From a virus: 35,844 nt of DNA. The notes under the pieces were generated by a model, which ran no database searches, was not told where the DNA came from, and worked only from the letters and a program-made list of their open reading frames with translations. The translations under genes were made by a program, and so were the position numbers. Location: positions 1 through 35,844 of the IMG/VR virus record IMGVR_UViG_3300030109_006063. The stretch is one strand, 5' to 3'. Shown piece after piece: positions 1 to 35,844 of the stretch (positions are counted from its first letter, which is position 1; the number at the start of each line of letters is the position of its first letter).

Positions 1-1446
1 AGATTGTGTAGGTGTTTGTGTTTGAGTAGGAGACGGTGTTTTAGTTTGTGAACTTGTTCTTGTACTTGTAGGTGTTGGTTGTTGAGTAGAAGTTCTTGTT
101 TCGGTAGGCGTTTGTGTTTGAGATGCCGTTCTAGAATTAGTTCTTGTAATGGTTTCTGTAGGTGTTCTAGATTTAGTTTTTGTTTGAGTAGCTGTAATTG
201 TATTGGTAGCTGTTCTTGTTTGTGTAGGTGTTTGAGTAGGTGAAACTGTTTGCGATGGTGTTCTTGATCTTGTAACTGTCTGTGTAGGTGTTTGCGTTGG
301 CGTCTGTGTTGAAGACTTGGTAACAGTCTGTGTAGATGTTCTTGTCTGTGTAGCTGTCTGTGTTTGGGTTCGTGTTTGCGTAGGTGTTTGTGTTTGACTT
401 GCCGTTCTTGTAGGAGTAACGGTTGGTGATTGAGTAATAGATTTTGTTCGTGTCTGGGTTTGGGTCTGAGTTTGGGTCTGACTTGCAGTTCTTGTAATTG
501 TAACTGAAGCTGTGACTGTCGATGTTGCAGTCCTGGTTTGTGTAGGTGTCTGAGTTTGTGTTTGAGTCTGGGTTTGTGATTGTGTAGGCGTCTGAGTTTG
601 TGTTTGAGTCTGGGTTTGTGATTGTGTAGGTGATTGTGTTCTTGTTTGCGTTTGTGTCGAAGTTCTTGTTGAGGTTTGTGTTGGTGTCTGGGTAGGTGTT
701 CTTGTTGTTGTAGCAGTCTGTGTTGCTGTTTGCGTCTGAGTAGGTGTTTGAGTAGGTGTGGGTGATTCACCATAAGAAGGGGTTATAGTTAGTGTAGGTG
801 TTTGAGTAGGTGTTCTTGTACTTGTTTTAGTCTGTGTTTGCGTGGTAGTTTGAGTTCTTGTCTGAGTAGGTGAAACCGTGGATGTATTTGTAGCGGTTCG
901 TGTTGCAGTAGCTCCTGGAGACCCTGTATTGGTTTGTGAGCGCGTTCTTGTTTGAGTCGTTGTTCTGGTTGATGTGGGTGTTTGAGAAGTAGTTGGTGTT
1001 TGTGTTTTTGTTCTAGATTGTGTTCTAGTTTGCGTAGGCGTTTTAGTAGGCGTCTTTGTTCTTGTTTTAGATGGTGTAACAGTCTGAGTTGGTGTTCTGG
1101 TTTGTGTTTGAGTTTGGGTTCTTGATTGTGTAGCAGTTCTTGTAGATGTAACTGTATCTGTTGGTGTTTGTGTTTTTGTCTTAGTTTCAGTTGTTGTTCT
1201 CGTTGGTGTTTGTGTTTGGGTGGTTGTACCAGTATGAGTCCTTGTTCTAGTCTGAGTTGGTGTTCTTGAATGGGTAGGTGTTTGAGTTGGAGATTGAGTT
1301 GGTGTTTGTGTATTAGTTTTTGTAGGGGTGGGCCCGCCTATATTAATTTTAATAGCTTTAAACGAAGGACCATTGTCAATATCACTTTGATTAACGGGTA
1401 TTTGTTTTCCGTATCGTTTAATTGTTTCTGGTACTGTTATAGGCAC
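1..1446 (-). CDS. Giant (Thr-X)n dipeptide-repeat protein, C-terminus outside the window
   Basis: The frame is open from a GTG at 1444-1446 to the left edge without a stop, so at least 482 codons are present and the end is missing. The first ~37 residues (PITVPETIKRYGKQ..., ending INIGG) are ordinary. After that roughly 445 residues have Thr at nearly every second position, alternating with Pro, Gln, Arg, Ser, Lys or Ala, encoded by a 6-bp DNA period. The GTG is chosen because the only in-frame codons between it and the upstream TAG are non-starts, and because a late promoter GATAAATA (1452-1459) ends 5 nt before it. No family is recognised. A virion stalk, fibre or mucin-like surface protein is an inference from the late promoter and the adjacent tail-fibre-like gene. 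Confidence 0.8.
   Translation of the reverse strand, partial: MPITVPETIKRYGKQIPVNQSDIDNGPSFKAIKINIGGPTPTKTNTQTPTQSPTQTPTHSRTPTQTRTRTHTGTTTQTQTPTRTTTETKTKTQTPTDTVTSTRTATQSRTQTQTQTRTPTQTVTPSKTRTKTPTKTPTQTRTQSRTKTQTPTTSQTPTSTRTTTQTRTRSQTNTGSPGATATRTATNTSTVSPTQTRTQTTTQTQTKTSTRTPTQTPTLTITPSYGESPTPTQTPTQTQTATQTATTTRTPTQTPTQTSTRTSTQTQTRTQSPTQSQTQTQTQTQTPTQSQTQTQTQTQTPTQTRTATSTVTASVTITRTASQTQTQTQTQTRTKSITQSPTVTPTRTASQTQTPTQTRTQTQTATQTRTSTQTVTKSSTQTPTQTPTQTVTRSRTPSQTVSPTQTPTQTRTATNTITATQTKTKSRTPTETITRTNSRTASQTQTPTETRTSTQQPTPTSTRTSSQTKTPSPTQTQTPTQS
541..624. repeat. 42-bp tandem duplication inside the Thr-X repeat
   Basis: Positions 541-582 and 583-624 are two copies of a 42-bp unit (seven 6-bp periods) with one base difference at the eighth position. 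This is the longest near-perfect repeat I see in the 1-1340 low-complexity tract. It indicates recent growth of the array by slippage or unequal exchange. Confidence 0.85.
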
Positions 1447-1451
1447 TAAAA

Positions 1452-1459
1452 TATTTATC
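1452..1459 (-). promoter_or_regulatory. T4-type late promoter for the Thr-X protein
   Basis: GATAAATA read on the minus strand, followed by 5 nt and the GTG start. The T4 late element TATAAATA occupies about -13 to -6, so +1 would coincide with the start codon. Confidence 0.6.
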
Positions 1460-1814
1460 TAGAAAGCTTCTCAATAAAGGACAAAACTTCGGGATCTGTT
1501 TGATTATGTGTTACACTTGATAGAGTATTAAAATCTGTTGTGCTTTGAAATTTCTTTTTACTGTTACCAAAAACTATTTCAGTAACTAAATTTTCATCTA
1601 TATCGGGTAAAGATCTTAAAGTTTCTTCATCACACAATTTTTCTCTAACACTATTAACCGTATTACCTAATCTCAATAATTTTTTTGCTTCTTTGCAAAT
1701 ATAAGTTGAATGTAGTTTTTCTTCGTCGCCAGCTTTTTCTAATTTTTTTTCATAGTATGATTTTGCTATAGTTAAAGTTCTGCCGCTGACGATACACGAA
1801 AGTTTTTTTGCCAT
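1455..1814 (-). CDS. Small CIVSGR-motif phage protein (paralogue of the 16.6-kb gene)
   Basis: 119 aa, not assigned to a named family. The N-terminus (KLSCIVSGRTLTIAKSYYEKK) aligns with the protein at 16596-17039 (KLTCIVTGKSRPTTYDYLQKK), and both continue with a Tyr-x-x-(K/R)EA helix. The two are therefore paralogues, with unrelated-looking C-termini. The conserved Cys-Ile-Val-(S/T)-Gly-(R/K) core could be a small nucleic-acid-binding fold, but no second Cys pair is obvious. It is transcribed from its own -10/-35 (1822-1848), divergent to the tail-fibre-like gene, and its end overlaps the late promoter of the Thr-X gene. Confidence 0.8.
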   Translation of the reverse strand: MAKKLSCIVSGRTLTIAKSYYEKKLEKAGDEEKLHSTYICKEAKKLLRLGNTVNSVREKLCDEETLRSLPDIDENLVTEIVFGNSKKKFQSTTDFNTLSSVTHNQTDPEVLSFIEKLSR

Positions 1815-1821
1815 TAATCAT

Positions 1822-1848
1822 ATTATAGAATGGTTCTTTAATACTCAA
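1822..1848 (-). promoter_or_regulatory. Early-type promoter
   Basis: TTGAGT (1843-1848), 15-bp spacer, TATAAT (1822-1827), then 7 nt to the ATG at 1814. The spacer is shorter than in the other promoters, and AGAAC in it resembles the GGGAAC box. Confidence 0.55.
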
Positions 1849-1849
1849 G

Positions 1850-1857
1850 TATAAATA
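1850..1857 (+). promoter_or_regulatory. T4-type late promoter (perfect TATAAATA)
   Basis: TATAAATA followed by 5 nt and the ATG at 1863. This exact match to the T4 late consensus puts +1 on the A of the start codon. It is arranged back-to-back with the early-type promoter at 1822-1848. Confidence 0.8.
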
Positions 1858-1862
1858 TCTAT

Positions 1863-2549
1863 ATGGCAGATCAGATTACAAAGATCACAATAAGAAATGG
1901 GACTACTCCTGAAAAAGATTCCATTACTTTAGATACCGCTGAGCTGGGATATGCCACTGATTCGAAAAAAGTTTGGGTTGGTGATAATAGTACGGTAGGG
2001 GGTAATGTTGTAGGTCAAAAATTCTATTATAGTAATTTTAGCACAGATTTAAAAGAGACTAACACAATATATTATGCAGTATCAGGAGATCTTTGTTTTG
2101 ATTTAAACGACACTACTTTAAAAGCATTAACTGGTACAGATCCTTTAACACAAGATCAATGGGCTATTGTTGGTAATGCAAGATCAGCAACTGCAACAGA
2201 AGGTACGGTTACTGAAATTTTTACCGGAAACGGTTTAATGGTTGATGGGGACACTGCAAATGAAACTACTTTAACAACTTCTGGTACCCTTGGGGTTAAT
2301 ATCGATAGTGTATCTACGGGGTCAAAACCAGAAATACTTCAATTAAGTTTATCAGGAATAAAAGCTGACTGGAATGTTATATACCCTATAGGAGCAATTA
2401 TATGGTCTAGTGATATAGATTTTAGTCAAAACCCAACCGACTCAGGTAATTGGTTATATCAATCCGGTCAGATATGGGAAGCAGCAGGTACTTCTCAAAC
2501 TTTAGGATCAGGTGCTTCGTCGTTATCTGCATGGAAACGTACCGGATAA
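1863..2549 (+). CDS. Tail-fibre/receptor-binding-type protein
   Basis: 228 aa. The N-terminus (KITIRNGTTPEKDS... LDTAELGYATDSKKVWVGD) has the layout of the short N-terminal domain shared by many phage tail fibres and the Bordetella phage Mtd protein: 'RxG…, AELGYxTDTxxxxxGD'. The middle is rich in Thr, Ser, Gly and Asn, like a beta-structured fibre shaft. The C-terminal ~50 aa (YPIGAIIWSSD … GNWLYQSGQIWEAAG) resembles a tail-collar-type tip. It is probably a trimeric fibre or virion-surface protein. It has a perfect late promoter, an apparently leaderless ATG, and heads a plus-strand run of three late genes. Confidence 0.7.
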   Translation: MADQITKITIRNGTTPEKDSITLDTAELGYATDSKKVWVGDNSTVGGNVVGQKFYYSNFSTDLKETNTIYYAVSGDLCFDLNDTTLKALTGTDPLTQDQWAIVGNARSATATEGTVTEIFTGNGLMVDGDTANETTLTTSGTLGVNIDSVSTGSKPEILQLSLSGIKADWNVIYPIGAIIWSSDIDFSQNPTDSGNWLYQSGQIWEAAGTSQTLGSGASSLSAWKRTG

Positions 2550-2550
2550 C

Positions 2551-2558
2551 CATAAATA
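2551..2558 (+). promoter_or_regulatory. Late promoter
   Basis: CATAAATA then AGGAT (5 nt) and ATG 2564. Same geometry as at 1850. It decides the start of the next gene, which could otherwise be extended upstream into the fibre gene. Confidence 0.65.
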
Positions 2559-2563
2559 AGGAT

Positions 2564-3334
2564 ATGGCACGTTACGACGATTATATCAATGACCTTTTAG
2601 GTAAGTATGTTATCGGAGAAGGAAACCGATACGTTAGAGATAAAAAGAATAAACCCAAGAAATCCAAAGGCGCTCCTGAACAGCATTTTGATGAAGACGA
2701 ACCGGATGATGATGATACAACTGAAGAGACAAAAGCTCTTAAAGAGACCATCGAAGGTGTGGGTTTAGGTGGTATTATGGGATGCGGTGGTACAGGTGAA
2801 AAATATGCACCTCCTGGTTGGAAATTTGTACATGATGAAGATGCTGAAGAACATGATAAGACAGGACATCTTTCAGATAAAGAACTTCTTTCTCATGTAG
2901 TTAAAAAAGGTACCGCTGGTAAAGCTTTAATTAAGCGTGCAAGAAAAGAAATTAAAGACGACGGTTCTATTTCACCCGATACAAGAGACGCTTTAGCTAG
3001 AGATATGTATGCGCCTTGGGCAGAAGACGAATCTGAAAAGGAAAAGCGCTTTGGTGGTAATAAAGGTGACAGAGTACGTCGTTATAATAAAAAGACAGGG
3101 CGTAAAAGTGAAGTAAGAGATTACGGAAGCGGAACCCATCCTGATGAAGATGAAGAAAAACCTTCTGCAGGGTTGTCAAAAAAAAAGAAAAGTGAAGTAG
3201 CTAAGAAAGCCAGATCTGGAGGCGACATTGGTAAAAAGGGAAAAGGTTTTGCTAAAGTAGCTAAAGCAGCTGGTGGTGGTGAAAAAGGTCAGAAGATAGC
3301 TGCTGCAGCAATGTGGAAAAACATTAAGAGGTGA
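2564..3334 (+). CDS. Late charged phage protein with Lys-rich C-terminal module
   Basis: 256 aa from the ATG placed by the late promoter. The N-terminal ~20 aa (MARYDDYINDLLGKYVIGE) precede a strongly acidic stretch (EDEPDDDDTTEE). The central part is helical and charged. The C-terminal ~70 aa are Lys/Gly/Ala-rich (SKKKKSEVAKKARSGG … GGGEKGQKIAAAAMWKNIKR), a module I associate with late proteins of T4-like aquatic phages. The basic tail could bind DNA or an acidic partner. The VIGE at residue 19 has the I-x-E form of a T4 prohead-protease site, a weak hint of packaging. It overlaps the next gene by 4 nt. Confidence 0.75.
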   Translation: MARYDDYINDLLGKYVIGEGNRYVRDKKNKPKKSKGAPEQHFDEDEPDDDDTTEETKALKETIEGVGLGGIMGCGGTGEKYAPPGWKFVHDEDAEEHDKTGHLSDKELLSHVVKKGTAGKALIKRARKEIKDDGSISPDTRDALARDMYAPWAEDESEKEKRFGGNKGDRVRRYNKKTGRKSEVRDYGSGTHPDEDEEKPSAGLSKKKKSEVAKKARSGGDIGKKGKGFAKVAKAAGGGEKGQKIAAAAMWKNIKR

Positions 3335-3693
3335 TATCCTTTGAAAAATACTTTCTACTTGAAGTAGGTAACGCATCGGGGCATTTTGATAGAGTCAAAA
3401 ATGGCCCCGATATTTTAGCTATAGGAAGACCTCTTGGTAGTCTCAAAGCAGGTCAGGGAGGATTTAAAGGTGGGGGAAATATACACGTGCCAGATGTATC
3501 TCAATTAAACATACCCACCGAATTATTAAAAGGTAAAAAGTGTAAACGCTGCGAAAAATTAAAGAAAAAGAAAAAGAAGAAAGATAGCGTTGCTCCTGAT
3601 AAATTAGATGCGTCCGCAACAGTAGATCAACCCATGAAAAATACACCTCAATTTATTTCTACTAATGCAGGGACTCAAGGTGGTTGGTATTAA
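3331..3693 (+). CDS. Putative packaged head protein with CTS-like N-terminus and CxxC knuckle
   Basis: 120 aa from a GTG overlapping the previous stop (GTGA). The N-terminus MISFEKYFLLE/VGNASG resembles a T4 capsid-targeting sequence: about 10 residues, amphipathic, ending in L-x-E before a small residue. Downstream there is a Gly-rich segment, a CKRC pair at about residue 70 and a Lys run (KKKKKKK), suggesting DNA or RNA contact. It is the last gene of the plus-strand late run. Its TAA overlaps the stop of the convergent lysozyme gene, with no terminator between them. Packaging is inferred from the N-terminus only. Confidence 0.7.
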   Translation: MISFEKYFLLEVGNASGHFDRVKNGPDILAIGRPLGSLKAGQGGFKGGGNIHVPDVSQLNIPTELLKGKKCKRCEKLKKKKKKKDSVAPDKLDASATVDQPMKNTPQFISTNAGTQGGWY

Positions 3694-4511
3694 GGTAAAT
3701 TAAGTTTTTGTCCCGTTTGAAGTTTTTTAGGATCTACACCGGGATTTGCTTTTATTAGATCGTTTACTTTTATTCTTAAATTATTTGCAATTCCATAAAA
3801 CGTATCACCTTGTTTAACTATAACGGTAGATTCATCTGAATCTTTTTTACCTTTTGTTTCATCAGGCATAAATTGTCTTTTATCTAAAAACAATTCTTCA
3901 AACATTTTATTTCTTCTAACAAGCTCTTTACCCCCGGAGTATCTTTTATGCTCCTTTTTCATACCCTCAAGATCATTTGCAATCACTGCTTTAGTAAACT
4001 TAGGAAACTCTCTTGCAAATTTAGGTCCTAAATTATAAGCAAAATCAATAAGCATTTGCTTTCTTTTCATATCTAGTTTATCGTACTCTTTTCCTATTTT
4101 CATCCTTACGGTATTCTCAGCAGTCAATAAATCTCTTTTTAATAAATTATCAACTTCAACTTGAGATAAGCCTCTAGGGTATCTTTCATTTGAACCTAGT
4201 TTATGCCCGTAACCTATTGTATCTGTACCACCTTCGAAACTTTTATGAGGGTACCATCTGTTATTTTTAAACCCCGTCTTACCTGCATTCTCTGCTGATT
4301 TGATATATTCGACAAACTCTCTTTCCATCTTTGGATCCATTTGTCCAATTGGTCTTTCTATTGCACTTGGAGCTTCTGCTGCATCTACAGAACCACCTGT
4401 CATAGACCCGGCTCCTATTGCAGCTGCAGCTGCAGCACCTTTAATTATATCCTTCAAACCTTCTTCTTGTACTGAATAAGCTTCAAAAATAAGACGGTTG
4501 TCTTTGTTCAT
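3690..4511 (-). CDS. Lysozyme (GH24-like) with C-terminal LysM and CTS-like N-terminus
   Basis: 273 aa. Residues 1-11 (MNKDNRLIFE/A) form a capsid-targeting-like peptide ending in IFE. An Ala/Gly-rich stretch follows (about 25-45). A T4-lysozyme-type muramidase domain (about 60-215) has Glu74 as the likely acid and the GGTDTIGYGH motif at 94-103. A LysM peptidoglycan-binding domain lies at about 228-273 (VKQGDTFYGIANNLRIKVND … LQTGQKLNLP). It lacks a secretion signal, so it is more likely a virion enzyme used at entry than a holin-type endolysin. AATAAATA (4518-4525) upstream resembles a late promoter, 6 nt from the ATG. Confidence 0.85.
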   Translation of the reverse strand: MNKDNRLIFEAYSVQEEGLKDIIKGAAAAAAIGAGSMTGGSVDAAEAPSAIERPIGQMDPKMEREFVEYIKSAENAGKTGFKNNRWYPHKSFEGGTDTIGYGHKLGSNERYPRGLSQVEVDNLLKRDLLTAENTVRMKIGKEYDKLDMKRKQMLIDFAYNLGPKFAREFPKFTKAVIANDLEGMKKEHKRYSGGKELVRRNKMFEELFLDKRQFMPDETKGKKDSDESTVIVKQGDTFYGIANNLRIKVNDLIKANPGVDPKKLQTGQKLNLP

Positions 4512-4520
4512 ATATTATAT

Positions 4521-5000
4521 TTATTCCCACGGAAAGACTAACCACGTTTTTGGATCCATTATTTGTGAGTAATAAGTTGGAATAGTTTTAGGAACAAAAT
4601 CATCACTCTTCTTCAAATAAACGACCGCTGAATCAAAATTAAAATTATATTTGTAAGAGTATGAAAAATAACTTAATATCTTTTGAGTTTCAAATAATGT
4701 TTCGCCTCTATCTACTAAATCATCTATAATCAATACATTTTGACACCCTTTAAAATCTTTATGATTTAACGAAGTTACAAATTGAACTTGATGAGCATAT
4801 TCATCAATATAAGCTTTTATTGAAACGGTAAATACCTTTTTTATTTCAAGAGCCTTAGCTATTAAACATGTTGGAATTAATCCCCCGTTAGCTATACCTA
4901 CAATACAATCATATTCTATATTGCTGGCTTTTATTTTTTGAACGACGCTATCAACGTCTTTTTCTATATCGGTCCAGGTAAGGCGTAATTTATCAGACAT
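4521..5000 (-). CDS. Phosphoribosyltransferase (xanthine-guanine type)
   Basis: 159 aa, the usual length of a type I PRTase. The PRPP-binding loop is clear at 88-101 (NVLIIDDLVDRGET), and residues 33-41 (IVGIANGGL) form the N-terminal PPi-loop region. The C-terminus (TWLVFPWE) matches the ending of xanthine/guanine PRTases. The expected activity is salvage of purine bases to nucleotides with PRPP, in the cytoplasm. It is the last gene of a minus-strand run after the small lipoprotein and papain-like genes. The substrate cannot be fixed from sequence. Confidence 0.85.
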   Translation of the reverse strand: MSDKLRLTWTDIEKDVDSVVQKIKASNIEYDCIVGIANGGLIPTCLIAKALEIKKVFTVSIKAYIDEYAHQVQFVTSLNHKDFKGCQNVLIIDDLVDRGETLFETQKILSYFSYSYKYNFNFDSAVVYLKKSDDFVPKTIPTYYSQIMDPKTWLVFPWE

Positions 5001-5005
5001 TAAAT

Positions 5006-5152
5006 TTATGATAACTTATCAACCGATTCAATCAAGACGTATTTTGGATCTGTATCAAATTCGTCTTTCTTTTTACAACCGGTTACGCATAAAATCATAA
5101 TTAATGCTGCAGTTAAACATAAAAAGCTTTCTAATTTATCGTACTTTATCAT
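5006..5152 (-). CDS. 48-aa lipoprotein
   Basis: Encodes 48 aa with a hydrophobic segment (FLCLTAALIMILCVTGC) and a lipobox V-T-G-C at Cys26. A short charged mature part of about 23 aa (KKKDEFDTDPKYVLIESVD) follows. The ATG overlaps the stop of the upstream papain-like gene (ATGA), so the two are translationally coupled. The size and lipobox would suit an outer-membrane spanin or a superinfection-exclusion lipoprotein, but no inner-membrane spanin partner is seen beside it. Confidence 0.75.
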   Translation of the reverse strand: MIKYDKLESFLCLTAALIMILCVTGCKKKDEFDTDPKYVLIESVDKLS

Positions 5153-5607
5153 ATTAAAACAAAAAATATTGATTCTTTTTCTGACTGAGTAAGTTCTACT
5201 TCTTTACCGTCTTGAGGTTCTATAAATCTAACAGTAAGTTTATCATCTATTTTAGTTACTACTACATTAATAGCATGACCCCCTCTATCATCTCTATCAT
5301 ACCAAATAACCCCCACCGCTACTGCTTGTTTTCTAGAATTACCTTCTTTATCTGTTTGAGCTTTTGAATGAACTATTTGTAAAAATACTCTAAAAGCTTC
5401 TGCATAATTATCACAATCAAAGGTATGTCTCCATCCTAAAATACCTCTTTTAAATAACCACTCTTTAAATCTATTATAACCTTCCCCTTTTATGTAATCT
5501 AAAGAATATAAAACGTAATTAGCATCTGGAGCGTGGATAATTGGTATGTTTATACCTCCTTGAGCGTTCAGAACTTTAGTTAGTTCTGACTTTGTAAGTC
5601 TTGTCAT
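5149..5607 (-). CDS. Transglutaminase/papain-like cysteine protein
   Basis: 152 aa from the ATG at 5605-5607. AATAAATT ends 5 nt upstream, and an in-frame TTG 21 bp further upstream is ignored. The motifs WRHTFDCDNYAEAF, GGHAINVV and FIEPQDGKE give Cys, His and Glu/Asp in the order and spacing of the papain-like/transglutaminase-like fold (compare bacterial transglutaminase-like cysteine proteinases, 'DCDDYA…GHA'). It could be a peptidase or amidase acting on cell wall or a host protein. It is coupled to the lipoprotein gene by a 4-bp overlap. Confidence 0.65.
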   Translation of the reverse strand: MTRLTKSELTKVLNAQGGINIPIIHAPDANYVLYSLDYIKGEGYNRFKEWLFKRGILGWRHTFDCDNYAEAFRVFLQIVHSKAQTDKEGNSRKQAVAVGVIWYDRDDRGGHAINVVVTKIDDKLTVRFIEPQDGKEVELTQSEKESIFFVLI

Positions 5608-5666
5608 TTCTGAATTTATTAAAAGCAACCTTTAATTATTTAAGTGGAATCGATAGAAAATTACTA

Positions 5667-5672
5667 TATAAT
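5667..5672 (+). promoter_or_regulatory. -10 element of a plus-strand promoter
   Basis: TATAAT followed by 6 nt and GTG 5679, the same spacing as the minus-strand early promoters. No good -35 is seen 16-18 bp upstream. Confidence 0.45.
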
Positions 5673-5678
5673 TATTTT

Positions 5679-6506
5679 GTGATTGACAAGAATAATTACT
5701 CGTCGGGAGAGGTACATGCTTTATTTCCAACACCTGTAGTCGCTTATGATATAGATAAAGATATCATACAATCCACTAAACAAGTTTTATTACAGGAATT
5801 TAAAGATTCGTGTGATGGTAAATTTAATCAAAAAATAGGCCACGACCATAATTTTAAATTAAGAACAAATTCTGTTTGTAGGTCTGATGATTTATCAATA
5901 TATCAATCTGGAGAAGAATTGCATTTAAATAAAAAGTTAAAACCAATAATAAAAAATATATTTAAAAATCTAGATGACTATGTTACTTATATTTTAAACG
6001 GTCACGTAGATAGTTGGGAGATACCGGCACTTTGGAGCAATATATATAAAGCAAACACAATAACGGGTAATGTAAATGAAAGTAATGGCGGTGGTTTAAA
6101 AATTCATAACCACGGTAATTCTTTTTTATCTGGTATAGTAATTATAAAAGATGATGCAGTTGATGAATCTATAAACGAAAATTATGATAATAGTTCTGAT
6201 GCACATTTATATTTTTACGACCCTTTAAATCATAGAAACACTATTGTTCCTAAACATAATCCTAACAACAAAGTTAGATACCCTTCATCCGATGAATTTA
6301 ATGTAGTAGGAATACCTGCAACTTTTGCAACACCTGGTAAAATGATTATTTTTCCATCATATCTAAAACATAGTGCTAGTAATAATGTTTCAACTTCTTT
6401 AGAAGGTGATTCTTTAAATCAAGATAATCTTAGAATTACTTTAGCGTTTAATTCTTTTCCTAGAGGAGAAGTAGGAATTACAAATAGTAGTCACCTTTAC
6501 CTATAA
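5679..6506 (+). CDS. 2OG-Fe(II) oxygenase of the phage TIGR02466 type
   Basis: 275 aa from the GTG at 5679. The longer frame from 5601 would overlap the opposite-strand gene and the promoter. Features of the TIGR02466/2OG-FeII_Oxy_5 group are present: LFPTPVVAYDI near the N-terminus, IHNHGNSFLSG (His143/His145), HLYFYDP (176-182), PGKMIIFPSYLKHSA (219-233, His231) and LRITLAFN (Arg252 for 2-oxoglutarate). The reaction class is Fe(II)/2-oxoglutarate hydroxylation; the substrate is unknown. It is a lone plus-strand gene between minus-strand genes, closed by a hairpin at 6512-6527. Confidence 0.85.
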   Translation: MIDKNNYSSGEVHALFPTPVVAYDIDKDIIQSTKQVLLQEFKDSCDGKFNQKIGHDHNFKLRTNSVCRSDDLSIYQSGEELHLNKKLKPIIKNIFKNLDDYVTYILNGHVDSWEIPALWSNIYKANTITGNVNESNGGGLKIHNHGNSFLSGIVIIKDDAVDESINENYDNSSDAHLYFYDPLNHRNTIVPKHNPNNKVRYPSSDEFNVVGIPATFATPGKMIIFPSYLKHSASNNVSTSLEGDSLNQDNLRITLAFNSFPRGEVGITNSSHLYL

Positions 6507-6528
6507 AAAAAGCGGCCCTAAGGCCGCT
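6505..6528. terminator. Terminator hairpin, A-run on one side
   Basis: GCGGCC (6512-6517), loop CTAA, GGCCGC (6522-6527), flanked by seven A at 6505-6511. Read on the minus strand it is a canonical hairpin plus U-run, ending the lipoprotein transcript from 7072. On the plus strand it lies directly after the oxygenase stop, so it may serve both. Confidence 0.85.
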
Positions 6529-6550
6529 TAGAATGTGATATGAACTATTA

Positions 6551-7072
6551 TTAGAGCTTAAAGTCTGTATAACCAACTAATGGGTTACTTAATGCATTTA
6601 TATCACCAGATACAGGATCTACTCCTGATTCAATACCGGCTGCAATAGCCTTCAAAACTTTAACTGCTTTTTCTTTGTTAGCAATATTATCTTTTACGTT
6701 TTGAGAATAAAAACCATTGTAAGCAGATAAACCTAAGTCAAGTGCTCCAATAACCGCGGTATTAAATGGTACAGGTACCTTTTCATTAATTCCGTCAGTA
6801 AGATATTTTTTAACAACATCTGGTTCAACTTTACCATCAGTTACTAGCCCGTTAATAATAGAAGCTGCATCAGAAAAATAACCTCTTATTTTTTCTTTGT
6901 CATCAACTGTAGCTAAATAAGTTTTTGTCGAAAATGTTACACCATTTTCTACTACAGTAAGAATAGTATTAAGTTTTTTCTCCGCTGCTTGTTCAGGAGT
7001 TAAGTTTTCAGTTGAAGGGCATGCAACTAAAAACATTGCCATAAAGGGTAATAATAGATTTAATTTTTTCAT
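6551..7072 (-). CDS. Lipoprotein, unknown function
   Basis: 173 aa with a signal sequence and lipobox (FLVAC, Cys18) followed by a mostly helical, moderately acidic domain. It has no recognised family. ATTAAATA lies 8 nt before the ATG, i.e. the late geometry with a 3-nt leader. It probably sits in an envelope membrane late in infection, where a lysis or exclusion role is possible. The transcript ends at the 6512-6527 hairpin. Confidence 0.75.
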   Translation of the reverse strand: MKKLNLLLPFMAMFLVACPSTENLTPEQAAEKKLNTILTVVENGVTFSTKTYLATVDDKEKIRGYFSDAASIINGLVTDGKVEPDVVKKYLTDGINEKVPVPFNTAVIGALDLGLSAYNGFYSQNVKDNIANKEKAVKVLKAIAAGIESGVDPVSGDINALSNPLVGYTDFKL

Positions 7073-7083
7073 ATCAAAAGTAT

Positions 7084-7386
7084 TTAATTAACATTACTTG
7101 ATAATTGCCGTTCTAGGTCAGCGAGTTTAGATATCACATTATCTATTTCAGATGTATTCATGCCTTTTTCTCTATGAGTCTTAAGGAATTCTATAATAGA
7201 AGAACAGTTTGCCTTTTCTTTAGAAATAGGACCGTGATCTTCTTCACCTTCAGCTGCAGCGGTACTTCTATAATTAGCAGGGGTTAGACCCTGCTGCATT
7301 TGGTTACTATTTCCGGTGCGCATATCCTGGGTTTGTAAAGAATCAAACCCTTCGGTATGTATTGTCCATAGTTCGTCAAATTTCAT
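7084..7386 (-). CDS. Small phage protein, unknown
   Basis: 100 aa, hydrophilic. It has a Gln/Asn-rich middle (NSNQMQQGLTPANY) and a helical C-terminus (NVISKLADLERQL). The N-terminus MKFDELWTIHTE/GFD superficially resembles a capsid-targeting peptide but lacks the L/I-x-E spacing. The ATG overlaps the end of the TGT-like gene by 11 nt, so the two are cotranscribed. Confidence 0.65.
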   Translation of the reverse strand: MKFDELWTIHTEGFDSLQTQDMRTGNSNQMQQGLTPANYRSTAAAEGEEDHGPISKEKANCSSIIEFLKTHREKGMNTSEIDNVISKLADLERQLSSNVN

Positions 7387-8215
7387 AATTATTATATTTA
7401 GTCAATTCACCGTTAACAATATAATCAAACATTCTAGTATTGTATGTAATAGCATCTAATTGATCATCATTTATTTCCACTTCAATCTGCTCAAACAATT
7501 TTAGTTCTGGTTTATCGTCTCTACCAAAGTCACTATTATAGTATTTTTCTTCAATACCAACTGTAACAGGATTTGATGTATCAACTGATCTAATATTATC
7601 AATTTGGTTCTTTCTATACCATGAAAACTCTCTTGCAAGAGAACAACCTAACAAATGGTGAGGTTTATCCCAATTCCAAACACCTTCATCAATTAATCTC
7701 TGCACCAATTGTTGACGACCGGTTGCACATCTTTCTAATCTAGTACTACCAACACCTGTTACATCGTACATACTAAAGTCAAAACTAATTGCAATATAAT
7801 CTGCATTACTGCTCATAAACTTATAGCACTGTAATACATCATTCCATGTCTTACCTTGAACAACACCAATAGCTTTACCGGGTAACTTTGTATACTTTTC
7901 TGTAAAGTCTGTATACGAATTAATTGTAGCTGCAGCATCTTCCAATACATCAGGTACAATATAAAAATTAGGTTGAATTTTTTCAGCCCAGTCTGCATAC
8001 ATGTCTGGATCAAAAGAAACACCTAATTCAAAAATAGAATTATCTAAAAGTATTTCGCCAGAAGGTCTTAGAGCTCTATATCTTTTTGTAAACCAATCGT
8101 GATATTTTTCTTGCTCTTCCATAAGGTGTACTAAGCAGTATTGGTAATCGTTAAACGATAAAGACTCTTCTAATAAAGTAACCGGGCATTCATGCGATAC
8201 TAATGTTCTGTTCAT
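7376..8215 (-). CDS. tRNA-guanine transglycosylase-like (DpdA-like) protein
   Basis: 279 aa. Motifs follow the TGT superfamily TIM barrel in order: LLDNS (57-60; TGT 'lDSG', Asp58), YIVPDV (85-90), AIGVVQG (115-121; TGT 'GIVQGG'), HHLLG (186-190) and SVDTSNP (210-216; Asp212 at the nucleophile position). The C-terminal Cys3-His zinc site of bacterial TGT is absent and the protein is shorter than TGT (about 370 aa). That fits phage DpdA-type enzymes, which insert 7-deazaguanines into DNA, but base-exchange activity is inferred. It has its own promoter (8222-8249) with the ATG at the predicted +1. Confidence 0.6.
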   Translation of the reverse strand: MNRTLVSHECPVTLLEESLSFNDYQYCLVHLMEEQEKYHDWFTKRYRALRPSGEILLDNSIFELGVSFDPDMYADWAEKIQPNFYIVPDVLEDAAATINSYTDFTEKYTKLPGKAIGVVQGKTWNDVLQCYKFMSSNADYIAISFDFSMYDVTGVGSTRLERCATGRQQLVQRLIDEGVWNWDKPHHLLGCSLAREFSWYRKNQIDNIRSVDTSNPVTVGIEEKYYNSDFGRDDKPELKLFEQIEVEINDDQLDAITYNTRMFDYIVNGELTKYNNYEI

Positions 8216-8221
8216 ACGTCT

Positions 8222-8249
8222 ATTATAGATTAAAACTGAATAACGTCAA
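8222..8249 (-). promoter_or_regulatory. Early-type promoter, leaderless geometry
   Basis: TTGACG (8244-8249), 16-bp spacer, TATAAT (8222-8227), 6 nt, ATG 8215. The TGA stop of the upstream gene (8246-8248) lies within the -35. There is no GGGAAC box. Confidence 0.75.
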
Positions 8250-8695
8250 TTAGTAAAAGGCCATACATATTCAAGATTATCTTTTTCTTGAGGCCAAACT
8301 TGTTTATAAAATTCTGGTTGTTTTTGTATCAGCATACTTCTATGCGATTGATGAATATCTTTTCTTCCTAACCATTTAGGATAAACGTGAGGTTTATTTT
8401 TATTATAATGAGCACCTATTTTATGAAAGCATGTGTCTTTATATCCTCTTTCTTTCCATGCAATACAAACATCTAATCCATATTCTACTAAAGCATTTGA
8501 ATAGTCATGTCTATCTTTCATATACCACATATGCCTACAAGGGTGGTTTTTCCATCCTTTATAAGGTGTACCCTCTTTAGATGCTCTAATTGAATTAAGA
8601 AGTTGAAGTACTTCTACTCTTTGCTTACCTAATCTTTTCTGATCGAGTACTTTAGCACTCTTGTAAAAATTATTGTAAGGTAAAAACGTTTGCAT
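8246..8695 (-). CDS. Pyrimidine-dimer DNA glycosylase-like protein (MSMEG_6728/Pyr_excise type)
   Basis: 149 aa, full length for the family. Diagnostic segments are MQTFLPYNNFYKSAKVLD, KRLGKQRVEVLQLLN (20-34), WKNHPCRHMW, a RGYKDT helix, and the end SHRSMLIQKQPEFY … YVWP. The family is related to T4 endonuclease V but lacks proof of the same chemistry. Expected role: recognition of UV lesions or modified pyrimidines in DNA. The adjacent TGT-like gene also suggests base-level DNA or RNA work. Transcribed from a promoter inside the end of the sulfotransferase gene. Confidence 0.75.
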   Translation of the reverse strand: MQTFLPYNNFYKSAKVLDQKRLGKQRVEVLQLLNSIRASKEGTPYKGWKNHPCRHMWYMKDRHDYSNALVEYGLDVCIAWKERGYKDTCFHKIGAHYNKNKPHVYPKWLGRKDIHQSHRSMLIQKQPEFYKQVWPQEKDNLEYVWPFTN

Positions 8696-9244
8696 TTAAG
8701 CTATTATATCTTCAATCTTTGGTAAATTCAAGTCTTCTCTTTTATGTGTATGTGGATAATTTTGCTCTGGAATAGGTACTTCAAGAAACTCGCAAAGTTT
8801 ATCCCACTTATTGTTCTCTTCAACATAAATTGTTAATAAATCTTTTTCTCTAAATTTAAAATAATCAGTTACATCATCTAAATGTTTAAAAAATGCTTTT
8901 TGCATTTTATCTTTATTAAACTTATGAGTACCGTATAATGCATAATGCAAATGATCTGTTTTACAAGTTCTTTCATCAGTTATATCCCATTGACTGAATA
9001 ATGCTTCCATTGAACCCAACCAAGATTCTACATTTCTCAAAGTTAGGATAAATTTAGAATTAGGAAACATTACATCGAGGAATTTATAACCTAGAGTAAT
9101 TGTTGTATCGCATAGCGCGATATGGTTATTAAAAGCATCCAAATTAGTAGGGAAATGAATGCTGCTGAAATTAAGTGTTTGGAGAGCATTGTGTAAAGAT
9201 GTTGTTCCTGTTCTTGCTAATCCTATGTTAAATATCTTGTTCAT
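8696..9244 (-). CDS. Sulfotransferase-like protein
   Basis: 182 aa from the ATG at 9244, which is preceded by AAGGA and overlaps the upstream gene; a longer in-frame start exists at 9268. The motif NIGLARTGTTSL (6-17) is the 5'-phosphosulfate P-loop of PAPS sulfotransferases, and FILTLRN (65-71, Arg70) matches the 3'-phosphate-binding strand. The protein is shorter than typical (250-300 aa), as in compact phage and bacterial Sulfotransfer_4-type members. It would transfer sulfate from PAPS to an unknown acceptor, perhaps surface glycans given the glycosyltransferases in the window. Confidence 0.75.
   Translation of the reverse strand: MNKIFNIGLARTGTTSLHNALQTLNFSSIHFPTNLDAFNNHIALCDTTITLGYKFLDVMFPNSKFILTLRNVESWLGSMEALFSQWDITDERTCKTDHLHYALYGTHKFNKDKMQKAFFKHLDDVTDYFKFREKDLLTIYVEENNKWDKLCEFLEVPIPEQNYPHTHKREDLNLPKIEDIIA
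8703..8731 (-). promoter_or_regulatory. Early-type promoter inside the upstream gene
   Basis: TTGAAT (8726-8731), 17-bp spacer, TATAAT (8703-8708), 7 nt to ATG 8695. It lies entirely within the coding end of the sulfotransferase-like gene. Confidence 0.55.
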
Positions 9245-9566
9245 TATCCTTAGATGTTTCAACAGCATTTTGTTTTATGAATCTTTTATATAATATTCTT
9301 CCAAGTTCAGCGGAGAACTTTCTTACTTTATATTCTGGTTCATCGAAAAAAAATGCATGCGTTATTTCTTCAATAATGACATTCAACTTACGTCTTTTAC
9401 CTAATCTTTTATCTACTACTATTTGTCTATATTTTGTTTCCGGGTCGTAACAAACACCATCTAATTTTTCTTTTTCATCTATGGATTCAAAATATATTGG
9501 AACTCTAATTCCATCCCATCTTGTTACATAGTGTTCGGGTTTGTTTTTCTTTTTCTTTGATTTCAT
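9228..9566 (-). CDS. Metallopeptidase-like phage protein with altered zinc motif
   Basis: 112 aa from ATG 9566, after a poly-Lys start (MKSKKKKNK). Residues 63-80 (VIIEEITHAFFFDEPEYK) match the helix of small HExxH peptidases (SprT/ImmA-like), but the first His is Glu (EEITH, 66-70). An active zinc site would therefore need another ligand. KRLGKRRKLNVIIEE is strongly basic and suggests nucleic-acid contact. It is coupled to the sulfotransferase by a 17-nt overlap. It may be a catalytically dead relative. Confidence 0.5.
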   Translation of the reverse strand: MKSKKKKNKPEHYVTRWDGIRVPIYFESIDEKEKLDGVCYDPETKYRQIVVDKRLGKRRKLNVIIEEITHAFFFDEPEYKVRKFSAELGRILYKRFIKQNAVETSKDNEQDI

Positions 9567-9624
9567 ACACAAATAAAACGCTTACTATAAATCATTTTAT
9601 TTGATATTCTGTTTTAATCAACAA

Positions 9625-10170
9625 TTATTGTCCTGATTTTTTAAGTTGGTTTTTAAGATATTCTTCTCCAGCTTTAATATTAATTTTAACAGGACCTTTT
9701 TGTTGCATTCTTTCTTTGTGGTCATCTAATGCTTTCCTTCCGGGATGATTTCTTATTTCATCTTGTATTTCGTCAAAAGAGCGTATCTCGTCATCTTCGT
9801 TTGTTGATACATCCCACCCAGGTTTTATTCTATCTAATAATTGTTTAGATGCGTCTCTGGATTCTTTAGTAAATTTTCCAGGGGTGTTATGAATAAAATG
9901 CAAAAAATTTGTTACGTTATCTAACTCACCGGCTTTACCTATTTGGTAAATAAATTCATTTACATCGTCCCCCAAACCGAAAGTTAAAAACATTGTAATT
10001 AATTTTGTTCCTAAACCTTTAGAGTCGACGGATAAATTCATTTGTTTACCCTGGGTAATATCTGAAGCAAAAGCAGGTAATCTATGACGATCGGAACCAC
10101 TACCACCTGGCCCCCCGGTCATCACTCTCTCAAATAATAACTCAATGTTCTTATTATCTTTATCGAACAT
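9625..10170 (-). CDS. Putative packaged head protein with CTS-like N-terminus
   Basis: 181 aa. MFDKDNKNIELLFE/RVMTGGPGG carries the same 'KDN…LxFE' signature as the lysozyme and the two genes at 31.8-34.0 kb, ending in L-F-E before a Gly-rich linker. The remainder is a soluble domain without recognised motifs (FLTFGLGDDVNEFIYQIGK … EEYLKNQLKKSGQ). It sits behind a palindromic late promoter region shared with the divergent Zn-finger gene. I infer capsid packaging and prohead-protease cleavage from the N-terminus only. Confidence 0.7.
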   Translation of the reverse strand: MFDKDNKNIELLFERVMTGGPGGSGSDRHRLPAFASDITQGKQMNLSVDSKGLGTKLITMFLTFGLGDDVNEFIYQIGKAGELDNVTNFLHFIHNTPGKFTKESRDASKQLLDRIKPGWDVSTNEDDEIRSFDEIQDEIRNHPGRKALDDHKERMQQKGPVKINIKAGEEYLKNQLKKSGQ

Positions 10171-10171
10171 A

Positions 10172-10185
10172 TTTAAATATTTATA
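10172..10185. promoter_or_regulatory. Divergent late promoters
   Basis: Plus strand: TTTAAATA (10172-10179), 5 nt, ATG 10185. Minus strand: TATAAATA (10185-10178), 7 nt, ATG 10170. The intergenic region is only 14 bp, so both promoters occupy the same nearly palindromic bases and could not be used at once on one molecule. Confidence 0.6.
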
Positions 10186-10361
10186 TGGTCCAGTGCGAAA
10201 ACTGTAAAAAGGATGTAAGTAGTGAACTTGAGTTAACTTTAGTTGCTAGACAAGAATGGGGAAAGACCAAATCAGGTTTGGGTGTACAAAGGTTTATATG
10301 CAAAGAATGTATAGAAAAATTATGTTGTGGAAAAAATTGCGGTTGTCATAATAATAAATAG
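10185..10361 (+). CDS. 58-aa Cys-rich zinc-finger protein
   Basis: 58 aa that contains C4-x2-C7, C39-x2-C42 and a C-terminal CC-x3-C-x-C-H cluster (47-55), enough ligands for two zinc sites. Basic residues lie between them (ARQEWGKTKSGLGVQRF). It probably contacts nucleic acid or protein; the family is unrecognised. The stop at 10361 is 4 nt before the next ATG. It opens the plus-strand cassette that ends with DUF1552. Confidence 0.75.
   Translation: MVQCENCKKDVSSELELTLVARQEWGKTKSGLGVQRFICKECIEKLCCGKNCGCHNNK
10353..10360 (+). promoter_or_regulatory. Late promoter
   Basis: AATAAATA, 5 nt (GATAT), ATG 10366. It overlaps the last codons of the Zn-finger gene and fixes the start of the secreted basic protein. 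Confidence 0.6.
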
Positions 10362-10365
10362 ATAT

Positions 10366-10851
10366 ATGAAATATTTTATTGTAATGTTGGCCTTGGTTTT
10401 TTGCGTCACTACCGTTGACGCTCGTCCTGATAAAGGCGGTAAACCTCGTAAAGAAAAAGTTTCAAAAGAGGAACTTAAAAAGAGATGGGAAGCTGCTAAG
10501 AAAAAGCGAGATGCTAAACGCGGTGATGCTAAAAAGAAAGGTCACAAGCATAAAGGACCTCGAGGTGAATTCGGAAAGTTAGTTCGCAATGATGAAAAGA
10601 TTAAAGAGCTAAAAAAAGAATTTGCTGCAGCTACTGAAAAGATTAAAGGTAAATTTGATCGCAAGAAGTTCAAAGATGCTACTGATGAAGAAAAGGCTGC
10701 CTTGAGAGATAAGCTGAGATCTTCTCGCAAAGAGTGGGAAACAGCTATGAAAGCTCATAGAGTCGAAGTTGGTAAGCGTATGAGAGAGATTCGAGAAGAG
10801 TTTAAAAACAATCGCAACAAAGTGATTGATGGAAATAAACCAGGCGAATAA
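10366..10851 (+). CDS. Secreted, highly basic coiled-coil protein
   Basis: 161 aa from ATG 10366. A signal peptide (MKYFIVMLALVFCVTTVDA) is followed by a Lys/Arg/Glu-rich helical body (KEELKKRWEAAKKKRDAKRG … KRMREIREEFKNNRNK). There are no Cys and no catalytic motif. Small secreted Lys/Gly-rich helical proteins of this kind are common in Verrucomicrobia, so a host origin is plausible. It would act in the periplasm or outside the cell, binding acidic polymers or the envelope. A strong terminator follows at 10881. Confidence 0.75.
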   Translation: MKYFIVMLALVFCVTTVDARPDKGGKPRKEKVSKEELKKRWEAAKKKRDAKRGDAKKKGHKHKGPRGEFGKLVRNDEKIKELKKEFAAATEKIKGKFDRKKFKDATDEEKAALRDKLRSSRKEWETAMKAHRVEVGKRMREIREEFKNNRNKVIDGNKPGE

Positions 10852-10880
10852 ATTATTGCTTCATAGATGATTACATCAAA

Positions 10881-10903
10881 GGCGGTCTTCGGATCGCCTT
10901 TTT
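10881..10903 (+). terminator. Rho-independent terminator with UUCG loop
   Basis: GGCGGTC (10881-10887), loop TTCG, GATCGCC (10892-10898), then T5. The C(UUCG)G tetraloop is the most stable class. It ends the Zn-finger/secreted-protein transcript. Confidence 0.92.
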
Positions 10904-10914
10904 CTTACCGCGAG

Positions 10915-10922
10915 CTTAAATA
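10915..10922 (+). promoter_or_regulatory. Late promoter
   Basis: CTTAAATA followed by 8 nt and ATG 10931, i.e. the late geometry with an expected 3-nt leader. Confidence 0.5.
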
Positions 10923-10930
10923 TCGTTATT

Positions 10931-11149
10931 ATGTCAAACGATTATGCAACTCCAAGTACAACCGCGGAACCATGTGGTAGTGTAACACCCCAGACAACAT
11001 CAGAGCCAAGTGCTCCTCAGACAACATCTGAACCTTGCGGTGGTTGGGCTACACCTGAAACAACTTCTGATCAAACACCTCTCCATCCTGGGAATCGTGA
11101 TGAAAATAAAACACCACCAACACCCACACCTTGTGGATCTGGATATTAA
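10931..11149 (+). CDS. Thr/Pro/Ser-rich small repeat protein
   Basis: 72 aa made of three imperfect units (TPQTTSEP, APQTTSEPCG, TPETTSDQ) and a TPPTPTPCG end. Four Cys-Gly pairs occur along its length (PCG). It is low complexity and probably disordered or extended. It is not homologous to the 1-1446 protein beyond its Thr/Pro bias. It lies between a terminator and the DUF1552 gene. Function unknown; a surface or linker peptide is possible. Confidence 0.6.
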   Translation: MSNDYATPSTTAEPCGSVTPQTTSEPSAPQTTSEPCGGWATPETTSDQTPLHPGNRDENKTPPTPTPCGSGY

Positions 11150-11163
11150 TTTAAAACCTAGCC

Positions 11164-11171
11164 ATTAAATA
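11164..11171 (+). promoter_or_regulatory. Late promoter of the DUF1552 gene
   Basis: ATTAAATA, 5 nt (TAAAA), ATG 11177. It uses phage late-promoter geometry rather than a host promoter, so the cargo gene is wired into late expression. Confidence 0.6.
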
Positions 11172-11176
11172 TAAAA

Positions 11177-12424
11177 ATGAATAGGAGATCCTTTATTGGT
11201 AGTTTGGGTCTAACTCTTTCCCTTCCTCACTTGGAATGTTTCGGGAGTGTTACTAATAATATTAAACGTTTAGCAGTAGTTTATGTTCCTAATGGCATTA
11301 ATATGCATCATTGGACACCTAAACAATATGGAGATATTATAGATATACCTAATACTTTATCTCCTATGGAAGATCATTTGGAACAAACAAGTATAATATC
11401 TGGGTTAACTCATGATAAAGCAAGAGCAAATGGTGATGGAGCGGGTGATCATGCAAGAGCTTGTTCAACTTTCTTAACTGGTATACAAGCAAACAAACAT
11501 GAATCCAAAATTAGATCTGGTAAATCGATGGATCAATATATTGCTGATAAGTATAACGGTGTAACAAGATTTGATAGTTTACAATTTTCCGGAAGTAAAG
11601 CAAGATTATTAGGTAAATGCGATTCAGGCTATAGTTGTGCATATCAATATAACCTTTCTTGGAAATCTGCTAGTCAACCCATGGCTTCGATGCACGACCC
11701 TAAAGACATATATAACAGACTTTTCAATGTTAAGACATTAGAGCAAAAAGAGAAACTAAGAAAGAGATCTATACTTGACTTTGTACTGCAGGAGAGTAAA
11801 GATCTCCAAGGGAGAATTACTAATGCTGATAAGGTTAAACTAGATGAATACATGTATGCAGTTAGAGAAGTTGAAAAGGAACTAGAAAGAAGAGATCAAT
11901 TTGATACTGAATGGAAAGGCGAATTTAATTTTGATATAGAACTTAAGTCAGATAAGTTTAGATTAATTTATAAATTAATGCATTTAGCATTTTTAAATGA
12001 TACTACTCGTGTTATTACGTTTCTTACTGCTCATGATGGTTATAATGGACCATTTAAAGAAATAGGAGTAAGAGAAGGGCATCATAGTTTATCTCATCAT
12101 CAAAAAGATCCTAAAAAATTACACGAATTAGCAATGATCGATTTGTTTAATGTTAGGTTATTTTCTGAATTTATAACTAATTTAAAGAAAGATAATTTAC
12201 TAGAAAGCACTGATGTAATTTACGGTGCAGGAATATCAGATGGTAATAGACACAATCACGACGAACTACCTTGTCTATTAGTTGGAGGAAATAAAAAGCG
12301 AGGAACACATTTTAGAGTAGAGAAAGAAAAACCTATGTGTGATTTGTTCGTTAGTTTAATGCACAAGCACGGTGTAAATGTCCATAAGTTTGGAGATGCT
12401 ACAGGCGAGCTTAACGTAGTATGA
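11177..12424 (+). CDS. DUF1552 secreted protein
   Basis: 415 aa, near the usual length of DUF1552 (PF07586) proteins. The N-terminus MNRRSFIGSLGLTLSLPHLE is a twin-arginine-like export signal. Typical DUF1552 segments follow: RLAVVYVPNGINMHHWTP (31-48), LEQTSIISGLTHDKA, DHARACSTFLTG, SMDQYIADKY, a long helical HxxH region and SDVIYGAGISDGNRH-like text near residue 350. The family is abundant in Planctomycetota, Verrucomicrobiota and myxobacteria, usually beside DUF1588/1592 cytochrome-type proteins. Its function is undefined. I do not know of it as a phage gene, so it is likely acquired from the host. Confidence 0.85.
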   Translation: MNRRSFIGSLGLTLSLPHLECFGSVTNNIKRLAVVYVPNGINMHHWTPKQYGDIIDIPNTLSPMEDHLEQTSIISGLTHDKARANGDGAGDHARACSTFLTGIQANKHESKIRSGKSMDQYIADKYNGVTRFDSLQFSGSKARLLGKCDSGYSCAYQYNLSWKSASQPMASMHDPKDIYNRLFNVKTLEQKEKLRKRSILDFVLQESKDLQGRITNADKVKLDEYMYAVREVEKELERRDQFDTEWKGEFNFDIELKSDKFRLIYKLMHLAFLNDTTRVITFLTAHDGYNGPFKEIGVREGHHSLSHHQKDPKKLHELAMIDLFNVRLFSEFITNLKKDNLLESTDVIYGAGISDGNRHNHDELPCLLVGGNKKRGTHFRVEKEKPMCDLFVSLMHKHGVNVHKFGDATGELNVV

Positions 12425-12516
12425 TTGAAAATGAACCAGATTATGAGTTTTGGACTATCTTTATTATTATGACTATTGTTGTAACTTGGATAGTATTAAA
12501 GAATTGGATACAGTAA
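12421..12516 (+). CDS. 31-aa single-TM peptide
   Basis: ATG overlaps the DUF1552 stop (ATGA). The 31-aa product is acidic at the N-terminus (MIENEPDYEF) followed by one membrane helix (WTIFIIMTIVVTWIVLKNW). The overlap implies translational coupling. It may be a membrane partner for DUF1552 or a small holin-like peptide. Too small for homology arguments. Confidence 0.55.
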   Translation: MIENEPDYEFWTIFIIMTIVVTWIVLKNWIQ

Positions 12517-12546
12517 CTCTTTGTTAATCAATAAGTAACAATAGTA

Positions 12547-13239
12547 TTAAGTTTTTGAATCTAAATTATCAGCTTCTTTTTCTTCTTTTGTTTTGTAAAA
12601 ATATTCAGTATTGTCCCCTAAACTCCATTTATCGCCTGTTTCAACTGAATAATCTTTAGTGCAAACATTAAAATCAGGAATTTTAGTTTCTTCTGGTATT
12701 AATGATTGTTCAAACCATCTTATTCTATTATTAGGTTGAGCTGCAAATTGACCGTTATCTAATTTAATAACGTTAAAGCTTTTATGCTCTTGTTGTAGTT
12801 CGCTATAGCCTGTATTCAAAATGTTAGGTTCTGGATGGCATGAATCTATAGTAAAATAATAATTACCTTTATAGAAATTTTTATCTTTAGATTGATACTT
12901 GCAAGGCAAACCAACTAATGAATCTTTTTGTATAACAGAAATCCAATATGAGAATGAATCCCACAATTCTAACATTTCTAATGGTAGTTGGTTTTCTTTA
13001 TCATAATCTTCTTTCCATACAAAAGCAGAAATAGGTAGTTTATCATACAGAGCCCCATACTCTAAAAGTAAAGTTTCGAATAATAAAGCACGTCCAGGCT
13101 TAGATTTAACCGTAACCCACGTACCTTCTACTAACTCTCCCTCGCCTTTTAACTTATCATCTTCAATTTCTAAGTCGTAAAGGTACTCTTTTTTAACCCA
13201 TACTGGTGTGACCGGTAAATTTGCTACTAAAAAACTCAT
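12547..13239 (-). CDS. Conserved-looking phage protein, unknown
   Basis: 230 aa, acidic and aromatic-rich. It begins MSFLVANLPVTPVWVKKEYL and contains segments such as EGTWVTVKSKPGRALLFETLLLEYGALYDKLP, which suggest a compact beta-rich domain. There is no signal peptide or catalytic motif. TATAAT (13248-13253) lies 8 nt before the ATG but lacks a -35. It lies downstream of the FkbM gene and is convergent with the DUF1552 cassette, with only 30 bp between and no clear terminator. Confidence 0.75.
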   Translation of the reverse strand: MSFLVANLPVTPVWVKKEYLYDLEIEDDKLKGEGELVEGTWVTVKSKPGRALLFETLLLEYGALYDKLPISAFVWKEDYDKENQLPLEMLELWDSFSYWISVIQKDSLVGLPCKYQSKDKNFYKGNYYFTIDSCHPEPNILNTGYSELQQEHKSFNVIKLDNGQFAAQPNNRIRWFEQSLIPEETKIPDFNVCTKDYSVETGDKWSLGDNTEYFYKTKEEKEADNLDSKT

Positions 13240-13244
13240 TTTAA

Positions 13245-14066
13245 TTAATTATAATAGGGTGTCGTCTTCAATATTATGTTACAATATGTGTCTTTTCTTT
13301 TACATTCATCGTAATAATTCTTTATCTCTGTTATAGATGAAGGATTTACTATAGGTCTTCCGTTTATATTTGAATCTAAAGGTATTAAAAATACAGAAAA
13401 CATTTGTTCTTTAATAAACCTAAAGAACCAACCAATATCTTGATTATTATTATGTAACCAATAGGGAGCGTATTCCATAAAAATAGTACCGTTAAATCGT
13501 TTTTCAAAGCATTTACTTGCACCTTTTAAAATGTTTATTTCTGACCCTTGTGTATCCATCTTTATTAACTTTATTTTTTCCCATTCAATTCCTATTGTAT
13601 TATGATTTTCAAAGAAATCATCTAAAGATAATTGATTAATTGTTTCTTCTTCATATTCTTCACCTTCAAAAACATGCCCCCTACAGTCACCCATATTATT
13701 TGGGTTAATTACATATTGAGCTTTTTTAGAAACATCGCTAACTGCTGCATTAATAGCTAGTACGTTATTTTTATCTAATTCATACTTTGCAATATTTTTA
13801 GTTAAGACACCAAAGTTCTTAGACATTGGCTCAAATGCTACCAACTTACCGTTAGGAATAATCTTACTAGCAAAGTTAATTGTATGTAATCCTATATTTC
13901 CACCTATATCTAAAACATGATCACCGTCTTTTAACATCTCACATGAGTATCTTATCTCTGCGTCTTCGCATTCTTCGCACATTATTTGGCTAGACGTTAC
14001 GTCTCCCTCACCGTGATGTTCAAGGTTGTATATAACGTCTGTCTTCTTTTGTGTAAACACCTTCAT
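13245..14066 (-). CDS. FkbM-family methyltransferase
   Basis: 273 aa. Motif I (HVLDIGGNIGLHT, 50-62), motif II (LVAFEP, 75-80) and the FkbM signature IKLIKMDTQGSEINILKGA (about residue 165) are all present. It is an O-methyltransferase using SAM, typically acting on sugars of surface polysaccharides or glycans. The start is kept at ATG 14066 although it overlaps the upstream gene by 47 nt, because the N-terminal helix is typical. It forms a glycan-modification group with the two glycosyltransferases at 14.8-16.1 kb. Confidence 0.88.
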   Translation of the reverse strand: MKVFTQKKTDVIYNLEHHGEGDVTSSQIMCEECEDAEIRYSCEMLKDGDHVLDIGGNIGLHTINFASKIIPNGKLVAFEPMSKNFGVLTKNIAKYELDKNNVLAINAAVSDVSKKAQYVINPNNMGDCRGHVFEGEEYEEETINQLSLDDFFENHNTIGIEWEKIKLIKMDTQGSEINILKGASKCFEKRFNGTIFMEYAPYWLHNNNQDIGWFFRFIKEQMFSVFLIPLDSNINGRPIVNPSSITEIKNYYDECKRKDTYCNIILKTTPYYN

Positions 14067-14217
14067 AAAAATCTTTTAAACAATTTTCTATACTTTTTAT
14101 TTCTTTAGTATAATCTCTCTTTTCTATTATAGCAAGTTCTTTCCACCTTTTAAGTGTGTAACATATATCTCTACATTCAACTTCTTTTACTTCTGGTATG
14201 TGTCCTACTATTTTCAT
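14020..14217 (-). CDS. 65-aa protein, unknown
   Basis: 65 aa, charged and helical (RWKELAIIEKRDYTKEIKSIENCLKDFY), with two Cys near the N-terminus (VECRDICYTLKRW). GGAG lies 7 nt before the ATG. It overlaps both the FkbM gene downstream and the TM peptide upstream. Its start is supported by the Shine-Dalgarno-like site. Confidence 0.55.
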   Translation of the reverse strand: MKIVGHIPEVKEVECRDICYTLKRWKELAIIEKRDYTKEIKSIENCLKDFYEGVYTKEDRRYIQP

Positions 14218-14323
14218 TTAAATCTCCTAAACACCAGCTCATTATTATGCATAGTAAGGTAATGGGTATGCATATTAATATATAGAACGGGTTAGGTGGT
14301 TTATCTACCATATTTGTCTTCAT
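14177..14323 (-). CDS. 48-aa TM peptide
   Basis: One hydrophobic helix (FYILICIPITLLCIIMSWCL, residues 13-32) with a polar start and a basic tail. The ATG overlaps the stop of the ORF that contains the tRNA-Cys (ATGA). It overlaps the next gene by 41 nt. Cotranslation with its neighbours is likely; function unknown. Confidence 0.45.
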   Translation of the reverse strand: MKTNMVDKPPNPFYILICIPITLLCIIMSWCLGDLNENSRTHTRSKRS

Positions 14324-14481
14324 AGTTTAAATTTTGGAGCGCGACCAGGGTACCGCCCCCTGCCTCGATGGTTTTGCAGACCACGCCGTTCACTTGCTCG
14401 GTCGCCGCGCCAACGCCAGAACCATACCCAATATTCATCATCATCCCAATCAACTGGTATTATGTCGTATTTTATCCGCAT
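14320..14481 (-). CDS. 53-aa Trp/Arg-rich ORF that reads through the tRNA-Cys
   Basis: ATG at 14481 lies inside the end of the upstream gene, and the stop overlaps the ATG of the TM peptide. The N-terminal half is acidic and aromatic (VDWDDDEYWVWFWRWRG). The C-terminal half is Arg-rich (ERRGLQNHRGRGRYPGRAP) and is exactly the translated tRNA. Arg is encoded by CGN here, whereas AGA dominates elsewhere, because the base composition is set by the tRNA. Either a short real peptide whose end is a tRNA, or a frame kept open by chance. Confidence 0.35.
   Translation of the reverse strand: MRIKYDIIPVDWDDDEYWVWFWRWRGDRASERRGLQNHRGRGRYPGRAPKFKL
14335..14410 (-). tRNA. tRNA-Cys (GCA), unusual D- and T-loops
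   Basis: 76 nt with exact cloverleaf numbering on the minus strand. Acceptor GCGCGGC/GUCGCGC (7 bp, one G-U). Anticodon arm GUGGU-CUGCAAA-ACCAU with GCA at 34-36. T-arm CAGGG-GGCGGUA-CCCUG. U73 (the Cys identity base) and an encoded CCA. The G-U pairs become A-C mismatches on the other strand, which fixes the orientation. Odd: G8, G14, U19, G54, G55 and G58 replace the nearly universal U8, A14, G19, T54, Ψ55 and A58; C56 is kept. It is roughly two-thirds GC in an AT-rich genome. It may be a functional noncanonical tRNA or a tRNA-like decoy. Confidence 0.75.
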
Positions 14482-14765
14482 TCTGTTGGCCAATGATCGT
14501 GAGTATCTGATATAGTTTTAACATTAAAAGCATCTCTCAAAGTTTCAGATAATTCTAAAGCCTGATCTTTACTAAGGTAAAGATCGAAATTATCTACATT
14601 AGCAATTGAGTCTATTTGGACTTCATTAGCATTTTGAAACAACTCTATATGTAACATATCTTCGTTTTCCCATTTTAAAAACTTAATAAAATGAGAACCA
14701 CATTTACATTCAAAAAGCTTTGACGTCAATTCTTTGTCATTAGGGTTCGCTTCTACTAGATCCAT
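14472..14765 (-). CDS. 97-aa protein with CxC motif, unknown
   Basis: 97 aa, acidic. The CKCGSHFIKFLKWENEDMLHIELF stretch has a C-x-C pair and alternating beta-type sequence. The C-terminus (SDTHDHWPTECG) adds Cys and His residues that could complete a metal site. It has its own promoter, with the ATG at the predicted +1. Confidence 0.7.
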   Translation of the reverse strand: MDLVEANPNDKELTSKLFECKCGSHFIKFLKWENEDMLHIELFQNANEVQIDSIANVDNFDLYLSKDQALELSETLRDAFNVKTISDTHDHWPTECG

Positions 14766-14771
14766 ATATCT

Positions 14772-14799
14772 ATTATAGTATTTACCGTTAGAAAGTCAA
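14772..14799 (-). promoter_or_regulatory. Early-type promoter, leaderless geometry
   Basis: TTGACT (14794-14799), 16-bp spacer, TATAAT (14772-14777), 6 nt, ATG 14765. The upstream glycosyltransferase stop (14796-14798) is inside the -35. No GGGAAC box. Confidence 0.75.
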
Positions 14800-15359
14800 T
14801 TATTATTTGGGTGTTTTCTTCCGCTTATGTAATTATAGTAACATAGATCGTGGTGGATCATGATTAACTTGCCTTTAGCACAATCTTGCGCATATTGCCC
14901 ATCACTTTCACTAGCGACCCCCCATCTAATATCCTTTACGTGTTTCCAATTTACCATGAAACATGCAGTATCTATTTTAAAAGGTCCTGGCTTAGTTGTA
15001 GGAAATAATCTTTCTTCTCCGTTTTCGTATACTTGTCCCCATGTCAATATTGCAGCATCAGAGTTTAGGTAGGGGTATATATGTTGATACCAATCTTCTT
15101 TAACTATATTATCGTCATCAAGAAAATATATCCAATCACCATCTTCGAACTTATAGTTATCTAATACCCAATTTCGAATAGTATGACCATATGGCGAATT
15201 TTTTATATTCAATCCAGTGCAATTAATAACCCCATCTAAAATCATCTCAGTGTTGCAATTATCATCATATGCAACTATCCACTTGCATTCTTCAGGAATA
15301 CTCTCTTTTATCAGTAATAGGTTGTCAGGCCTACTGCAAGGTGTTACTATATATACCAT
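14796..15359 (-). CDS. Glycosyltransferase, GT-A fold
   Basis: 187 aa. It opens with a beta-strand typical of GT-A enzymes (MVYIVTPCSRPDNL). IRNWVLDNYKFEDGDWIYFLDDDNIV (61-86) gives the metal-binding D-x-D (81-83). FKIDTACFMVNW and the ISGRKHP end complete a short catalytic domain, as in compact phage GT2-like enzymes. It transfers a sugar from a nucleotide donor; the acceptor is unknown. It lies between the GT11-like gene and the 97-aa gene. Confidence 0.78.
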   Translation of the reverse strand: MVYIVTPCSRPDNLLLIKESIPEECKWIVAYDDNCNTEMILDGVINCTGLNIKNSPYGHTIRNWVLDNYKFEDGDWIYFLDDDNIVKEDWYQHIYPYLNSDAAILTWGQVYENGEERLFPTTKPGPFKIDTACFMVNWKHVKDIRWGVASESDGQYAQDCAKGKLIMIHHDLCYYNYISGRKHPNNN

Positions 15360-15365
15360 ATTCTT

Positions 15366-16133
15366 TTAATACGAAACATTATAATATTTTACTTTCTTAC
15401 CAGGTATATCATCTAACTTAACATAGTCATATTGGTTATTATTATCAGATGGCATATACACTTCCTCAGCATTACCCAAATAAGCAGCCCACCAGGAGAA
15501 CGTCGAGTTACCAATAACTAATGTTTTGTATCTAATTAGATCTTCGAAATCTTTATTCGGCTCGCAGCTCTCACGGCACACTACTTCCGGCGAGAAATCG
15601 GCAAAGTGGTTAATATAACCTATATCAAATGTATCTGTAATAATAGTTAAATTAGAAGTATCTAAAGTACCCAATAACTCAAGCACTCCGTTCGGCTCCG
15701 GCACCCAATTGAGAGATTTAAAGTCGTTCCCTAATCTTAAGTTAACACATACACCATCTATAGTATCTACTTTAGGAACATTGAAGAAGCTTTTAACTAG
15801 TTCCGTATCTTCATAGAACGCGCTATCTTGGAAGTAACCATTTAATGAAGCATTACACTTCATATCTTTGTCATTCCAGAAATGTACACAGTTATGCTCA
15901 CTATCATAAGGAACTCCGTGATTCTGATGCTCACCGAATACTCTGAAATACTCATTACTAGTAGTATCGGTGTCTCTTAACTCTAATATGCTATTGAGAA
16001 ACTCTGCATGTCTCTGCTCAAATACCGGTAACCGGGGCTTTAAATTGCAGCGTTTAGCAAATAGCCTCATATATGCATATTGAAAGAAGATATTTCCGTA
16101 GTTACCAATAGGTTCAAAGGTTACGTTATTCAC
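15366..16133 (-). CDS. GT11-like fucosyltransferase-type glycosyltransferase
   Basis: 255 aa from GTG 16133. The N-terminal GNYGNIFFQYAYMRLFA matches the 'GxLGNQLFQYA' start of alpha-1,2-fucosyltransferases (GT11). VCVNLRLGNDF (about 147-157) corresponds to their 'V.iHiRrGDy' motif, with the His and Asp changed. NSTFSWWAAYLG (about 208-219) is the conserved C-terminal motif. The altered HxRxxD leaves donor choice uncertain. With FkbM and the GT-A enzyme it probably builds or edits a surface or virion glycan. Confidence 0.78.
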   Translation of the reverse strand: MNNVTFEPIGNYGNIFFQYAYMRLFAKRCNLKPRLPVFEQRHAEFLNSILELRDTDTTSNEYFRVFGEHQNHGVPYDSEHNCVHFWNDKDMKCNASLNGYFQDSAFYEDTELVKSFFNVPKVDTIDGVCVNLRLGNDFKSLNWVPEPNGVLELLGTLDTSNLTIITDTFDIGYINHFADFSPEVVCRESCEPNKDFEDLIRYKTLVIGNSTFSWWAAYLGNAEEVYMPSDNNNQYDYVKLDDIPGKKVKYYNVSY

Positions 16134-16138
16134 TAGTG

Positions 16139-16345
16139 CTAGTCTTTACTTTGTTCGCGTCGTTTCCGTTGTCTTTGTTTCTTCTCTTCTACCAGACGTA
16201 TGGAACCCCAGCAAAATAGGAACATTACTACGGTGATCCCAACTTCAATCATGTAATTATATATCAGGAATCCCGCAATACCCACCATTATCCAACTTAC
16301 TATACCATACCATAACCACCATTTAAGCTTATCGATATCTTCCAT
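16139..16345 (-). CDS. 68-aa membrane protein with two TM helices
   Basis: Two hydrophobic segments (LWYGIVSWIMVGIAGFLIYN and VGITVVMFLFCWGSIRLV) are separated by a short turn. A basic C-tail follows (EEKKQRQRKRREQSKD). The shape resembles small holins or membrane-associated host-takeover peptides; no family is assigned. TATAAT (16352-16357) is 6 nt upstream of the ATG. Confidence 0.7.
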   Translation of the reverse strand: MEDIDKLKWWLWYGIVSWIMVGIAGFLIYNYMIEVGITVVMFLFCWGSIRLVEEKKQRQRKRREQSKD

Positions 16346-16351
16346 ATATCT

Positions 16352-16357
16352 ATTATA
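16352..16357 (-). promoter_or_regulatory. -10 element without clear -35
   Basis: TATAAT with 6 nt to ATG 16345. The expected -35 position reads CTATAT. The surrounding 16358-16420 stretch is unusual (TATATATA, GC-rich words and A/T runs). Confidence 0.45.
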
Positions 16358-16478
16358 TCACATCCGCGGGGTATATATAGGCCGAAAAAACGCGCAAAAA
16401 ATTTTTTTTGGGCATGCCCCTCCCATGGTTCCCAAACAAGTTCCATATATATGTTTCTCCGTTACCCGGTGCTCTGAG

Positions 16479-16573
16479 CAAAGCTTCTCTCTCGAGCTTT
16501 GTTATCTGCAAACAAGGCCCCCTCTCGCAAACAAAACCGTTCTTGCGAACGTAAACAAAATCGAGAGGGGGCC
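16479..16573. other. Non-coding region with two strong hairpins, one nested
   Basis: Hairpin 1: CAAAGCT (16479-16485)/AGCTTTG (16495-16501), 9-nt loop. Hairpin 2: perfect 12-bp stem GGCCCCCTCTCG (16516-16527)/CGAGAGGGGGCC (16562-16573). It encloses a symmetric 10+10-nt internal loop (CAAACAAAAC / TAAACAAAAT) and an inner CGTTC-TTGC-GAACG hairpin (16538-16551). The rest of 16346-16595 holds no gene. It contains a GGGCATGCCC palindrome (16410-16419) beside A/T runs, and a -35 plus GGGAAC box without a -10. A terminator for the 16596 gene, a stable RNA, or a replication-origin cruciform are all possible. Confidence 0.7.
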
Positions 16574-16595
16574 TATCTAAGCATATCAGTAGAAA

Positions 16596-17039
16596 TTATT
16601 GACCCACTACCGCAATTACCTCCTCATCTTCTTCGTCCCATACCTGCTTCTTTATTGCAGCTACAGCCTCTTTACCCAATAGCTCTTCCTTCTGCTTCTC
16701 ATAAGCTTCTGTCTCAGGGCTAAGCTTAGACTCTACTACAGTCGTAACGACTTGCTCTTGCTTAGCAGTCACATTGCGCTTAGAGGCCTTACCTCTTGTA
16801 TTCAATGCAACGATATCTAGCCATGGCTTCTCTGTCGTTACCTTATCGAATGCTTCTTTATCTACTACGACATCAGTTACGTCTGCATTCTTACAACGCG
16901 TCAATGCCTCGCGACTCACATAATACTTTTGTAGATCTGCTACAGTAGTACCCAACCTCGTCGCCTTCTTCTGTAAGTAGTCATAAGTTGTTGGTCGACT
17001 CTTACCCGTTACTATACATGTTAACTTTGGACTTGCCAT
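16596..17039 (-). CDS. CIVTGK-motif phage protein (paralogue of the 1.5-kb gene)
   Basis: 147 aa. The N-terminal ~50 aa (KLTCIVTGKSRPTTYDYLQKKATRLG … YYVSREALTRC) align with the protein at 1455-1814. The middle is basic with short beta segments (KASKRNVTAKQEQVV), and the acidic C-terminus (WDEEDEEVIAVV) differs. It is not assigned to a named family; small proteins with a (C)IVTGK start seem typical of T4-like phages. Own promoter with the ATG at the predicted +1. Confidence 0.78.
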   Translation of the reverse strand: MASPKLTCIVTGKSRPTTYDYLQKKATRLGTTVADLQKYYVSREALTRCKNADVTDVVVDKEAFDKVTTEKPWLDIVALNTRGKASKRNVTAKQEQVVTTVVESKLSPETEAYEKQKEELLGKEAVAAIKKQVWDEEDEEVIAVVGQ

Positions 17040-17045
17040 ATCAAT

Positions 17046-17074
17046 ATTATAAATTAAATCCGTATCTTATTCAA
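17046..17074 (-). promoter_or_regulatory. Early-type promoter, leaderless geometry
   Basis: TTGAAT (17069-17074), 17-bp spacer, TATAAT (17046-17051), 6 nt, ATG 17039. The upstream TAA (17067-17069) touches the -35. The spacer lacks a GGGAAC box. Confidence 0.75.
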
Positions 17075-17270
17075 TCTCATTCTCATCTAAGAATATACGA
17101 TCCACATCTGATTTTATCTCTTCTAGATCGTATCCTACACCGCCTGTATCGCTATCGATTTCCACATTAATCACCCGATAGTTAGCCTCTTCATTTATCT
17201 GACCTCCCTTGATGGTATCACCCACATCATATCTCGTCTCCATCAGACTTCCTGCATACATAAACTTCAT
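17067..17270 (-). CDS. Small acidic protein, unknown
   Basis: 67 aa from ATG 17270. The frame continues upstream to a TTG that is the -35 of its own promoter, so that longer start is rejected. A second ATG at 17261 is possible. The sequence VGDTIKGGQINEEANYRVINVEID suggests a small SH3-like beta barrel, and the C-terminus is acidic. Product of the small early gene array. Confidence 0.65.
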   Translation of the reverse strand: MKFMYAGSLMETRYDVGDTIKGGQINEEANYRVINVEIDSDTGGVGYDLEEIKSDVDRIFLDENEIE

Positions 17271-17283
17271 ATCAACTGCAATA

Positions 17284-17312
17284 ATTATAAGCTGGTTCCC
17301 AATTCTATTCAA
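17284..17312 (-). promoter_or_regulatory. Early promoter with GGGAAC box
   Basis: TTGAAT (17307-17312), 17-bp spacer with GGGAAC at 17295-17300, TATAAT (17284-17289). Its gap to the ATG is 13 nt, longer than in its sister promoters. Confidence 0.8.
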
Positions 17313-17403
17313 GCTCTTTCAGATCTTGATCTTCCATCTCCAGAACATCTTCATTGTAGATCTCTTCCAACTCTATCTCACTGTATCTAATGATATCAAC
17401 CAT
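17305..17403 (-). CDS. 32-aa acidic peptide
   Basis: MVDIIRYSEIELEEIYNED followed by an acidic helix (VLEMEDQDLKELE). The ATG lies exactly 6 nt after its -10, and its TAG overlaps the next promoter's -35. It is therefore framed by two promoters of the same series and is likely a real micro-gene. Net charge is strongly negative, as in DNA-mimic-type peptides, but that is only suggestive. Confidence 0.6.
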   Translation of the reverse strand: MVDIIRYSEIELEEIYNEDVLEMEDQDLKELE

Positions 17404-17409
17404 GCTAAT

Positions 17410-17438
17410 ATTATAGTGAAGTTCCCTATTCGAGTCAA
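17410..17438 (-). promoter_or_regulatory. Early promoter with GGGAAC box
   Basis: TTGACT (17433-17438), 17-bp spacer with GGGAAC at 17421-17426, TATAAT (17410-17415), 6 nt to ATG 17403. Confidence 0.85.
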
Positions 17439-17548
17439 TTGATTTCTCTGGTTTCTGAGCTATCATTATAATGAGAGATATCTATATGTAAATCCGGATC
17501 CCGCCTACAAGGAGGGCTTTTTCTGAGGGGTTCTGGAATATGGATCAT
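17435..17548 (-). CDS. Possible 37-aa ORF
   Basis: Begins MIHIPEPLRKSPPCRRDPD. Its TGA lies inside the -35 of the next promoter, the arrangement seen for real genes here. No promoter or ribosome site is evident, and a hairpin at 17500-17516 runs through it. Otherwise 17439-17620 contains nothing I can support. Confidence 0.3.
   Translation of the reverse strand: MIHIPEPLRKSPPCRRDPDLHIDISHYNDSSETREIN
17500..17522 (+). terminator. Plus-strand terminator-like hairpin with no gene before it
   Basis: CCCGCC (17500-17505), loop TACAA, GGAGGG (17511-17516) with one G·A mismatch, then CTTTTT. The U-run is on the plus strand, while all neighbouring genes are minus. A short plus-strand RNA starting near 17475 is possible. 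Confidence 0.45.
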
Positions 17549-17620
17549 CTGAATTGATTTGTTTGTCTGGAGTGCTTAAACCTAATACAAGCTAATTTTT
17601 CTATTCTACCGCATTTATAA

Positions 17621-17794
17621 CTATTCAAATGTATTTTCGGTATTTCCTTCCTCGCTTACCGCGAAAAATAACTGACGAAACTTATTCATATCTTTTTCTT
17701 GTTTTTCTATCAGTTTTCTATTATTATTCTTTCTTATTTCGATGTTTTCTCTCGCTTTATCATTAAGTTCACCATTAAAAAGACACCAGCACAT
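17621..17794 (-). CDS. 57-aa charged helical protein
   Basis: MCWCLFNGELNDKARENIEI then a Lys/Asn/Glu-rich helix (NNNRKLIEKQEKDMNKF). The CWC start may be a metal or disulfide site. The ATG overlaps the stop of the upstream coiled-coil gene (TGATG), so it belongs to that operon. Confidence 0.5.
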   Translation of the reverse strand: MCWCLFNGELNDKARENIEIRKNNNRKLIEKQEKDMNKFRQLFFAVSEEGNTENTFE

Positions 17795-18030
17795 CAGTCT
17801 TCCAATACCTTTATTAACTCGTCTTGCTTTCTTACTACCTTTTCTAAAGCCTTATTATGCTCTACCAAACTATCTATATAGCCTTGTAAATGCAGGTTCA
17901 GAAACTTCTCTTCTTTGAGCTTTTCTTTCAGAGCTTTAACCTTATTAGCTTCATCAATATAATATTGAATACTCTTATCTTCTTTTCTTTTTGCTTTTAT
18001 TTTCTTTGCAGACATAACATTCACAATCAT
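17794..18030 (-). CDS. 78-aa coiled-coil protein
   Basis: Lys/Glu-rich with clear heptads (VKALKEKLKEEKFLNLHLQG … LVEHNKALEKVVRKQDELI). It is probably a dimeric coiled coil. The ATG overlaps the preceding stop (ATGA). Part of the overlapping run from 18995 to 17621; function unknown. Confidence 0.65.
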   Translation of the reverse strand: MIVNVMSAKKIKAKRKEDKSIQYYIDEANKVKALKEKLKEEKFLNLHLQGYIDSLVEHNKALEKVVRKQDELIKVLED

Positions 18031-18179
18031 CTATCTTTAAGCTTGCTATCATCTTTGTCAACTCTATTTCTATCCAGAATGACTTCGACTTTTGTCTTAT
18101 TCTTTTTAGCACATTTCTCAGCCAATTCTTTATCCATGAAGATAGAAACACCACCTTTAACCTTTACTTTATAATTCAT
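18027..18179 (-). CDS. 50-aa basic protein
   Basis: Begins MNYKVKVKGGVSIFMDKEL and continues AEKCAKKNKTKVEVILDRN. It is small and basic with beta-alpha-beta-type alternation. ATGA overlaps at both ends tie it to its neighbours. No family. Confidence 0.6.
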   Translation of the reverse strand: MNYKVKVKGGVSIFMDKELAEKCAKKNKTKVEVILDRNRVDKDDSKLKDR

Positions 18180-18385
18180 TCCTTATCCCAACTCCAATGC
18201 CCTATCTTATCTCTAATCTCATTACGCTTCCAATCAGGCATTCTTTTCCAAAGCTCCCAAGTAGGCTTATTCATCGTTTCAGTTACTCTAAGCGGGATTG
18301 CTTTCCATTCTTTTAATAATTCTTTTCTATCTCTCATAGGCCCTATATATCTTCCGTTATGATTACTCCATCTAATCACGACCAT
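18176..18385 (-). CDS. 69-aa Trp-rich basic protein
   Basis: Many Trp and Arg residues (RWSNHNGRYIGPMRDRKELL … TWELWKRMPDWKRNEIRDKI). It looks like a compact helical nucleic-acid- or protein-binding peptide. It overlaps both neighbouring genes; unassigned. Confidence 0.6.
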   Translation of the reverse strand: MVVIRWSNHNGRYIGPMRDRKELLKEWKAIPLRVTETMNKPTWELWKRMPDWKRNEIRDKIGHWSWDKE

Positions 18386-18605
18386 AATCCTTTCTCATCA
18401 TTAGATCGTTCTCATTATCATCATATCCTCTCCAATACTCTCTGGTCTCTTCATCACTCATCTTATCATGATCTACTTTCGGACTAGACAAACTAGAACT
18501 AATATAGAAATGAGGTCTGGGATTACGACCATACCAACTATCTGCACTTCCTCTATCATAAGGGCTGCCGTGCTCTCTATCCAATCTCTCTTTTCTATCA
18601 ATCAT
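18372..18605 (-). CDS. 77-aa charged protein
   Basis: Start at ATG 18605 overlapping the upstream stop; the frame extends further upstream without support. Arg/Asp-rich N-terminus (RKERLDREHGSPYDRG), then a C-terminal EETREYWRGYDDNEN helix. Probably partly disordered. Confidence 0.6.
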   Translation of the reverse strand: MIDRKERLDREHGSPYDRGSADSWYGRNPRPHFYISSSLSSPKVDHDKMSDEETREYWRGYDDNENDLMMRKDYGRD

Positions 18606-18810
18606 TTTCAGTCCAATCATCAAAATATTTCGCTTGCGAAAAACCCCATACTTGCATACTATACTCAAGAAACTTATAGAAATCCCATTCACCCATAAAA
18701 GATCTCACTTCTTTGATCATATCATACACTCCATCTTTATTGTTTATAGTAACAAGACCGTGATCTTCTAACTCGCTCATTACCTGCTCTATTACTTCAG
18801 TTTCTTTCAT
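18598..18810 (-). CDS. 70-aa acidic protein
   Basis: Helical, with the look of a small winged-helix-like or four-helix domain (VIEQVMSELEDHGLVTINNK). It ends acidic (KYFDDWTEND). The ATG overlaps the stop of the promoter-proximal gene (TGATG). Unassigned. Confidence 0.6.
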   Translation of the reverse strand: MKETEVIEQVMSELEDHGLVTINNKDGVYDMIKEVRSFMGEWDFYKFLEYSMQVWGFSQAKYFDDWTEND

Positions 18811-18995
18811 CAGCTATATTTGATTGTAACTCCAAGACTATTCCAAAACATTTGCTCTTCAGCTTTCTTCAACCAATCTCTAGAAATTCGTGAATGAAAT
18901 GACCATTCTTCTCTTTCCTCTTCATATCCCCAGCTCTTTTTACCAGATTCATATACCTCTTCACATCCAATCTTATCGTATTTCATATCTTCCAT
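18810..18995 (-). CDS. 61-aa acidic protein, promoter-proximal
   Basis: Glu-rich (GYEEEREEWSFHSRISRDWL). First gene after the promoter at 19002-19030, with the ATG at the predicted +1. It heads an eight-gene overlapping run reaching 17621. Unassigned. Confidence 0.65.
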   Translation of the reverse strand: MEDMKYDKIGCEEVYESGKKSWGYEEEREEWSFHSRISRDWLKKAEEQMFWNSLGVTIKYS

Positions 18996-19001
18996 GCTAT
19001 A

Positions 19002-19030
19002 ATTATATAGTGGTTCCCAATCCGGATCAA
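19002..19030 (-). promoter_or_regulatory. Early promoter with GGGAAC box
   Basis: TTGATC (19025-19030), 17-bp spacer with GGGAAC at 19013-19018, TATAAT (19002-19007), 6 nt to ATG 18995. The upstream TGA (19027-19029) is inside the -35. Confidence 0.88.
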
Positions 19031-19296
19031 TCCATTTCTGGTGGCTTTGAGCTTGAATATTTCTTCAGAGCATCATATCCTTTATCATGCAAATATTCTC
19101 TCGCCTCGTGAATGTAATCAGCAATTTCCATAATTACTTTCTTATAATAATCTCTAGGCAAATAACCCTCATCTTCAAACATGTACATCGCACCTTCTAA
19201 CTTACCCTCTATCTCTGCCATAAAAGGTAGTATTTCATAATTACCATCCCAGCGAACGTGCCTCTTGATATTTTTTTCTAAAGTATGCTTATCCAT
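19027..19296 (-). CDS. 89-aa helical protein, unknown
   Basis: Start at ATG 19296 (MDKHTLEKNIKRH), with GGAG 8 nt before it; longer starts up to 19338 lie in the upstream gene. All-helical pattern (EIADYIHEAREYLHDKGYDALKKY). Second gene of its transcript. Unassigned. Confidence 0.6.
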   Translation of the reverse strand: MDKHTLEKNIKRHVRWDGNYEILPFMAEIEGKLEGAMYMFEDEGYLPRDYYKKVIMEIADYIHEAREYLHDKGYDALKKYSSSKPPEMD

Positions 19297-19657
19297 TTTT
19301 GACTCCATACCAATCTGCATGTTTATCTCCAGGAACAAAATTACACATCATCTTACCCCTCTCTTCCTCATCCGCTTTCATGTAAGAATTTACATTCAAC
19401 TTAATGTAATCGAATTCAGGTTCAGAGGTAGCCTCATCGAATTCACTAACATATTCCTTGTAATGAATATTGTTTGTCGTTATAATACTAGCAATGAAAG
19501 CTACCGCATCTTGCACACGATCAACCCCACTCACAATATATGTGGACCCTCCCTTGAACTTCCAATACGCTTTTCCATCCACGAACTTTCCGCTCTCGCA
19601 ATGAGCCCCATAATTCTCTAATGTTTGCGTATCTATCCTGTATTCTATCTCACTCAT
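19289..19657 (-). CDS. 122-aa protein, unknown
   Basis: Start MSEIEYRID at ATG 19657, set by the promoter 9 nt upstream; the in-frame extension to 19717 crosses the promoter and is rejected. Mixed alpha/beta (KAYWKFKGGSTYIVSGVD … DAVAFIASIITTNN) and soluble. Unassigned. Confidence 0.68.
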   Translation of the reverse strand: MSEIEYRIDTQTLENYGAHCESGKFVDGKAYWKFKGGSTYIVSGVDRVQDAVAFIASIITTNNIHYKEYVSEFDEATSEPEFDYIKLNVNSYMKADEEERGKMMCNFVPGDKHADWYGVKNG

Positions 19658-19666
19658 GATGCTATA

Positions 19667-19695
19667 ATTATATGTACGTTCCCTATCCGGTTCAA
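19667..19695 (-). promoter_or_regulatory. Early promoter with GGGAAC box
   Basis: TTGAAC (19690-19695), GGGAAC at 19678-19683, TATAAT (19667-19672), 9 nt to ATG 19657. The upstream TGA (19692-19694) is in the -35. Confidence 0.88.
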
Positions 19696-19874
19696 CTAAT
19701 ATGACTAACTGCCTCAAGCTCTTCTACATCAATCGTCCAACCATCTCCGAGCTCGATAACATCTACCGCACCATCATCAAACCCAACAACAACACCCTCA
19801 TCGAAATCACGGCCCTGTATACGCACTACCGTTCCGACCCTCAACTCTTTTCCATTCTTATCTTTCATACTCAT
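19692..19874 (-). CDS. 60-aa SH3-like small protein
   Basis: The sequence KDKNGKELRVGTVVRIQGRD … EGVVVGFDDGAVDVIELGDG is a KOW/SH3-like five-strand pattern, suggesting a nucleic-acid- or protein-binding barrel. It is transcribed alone from its promoter. The fold is inferred from pattern only. Confidence 0.65.
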   Translation of the reverse strand: MSMKDKNGKELRVGTVVRIQGRDFDEGVVVGFDDGAVDVIELGDGWTIDVEELEAVSHIS

Positions 19875-19883
19875 GACTCAATA

Positions 19884-19912
19884 ATTATATGCTGGTTCCC
19901 TACCCGTTTCAA
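19884..19912 (-). promoter_or_regulatory. Early promoter with GGGAAC box
   Basis: TTGAAA (19907-19912), GGGAAC at 19895-19900, TATAAT (19884-19889), 9 nt to ATG 19874. The upstream TGA (19909-19911) is in the -35. Confidence 0.88.
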
Positions 19913-20058
19913 TCAAAATTTACAACAACATCTTGACCATTTAACTTTTGTAGCATTTTGTATAATTCTGCTATCTGAGCTTTACTTGCATGCTCAACAT
20001 AATTACACACCCAATTCTCTGCCATATGGAATCCTACCTTTACTGGTTCTTTACTCAT
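19909..20058 (-). CDS. 49-aa helical protein
   Basis: MSKEPVKVGFHMAENWVCNY followed by a helix (EHASKAQIAELYKMLQKL). The ATG overlaps the upstream stop (ATGA) and the TGA lies in the next promoter's -35. Unassigned small early protein. Confidence 0.6.
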   Translation of the reverse strand: MSKEPVKVGFHMAENWVCNYVEHASKAQIAELYKMLQKLNGQDVVVNFD

Positions 20059-20231
20059 CCTAATTTATCAAAATTTCTAACTACAATATTACAAACATCA
20101 GTAAATATATCATCATCTTGCATATCAACAGGCAAACAATTCATAATCCCTTCAAGATATGCCATCAGATCTTCTTGAATTTGATCTCTCACTTCAAGAA
20201 CTTCTCTTGCATCTTTCATATTCATACTCAT
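20055..20231 (-). CDS. 58-aa acidic helical protein
   Basis: MSMNMKDAREVLEVRDQIQE, then DLMAYLEGIMNCLPVDMQDD and DIFTDVCNIVVRNF. It is acidic and probably an all-helical bundle. ATG 20231 is 9 nt after the -10. First gene of a two-gene transcript with the 49-aa protein. Unassigned. Confidence 0.62.
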   Translation of the reverse strand: MSMNMKDAREVLEVRDQIQEDLMAYLEGIMNCLPVDMQDDDIFTDVCNIVVRNFDKLG

Positions 20232-20240
20232 GACTCAATA

Positions 20241-20269
20241 ATTATATGCTTGTTCCCAAACCTGTTCAA
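20241..20269 (-). promoter_or_regulatory. Early promoter with GGGAAC box
   Basis: TTGAAC (20264-20269), GGGAAC at 20252-20257, TATAAT (20241-20246), 9 nt to ATG 20231. The upstream TGA (20266-20268) is in the -35. Confidence 0.88.
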
Positions 20270-20592
20270 TCGATTAATCCGAATTCATAATTACCATCTG
20301 CATCTGTAGGAAGATCCAAATGACAAGCATCAAATCCGCAAACCTCTCCATTTGCAAACTCAAGATAATAATTAGTATACATTCTAGTTTGATCACCTCT
20401 AATTCTCTTACCATCTGGACTGCTTACAGCAATTACTTTACCTCTGCGCCCTTCAAAAGACTTCCTTCTCTTAGAATTGTATGTATTATTACTAACCTCT
20501 TCATTCACTATTGCATGCAGATCAGGAAGAAACTTACTATTTGGATGATCCCAATTCCACATTACTTTCGCTTTGATATCGTATTTCGTCAT
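20266..20592 (-). CDS. 108-aa basic beta-rich protein, unknown
   Basis: MTKYDIKAKVMWNWDHPNSK, then a basic loop (YNSKRRKSFEGRRGKVIAV) and a strand-rich C-terminus (YYLEFANGEVCGFDACHLDL). It may bind nucleic acid. Own promoter; 10 nt from the -10 to the ATG. Unassigned. Confidence 0.65.
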   Translation of the reverse strand: MTKYDIKAKVMWNWDHPNSKFLPDLHAIVNEEVSNNTYNSKRRKSFEGRRGKVIAVSSPDGKRIRGDQTRMYTNYYLEFANGEVCGFDACHLDLPTDADGNYEFGLID

Positions 20593-20602
20593 AACTTCAA
20601 AT

Positions 20603-20631
20603 ATTATAGTAAGGTTCCCTTAATCAATCAA
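20603..20631 (-). promoter_or_regulatory. Early promoter with GGGAAC box
   Basis: TTGATT (20626-20631), 17-bp spacer with GGGAAC at 20614-20619, TATAAT (20603-20608), 10 nt to ATG 20592. The upstream TAA (20620-20622) is within the spacer. Confidence 0.85.
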
Positions 20632-20874
20632 GGTCAATCCGTTAGTTTGCAGAACTTCTCTGAGCTGCTCCCACGATCCAGAACTCTTCGGACAAGCAAG
20701 ATCGTCATCATCCATAAGAATGAGAATATCATGCAACAAGATATCAGTATTGATCTCCTTCTCCTCCCGCAAACAATTGCTCACATATCCGTAAATCTCC
20801 TTTGCAACCGCATATGTATTCTCGATGCTTTTCTTGCATTCGCTCACATTTTCGTAATCTCTTATCGCTCTCAC
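20620..20874 (-). CDS. 84-aa helical protein, unknown
   Basis: GTG start at 20874, 9 nt after the -10. Helical (SIENTYAVAKEIYGYVSNCL) with an acidic patch (ILILMDDDDLACPKSSGSW). Soluble, unassigned small early protein. Its coding end runs into the next promoter. Confidence 0.62.
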   Translation of the reverse strand: MRAIRDYENVSECKKSIENTYAVAKEIYGYVSNCLREEKEINTDILLHDILILMDDDDLACPKSSGSWEQLREVLQTNGLTLID

Positions 20875-20883
20875 AATACAAAT

Positions 20884-20912
20884 ATTATAAGTACGTTCCC
20901 TATTGTGGTCAA
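20884..20912 (-). promoter_or_regulatory. Early promoter with GGGAAC box
   Basis: TTGACC (20907-20912), GGGAAC at 20895-20900, TATAAT (20884-20889), 9 nt to GTG 20874. This -35 is immediately downstream of the 20.92-kb repeat element. Confidence 0.88.
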
Positions 20913-20920
20913 CATATTCC

Positions 20921-20998
20921 GTAACTTATTGCGCATCAATAACTTATTTTTAGGTTTTGGGTTTCAAAAAAATAAGTTATTGCGCATCAAAGAGTTAC
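20921..20998. repeat. Compound direct/inverted repeat upstream of a promoter
   Basis: Direct repeat TTATTGCGCATCAA at 20926-20939 and 20977-20990. A perfect 15-bp inverted repeat (20937-20951 with 20968-20982, CAATAACTTATTTTT) with a 16-nt loop lies between and overlaps them. Flanking GTAAC/GTTAC extends the symmetry. It lies just upstream of a box promoter and just after a small TM gene. It could be an operator, a terminator for the upstream transcript, or a mobile-type relic. Confidence 0.75.
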
Positions 20999-21114
20999 CG
21001 CTTGAACAGTTTTTTTATGAAATAAATGATAAAGTCTATTGAAGTTAAACCTATTTGAATTATTATAATTGGAGACAGAACTAAATAGATTGCTATCTTT
21101 TCTAAAGTTTTCAT
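20995..21114 (-). CDS. 39-aa TM peptide
   Basis: A hydrophobic segment (YLVLSPIIIIQIGLTSIDFI) with basic ends (MKTLEK, IKKLFKR). The ATG overlaps the upstream stop (ATGA). Last gene of a run of three membrane proteins. Function unknown. Confidence 0.55.
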   Translation of the reverse strand: MKTLEKIAIYLVLSPIIIIQIGLTSIDFIIYFIKKLFKR

Positions 21115-21278
21115 CTAACTCCAGAACCGATTCTAAAGATTGGAATATCATATAATGTATCTACGCTATATATTTTTGGCTTCATTTCTGTATTATATGA
21201 TAAAAGGAAAGCTAATATTAGTCCCAATATTGAAGCTACAACGCCTGCTAATATGCTTACTCTTTTATTAGAATTCAT
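21111..21278 (-). CDS. 55-aa TM protein
   Basis: Start at ATG 21278 with GGAGG 8 nt upstream; the frame extends to 21293. One TM helix (ILAGVVASILGLILAFLLSY), then a short outer domain (KPKIYSVDTLYDIPIFRIG). Coupled to both neighbours. Unassigned membrane component. Confidence 0.65.
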   Translation of the reverse strand: MNSNKRVSILAGVVASILGLILAFLLSYNTEMKPKIYSVDTLYDIPIFRIGSGVR

Positions 21279-22026
21279 TTTGATATCCTCCATTTATAGA
21301 TAAATGTTCTGTCTGTTGTATATTTACGTATCCTTGCTTATATTTTACCCCTAAATTTACACCCAAATCGTCTCCGTATAAAACGCTTGACGTGAAATAA
21401 AGATCATCATATAATTCTTCATTGTATGTTAATGTAGCGTAACTGTTAAAACCTTCTTCTGTCTTTTGACCGTTATATGTAACCTTAACCGGAAATTTAT
21501 AGTCGGGTATAATATTGATAGTAGGATTATTCCAATGACCGTTTATGCTAACAACAAGAGGGCCAGCGTCGAACTGCTGATTCAATCTTAACATACCGAC
21601 CATCGGATCATCAAAAATGGTATTAGGACCAAAATGTGGAAATTCAAACTCGGGACGTGCTCGAGGAAAAACTTTTCGATATTTTTCTTTTAAGTTCTCT
21701 GGTAAGATATATTCAAGAGGCGATACTGTTCCATCCTCCTCCTCATCTGTTGGGAGCGTTAGTTTATCTAAGAGCAATCTATCATCTCTATTATATTCAA
21801 AAAGATCTTTAACTGCAGGTGGATTGTATTTTAGTCCTCCTCCCTCAATTAAAGTCTTTTCTATATCTATGATCTGGTTTAATTCATCTGGAATGATTTC
21901 TTTGACTTTATCTTCTATCTTATTTTTTATTACGCCTGCTAAGATTGCCGATTTGTTTTGCCAGAGATATCCCCCTCCGAAGAATAGTATTGAAAATATC
22001 AGCCAAAATATTCCGACGACGCGCAT
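21268..22026 (-). CDS. Membrane-anchored protein with beta-rich C-terminal domain
   Basis: 252 aa. N-terminal anchor (FWLIFSILFFGGGYLW), an acidic/proline middle (LTLPTDEEEDGTVSPLEYIL), and a C-terminal ~110 aa rich in aromatic alternation (VKVTYNGQKTEEGFNSYATL … VNLGVKYKQGYVNIQQTEHL), like beta-barrel or beta-sheet repeats. It probably sits in the periplasm, anchored to the inner membrane. Its start overlaps the 21920-22171 ORF by 107 nt. The GYQNEF end overlaps the next gene. No family. Confidence 0.68.
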   Translation of the reverse strand: MRVVGIFWLIFSILFFGGGYLWQNKSAILAGVIKNKIEDKVKEIIPDELNQIIDIEKTLIEGGGLKYNPPAVKDLFEYNRDDRLLLDKLTLPTDEEEDGTVSPLEYILPENLKEKYRKVFPRARPEFEFPHFGPNTIFDDPMVGMLRLNQQFDAGPLVVSINGHWNNPTINIIPDYKFPVKVTYNGQKTEEGFNSYATLTYNEELYDDLYFTSSVLYGDDLGVNLGVKYKQGYVNIQQTEHLSINGGYQNEF

Positions 22027-22171
22027 ACAAATACTTATCTTGATAGCGGTTCATCCGAATGGCTTCGTTAATAGCATCAAGAGTTTCTTTATCAGCACTC
22101 CAACGCTCGTCTTTCCAACTCCATACGGTAATTTTGCAATTCTCCGTAATTGGTACTCTCTCGTTAGTCAA
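21920..22171 (-). CDS. Overlapping small protein, TTG start
   Basis: 83 aa from a TTG that overlaps the RadA-like gene's stop (TTGA). The first half (NCKITVWSWKDERWSADKET … AINEAIRMNRYQDKYLY) fills the otherwise empty 22027-22167 and looks like real protein. The basic second half (ARRRNILADIFNTILRRG) overlaps the membrane-protein start in another frame. An ATG at about residue 40 is an alternative start. Confidence 0.5.
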   Translation of the reverse strand: MTNERVPITENCKITVWSWKDERWSADKETLDAINEAIRMNRYQDKYLYARRRNILADIFNTILRRGISLAKQIGNLSRRNKK

Positions 22172-23127
22172 GCGGGTGTGGCTACCGCATTTGCTAGAGC
22201 CACTCCCGTTACTGCTGCTTCTAATTTCTCCTTCGCTACCCATTTAGCACTCGGCCCCCGTCCTATCTTATTTAACTTACCTTCATTAGTCAATTCCCTA
22301 AGAGCTGTATTTGCATATACATCACTTACGTTATACTTTTCAACCAACTCACTAACGGTCACACTCTTACCGGTCTTTATAATCTCGGTCTTGATATGCT
22401 CCTTCTTGTTAGCTTTACCAACATGCTTTTTCTCATCAACAACAATCCTAGTCGTCATATCAAAGCCTTTCGCAGTCATAAACAAGTCAACACTATTAGT
22501 TGGTCCGAATCGATTCTTCGAAAACCAAATCGTTCGAGCTGTATCATCGACTTCTGGATTCGGAGCTATATTCAAATTAGCATCAACCGTATGAGGTACA
22601 ATAGTCGACCCTTTCAACTTACCCGCTTTAGTCAAATGCATTACAAAGCATACACAACACTCATTTTTCTGAGCTGCTTTAACAAGCTGCTGTACTGCAT
22701 ATCTTTCCTTAGCCATACTATTCATCTTCTTCTTAGTCGTAGTAGCCTGAAAGCTATCAATAACCAAAAAGTCAAGACTCTTAGTCAGAGCTGCAAGCTC
22801 ATCTATATCGCTCAAGTTAGCAATACTCAAAGAAGTTGCTCCAATTCGCTTACAAGTAAAGGTAAGCTGATAAACGTTCTCTTCACCAGAACAATACCCA
22901 ACACTATAACCATTCTTTGCAAGACCATCAAGCAACTGCACCATAAAAGTAGTCTTACCACACCCAGCCTGAGCTGTAATCGTCATAGACGATCCTGGGA
23001 GGAAACCTTCCTGCAAAAGCTCGTTATCAATCATATCTATGCCGGTCTTCATCCTGCGATAGAAAATATCCGGTACAACAATATCACTTACCGGCCGTAA
23101 TTCAGTTTGCTTAAATCCTAGATTCAT
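22168..23127 (-). CDS. RadA/Sms-like RecA-fold ATPase with C-terminal winged helix
   Basis: 319 aa. Walker A AQAGCGKTT (52-60), a DnaB/RadA-type FCSGEE-like strand (GYCSGEE), Walker B FLVIDS (120-125), the RadA-like TKAGKLKGSTIVPHTVDANL (166-185) and the RadA signature KNRFG (204-208). The zinc finger and Lon-like domains of RadA are missing. Residues ~250-305 form a winged helix (VTVSELVEKYNVSDVYANTA … LNKIGRGPSAKW). It may serve as a recombination mediator or branch-migration helicase. Of the genes here, its ATG has one of the clearest Shine-Dalgarno sites (AGAGGAG, RNA leader ~12 nt). Confidence 0.85.
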   Translation of the reverse strand: MNLGFKQTELRPVSDIVVPDIFYRRMKTGIDMIDNELLQEGFLPGSSMTITAQAGCGKTTFMVQLLDGLAKNGYSVGYCSGEENVYQLTFTCKRIGATSLSIANLSDIDELAALTKSLDFLVIDSFQATTTKKKMNSMAKERYAVQQLVKAAQKNECCVCFVMHLTKAGKLKGSTIVPHTVDANLNIAPNPEVDDTARTIWFSKNRFGPTNSVDLFMTAKGFDMTTRIVVDEKKHVGKANKKEHIKTEIIKTGKSVTVSELVEKYNVSDVYANTALRELTNEGKLNKIGRGPSAKWVAKEKLEAAVTGVALANAVATPA

Positions 23128-23145
23128 ATCAATTTAACTCCTCTA

Positions 23146-23173
23146 ATTATAGTTCAGTTCCTTATATCGTCAA
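23146..23173 (-). promoter_or_regulatory. Early promoter with near-consensus box (AGGAAC)
   Basis: TTGACG (23168-23173), 16-bp spacer, AGGAAC at 23157-23162, TATAAT (23146-23151). The 18-nt gap to the ATG holds AGAGGAG, unlike the leaderless sister promoters. Confidence 0.8.
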
Positions 23174-23446
23174 GTCGGAATTTTCCTTATAAAAGTTCGT
23201 ACAAGAAAAAGCTTGACCCCAACTCGTGCAATATCCAGTAGCGTGTTCCTCCTCAATAAACTTCTCTACTAGATCCCATTTTACATCTACACCTTCCATA
23301 CCATCTAACTCTTGCATATGAAAAAATGCTCTCATCTTAAAAGTATCAAGATCCATTTTTGATTCAGCCTCCATCTCTTCTTTCCAATTAAGATAGAATG
23401 CATTATTGATAATCTCTTTTACCTTTTTGTCAATCATACTTTCCAT
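23162..23446 (-). CDS. 94-aa acidic protein, unknown
   Basis: Helical and Met/Glu-rich (MESMIDKKVKEIINNAFYL … VEKFIEEEHATGY), with a Cys-containing end (YCTSWGQAFSCTNF). Own promoter, ATG at the predicted +1; the stop lies inside the RadA-like gene's promoter. Unassigned. Confidence 0.65.
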   Translation of the reverse strand: MESMIDKKVKEIINNAFYLNWKEEMEAESKMDLDTFKMRAFFHMQELDGMEGVDVKWDLVEKFIEEEHATGYCTSWGQAFSCTNFYKENSDLTI

Positions 23447-23449
23447 GCT

Positions 23450-23635
23450 TTAATTGTATGATGGTTCCGTATCGTCTACAAGCCAAAACTTCCAATTGCC
23501 ATTAACATATGATTGCATAGCAATTCCTTCCTTGATCAGATCTACCCAATCACGCATAACATATTCTTGAATGATCGGATGCCAATTGCTCAGCGTCTTT
23601 CTCATTTCTAGCGTCGTTTCATAACTCTTACTCAT
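23450..23635 (-). CDS. 61-aa protein, unknown
   Basis: Helical N-terminus (SYETTLEMRKTLSNWHPIIQ) and a Trp-containing end (NGNWKFWLVDDTEPSYN). The last ten codons double as the next gene's promoter. Own box promoter; ATG 9 nt after the -10. Confidence 0.65.
   Translation of the reverse strand: MSKSYETTLEMRKTLSNWHPIIQEYVMRDWVDLIKEGIAMQSYVNGNWKFWLVDDTEPSYN
23453..23481 (-). promoter_or_regulatory. Early promoter embedded in coding sequence (CGGAAC box)
   Basis: TTGTAG (23476-23481), CGGAAC at 23464-23469, TACAAT (23453-23458), 6 nt to ATG 23446. The whole promoter encodes the last residues of the upstream gene, whose TAA (23450-23452) follows the -10. Confidence 0.78.
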
Positions 23636-23644
23636 GACGCTATA

Positions 23645-23673
23645 ATTATAAGTACGTTCCCTATTATGGTCAA
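23645..23673 (-). promoter_or_regulatory. Early promoter with GGGAAC box
   Basis: TTGACC (23668-23673), GGGAAC at 23656-23661, TATAAT (23645-23650), 9 nt to ATG 23635. The upstream TGA (23670-23672) is in the -35. A good match to the regulon consensus. Confidence 0.9.
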
Positions 23674-24410
23674 GGAGTAATTCCTTGCGTTTCCATGAAA
23701 GTAAGACCTTGATTTATCTTTTTATTCTCTGGAAAGAATTTACTAAAGCAATGGCCCATCTCCACACATTCTGTATATAGATCATTTCTTAATCCTCCTT
23801 CAATCATTAACTTGAATAGATCTGTAAATTCTCTATTGAAATAATCTTCCTTATCGCAAAATGTTCTTCTCAATCCCCAATACCTTTCTATTGGAAAGAC
23901 AATTTCTCCATCTTCATTATTCATAAACTGAAGATCAAATCCCAAATCGAGAATTTGCTTTACTCTTTTATTTGTATGCTCTTCAATTTCATTTTTGTTT
24001 TTATATGTATGACATAACTCATAATAAAAACCTCCTTGGTCAAAAACTTTATCAAATTCATCTTTGTCATAATGATGAGCTACCATATCTCCATCAACAT
24101 AAAAAAGAAAATCATTTTCGTCTAACTCAAGAGCACGTATAAAAGCATGCACTTTTATGCAATCGTTATTTCTATAATCTTTTTCATCTATCTGATAATG
24201 TTTAAGTAATGGAGCAAAATTTATAAACTCTAAATCAATTGGACTGTCTTTTAACTTTTCTTTTGCATAAGATAAATGGTTTGTAGTAACGTATAATTTC
24301 GTAGAGTCAGGTAAAGATAATTTACCATAACTTTTAATAATATCAGCAAAATAATCTATGTAGGGTTTGCCTACACATACAGTAACAAATGAAAATGAAT
24401 GAGGTTGCAT
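23670..24410 (-). CDS. Glycosyltransferase, GT-A fold
   Basis: 246 aa. It begins with a strand (SFSFVTVCVGKPYIDYFAD). FLFYVDGDMV (101-110) provides the D-x-D (106-108) after a KVHAFIRAL helix. HCFSKFFPENKKINQG near the end resembles the acceptor-side motif of GT6/GT8-like enzymes. The likely role is sugar transfer from a nucleotide donor with a metal ion. Set apart from the 13-16 kb glycan group and transcribed with the small basic gene upstream. Confidence 0.72.
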   Translation of the reverse strand: MQPHSFSFVTVCVGKPYIDYFADIIKSYGKLSLPDSTKLYVTTNHLSYAKEKLKDSPIDLEFINFAPLLKHYQIDEKDYRNNDCIKVHAFIRALELDENDFLFYVDGDMVAHHYDKDEFDKVFDQGGFYYELCHTYKNKNEIEEHTNKRVKQILDLGFDLQFMNNEDGEIVFPIERYWGLRRTFCDKEDYFNREFTDLFKLMIEGGLRNDLYTECVEMGHCFSKFFPENKKINQGLTFMETQGITP

Positions 24411-24418
24411 TCTAATAA

Positions 24419-24544
24419 TTATGCGTCAATCTCAAACTTTCTACAATACGAACCTTTACCTTTTTTAGGTTTATGGACTCTTGAACCTGTATTGAATCGA
24501 ATCAATACTCTAGGTTTCAATCTTTTGTCTATAATTTTCTTCAT
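24419..24544 (-). CDS. 41-aa very basic protein
   Basis: The product starts MKKIIDKRLKPRVLIRF and ends VHKPKKGKGSYCRKFEIDA, with over a quarter Lys/Arg. Two ATGs adjoin (24545 and 24542); the promoter spacing favours the second. It looks like a small RNA- or DNA-binding peptide. Followed by the glycosyltransferase. Confidence 0.6.
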   Translation of the reverse strand: MKKIIDKRLKPRVLIRFNTGSRVHKPKKGKGSYCRKFEIDA

Positions 24545-24550
24545 CATATA

Positions 24551-24579
24551 ATGATAGGTTCGTTCCTTTTACGTTTCAA
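24551..24579 (-). promoter_or_regulatory. Early promoter with near-consensus box (AGGAAC)
   Basis: TTGAAA (24574-24579), 17-bp spacer with AGGAAC at 24562-24567, TATCAT (24551-24556), 6 nt to ATG 24544. It sits directly downstream of the structured-RNA candidate. Confidence 0.8.
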
Positions 24580-24586
24580 TATATTT

Positions 24587-24680
24587 ATGAGCTGTTACTG
24601 CGCCACCAGTAATCAAGCGTAAGATGTCTAACCATCCCTGTCCCCTAAGGGCGATGGAGGCGTGGTACTCGCCAGCTCAT
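24587..24680 (-). ncRNA. Structured RNA candidate, multi-helix closed by an 8-bp stem
   Basis: ATGAGCTG (24587-24594) pairs with CAGCTCAT (24673-24680). Inside lie TTACTG/CAGTAA (24595-24600/24607-24612), a bulged stem CCAT+CCCT/AGGG+ATGG (24632-24639 with 24648-24657) and GGCG/CGCC (24659-24662/24670-24673, 7-nt loop). The arrangement is cloverleaf-like, but CCA, anticodon-arm size and T-loop do not fit a tRNA. It starts 5 nt after the stop of the minus-strand gene above and is richer in GC than its flanks. The minus strand is preferred from context only. Confidence 0.55.
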
Positions 24681-24684
24681 GTCA

Positions 24685-25635
24685 TTATGATAAAAGAAAA
24701 GCCCAAATAATCAATATCAATAAAAAGCCAATCGTTCCTATAGTCCAACTTTTCTCTTTTAAGTTCCAAGTTGATAAGCTATTCCAATTTGAAAGTAATA
24801 CTGAAGTATGCCATGCTCCTGTATTAACATCTGAACCTGTATAGGCTGATAACTCTTTCTTAAATTGATCGCAAAAATATCTAAATAAGGATTCATTCCA
24901 TATCCTTTTAGGGTTTCCAAAAACAGGAGCATCTACATCATCAACTCCATATGAAAAAGTAAAAAATACTCTAGGGTCATTTAACATTGCAGGTTTGTCT
25001 TTTAATATATCCACCATGGCTTTTGCAACAACATTTGCTCTATCTTTTGAAGGTACATTTTCACCTCTTAGACAGTTGCTTACATATGCCATATCATACA
25101 TTTGCGGATAAACAGCTCCAACGCCTAATGACTTCCTATCTATATTCCAGTCACCAGTTGTAGATATAGTAACCTTTTCGTTAAGTTCATTTAGAAGATA
25201 GTTTCTAATATCTTTAAACATCTCTGGGGTGCGTGGTATATAAGATGATTCTGTTTCTATGAGAATTTCTCTAAATGTAGGAAGTGATTTTAGATCTAAA
25301 GCTTCATTCATTTCGTGAAGATAATCACAATAACTCATCCATGATTTGTCTGTTGATCTTTTGGGTAAGTTTCCTTTACCATTCCAATCATGCTGATAAT
25401 CACCTTTAGTTGCATCTGGATGCATAACAAGAATGCCAGTAAAGCCTGCTCGTTTAAGATCTTCTGCAAAGGAAATCATTTGCGATATAGAAGGGCCGCA
25501 TTGCGGATTAGTTATATCAGATCCTGGACCATCTACATTTACAATTAACTTGTCTGGATTTATTTTAGCGATTCTTTCAGCAGTTAAATCATCATGTGCT
25601 GAGTGGTCTTGCCATAAAAAGTTTATATCTTTCAT
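24685..25635 (-). CDS. TIM-barrel-like protein with C-terminal membrane anchor
   Basis: 316 aa from ATG 25635, with AGGAA upstream. Repeating strand-helix text (KLIVNVDGPGSDITNP, GFTGILVMHPDATKGDYQHD, KVTISTTGDWNIDRKSLGVG, RVFFTFSYGVDDVDAP) resembles glycoside-hydrolase-type (beta/alpha)8 enzymes, but no family signature is certain. The C-terminal helix (IGTIGFLLILIIWAFLL) would anchor it. Coupled to a TM protein by ATGA. Possible envelope- or glycan-active protein. Confidence 0.6.
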   Translation of the reverse strand: MKDINFLWQDHSAHDDLTAERIAKINPDKLIVNVDGPGSDITNPQCGPSISQMISFAEDLKRAGFTGILVMHPDATKGDYQHDWNGKGNLPKRSTDKSWMSYCDYLHEMNEALDLKSLPTFREILIETESSYIPRTPEMFKDIRNYLLNELNEKVTISTTGDWNIDRKSLGVGAVYPQMYDMAYVSNCLRGENVPSKDRANVVAKAMVDILKDKPAMLNDPRVFFTFSYGVDDVDAPVFGNPKRIWNESLFRYFCDQFKKELSAYTGSDVNTGAWHTSVLLSNWNSLSTWNLKEKSWTIGTIGFLLILIIWAFLLS

Positions 25636-25790
25636 TTTCCTATTCCTATTAAAAACATTACAAAAATTATTCCTACCCAAATAGCACCAACAATAAACAA
25701 AACATAATCTTGCACACCAATTTTATTTGCAGGTCTACGAAAAAGTTCGTGATAATCATTTCGATCCCGATCTTCTTTTTCTCCACTCAT
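25632..25790 (-). CDS. 52-aa TM protein
   Basis: Polar, charged N-terminus (MSGEKEDRDRNDYHELFRRP) and one TM helix (DYVLFIVGAIWVGIIFVMFL). It overlaps the PilP-like gene by 35 nt and the next gene by 4 nt. Part of a four-gene membrane/secretion cassette (24685-26867). Confidence 0.6.
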   Translation of the reverse strand: MSGEKEDRDRNDYHELFRRPANKIGVQDYVLFIVGAIWVGIIFVMFLIGIGK

Positions 25791-26514
25791 CGTATTGACG
25801 ACGCCTTTCGTTCTGATCTATGTCAGTTTTTAGTTTGTATTGCCCTGATTGAAGAGACTCGAGCCTTTTCATAATTTGTTCTTTCTTTTCAGAATCGTCC
25901 ATCTTATTAAGATACTCCAATCCTCTCTCCATCATCGATTGCATTCTAGGATCTGTTATACCTCTATTTCTAGAAGGTACTTTAACTACACTTGGGCGAG
26001 GTTCAGATTTTTTTGCTTCTTTCTTTTCATCTTTTTTTCTATCGTCTCTTCCCCTATCATCTTTCTTTACGATAGTCGGGCCTGCTTGACCACCTGTTTT
26101 AGTAATAACAGTAGGAAGTTTATGAGTATCGAATGATAAAAGTTCGGTTACTCCATTATTGATTACGGTAACCATTCCTTGACTTACATCCACAAGAGTT
26201 ATGTTTGAATTACTTCTATTACGTTTTGTATCCAAAGTAATAAACCTTTGTGGTAGATCTTTTGAATACAAATAAACATTTGTTTTTCCTCTATAACGCA
26301 TAATTCCTGTTAAGTTTAATTTAACAGGAGACGTTTCAACATAATTCTCTACTTTAACCTCTTTAGGAGTTTCTGCTAATAAAGTAAATGCATTTCTTTT
26401 TACTATTGCATCATAATTTTTGGTTTCTGACTTTGCATAATGAGAAAAACCAAAATAAGCTAAAACTAAAATGAAACATATAAATACTCTTTTTTCAAAA
26501 CTTGGAACTCTCAT
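25756..26514 (-). CDS. Membrane-anchored PilP/GspC-like protein
   Basis: 252 aa from ATG 26514 (ATGA overlap with the HMA gene). N-terminal TM helix (RVFICFILVLAYFGF), then a 35-49 segment IVKRNAFTLLAET. A small beta domain follows (about 60-130: LNLTGIMRYRGKTNVYLYSK … SQGMVTVINNGVTELLSFD), with the layout of the HR domain of GspC/PilP pilot proteins. A Lys/Asp/Arg-rich linker and a C-terminal helix complete it. It may mimic or plug into a host secretion or pilus system; the homology is pattern-based. Confidence 0.55.
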   Translation of the reverse strand: MRVPSFEKRVFICFILVLAYFGFSHYAKSETKNYDAIVKRNAFTLLAETPKEVKVENYVETSPVKLNLTGIMRYRGKTNVYLYSKDLPQRFITLDTKRNRSNSNITLVDVSQGMVTVINNGVTELLSFDTHKLPTVITKTGGQAGPTIVKKDDRGRDDRKKDEKKEAKKSEPRPSVVKVPSRNRGITDPRMQSMMERGLEYLNKMDDSEKKEQIMKRLESLQSGQYKLKTDIDQNERRRQYDEWRKRRSGSK

Positions 26515-26867
26515 GCTATTGCTACCTTTCTTACTTTGATCCATTTAACTTTATATCCAGCATCTTTAACTGCTTTCTTGATAGCTTCATTATCTATTTT
26601 GTAAGGTGATGGAATGTAAACATTACAAGTTTGCTTTTTTGTATTAAACTTATATTGAACAATTGTATTGCTAAATACTTTGCTTAACTTTTTCTTAATT
26701 CCAATTGCACACGATTCACATACCAATCCAGGTATCATGATCTCAATAGACGTTTCTTGCTTTGCAATAATAGCATGAGGATGGCCTGGCCACCCGGGCA
26801 AGTCATGGGATTGGACAAGGCCAACTCCTCCTAACAACAATATTACTATAGATACTAACTTTTTCAT
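26511..26867 (-). CDS. Secreted heavy-metal-associated (HMA) domain protein
   Basis: 118 aa from ATG 26867, which gives a proper signal peptide (MKKLVSIVILLLGGVGLVQS). Residues 40-112 form a ferredoxin-like HMA domain with GLVCESCAIGIKKKLSKV (C50-x2-C53) and the AIKKAVKDAGYKVKWIKV end. A soluble, exported Cu+/heavy-metal-binding protein is expected. An HPHAII segment may add His ligands. Coupled to the PilP-like gene. Phage-borne HMA proteins are unusual. Confidence 0.8.
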   Translation of the reverse strand: MKKLVSIVILLLGGVGLVQSHDLPGWPGHPHAIIAKQETSIEIMIPGLVCESCAIGIKKKLSKVFSNTIVQYKFNTKKQTCNVYIPSPYKIDNEAIKKAVKDAGYKVKWIKVRKVAIA

Positions 26868-26874
26868 CTCAAAA

Positions 26875-27300
26875 TTATTTAACGGTAAATGTAAATTTGC
26901 ACGCATACTGACCTTTCTTTTCTAGGTAGTCAGAAAAAACAGAAGGCCATGATCCATTTCTACATTGATGTATTTCTGTTATGCCACTAAAGCCTAGCTC
27001 TGGCATATGTTTATGATCTTCAACAAGTAACGATATGTTTTTCGGATACTTTTTAGTAAAGAATCTTTCTACTTTTTCTGCTGCTTTTTTGCTTTCACAA
27101 ATAATAGTAGCTTTGATAGAAATATCATAATCTTTATATTGATCTGGTTCATGCTTAAATCTATCTTCTGCATTTTTATAAGTAGTTACTCCGAACTTAT
27201 GAAAAGTAAGTTTATCTTTCTTTCTAATGAACTTTGCAATATAAAATTTGCAATGATCACCTTTATACTTCTCAAATGGTTTATGGCTAAACTTTTTCAT
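26875..27300 (-). CDS. GIY-YIG/T5orf172-like small protein
   Basis: 141 aa. FYIAKFIRKKDKLTFHKFGV and a following EDRF plus a KAAEKVERFFTKKYP helix resemble the small GIY-YIG-type (MUG113/T5orf172) domain, but the two Tyr signature is degenerate. The C-terminal half contains Cys/His (HQCRNGSWPSVFSDYL). A nuclease role is uncertain. Promoter-distal to the 65-aa gene. Confidence 0.5.
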   Translation of the reverse strand: MKKFSHKPFEKYKGDHCKFYIAKFIRKKDKLTFHKFGVTTYKNAEDRFKHEPDQYKDYDISIKATIICESKKAAEKVERFFTKKYPKNISLLVEDHKHMPELGFSGITEIHQCRNGSWPSVFSDYLEKKGQYACKFTFTVK

Positions 27301-27484
27301 TCTTCTGTCTTACTAGTTTATATTCCATGCCTATAGAGTCAATAGAAGGACCGTTTACCATTTCTTCAAAAACTCTTTTTGCATCTTTATCGTCTACCGC
27401 CCAAAAGTACATATAACTCCAACTGTTACTTACTTTTTTGTTGCGATACTTTTTAGCATATTTTGTCATTGCTACTTGCTCCAT
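27287..27484 (-). CDS. 65-aa basic protein
   Basis: MEQVAMTKYAKKYRNKKVSN followed by SYMYFWAVDDKDAKRVFEEM. The N-terminal half is basic and the C-terminal half mixed. The ATG sits at the predicted +1 of its promoter. The last codons overlap the next gene. Unassigned. Confidence 0.62.
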   Translation of the reverse strand: MEQVAMTKYAKKYRNKKVSNSWSYMYFWAVDDKDAKRVFEEMVNGPSIDSIGMEYKLVRQKNEKV

Positions 27485-27490
27485 GCTAAT

Positions 27491-27519
27491 ATTATAATGA
27501 CCTCCGATAGTTTGTTCAA
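27491..27519 (-). promoter_or_regulatory. Early promoter with degenerate box
   Basis: TTGAAC (27514-27519), 17-bp spacer, TATAAT (27491-27496), 6 nt to ATG 27484. The box position reads TCGGAG instead of GGGAAC. The upstream TGA (27516-27518) is in the -35. Confidence 0.78.
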
Positions 27520-27692
27520 TCTTCTTCTGAGATTACTTTTAAGTGAGGAGGCCCTTGGCCTTTAAGCTCTTCTAAGATATGGATAAAAGCTAGTCTGTAA
27601 CCTGCATCGAAGTCATCCATTACATCTTTTCTCTTTATCTTTTCCGCTGCTTTTAGAATATATTCAATCTTTTCTAATTCTTCATTACTCAT
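27516..27692 (-). CDS. 58-aa helical protein
   Basis: MSNEELEKIEYILKAAEKIK, then RKDVMDDFDAGYRLAFIHIL and a short tail. AGGAGG lies 6 nt before the ATG, the strongest ribosome site in the window. It overlaps the GIY-YIG stop by 3 nt (ATGA). Unassigned. Confidence 0.65.
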   Translation of the reverse strand: MSNEELEKIEYILKAAEKIKRKDVMDDFDAGYRLAFIHILEELKGQGPPHLKVISEED

Positions 27693-28165
27693 TTTTTCCT
27701 CCTGTGATATTTTCTTGGCTTCTTTTTTGTAGGACCATATTTGAAAACGTCTTTTCTATTTAGAGAAGGTTTTAACATGCTAATTAGAGTTTGTTCAATT
27801 GCAACATAAGGGTTAATTGTAACCGATTCAGTGACACAAATAGGGCCTGGTAAATGAATAAAAGTGCTAATATCTGAAGTAGGTTTCTTTTTTAATTGCT
27901 CATTAAAATATCTTCGAACTCTTTCATTTGTTATTCCAGGATGGCTACAGTAAAAGTTCATCCTTCTTTTCAATATATCAGAACTTTCTCCAATGTAAAC
28001 TAATTCGTCTTCAACATAATGAGCATAAATGTAATGACGACTTTCTTCGTTTATATATTCATCTTCATTTTCTATTAGTTTAAATCTAAGATGATTTTTT
28101 TCGTCTTTGTAAAACTCTACAGCTCTATAAAAATCTAAACCTTCTATAAATCTCTTTTGAATCAT
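27689..28165 (-). CDS. GIY-YIG nuclease-domain protein
   Basis: 158 aa from ATG 28165. HYIYAHYVEDELVYIGESSD (44-63) is the GIY-YIG signature, with Arg in LKRRMNFY downstream. The Glu in VAIEQTLISMLKPSLNR (about residue 130) is the usual metal-binding Glu. A basic tail (KKKPRKYHRRKK) would bind DNA. A small free-standing GIY-YIG protein may cut DNA or serve as a homing-type or anti-host nuclease. No adjacent intron is seen. Confidence 0.75.
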   Translation of the reverse strand: MIQKRFIEGLDFYRAVEFYKDEKNHLRFKLIENEDEYINEESRHYIYAHYVEDELVYIGESSDILKRRMNFYCSHPGITNERVRRYFNEQLKKKPTSDISTFIHLPGPICVTESVTINPYVAIEQTLISMLKPSLNRKDVFKYGPTKKKPRKYHRRKK

Positions 28166-28503
28166 AAGCAAAAATCTCTTAAAAACTTTCCTGGCACTCT
28201 CTTTACTTCTTCTCCATCACAAATAGTATAAACTATTTCTCTTCTATTATTTCTTGTTCTTTCGTCTATATCAATTATTGAAACAAAACGATTTTTGAAT
28301 GAAGCAGTTTTGTATTTTGCTTTCTTTCCAAAACGTTTATCTTTCTTTCCCCATTCGTAGCTGTTCCATGGTAACTCCCATTGCTCTTCTACATTTGGTT
28401 CTAGAATATTACCGCCAGGGGCTTTATCGTGCGGATAAAAAGCAGTAGGCTTAGACCCTTTCGGTCTAAACCTCTGCTTCGAATCTTTCTTAAACTTGTA
28501 CAT
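28162..28503 (-). CDS. 113-aa basic protein, unknown
   Basis: Lys/Arg-rich with low-complexity N-terminus (KKDSKQRFRPKGSKPTAFYP) and a beta-type C-terminal (SIIDIDERTRNNRREIVYTI). Its TGA overlaps the GIY-YIG ATG, and its ATG overlaps the DUF932 stop (TAATG). Probably binds nucleic acid. Unassigned. Confidence 0.6.
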   Translation of the reverse strand: MYKFKKDSKQRFRPKGSKPTAFYPHDKAPGGNILEPNVEEQWELPWNSYEWGKKDKRFGKKAKYKTASFKNRFVSIIDIDERTRNNRREIVYTICDGEEVKRVPGKFLRDFCL

Positions 28504-29534
28504 TAGTTTAATACTAGTGCTTCAGGCTTAACTACCTTCTTGAACCCATCTTTCAAAAGCATATTAAAAGCTCTATGCTTAAGATTGTTGTTCATTCCAC
28601 CGGTCATATTACTAATAAACCTACGCTCAAATGTCTTACGATAATCTTTCTTTTCGACTTTATCGCTTTCCATTCCTTTAGTAATACGCTTAGAACCTGC
28701 ATGATGATCGAGATATTCTGTTACTGCATTAAATGCATCCCATCTGGTTTTACCTCGATTACCAAGACCTCTGCTAAAAAGATTTACGACTTCTTCGCGT
28801 TTCTTTTCTTCGCTAGTTGCATGAGACTTCTTCTCATCCTTCTTCTTAAGATCTGGAAAGATTGCTGATGCAAATCCTCGAACTTCATTTTCAGAAATAT
28901 CCCATTTCAAAAGCTTTTCAGCCCTCTTCATGAAAGTCTTATTTCCTTCCATTGCATTAAAAAATGCACCTCTAACATTCTCAAGTCGATCTTTCCAATT
29001 ACGGTTATGTCGAATTGACAACCCAGAGCGTTTAGCTGCTGATGTAAAAGAATAGAATTGATTATTACATGCAGCTCGATCAGTGTAAGGAAAGATTGAA
29101 TTACTTCCCATCCCTGTATGGTCAACAATTAACATAGCATAGCTTGCCATGATATCATCTTCAAACCCATCTACATCAAACTTCAACTCTTCTGGAAGTT
29201 TAGCTTGAACCCAAATCTTACCACCATTAGCTAGTGTACCAGCATTAGTGTAAGTTGCTCCAGTCTCTCGTACAATCTCATCAAACGGTTCCAAAATGTC
29301 TCTCGTTTGAATGACTTCGTAGTTACCACGTACAATATTGAATACGTGATCGTTATCGGATCGTTTTACTGCATAGAATCCTTTTAATGAATTATCATGT
29401 CTGCCCAAATTATCACTTTCGACTTCATAATCCATTTCAGCTCTACGCATAATTTCATCCGGTCCACTCAATCCTTCACAGTCTTTGATACCGATCAGGT
29501 CCTCTAAGTTATGGAATGTTTGTCCTATTAGCAT
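28503..29534 (-). CDS. DUF932 phage/plasmid-like protein (TIGR03299 type)
   Basis: 343 aa. Family features: a variable N-terminus, then KGFYAVKRSDNDHVFNIVRG (50-69), YEVIQTRDILEPFDEIV (71-87), GGKIWVQAKLPEEL (102-115) and the conserved helix 'RAACNNQF…SIRH' (about 150-175), followed by a long helical C-terminus. DUF932 proteins are common in phages and conjugative plasmids; their role is unknown. The upstream 68-aa gene and this gene form the promoter-proximal part of a run continuing through 27516. Confidence 0.82.
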   Translation of the reverse strand: MLIGQTFHNLEDLIGIKDCEGLSGPDEIMRRAEMDYEVESDNLGRHDNSLKGFYAVKRSDNDHVFNIVRGNYEVIQTRDILEPFDEIVRETGATYTNAGTLANGGKIWVQAKLPEELKFDVDGFEDDIMASYAMLIVDHTGMGSNSIFPYTDRAACNNQFYSFTSAAKRSGLSIRHNRNWKDRLENVRGAFFNAMEGNKTFMKRAEKLLKWDISENEVRGFASAIFPDLKKKDEKKSHATSEEKKREEVVNLFSRGLGNRGKTRWDAFNAVTEYLDHHAGSKRITKGMESDKVEKKDYRKTFERRFISNMTGGMNNNLKHRAFNMLLKDGFKKVVKPEALVLN

Positions 29535-29740
29535 TATTCTTCCTCGTTATTTGAATAAAAAGTCTCTCCGTCTATCTTATTTTTAGATAGATGGCCTTCT
29601 TCTACCATTTCTTCTAGTAATTCAGTTAGCACTTCTAGATCAGTCTTATTTGCATCTTCAACCAATTCATCTTGGTTTTCAGTGACATGATCAAGTAGTT
29701 CGTCTACTGTTCCTGTAAATATGTCGTTTTTATCACTCAT
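29534..29740 (-). CDS. 68-aa very acidic protein
   Basis: About one third Asp/Glu (VDELLDHVTENQDELVEDAN … TELLEEMVEEGHLSKN). Helical. High acidity is typical of DNA-mimic or anti-restriction peptides, which is suggestive only. ATG 9 nt after the -10; its end overlaps DUF932 (TAATG). Confidence 0.68.
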   Translation of the reverse strand: MSDKNDIFTGTVDELLDHVTENQDELVEDANKTDLEVLTELLEEMVEEGHLSKNKIDGETFYSNNEEE

Positions 29741-29749
29741 GACTCAATT

Positions 29750-29778
29750 ATTATAAGGACGTTCCCAAAACTAATCAA
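29750..29778 (-). promoter_or_regulatory. Early promoter with GGGAAC box
   Basis: TTGATT (29773-29778), GGGAAC at 29761-29766, TATAAT (29750-29755), 9 nt to ATG 29740. Confidence 0.88.
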
Positions 29779-29795
29779 CTGGATACTCCCTATTT

Positions 29796-30128
29796 TCACA
29801 TAAAGTCGCTTACGTCATCGACTTTAACTGTTTTTTCTTTCGTTAGAGCGCAACCTAAATGAAGCTTCGGATGAACAAGGTAATCATCTTCCGTTTCATA
29901 AGTGCTTTTACCGCATTCATCACAAACCCATTCTTTTTTTGCGGATTCTACTTCCAATTCTTCCTTAGTCATTCTCATTCTATCAACTTGCTTAAAAACT
30001 TCTTCAAGTTGATCTTCGTAATGCTTTTTAACCCAACCGTCATTATAAGCGCTTTCTGATTCAAGCTTCCAATTGTAAAGTTCAGCGATAATACTGTTTG
30101 GGCTTATTTTTGTAATTCCTCCGCTCAT
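29796..30128 (-). CDS. Zinc-finger protein
   Basis: 110 aa. C69-x2-C72 then H86, H90 and C93 (WVCDECGKSTYETEDDYLVH, LHLGC) give a C2HC/C2H2-like zinc site. The N-terminal ~65 aa are helical and acidic. A C-terminal KTVKVDDVSDFM tail completes it. Its ATG overlaps the stop of the small gene upstream. Likely regulatory or partner-binding. Confidence 0.7.
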   Translation of the reverse strand: MSGGITKISPNSIIAELYNWKLESESAYNDGWVKKHYEDQLEEVFKQVDRMRMTKEELEVESAKKEWVCDECGKSTYETEDDYLVHPKLHLGCALTKEKTVKVDDVSDFM

Positions 30129-30328
30129 TATACCAACCTCTTTACACTTTCATATGATTCTTCTACTAAAATGCGATCTCTTCTAAGAGAAATATATGTG
30201 CATTCTCCATTACTTTGAGGGTAAAAACTTGCTATTTTATCAACATTTATCATAATAGGTTTCTTATCTCCTGCTGAAATGCCCCCTGTAGTAACTTCCG
30301 TTAGTTCAATAAATTTAGAATTTGCCAT
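30128..30328 (-). CDS. 66-aa FlbD/YlzI-like small protein
   Basis: FIELTEVTTGGISAGDKKPI then MINVDKIASFYPQSNGECTY and ISLRRDRILVEESYESVKRL. This has the strand-rich layout of the short FlbD/YlzI-type proteins ('fI.lt…V..I.V.eS..ev'), which often occur in phages. Function unknown. Own promoter with a near-consensus box. Confidence 0.65.
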   Translation of the reverse strand: MANSKFIELTEVTTGGISAGDKKPIMINVDKIASFYPQSNGECTYISLRRDRILVEESYESVKRLV

Positions 30329-30333
30329 AACTT

Positions 30334-30361
30334 ATTATTGATGATTTCCAAAATTAGTCAA
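30334..30361 (-). promoter_or_regulatory. Early promoter, degenerate box
   Basis: TTGACT (30356-30361), 16-bp spacer with TGGAAA at the box position 30345-30350, AATAAT (30334-30339), 5 nt to ATG 30328. Weaker than its sisters but in register. Confidence 0.6.
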
Positions 30362-30535
30362 CTAAGCGCCATTTTTTAGCCACGAATCTAAATTTTGTTC
30401 TTTGAAAAAGTCTTCAAATTTTTTAGGTTTAAACTTTTTGTCTACCTTTTCTTTCTTATCAGGTACTCTTGGAACAAAATCTTTTTTGTTTACTAACTTT
30501 CCTTCTTTATTGGATAAGGTTTTAAGTTTTTTCAT
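30362..30535 (-). CDS. 57-aa very basic protein
   Basis: About one third Lys (MKKLKTLSNKEGKLVNKKDF, VPRVPDKKEKVDKKFKPKKF). Its ATG overlaps the upstream stop (ATGA), and the TAG touches the next -35. Probably disordered or nucleic-acid-binding. Confidence 0.62.
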   Translation of the reverse strand: MKKLKTLSNKEGKLVNKKDFVPRVPDKKEKVDKKFKPKKFEDFFKEQNLDSWLKNGA

Positions 30536-30759
30536 GAATAATATTTAGCTTCTTCTTCCTCTATAAAATCACAAAGCTCATCTAGAGTCATATTTCCGTC
30601 TTCAATATCCTTTAGAATAATTTTCTTAATTTTCTTCAAATGTGGATAAAGCTCATCAATATTGCATTCTAGGTCATCAAAATTACGTCTTAAATTCATT
30701 GACCACTTTTCAATCATAAAAAGTATATTCAATACTTTAGTGCTTTTCTCTTTCAGCAT
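30532..30759 (-). CDS. 75-aa helical protein
   Basis: All-helical with leucine repeats (STKVLNILFMIEKWSMNLRR … PHLKKIKKIILKDIEDGNMT) and an acidic end (FIEEEEAKYYS). ATG at the predicted +1. First gene of a two-gene transcript with the basic 57-aa protein. Unassigned. Confidence 0.65.
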   Translation of the reverse strand: MLKEKSTKVLNILFMIEKWSMNLRRNFDDLECNIDELYPHLKKIKKIILKDIEDGNMTLDELCDFIEEEEAKYYS

Positions 30760-30765
30760 ACTTAA

Positions 30766-30794
30766 ATTATAAGTAAGTTCCCTAATCAGTTCAA
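30766..30794 (-). promoter_or_regulatory. Early promoter with GGGAAC box
   Basis: TTGAAC (30789-30794), GGGAAC at 30777-30782, TATAAT (30766-30771), 6 nt to ATG 30759. The upstream TGA (30786-30788) is next to the -35. Confidence 0.88.
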
Positions 30795-31004
30795 TACTTT
30801 TTTTAGCTCGCTATGAAAAGCATCAAGAGTTCCGTGAGAAAATTTAGTCATAATCAATTTATCTTTAAACTCTTTGTAAATTTGTATACCTTCGAGTTTA
30901 TTCTTTTCTAACAATTTGTCTACCTCTTCATAATAGGAGATAGCTCTCCGATGATTATCGAGAGCTAACTTTTTCAATCTTAACAATTCTTTAATATCAC
31001 TCAT
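30786..31004 (-). CDS. 72-aa coiled-coil protein
   Basis: MSDIKELLRLKKLALDNHRR, then a heptad-like helix (ISYYEEVDKLLEKNKLEGIQ) and a basic end. Overlaps the secreted protein's end by 8 nt. Unassigned. Confidence 0.62.
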   Translation of the reverse strand: MSDIKELLRLKKLALDNHRRAISYYEEVDKLLEKNKLEGIQIYKEFKDKLIMTKFSHGTLDAFHSELKKVLN

Positions 31005-31761
31005 TTGTATAACTGGTCAACTCGACCTTTGGCATACCCTTTTTAGTCATATTTACCTTTTGGGCATTAAACCATTTATTTGGATATCTATATCTATTTA
31101 ACCAGGATTCATATTCTAAGTAAGTATCAAAGACTGTAATTTGAGGAAGACTATCTGGCTTTTTTACTTCAACCACCCAATTATAATCTTTATCAACCTG
31201 TTTTGATCTATCAATTGCTTTACGTATATCAGTCGCCTTGAATGTTTTAATAGCATGCATAAACGATACTCCATCTCTACCTTGCTGACCATATTGACCA
31301 TGTTGATAATGATCAGAAGAGAGATCACCATCTGGTGAGATAGCAAAGATAGTATATTCTCCATTGGAATATTCTGAAGACGTGTAAACATTATTCCTGC
31401 CTTTAAATGCATGAGCAGGCGTATTAGGTCCAGCAACAATATTGACGTGCATACGTTTATTAGATTCTCTAGCTTCAATAGTTGCTTTCTTTACTGCTTG
31501 AAACAAAGCTCTATTATAATAGTTCATTGACTGCATAAATGCTTTTCGAGCTGCTGTCATATGAACGAAAACAGTCCTTTCGGAAATAATATCATTGATA
31601 GGGAAGTAGTTACCATCATTAGATGTACTGTTAATCTCTTCACGAGTCAAGACTTTTTCTTGAAGGACCGGTGGTAATGGTTTGACCATCTTACCGTGTG
31701 GAGGGGTTTCTTCTGCAATTGCAGAACCGATAATTAAAAAAGGTACAATGTATTTAACCAT
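30997..31761 (-). CDS. Secreted protein, unknown
   Basis: 254 aa with a signal peptide (MVKYIVPFLIIGSAIA), then a soluble domain with many Tyr, Asn and His (MQSMNYYNRALFQAV, YTIFAISPDGDLSSDHYQHG, FKATDIRKAIDRSKQVD). No recognised catalytic triad or metal motif. It would be exported to the periplasm or beyond. It is followed at once by the small coiled-coil gene and has its own leaderless promoter. Confidence 0.72.
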   Translation of the reverse strand: MVKYIVPFLIIGSAIAEETPPHGKMVKPLPPVLQEKVLTREEINSTSNDGNYFPINDIISERTVFVHMTAARKAFMQSMNYYNRALFQAVKKATIEARESNKRMHVNIVAGPNTPAHAFKGRNNVYTSSEYSNGEYTIFAISPDGDLSSDHYQHGQYGQQGRDGVSFMHAIKTFKATDIRKAIDRSKQVDKDYNWVVEVKKPDSLPQITVFDTYLEYESWLNRYRYPNKWFNAQKVNMTKKGMPKVELTSYTNE

Positions 31762-31767
31762 GCACTA

Positions 31768-31795
31768 AGGATAAGAACTCTCGCCAAGAAGTCAA
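31768..31795 (-). promoter_or_regulatory. Early-type promoter, leaderless geometry
   Basis: TTGACT (31790-31795), 16-bp spacer, TATCCT (31768-31773), 6 nt to ATG 31761. No GGGAAC box. It marks the edge between the early array and the late genes. Confidence 0.65.
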
Positions 31796-31798
31796 GCT

Positions 31799-33472
31799 TT
31801 AATAATACCCACCAATTCCTGGAAATTTTATTCCAGGATCATCATCTTGTTTTAATTTAGCAAAATCTTCTCTTGGTAAGAAGTAAGCAAATGAAGTAGT
31901 ACCGTCTGATTTTATCCAATCAAGAGCTTGACCGTCATTTTTTACGTAAGGCAAACCTTCTATCTCTAAGCCTTCTATGTCCATATGTTGTGCTTGTTGT
32001 ATGAATCTTATGATATAATCTTTATACTTTTTAGGCATTGAATTATTTTTACCCTTAATTTGATTTATTTCTATAGGACCTCTACCAGTTTCAGGGTTAA
32101 TAAGTGTACCTTCTTGCATTTCTAAAGTTACATGAGGTTCGTCGTTCTTATCTCTTAACGATATAATTATATTGGTTTTAGGGTTATAGTTACCAACACA
32201 ATGTGCCATATAAGATCCTTCTCTTTCACAAGCATCTTTAGTAAGCATTTGTTGCCATTTATACCCATCATCATACTCAAATAAAGTTTTTATATCTTTA
32301 CCTTCTTCTGACCCTCTAGTATGATATTTTGCTTTTTGCTCTCTGAGCCATTGCATGTACCTATTATCAATCTGATTAAACTTCTTAAAAGAAAATATTT
32401 CGTTAGGGTTACTAATTAGTCTTTCTATTATTTCTTTTGGTGATTCAAATCCTGATACTATTACATCTAACATATGATTTAAACCGCCTCTTTCAGCTAA
32501 ATCTTCGTCAAGAGATTTAATTAATTTACTTGTTAAAGGCGCTACAGCAAATTGATCTCCTCTCATTAAACGTTCACTCTCACTTTGTTGAGATTTTCTT
32601 AAAGAATTATAATATAGCATGTCAGGTTGATGTTCAGCTATATCTTTCCACATCTTATCAGCTCTACCCTCAGCCATTTCTGCAGGTAAAGATAATCTCA
32701 TTAAATTGTTTTTTACTACGGGGTCTCTACCGTGAATAAAAGATAGCCCATTTAAAACTTTACTTTGCCTCATCATTTCTTTGGCTATTCTTTTGCGCAT
32801 TTCAGGAGGTAAACTTTTGTCACCTATATCTTCTAATTCTTCTACATTGCGATATTTGTACGGAAACGACGCGCTTCTTAAATTACCTCTCATTACGTCG
32901 GTTATATGTTTATCGGCTTCTATATCTGGAAAACCGTACTGTTTAAAAATTTCAGCATCATAAGGTACTTGAGTTTTAACAAATTGATTAGATAATTTAG
33001 TAGCAAGTTTATCACTAAATTCATTAATTAGTTTTATTCCGTCGGGGGATAAATTTTCTATATCAGAATCAAAATATTCTGCTGGTTGATCAGGATCATA
33101 ATTAAAGAAATCCATTTTTATTCTATCTTCAAGCTCACCTCTAGCTTCTTCCCCAGCGCCTTGTAAAGCTTGAGCTAATTCATACCCGTCGCCTTCATCA
33201 GCTTGATCAATATAATCTCTTTCTGATATTATATCTTCTAAAGAATCTTTAATAAAACTTTTGAACGTTTCTTTTAAAAGAGGATAGTTAGCTACCTTTT
33301 TAGGTAGTTTTTTAGGTTTTATTTTACCTACCTGTTCTGGAGTAAAACCTTCATCTTCATCTTCTTGATCAAGAGGTCTTTTAGCAACAGGTAACCCGGC
33401 TGATGAATCAGCCACTGCCACTTTAAGCGACTTAGCATAATTTTCAAACATCAACCGGGTGTCTTTATTCAT
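31799..33472 (-). CDS. PcfJ-like protein with capsid-targeting-like N-terminus
   Basis: 557 aa, the largest complete gene here. MNKDTRLMFE/NY (1-12) matches the CTS-like motif of the lysozyme. The middle is acidic and helical. Residues ~410-500 (SYMAHCVGNYNPKTNIIISL … EPHVTLEMQEGT … EINQIKGKNNS) carry the PcfJ-like signature: HCVGxY, I-S-L-R-D, TLE and Q-x-x-GKxN. PcfJ proteins are known from plasmids and phages and are poorly understood. With the CTS this is a candidate for a protein injected with the DNA. Overlaps the next gene's stop (ATGA). Confidence 0.8.
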   Translation of the reverse strand: MNKDTRLMFENYAKSLKVAVADSSAGLPVAKRPLDQEDEDEGFTPEQVGKIKPKKLPKKVANYPLLKETFKSFIKDSLEDIISERDYIDQADEGDGYELAQALQGAGEEARGELEDRIKMDFFNYDPDQPAEYFDSDIENLSPDGIKLINEFSDKLATKLSNQFVKTQVPYDAEIFKQYGFPDIEADKHITDVMRGNLRSASFPYKYRNVEELEDIGDKSLPPEMRKRIAKEMMRQSKVLNGLSFIHGRDPVVKNNLMRLSLPAEMAEGRADKMWKDIAEHQPDMLYYNSLRKSQQSESERLMRGDQFAVAPLTSKLIKSLDEDLAERGGLNHMLDVIVSGFESPKEIIERLISNPNEIFSFKKFNQIDNRYMQWLREQKAKYHTRGSEEGKDIKTLFEYDDGYKWQQMLTKDACEREGSYMAHCVGNYNPKTNIIISLRDKNDEPHVTLEMQEGTLINPETGRGPIEINQIKGKNNSMPKKYKDYIIRFIQQAQHMDIEGLEIEGLPYVKNDGQALDWIKSDGTTSFAYFLPREDFAKLKQDDDPGIKFPGIGGYY

Positions 33473-34041
33473 CCTAATGCGTTAGGTACTTTAGTACCCC
33501 CTTTCGTTCCGTAGCCCTTTCCGTAACCTCCCCCAGCCCCTTGCCATGACTGCTGATATTGTGTTAAAACTTCTTCGTTGTTAGCATTATTGAGATAAGG
33601 TTCAGTAGCTACCTTTTCAGCATCCTCGTCTTCTTTACCCCACTGAGCCAATAACTTTTGATTTTTTTTGAATTCCATCCATCCTTCCGGATCAGAACGA
33701 TACGTATCTATTAACCATCTTAATCTTTTTGCTCTATCTTGATCTACATTCTTACTTTGTTCCATTCCTAATAATTTTTTTTGTAGGTTTGAAACTATAT
33801 CTTCATCTAAATTTTCAGTATTTTTTGCAAAGAGTTCTGCTGCATCATATAAATCTCGACTTGTGTTTATTACAGCATCTTGATAAATCATATCAGCTGA
33901 ACCAAGCATTTCTTCTTTTGCTTTATCGCCTTTGTAATCATAATATGTTGTAATAGCGGGGTAAGCTAACCCCATAGCTAATGCAGTGTTTAATACATCT
34001 TTTTTCCAGCTTTCAAATATTAAATGTGAGTCTTGCTGCAC
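33469..34041 (-). CDS. Putative packaged head protein with CTS-like N-terminus
   Basis: 190 aa from GTG 34041. MQQDSHLIFE/SW is a third close relative of the CTS-like motif (x-D-x-x-L-I-F-E). It is followed by a hydrophobic short helix (ALAMGLAYPAITTYY) and an all-helical, acidic region with a Gly-rich tail (GAGGGYGKGYGTKGG). It is adjacent to, and cotranscribed with, the PcfJ-like gene, so the two may be packaged together. Late promoter AATAAATA ends 5 nt upstream. Confidence 0.72.
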   Translation of the reverse strand: MQQDSHLIFESWKKDVLNTALAMGLAYPAITTYYDYKGDKAKEEMLGSADMIYQDAVINTSRDLYDAAELFAKNTENLDEDIVSNLQKKLLGMEQSKNVDQDRAKRLRWLIDTYRSDPEGWMEFKKNQKLLAQWGKEDEDAEKVATEPYLNNANNEEVLTQYQQSWQGAGGGYGKGYGTKGGTKVPNALG

Positions 34042-34046
34042 ATATA

Positions 34047-34054
34047 TATTTATT
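34047..34054 (-). promoter_or_regulatory. Late promoter
   Basis: AATAAATA, 5 nt, GTG 34041. A strong example of the late geometry with a GTG at +1; an overlapping ATG in another frame (34041-34043) is rejected because it is stopped after 7 codons. Confidence 0.75.
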
Positions 34055-34640
34055 TAAATAGAGGCCATTCAGCATTGTAATCTCTTCCAGCTGCTTTGTA
34101 TGCTTCTTCTTTTATTTTTCTAGGTACTTGTGTCTTAGAATTGTAATGGTTATACAATTTAAGAAAAATGCTTGATAACTTATTATAAAGCTTTACTTTC
34201 CGTTTGTTAGTGAAATGTTCCTCAATATAGGTGTTAATAATTCCCCATTCTTTTTCATTTTTTTCTATATCTTCTTTTGTTTCGCAAGTGTAATCGATTA
34301 ATTCTTTTGTATCAATTGCACCGTCTTTAAAAATAAATTGAAATTCAAACCAATGAATATCTCCTTTTACATCTATAGTGGTATAAAAACTAATTAAACC
34401 GTCATGTTTATCTAATTCCCAACTTGGTTTTGGTTTTTCTATATCTTTTTGTGAAGCTAAAATTGATTTAGATGTATCTTTCCATAACTTTCTGCGATAT
34501 ATTTTATATTGAGAGAGTACGTTTTCTAAGTCTTTTGTTTGATACCAATCATTGCCTTGTTTTAAAATGGCTTCTTGCTTTTTAGTAAGCAAGTCTTTTA
34601 AATAACTTCTGCTAACTTTTATATCGTCATACATACCCAT
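34050..34640 (-). CDS. MGMYDDI-type phage protein, unknown
   Basis: 196 aa. The N-terminus MGMYDDIKVSRSYLKDLL is typical of a small conserved phage protein group ('MGMYDxI…'). A mixed alpha/beta middle (YTTIDVKGDIHWFEFQFIFK) and a basic C-terminus follow. No motif for function. Second ATG three residues in. Confidence 0.68.
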   Translation of the reverse strand: MGMYDDIKVSRSYLKDLLTKKQEAILKQGNDWYQTKDLENVLSQYKIYRRKLWKDTSKSILASQKDIEKPKPSWELDKHDGLISFYTTIDVKGDIHWFEFQFIFKDGAIDTKELIDYTCETKEDIEKNEKEWGIINTYIEEHFTNKRKVKLYNKLSSIFLKLYNHYNSKTQVPRKIKEEAYKAAGRDYNAEWPLFK

Positions 34641-34651
34641 AATAATTTTAG

Positions 34652-34873
34652 TTAATCTTTTTCCATAAAAGTCAATACTTTTTCGTTGGGTACCATAACT
34701 TTAAACTTACCTTCAGGAGCATCTTCTCCTATAGCTCTAGGTACCATAGTACCAAACATATTTTCATGAGTTCTGGTTATTCTTGAATGACAACAATTTT
34801 CATCATTTATCCTAGACAAGATTTGATCCTTTATTTCTTCTAACGTATAATATTTGATCGTATGTTTTACCAT
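34652..34873 (-). CDS. 73-aa protein, unknown
   Basis: MVKHTIKYYTLEEIKDQILS, then a CC-containing segment (DENCCHSRITRTHENMFG) and a short beta end (KFKVMVPNEKVLTFMEKD). Overlaps the upstream secreted protein by 7 nt; part of the operon from 35844. Confidence 0.65.
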   Translation of the reverse strand: MVKHTIKYYTLEEIKDQILSRINDENCCHSRITRTHENMFGTMVPRAIGEDAPEGKFKVMVPNEKVLTFMEKD

Positions 34874-35187
34874 AATTTTACTATTCTAAAAAAACATTTA
34901 CCTGGAGGTAATTCAAACCATTCAAATTTAGGGCTTGTGGTATTATCCCCTACAGTACCAAAGTTATATAAATGTGTCCATATTTTCATATCATGAGAAT
35001 ATTCTAAACCATACATAATAAAAGGGTCGAGGTTGAAGTACTTAAAATATATACCTCCCGGAGCCCCGTATGGTCTTCCTGCAGCATTTACTTTTTGATA
35101 AACTCTATGAATTTCTAATTTAGGTTTTAGAGGAGCCGCATTAACACTCAAACAAAATAAAAGAAATATAGTAATTAGTCTTATCAT
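34867..35187 (-). CDS. Secreted protein with PVC-type FFR C-terminal domain
   Basis: 106 aa with a signal peptide (MIRLITIFLLFCLSVNAA). The body 'YGLEYSHDMKIWTHLYNFGT … FEWFELPPGKCFFRIVK' matches the ~60-aa domain found at the end of many Verrucomicrobia/Planctomycetes surface and exported proteins ('Y.lE.S.Dl..Wt…p…FyRv'). Host-derived or host-mimicking. ATG overlaps the small gene upstream (ATGA). Confidence 0.7.
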   Translation of the reverse strand: MIRLITIFLLFCLSVNAAPLKPKLEIHRVYQKVNAAGRPYGAPGGIYFKYFNLDPFIMYGLEYSHDMKIWTHLYNFGTVGDNTTSPKFEWFELPPGKCFFRIVKLW

Positions 35188-35315
35188 TTAAAAGTATTAC
35201 GTTTTTTAGAAGTCATACGCTTCCACTCTTCCCAGGACGGTTTTGGCTCTTGCAAGCTTTCCCAATCACGCTTTAGCTTTTTTCGCTCTTGCTCTATTAA
35301 TTGACTTGTACTCAT
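35184..35315 (-). CDS. 43-aa basic helical peptide
   Basis: MSTSQLIEQERKKLKRDWES, then LQEPKPSWEEWKRM and a basic tail (SKKRNTFK). ATGA overlaps at both ends make it part of the coupled operon. Possibly a binding peptide; unassigned. Confidence 0.65.
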   Translation of the reverse strand: MSTSQLIEQERKKLKRDWESLQEPKPSWEEWKRMTSKKRNTFK

Positions 35316-35662
35316 TTTATTACTCTATAACTATCACTATCTTCGTGAAAGGTGCTTATTTCCATTATCTTACATCCTACAGATGATTCCAATCTATGAG
35401 GTACGTTTCTTTCAAGCACGTAAGTGTCTCCTTTTTCTAAACAAATAAGTGATGGTTCGCATGTTTCTGTATCTATTATAGTTAACTCCAAATCTCCTTC
35501 AAGAACAAAAAACGTTTCGTGTTTATTTGAGTGAAAATGTAATGAAGTACCTTTTCCTGGATCAATCTCTAGTATTTTTCCACAATAATCGTTCTCTTTA
35601 TCATTAACAACCCACAATTCATTACCCCAACCCTTGTTAACAAATTTTGTATTTTTAATCAT
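35312..35662 (-). CDS. Cupin-fold protein (mannose-6-phosphate-isomerase-like)
   Basis: 116 aa, one cupin domain. GWGNELWVVNDK and the metal motif LHFHSNKHETFFVLEGDLEL (41-60; H-x-H, later Glu) are followed by GDTYVLERNVPHRLES (84-99, third His). The 'W-G-x-E' start is typical of sugar-related cupins, such as the C-terminal part of GMP/PMI enzymes. It may bind or epimerise a nucleotide sugar or its precursor. Coupled by ATGA to both neighbours. Confidence 0.8.
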   Translation of the reverse strand: MIKNTKFVNKGWGNELWVVNDKENDYCGKILEIDPGKGTSLHFHSNKHETFFVLEGDLELTIIDTETCEPSLICLEKGDTYVLERNVPHRLESSVGCKIMEISTFHEDSDSYRVIK

Positions 35663-35844
35663 TGTTCGTTAAGTATAGGACCATCCTTTTCTTTGTCAAG
35701 GTCGTCTTCGTATTTTTTATTTTCTTTAGCGGGGTCTTTTAATATTTCTATATTATAGTTTGGGTTTAACTTACCCGCAATAACATTTGTTTGGTAGGTA
35801 GCTCTCAATCGCCTACTTAAATTATAACTAGGTAAAAAAGGTTT
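35659..35844 (-). CDS. Partial late protein, C-terminus only
   Basis: 61 codons open from the right edge to TGA at 35659-35661; the N-terminus is outside the window. The end is NLSRRLRATYQTNVIAGKLN, then NYNIEILKDPAKENKKYEDD. Charged, no family seen. Its stop overlaps the cupin's ATG, so it heads this operon. Confidence 0.6.
   Translation of the reverse strand, partial: KPFLPSYNLSRRLRATYQTNVIAGKLNPNYNIEILKDPAKENKKYEDDLDKEKDGPILNEQ

Follow-up and report, generated by a model that had tools for sequence, protein, structure and literature searches.

We propose that an uncultured T4-superfamily myophage has fused its promoters to its start codons and makes leaderless mRNAs; on the sequence evidence, we put the probability of this reading at roughly 0.85. 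The window, the whole stretch of 35,844 nucleotides analyzed here, is a fragment of this phage. In the lineage we observed the promoter-start geometry, its conservation, its link to a -35 element, and the absence of a Shine-Dalgarno signal. Early genes would be read by a host sigma70-type RNA polymerase from TTGA (or TTGC), a spacer of ~17 nt, and TATAAT, and late genes presumably by a phage gp55-type sigma factor that recognizes NATAAATA. A distance of 6 nt after the -10 hexamer or 5 nt after the late octamer would then place +1 on the first base of the ATG/GTG, or 3-4 nt earlier, and the mRNA would begin with AUG or with a leader of a few nucleotides such as GUC-AUG. Since +1 can move by 1-2 nt, leaders of 1-4 nt are possible. 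For the late class, the first base of the T4 octamer lies at -13 (PMC2988020), which makes +1 the sixth base after the octamer. Fixed distances to both boxes thus imply leaderless mRNAs. Ribosomes would have to start on a 5'-terminal codon with no help from Shine-Dalgarno pairing; the probable route is the 70S/IF2-fMet-tRNA one described for leaderless mRNA, in a host that presumably translates such mRNA well.

None of the tested T4 hallmark genes lies on the window fragment; homologs sit in its relatives. G007 encodes T4-type virion homologs of gp23 (phrog_138, E 1e-88), gp15 (PF16724), gp21, and gp4, and G003-G006 encode homologs of gp20, gp25, gp6, gp15, gp26, and gp44. The late octamer NATAAATA has 9 sites in the window and 65 in G007, and it precedes gp15 in G003 and gp25 in G006. 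In phmmer searches, gp55, gp33, gp45, and bS21 of the cultured pelagimyophage HTVC008M (Kyanoviridae) matched none of the fragments, which come from incomplete contigs. The DUF1552 gene of the window matches proteins of a MAG labelled Acidobacteria (36%), a Planctomyces plasmid (28%), and a Novosphingobium plasmid (32%), matches that may be read as a suggestive, not decisive, clue to the host.

The early class is dominated by a single distance. TATAAT-N6-ATG occurs 8 times in the window versus ~0.6 (mean 0.63) expected per gap (Poisson p 4e-7), although p-values from the window err on the optimistic side, since the gaps were picked there and some GGGAAC promoters look mutually copied. The spectrum also holds three cases at gap 7, five at gap 9, and two at gap 10. 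The early sites, including those with one-mismatch boxes or GTG starts, are as follows.

1812..1827, minus strand: TATAAT-N7-ATG, gene 1455-1814, divergent to the late promoter of 1863; orthologs have gap 7 in G002 and gap 6 in G007
5667..5681, plus strand: TATAAT-N6-GTG, predicted start 5679 of a 2OG-Fe(II) oxygenase gene with its end at 6506
8213..8227, minus strand: TATAAT-N6-ATG, start 8215, gene 7376-8215; architecture kept in G001, G002, and G007 (the G007 ortholog is 52% identical)
8693..8708, minus strand: TATAAT-N7-ATG, gene 8246-8695, pyrimidine dimer glycosylase family; gap 6 in G002
14763..14777, minus strand: TATAAT-N6-ATG, gene 14472-14765; gap 6 also in G001 and G002
16343..16357, minus strand: TATAAT-N6-ATG, gene 16139-16345; upstream CGGCCTATATATACCCCGCGG in place of a TTGA -35
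17037..17051, minus strand: TATAAT-N6-ATG, gene 16596-17039; gap 6 also in G001
17401..17415, minus strand: TTGA-N8-GGGAAC-N5-TATAAT-N6-ATG, start 17403, 32 codons; G002 ortholog at gap 6
18993..19007, minus strand: GGGAAC-type promoter, TATAAT-N6-ATG, gene 18810-18995
19655..19672, minus strand: GGGAAC-type promoter, TATAAT-N9-ATG, start 19657; expected +1 is the A of ATC
19872..19889, minus strand: GGGAAC-type promoter, TATAAT-N9-ATG, start 19874; G002 ortholog has ATG at gap 6
20229..20246, minus strand: GGGAAC-type promoter, TATAAT-N9-ATG, gene 20055-20231
20590..20608, minus strand: GGGAAC-type promoter, TATAAT-N10-ATG, start 20592; G002 ortholog has ATGATG, gaps 6 and 9
20872..20889, minus strand: GGGAAC-type promoter, TATAAT-N9-GTG, start 20874; GTG start kept in G001 and G002
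23444..23458, minus strand: TACAAT-N6-ATG (one mismatch), gene 23162-23446; G001 and G002 orthologs have exact TATAAT at gap 6
23633..23650, minus strand: GGGAAC-type promoter, TATAAT-N9-ATG, start 23635
24542..24556, minus strand: TATCAT-N6-ATG (one mismatch), start 24544, GGAAC upstream, 41-codon ORF
27482..27496, minus strand: TATAAT-N6-ATG, gene 27287-27484; gap 6 in G002
29738..29755, minus strand: GGGAAC-type promoter, TATAAT-N9-ATG, start 29740; kept in G002
30757..30771, minus strand: GGGAAC-type promoter, TATAAT-N6-ATG, gene 30532-30759

Several promoters in the window are closely alike, so these observations are not fully independent. A preliminary description had placed ten early starts at gap 6; eight have exact TATAAT, but those at 23446 and 24544 follow one-mismatch boxes. 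The gap-9 starts that it listed were all confirmed (19657, 19874, 20231, 20874, 23635, and 29740), as were its predicted GTG starts: 1446 and 34041 at late gap 5, 5679 at gap 6 from TATAAT, and 20874 at gap 9. In the longer ORF of the oxygenase, GTG 5679 is residue 27 and the PHROG match starts at residue 30. When the promoter was defined without a start codon, as GGAA[CG]-N3-6-TA[TA]AAT, 12 sites were found in the window and the first ATG/GTG lay at gap 6-10 in 9 of them; one further site has a GTG at gap 9 preceded by a chance TTG. By loose criteria, a promoter-start junction is present at 20 of the 32 genes that head transcription units in the window, and the pattern is therefore common, not universal.

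The late class follows the same logic with a different box. An ATG or GTG lies exactly 5 nt downstream of NATAAATA at five of its nine sites in the window (3 ATG and 2 GTG versus about 0.1 expected). The late sites, with exact octamers unless stated, are as follows.

1444..1459, minus strand: late box GATAAATA, 5-nt gap, GTG 1446; the ORF continues past the window end
1850..1865, plus strand: late box TATAAATA, 5-nt gap, ATG 1863; gap 5 in G002, 7 in G003
2551..2566, plus strand: late box CATAAATA, 5-nt gap, ATG 2564; gap 5 in G002
4509..4525, minus strand: late box AATAAATA, 6-nt gap, ATG 4511, lysozyme-LysM gene; gap 6 in G002
7070..7088, minus strand: one-mismatch late box ATTAAATA, 8-nt gap, ATG 7072; exact box at gap 8 in G002
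10168..10185, minus strand: late box TATAAATA (octamer 10185-10178), 7-nt gap, ATG 10170; gap 9 in G002
10353..10368, plus strand: late box AATAAATA, 5-nt gap, ATG 10366
10915..10933, plus strand: one-mismatch late box CTTAAATA, 8-nt gap, ATG 10931
11164..11179, plus strand: one-mismatch late box ATTAAATA, 5-nt gap, ATG 11177, DUF1552 gene
34039..34054, minus strand: late box AATAAATA, 5-nt gap, GTG 34041; gap 5 also in the G003 homolog

The late gap-5 sites of the preliminary description are exact at 1446, 1863, 2564, 10366, and 34041, while the one at 11164 has a one-mismatch octamer. A site that it put at 10172 on the plus strand is in fact the minus-strand, gap-7 site above, and the gap-8 sites at 7081 and 10915 have the right gap but one-mismatch octamers. 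The gap-6 site at 4511 was missing from its list.

The fair test of these peaks lies in the relatives, where the gap values were fixed beforehand. Both peaks recur in uncultured relatives at protein identities as low as 50%. Early gap 6 was observed 24 times versus 2.4 expected in the 146.8-kb relative G007 and 4 times versus 0.43 in G003; the corresponding late gap-5 counts were 11 versus 0.57 and 6 versus 0.03. The early spectrum of G007 has 24 cases at gap 6 versus 2-3 at adjacent gaps, and its late spectrum also has five at gap 6 and three at gap 7. A random distribution of gaps over all promoters would have refuted the preliminary description; in larger relatives the gaps instead peak sharply at the same two values. 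A polymerase that mostly starts 2-5 nt before the codon would also yield a 5'-UTR that is too short for a Shine-Dalgarno sequence yet not zero. Bacterial start-site choice varies by 1-2 nt, and gaps of 7-10 in the window, like the late gaps 6 and 7 of G007, form a sizeable minority. However, single-base peaks at gap 6 and gap 5 are what selection for +1 at the start codon predicts, and we consider such very short leaders improbable as the general explanation.

The promoters behind the leaderless reading show the hallmarks of transcription signals. A -35 element is linked to gap 6/7/9 starts in the window (Fisher p 2e-7), G002 (3e-5), G003+G004 (4e-6), and G007 (7e-15), and this link is absent in T4, HTVC008M, and cyanophages (Fisher p 0.5-1). 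The element itself differs, AGTTGC in G007 and TTGA with a GGGAAC box in the window, while N6 is common to both. We aligned 20 window-G001/G002 ortholog pairs, including one in-gene false positive: substitutions affect 1-5 pairs at -10 positions and 3-9 at gap positions. Orthologs keep the length of the gap while its sequence drifts. Counted from the start codon, substitutions per codon position are 0.14/0.10/0.30, and the upstream sequence shows no periodicity. In relatives, at 34-52% identity, the orthologs of 28503-29534 (DUF932), 27689-28171, and 7376-8215 begin at gap 6 or 7. The earlier claim that start codons lie at +1 or +4 in early and late transcripts is thus supported, at the level of sequence, by the gaps in relatives, by orthologs, and by controls.

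AGGA/GGAG is not enriched at ribosome-binding distance in the window, G003, G004, or G007, operon-internal genes included, although it is strongly enriched in T4 and HTVC008M; in our alignments, the Shine-Dalgarno position is taken up by the -10 box and the gap. This lack of enrichment in an A/T-rich lineage would fit a box that acts as a translational enhancer, with the true promoters further upstream, and A/T-rich upstream signals have been reported in Bacteroidetes and suggested for Shine-Dalgarno-poor bacteria (PMC3160421). We find this very hard to credit: the hexamer and octamer motifs are specific and spaced to the single base, the -35 element at 16-18 nt is enriched at gap 6/7/9 sites only and accompanied by a GGGAAC spacer box, and two motifs come with two different gaps, as two sigma factors would require. 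Least probable of all is that one A/T-rich promoter was copied repeatedly in the window together with its start codon: the GGGAAC promoters are alike over about 25 bp and several have GTCATGAG in common, but the G007 promoter differs in sequence with an identical gap, late promoters lack such a copy history, and four lineage-homologous contigs picked by a start-codon-free promoter pattern (L220, L224, L244, and L269), pooled with L289 and L290, repeat both the early gap-6 and late gap-5 peaks. A scan of the collection with a G007-type pattern that included N6-ATG gave mostly single matches per contig; it is circular for the gap and was excluded as evidence.

Leaderless initiation cannot account for all translation in this phage, given that most operon-internal genes lack their own promoter, and such genes, the G007 major capsid gene among them, show neither a junction nor a clear Shine-Dalgarno sequence. 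Some genes have gaps of 12-18, one of them with a real-looking Shine-Dalgarno sequence. A rare but clear exception is the RadA-like ATPase gene, for which our search for cultured relatives returned distant RadA-type matches only.

23125..23151, minus strand: TATAAT, ~12-nt leader with AGGAG, ATG 23127, RadA-like ATPase gene

The AGGAG leader is kept in G001/G002, and G006 has gap 6 without the leader. The preliminary description was right about this leader but not about preferential Shine-Dalgarno sites inside operons, and its word "systematically" was too strong, as gaps 5-10 dominate yet leaders of ~7-12 nt occur.

How does this arrangement compare with known systems? T4 and two cyanophages have neither peak. 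T4 late promoters (TATAAATA, gp55) share the octamer and the expected +1 (octamer -13 to -6), but there the distance from box to ATG is mostly 12-36 nt, a Shine-Dalgarno sequence is typical, and no open-frame ATG lies at gap 5. HTVC008M has the late half of the pattern only. Nine of its annotated genes begin exactly 5 nt after NATAAATA, as in the late class of the window, among them tape measure, DNA end protector, baseplate tail tube cap, and baseplate wedge; it differs in that many genes have Shine-Dalgarno sequences, an early gap-6 peak is absent, and 36 of 45 NATAAATA sites are off gap 5. Nine further named phages, checked for late gap 5 and early gap 6, show no late gap-5 excess; Delftia phage phiW-14 has 7 early gap-6 matches versus 0 in a reversed-pattern control.

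Middle/late mRNAs of Thermus phage phiYS40 are leaderless (Sevostyanova et al., as cited in PMC3594737). In that secondhand account, it is likewise a tailed phage in which most mRNAs of one temporal class lack a leader, but its host belongs to a phylum with many leaderless genes and the description covers middle/late classes only, whereas the T4-superfamily lineage here would be leaderless in both its sigma70 early and T4-type late classes. We found no T4-like lineage leaderless in both temporal classes in the literature searched. The early geometry is the same as that of the TANNNT "-10 adjacent to ORF" leaderless genes of Deinococcus-Thermus and Actinobacteria (PMC3160421, PMC12340547), in which a sigma70 -10 lies ~12 bp before the start codon and +1 is the start codon. 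As in this TA-like class, the gap-6 peaks place a -10-like box ~12 bp before the start above chance, with no Shine-Dalgarno sequence before such starts. Those genes, however, are cellular and often lack a -35, while most window sites have one and a second, phage-type late promoter follows the same rule.

For phage genes that are leadered and driven by Shine-Dalgarno sequences, T4-like phages serve as the textbook example. That host-type and phage-type promoters have both moved onto the start codon suggests that a large phage genome can have its translation initiation rebuilt throughout, and points to hosts or infected cells in which initiation is signaled mainly by a 5'-terminal AUG. As a practical rule, promoter spacing can call start codons, GTG included, in these metagenomic phages. 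The idea can already be tested, since the host of HTVC008M is in culture and this phage shows the late half of the pattern. We think it unlikely, though somewhat less so than very short leaders, that host translation is actively diverted by the phage toward 5'-terminal start codons, letting its leaderless mRNAs outcompete leadered host mRNAs. In a phiYS40-like takeover, the phage would shift the host IF2/IF3 balance in favor of leaderless mRNA. Equally doubtful is the corollary that the late class shared with HTVC008M reflects a strategy general among ocean T4-like phages, not passive adaptation to a Shine-Dalgarno-poor host. HTVC008M encodes its own ribosomal protein bS21.

Start-codon spacing was tallied behind every TATAAT, the host sigma70-type early -10 box, and every NATAAATA, the T4-type late octamer, on both strands of the window, with open start codons counted at each gap of 0-45 nt between box and start. 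ATG follows the early box at gap 6 in eight cases, against a mean of 0.63 per gap, and the nine late boxes include three ATG and two GTG at gap 5. We also inspected the sequence ahead of each start named in the preliminary description, which had placed start codons at +1 or +4 of early and late transcripts; both excesses held, but individual coordinates needed correction. Since these gaps had been picked in the window itself, a fair assessment has to come from its relatives, with both gaps set beforehand. All p-values below assume independence of sites.

Relatives were retrieved with the RadA-like ATPase as query, which linked eight uncultured contigs, most of them fragments, to the window; no cultured phage was found to carry a close homolog. 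The window is a whole IMG/VR virus record (35,844 bp, 34% G+C, no tRNA genes over that length) and is very likely a genome fragment.

22168-23127, window: RadA-like ATPase gene
11177-12424, window: DUF1552 gene
133112-134413, G007 (L028:13112-14413): DUF1501 gene

Relatives of the window: RadA-like ATPase identity and starts at the fixed gaps
G001: 92%; early gap 6, 7
G002: 90%; early gap 6, 13; late gap 5, 2 ATG + 3 GTG
G003: 64-68% (range for G003-G006); early gap 6, 4; late gap 5, 6 + 2
G004: early gap 6, 3
G005: early gap 6, 4
G007: 50%; early gap 6, 24; late gap 5, 11
G008: 62%

The gap-6 and gap-5 peaks recur when the gap distribution across promoters, a check suggested in the preliminary description, is run on the window and its relatives. 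They are clearest in G007 (146.8 kb), with 24 early starts at gap 6 against a mean of 2.4 and 11 late starts at gap 5 against 0.57; G003 has six additional early starts at gap 7. Judged by their predicted genes, the relatives are T4-like: G007 encodes gp23, gp15, gp21 and gp4, and G003-G006 taken together encode gp20, gp25, gp6, gp15, gp26 and gp44. The top named matches of gp23 are cyanophages, at 34-35%. No gp55 factor was seen in the lineage fragments, most relatives being incomplete. DUF1552 and DUF1501 are families associated with secreted proteins of Planctomycetota and Verrucomicrobiota. Some Verrucomicrobiota are Shine-Dalgarno (SD)-scarce in a survey (PMC10783764); together these are a possible hint, compatible with such a host, and not a host assignment.

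The sigma70 promoter hexamer spans -12 to -7, so an early gap of 6 places +1 on the A of ATG. The first base of the T4 late octamer is -13 (PMC2988020), and a late gap of 5 therefore does the same; gap 9 corresponds to a 3-nt leader. From this geometry we infer that transcription would begin at or near the start codon.

Are these boxes promoters or products of A/T-richness? A -35 element (TTGA/TTGC, 16-18 bp from TATAAT) accompanies 14 of 19 sites with starts at gap 6, 7 or 9 in the window versus 8 of 73 other TATAAT sites (p 2e-7), and 24 of 31 versus 34 of 301 in G007 (p 7e-15); control phages gave no such link (p 0.5-1). This pattern argues that the boxes at these gaps are promoters, beyond mere A/T-richness. 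Copying of one promoter would not preserve spacing while sequence changed, as happened between the window and G007, whose -35 is AGTTGC and which lacks GGGAAC yet has an identical N6 gap.

GGGAAC occupies a fixed position within the 17-bp spacer of early promoters (17277-30797, minus strand) in the layout TTGA-N8-GGGAAC-N5-TATAAT. The box is common to the window, G001 and G002, partial in G003/G004 and absent from G007. It may act as an operator or as an additional sigma/activator contact. Defined by this box and without reference to start codons, 12 sites were found in the window. The first ATG/GTG lies at gap 6-10 in nine; in a tenth, a chance TTG precedes a GTG at gap 9, and in the last two the start is at gap 13 or 18. 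Scanning the collection for the GGGAAC pattern, again without a start codon, yielded additional contigs, of which four share homology with the lineage (L220, L224, L244, L269). Pooled with L289 and L290, these gave an early gap-6 peak of 9 and a late gap-5 peak of 11, the latter not unbiased because L289/L290 were selected for many late gap-5 sites. Upstream of the 16345 gene (16343-16400), CGGCCTATATATACCCCGCGG replaces the -35 element and is partly kept in G001 and G002. Twelve other viral contigs, showing scant homology to the window or none (L218, L221, L226, L235, L236, L241, L252, L256, L259, L270, L278, L284) carry TTGAC-N4-TTAAGGGAAC...TATAAT-GTCAAGN-ATG, with gap 7 and a TTGAC/GTCAA inverted repeat flanking the promoter.

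Twenty ortholog pairs between the window and G001/G002 were aligned at the start codon, one of which (31506) is an in-gene false positive. Pairs differing at -12 to -7 number 1, 3, 3, 3, 5 and 1, and at -6 to -1 they number 4, 7, 9, 6, 5 and 3; gap length is thus conserved more than gap sequence. Substitution rates per codon position are 0.14, 0.10 and 0.30 downstream of the start and lack periodicity upstream (0.42, 0.40, 0.43), so coding constraint starts at the predicted start codon. TATAAT-N6-start is retained ahead of gene 7376-8215 in the window, G001, G002 and G007 (52%). In G003-G005, MLIDNSLV or MLIENSLV of a DUF932 protein begins immediately 3' of TATAAT-N6, an arrangement also present at the G007 ortholog (34%). 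Ortholog comparison indicates that gap 9-10 starts in the window are related to gap-6 starts: that at 19874 (gap 9) begins at gap 6 in G002, and that at 20592 (gap 10) corresponds there to ATGATG, at gaps 6 and 9.

With genes called mechanically by our own script, AGGA/GGAG showed no enrichment at ribosome-binding distance in the window, G003 and G004 (163 genes) or in G007 (162 genes); the same test gave strong peaks in T4 and HTVC008M and weak ones in cyanophages. SD sites had also been proposed inside operons, which the absence of enrichment across the lineage as a whole leaves unsupported. The RadA-like gene, put forward as an SD case with a longer gap, does have a leader of ~12 nt containing AGGAG in the window, G001 and G002. 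Its G006 ortholog lies at gap 6 without a leader, so single genes have switched mode.

Leaderless genes with a -10 box ~12 bp ahead of the start are described across many bacteria (PMC3160421), and this -10-adjacent type is demonstrated experimentally in Deinococcus (PMC12340547). The majority of middle and late mRNAs of Thermus phage phiYS40 are leaderless (PMC3594737). No T4-superfamily phage is so described in the open-licence literature searched.

A cultured partial parallel is Pelagibacter phage HTVC008M (NC_020484), in which 9 of 45 NATAAATA boxes lie exactly 5 nt upstream of ATG (mean 0.33 per gap):

6267, 7549, 16020, 18929, 19443, 31119, 49747, 75546, 142347: late boxes at gap 5

Each of the nine ATGs is annotated as the start of a gene, including those of the tape measure, DNA end protector, baseplate tail tube cap, baseplate wedge subunit and baseplate wedge initiator, and these late genes are predicted to be leaderless. 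HTVC008M shares late gap 5 with the window lineage but lacks the early peak and retains SD sites. Cyanomyophage promoter methods failed on pelagimyophages in a survey (PMC7029224). HTVC008M encodes ribosomal protein bS21, and E. coli ribosomes carrying it are almost inactive on GFP mRNA (PMC6375957); we speculate that bS21 is tied to the predicted leaderless late genes of this phage, a testable link.

Neither early gap 6 nor late gap 5 shows a significant peak in T4, Syn19 or P-HM2, and pattern counts against a reversed control gave no clear late gap-5 excess in KVP40, phiM12, Cr30, S-PM2, P-SSM2, RM378, phiW-14, phi1422 or AG-345-E02. At early gap 6, S-PM2 has 5 matches versus 0 for the reversed pattern, and Delftia phage phiW-14 (NC_013697) has 7 TATAAT-N6-ATG matches versus 0; phiW-14 may have some leaderless early genes too.
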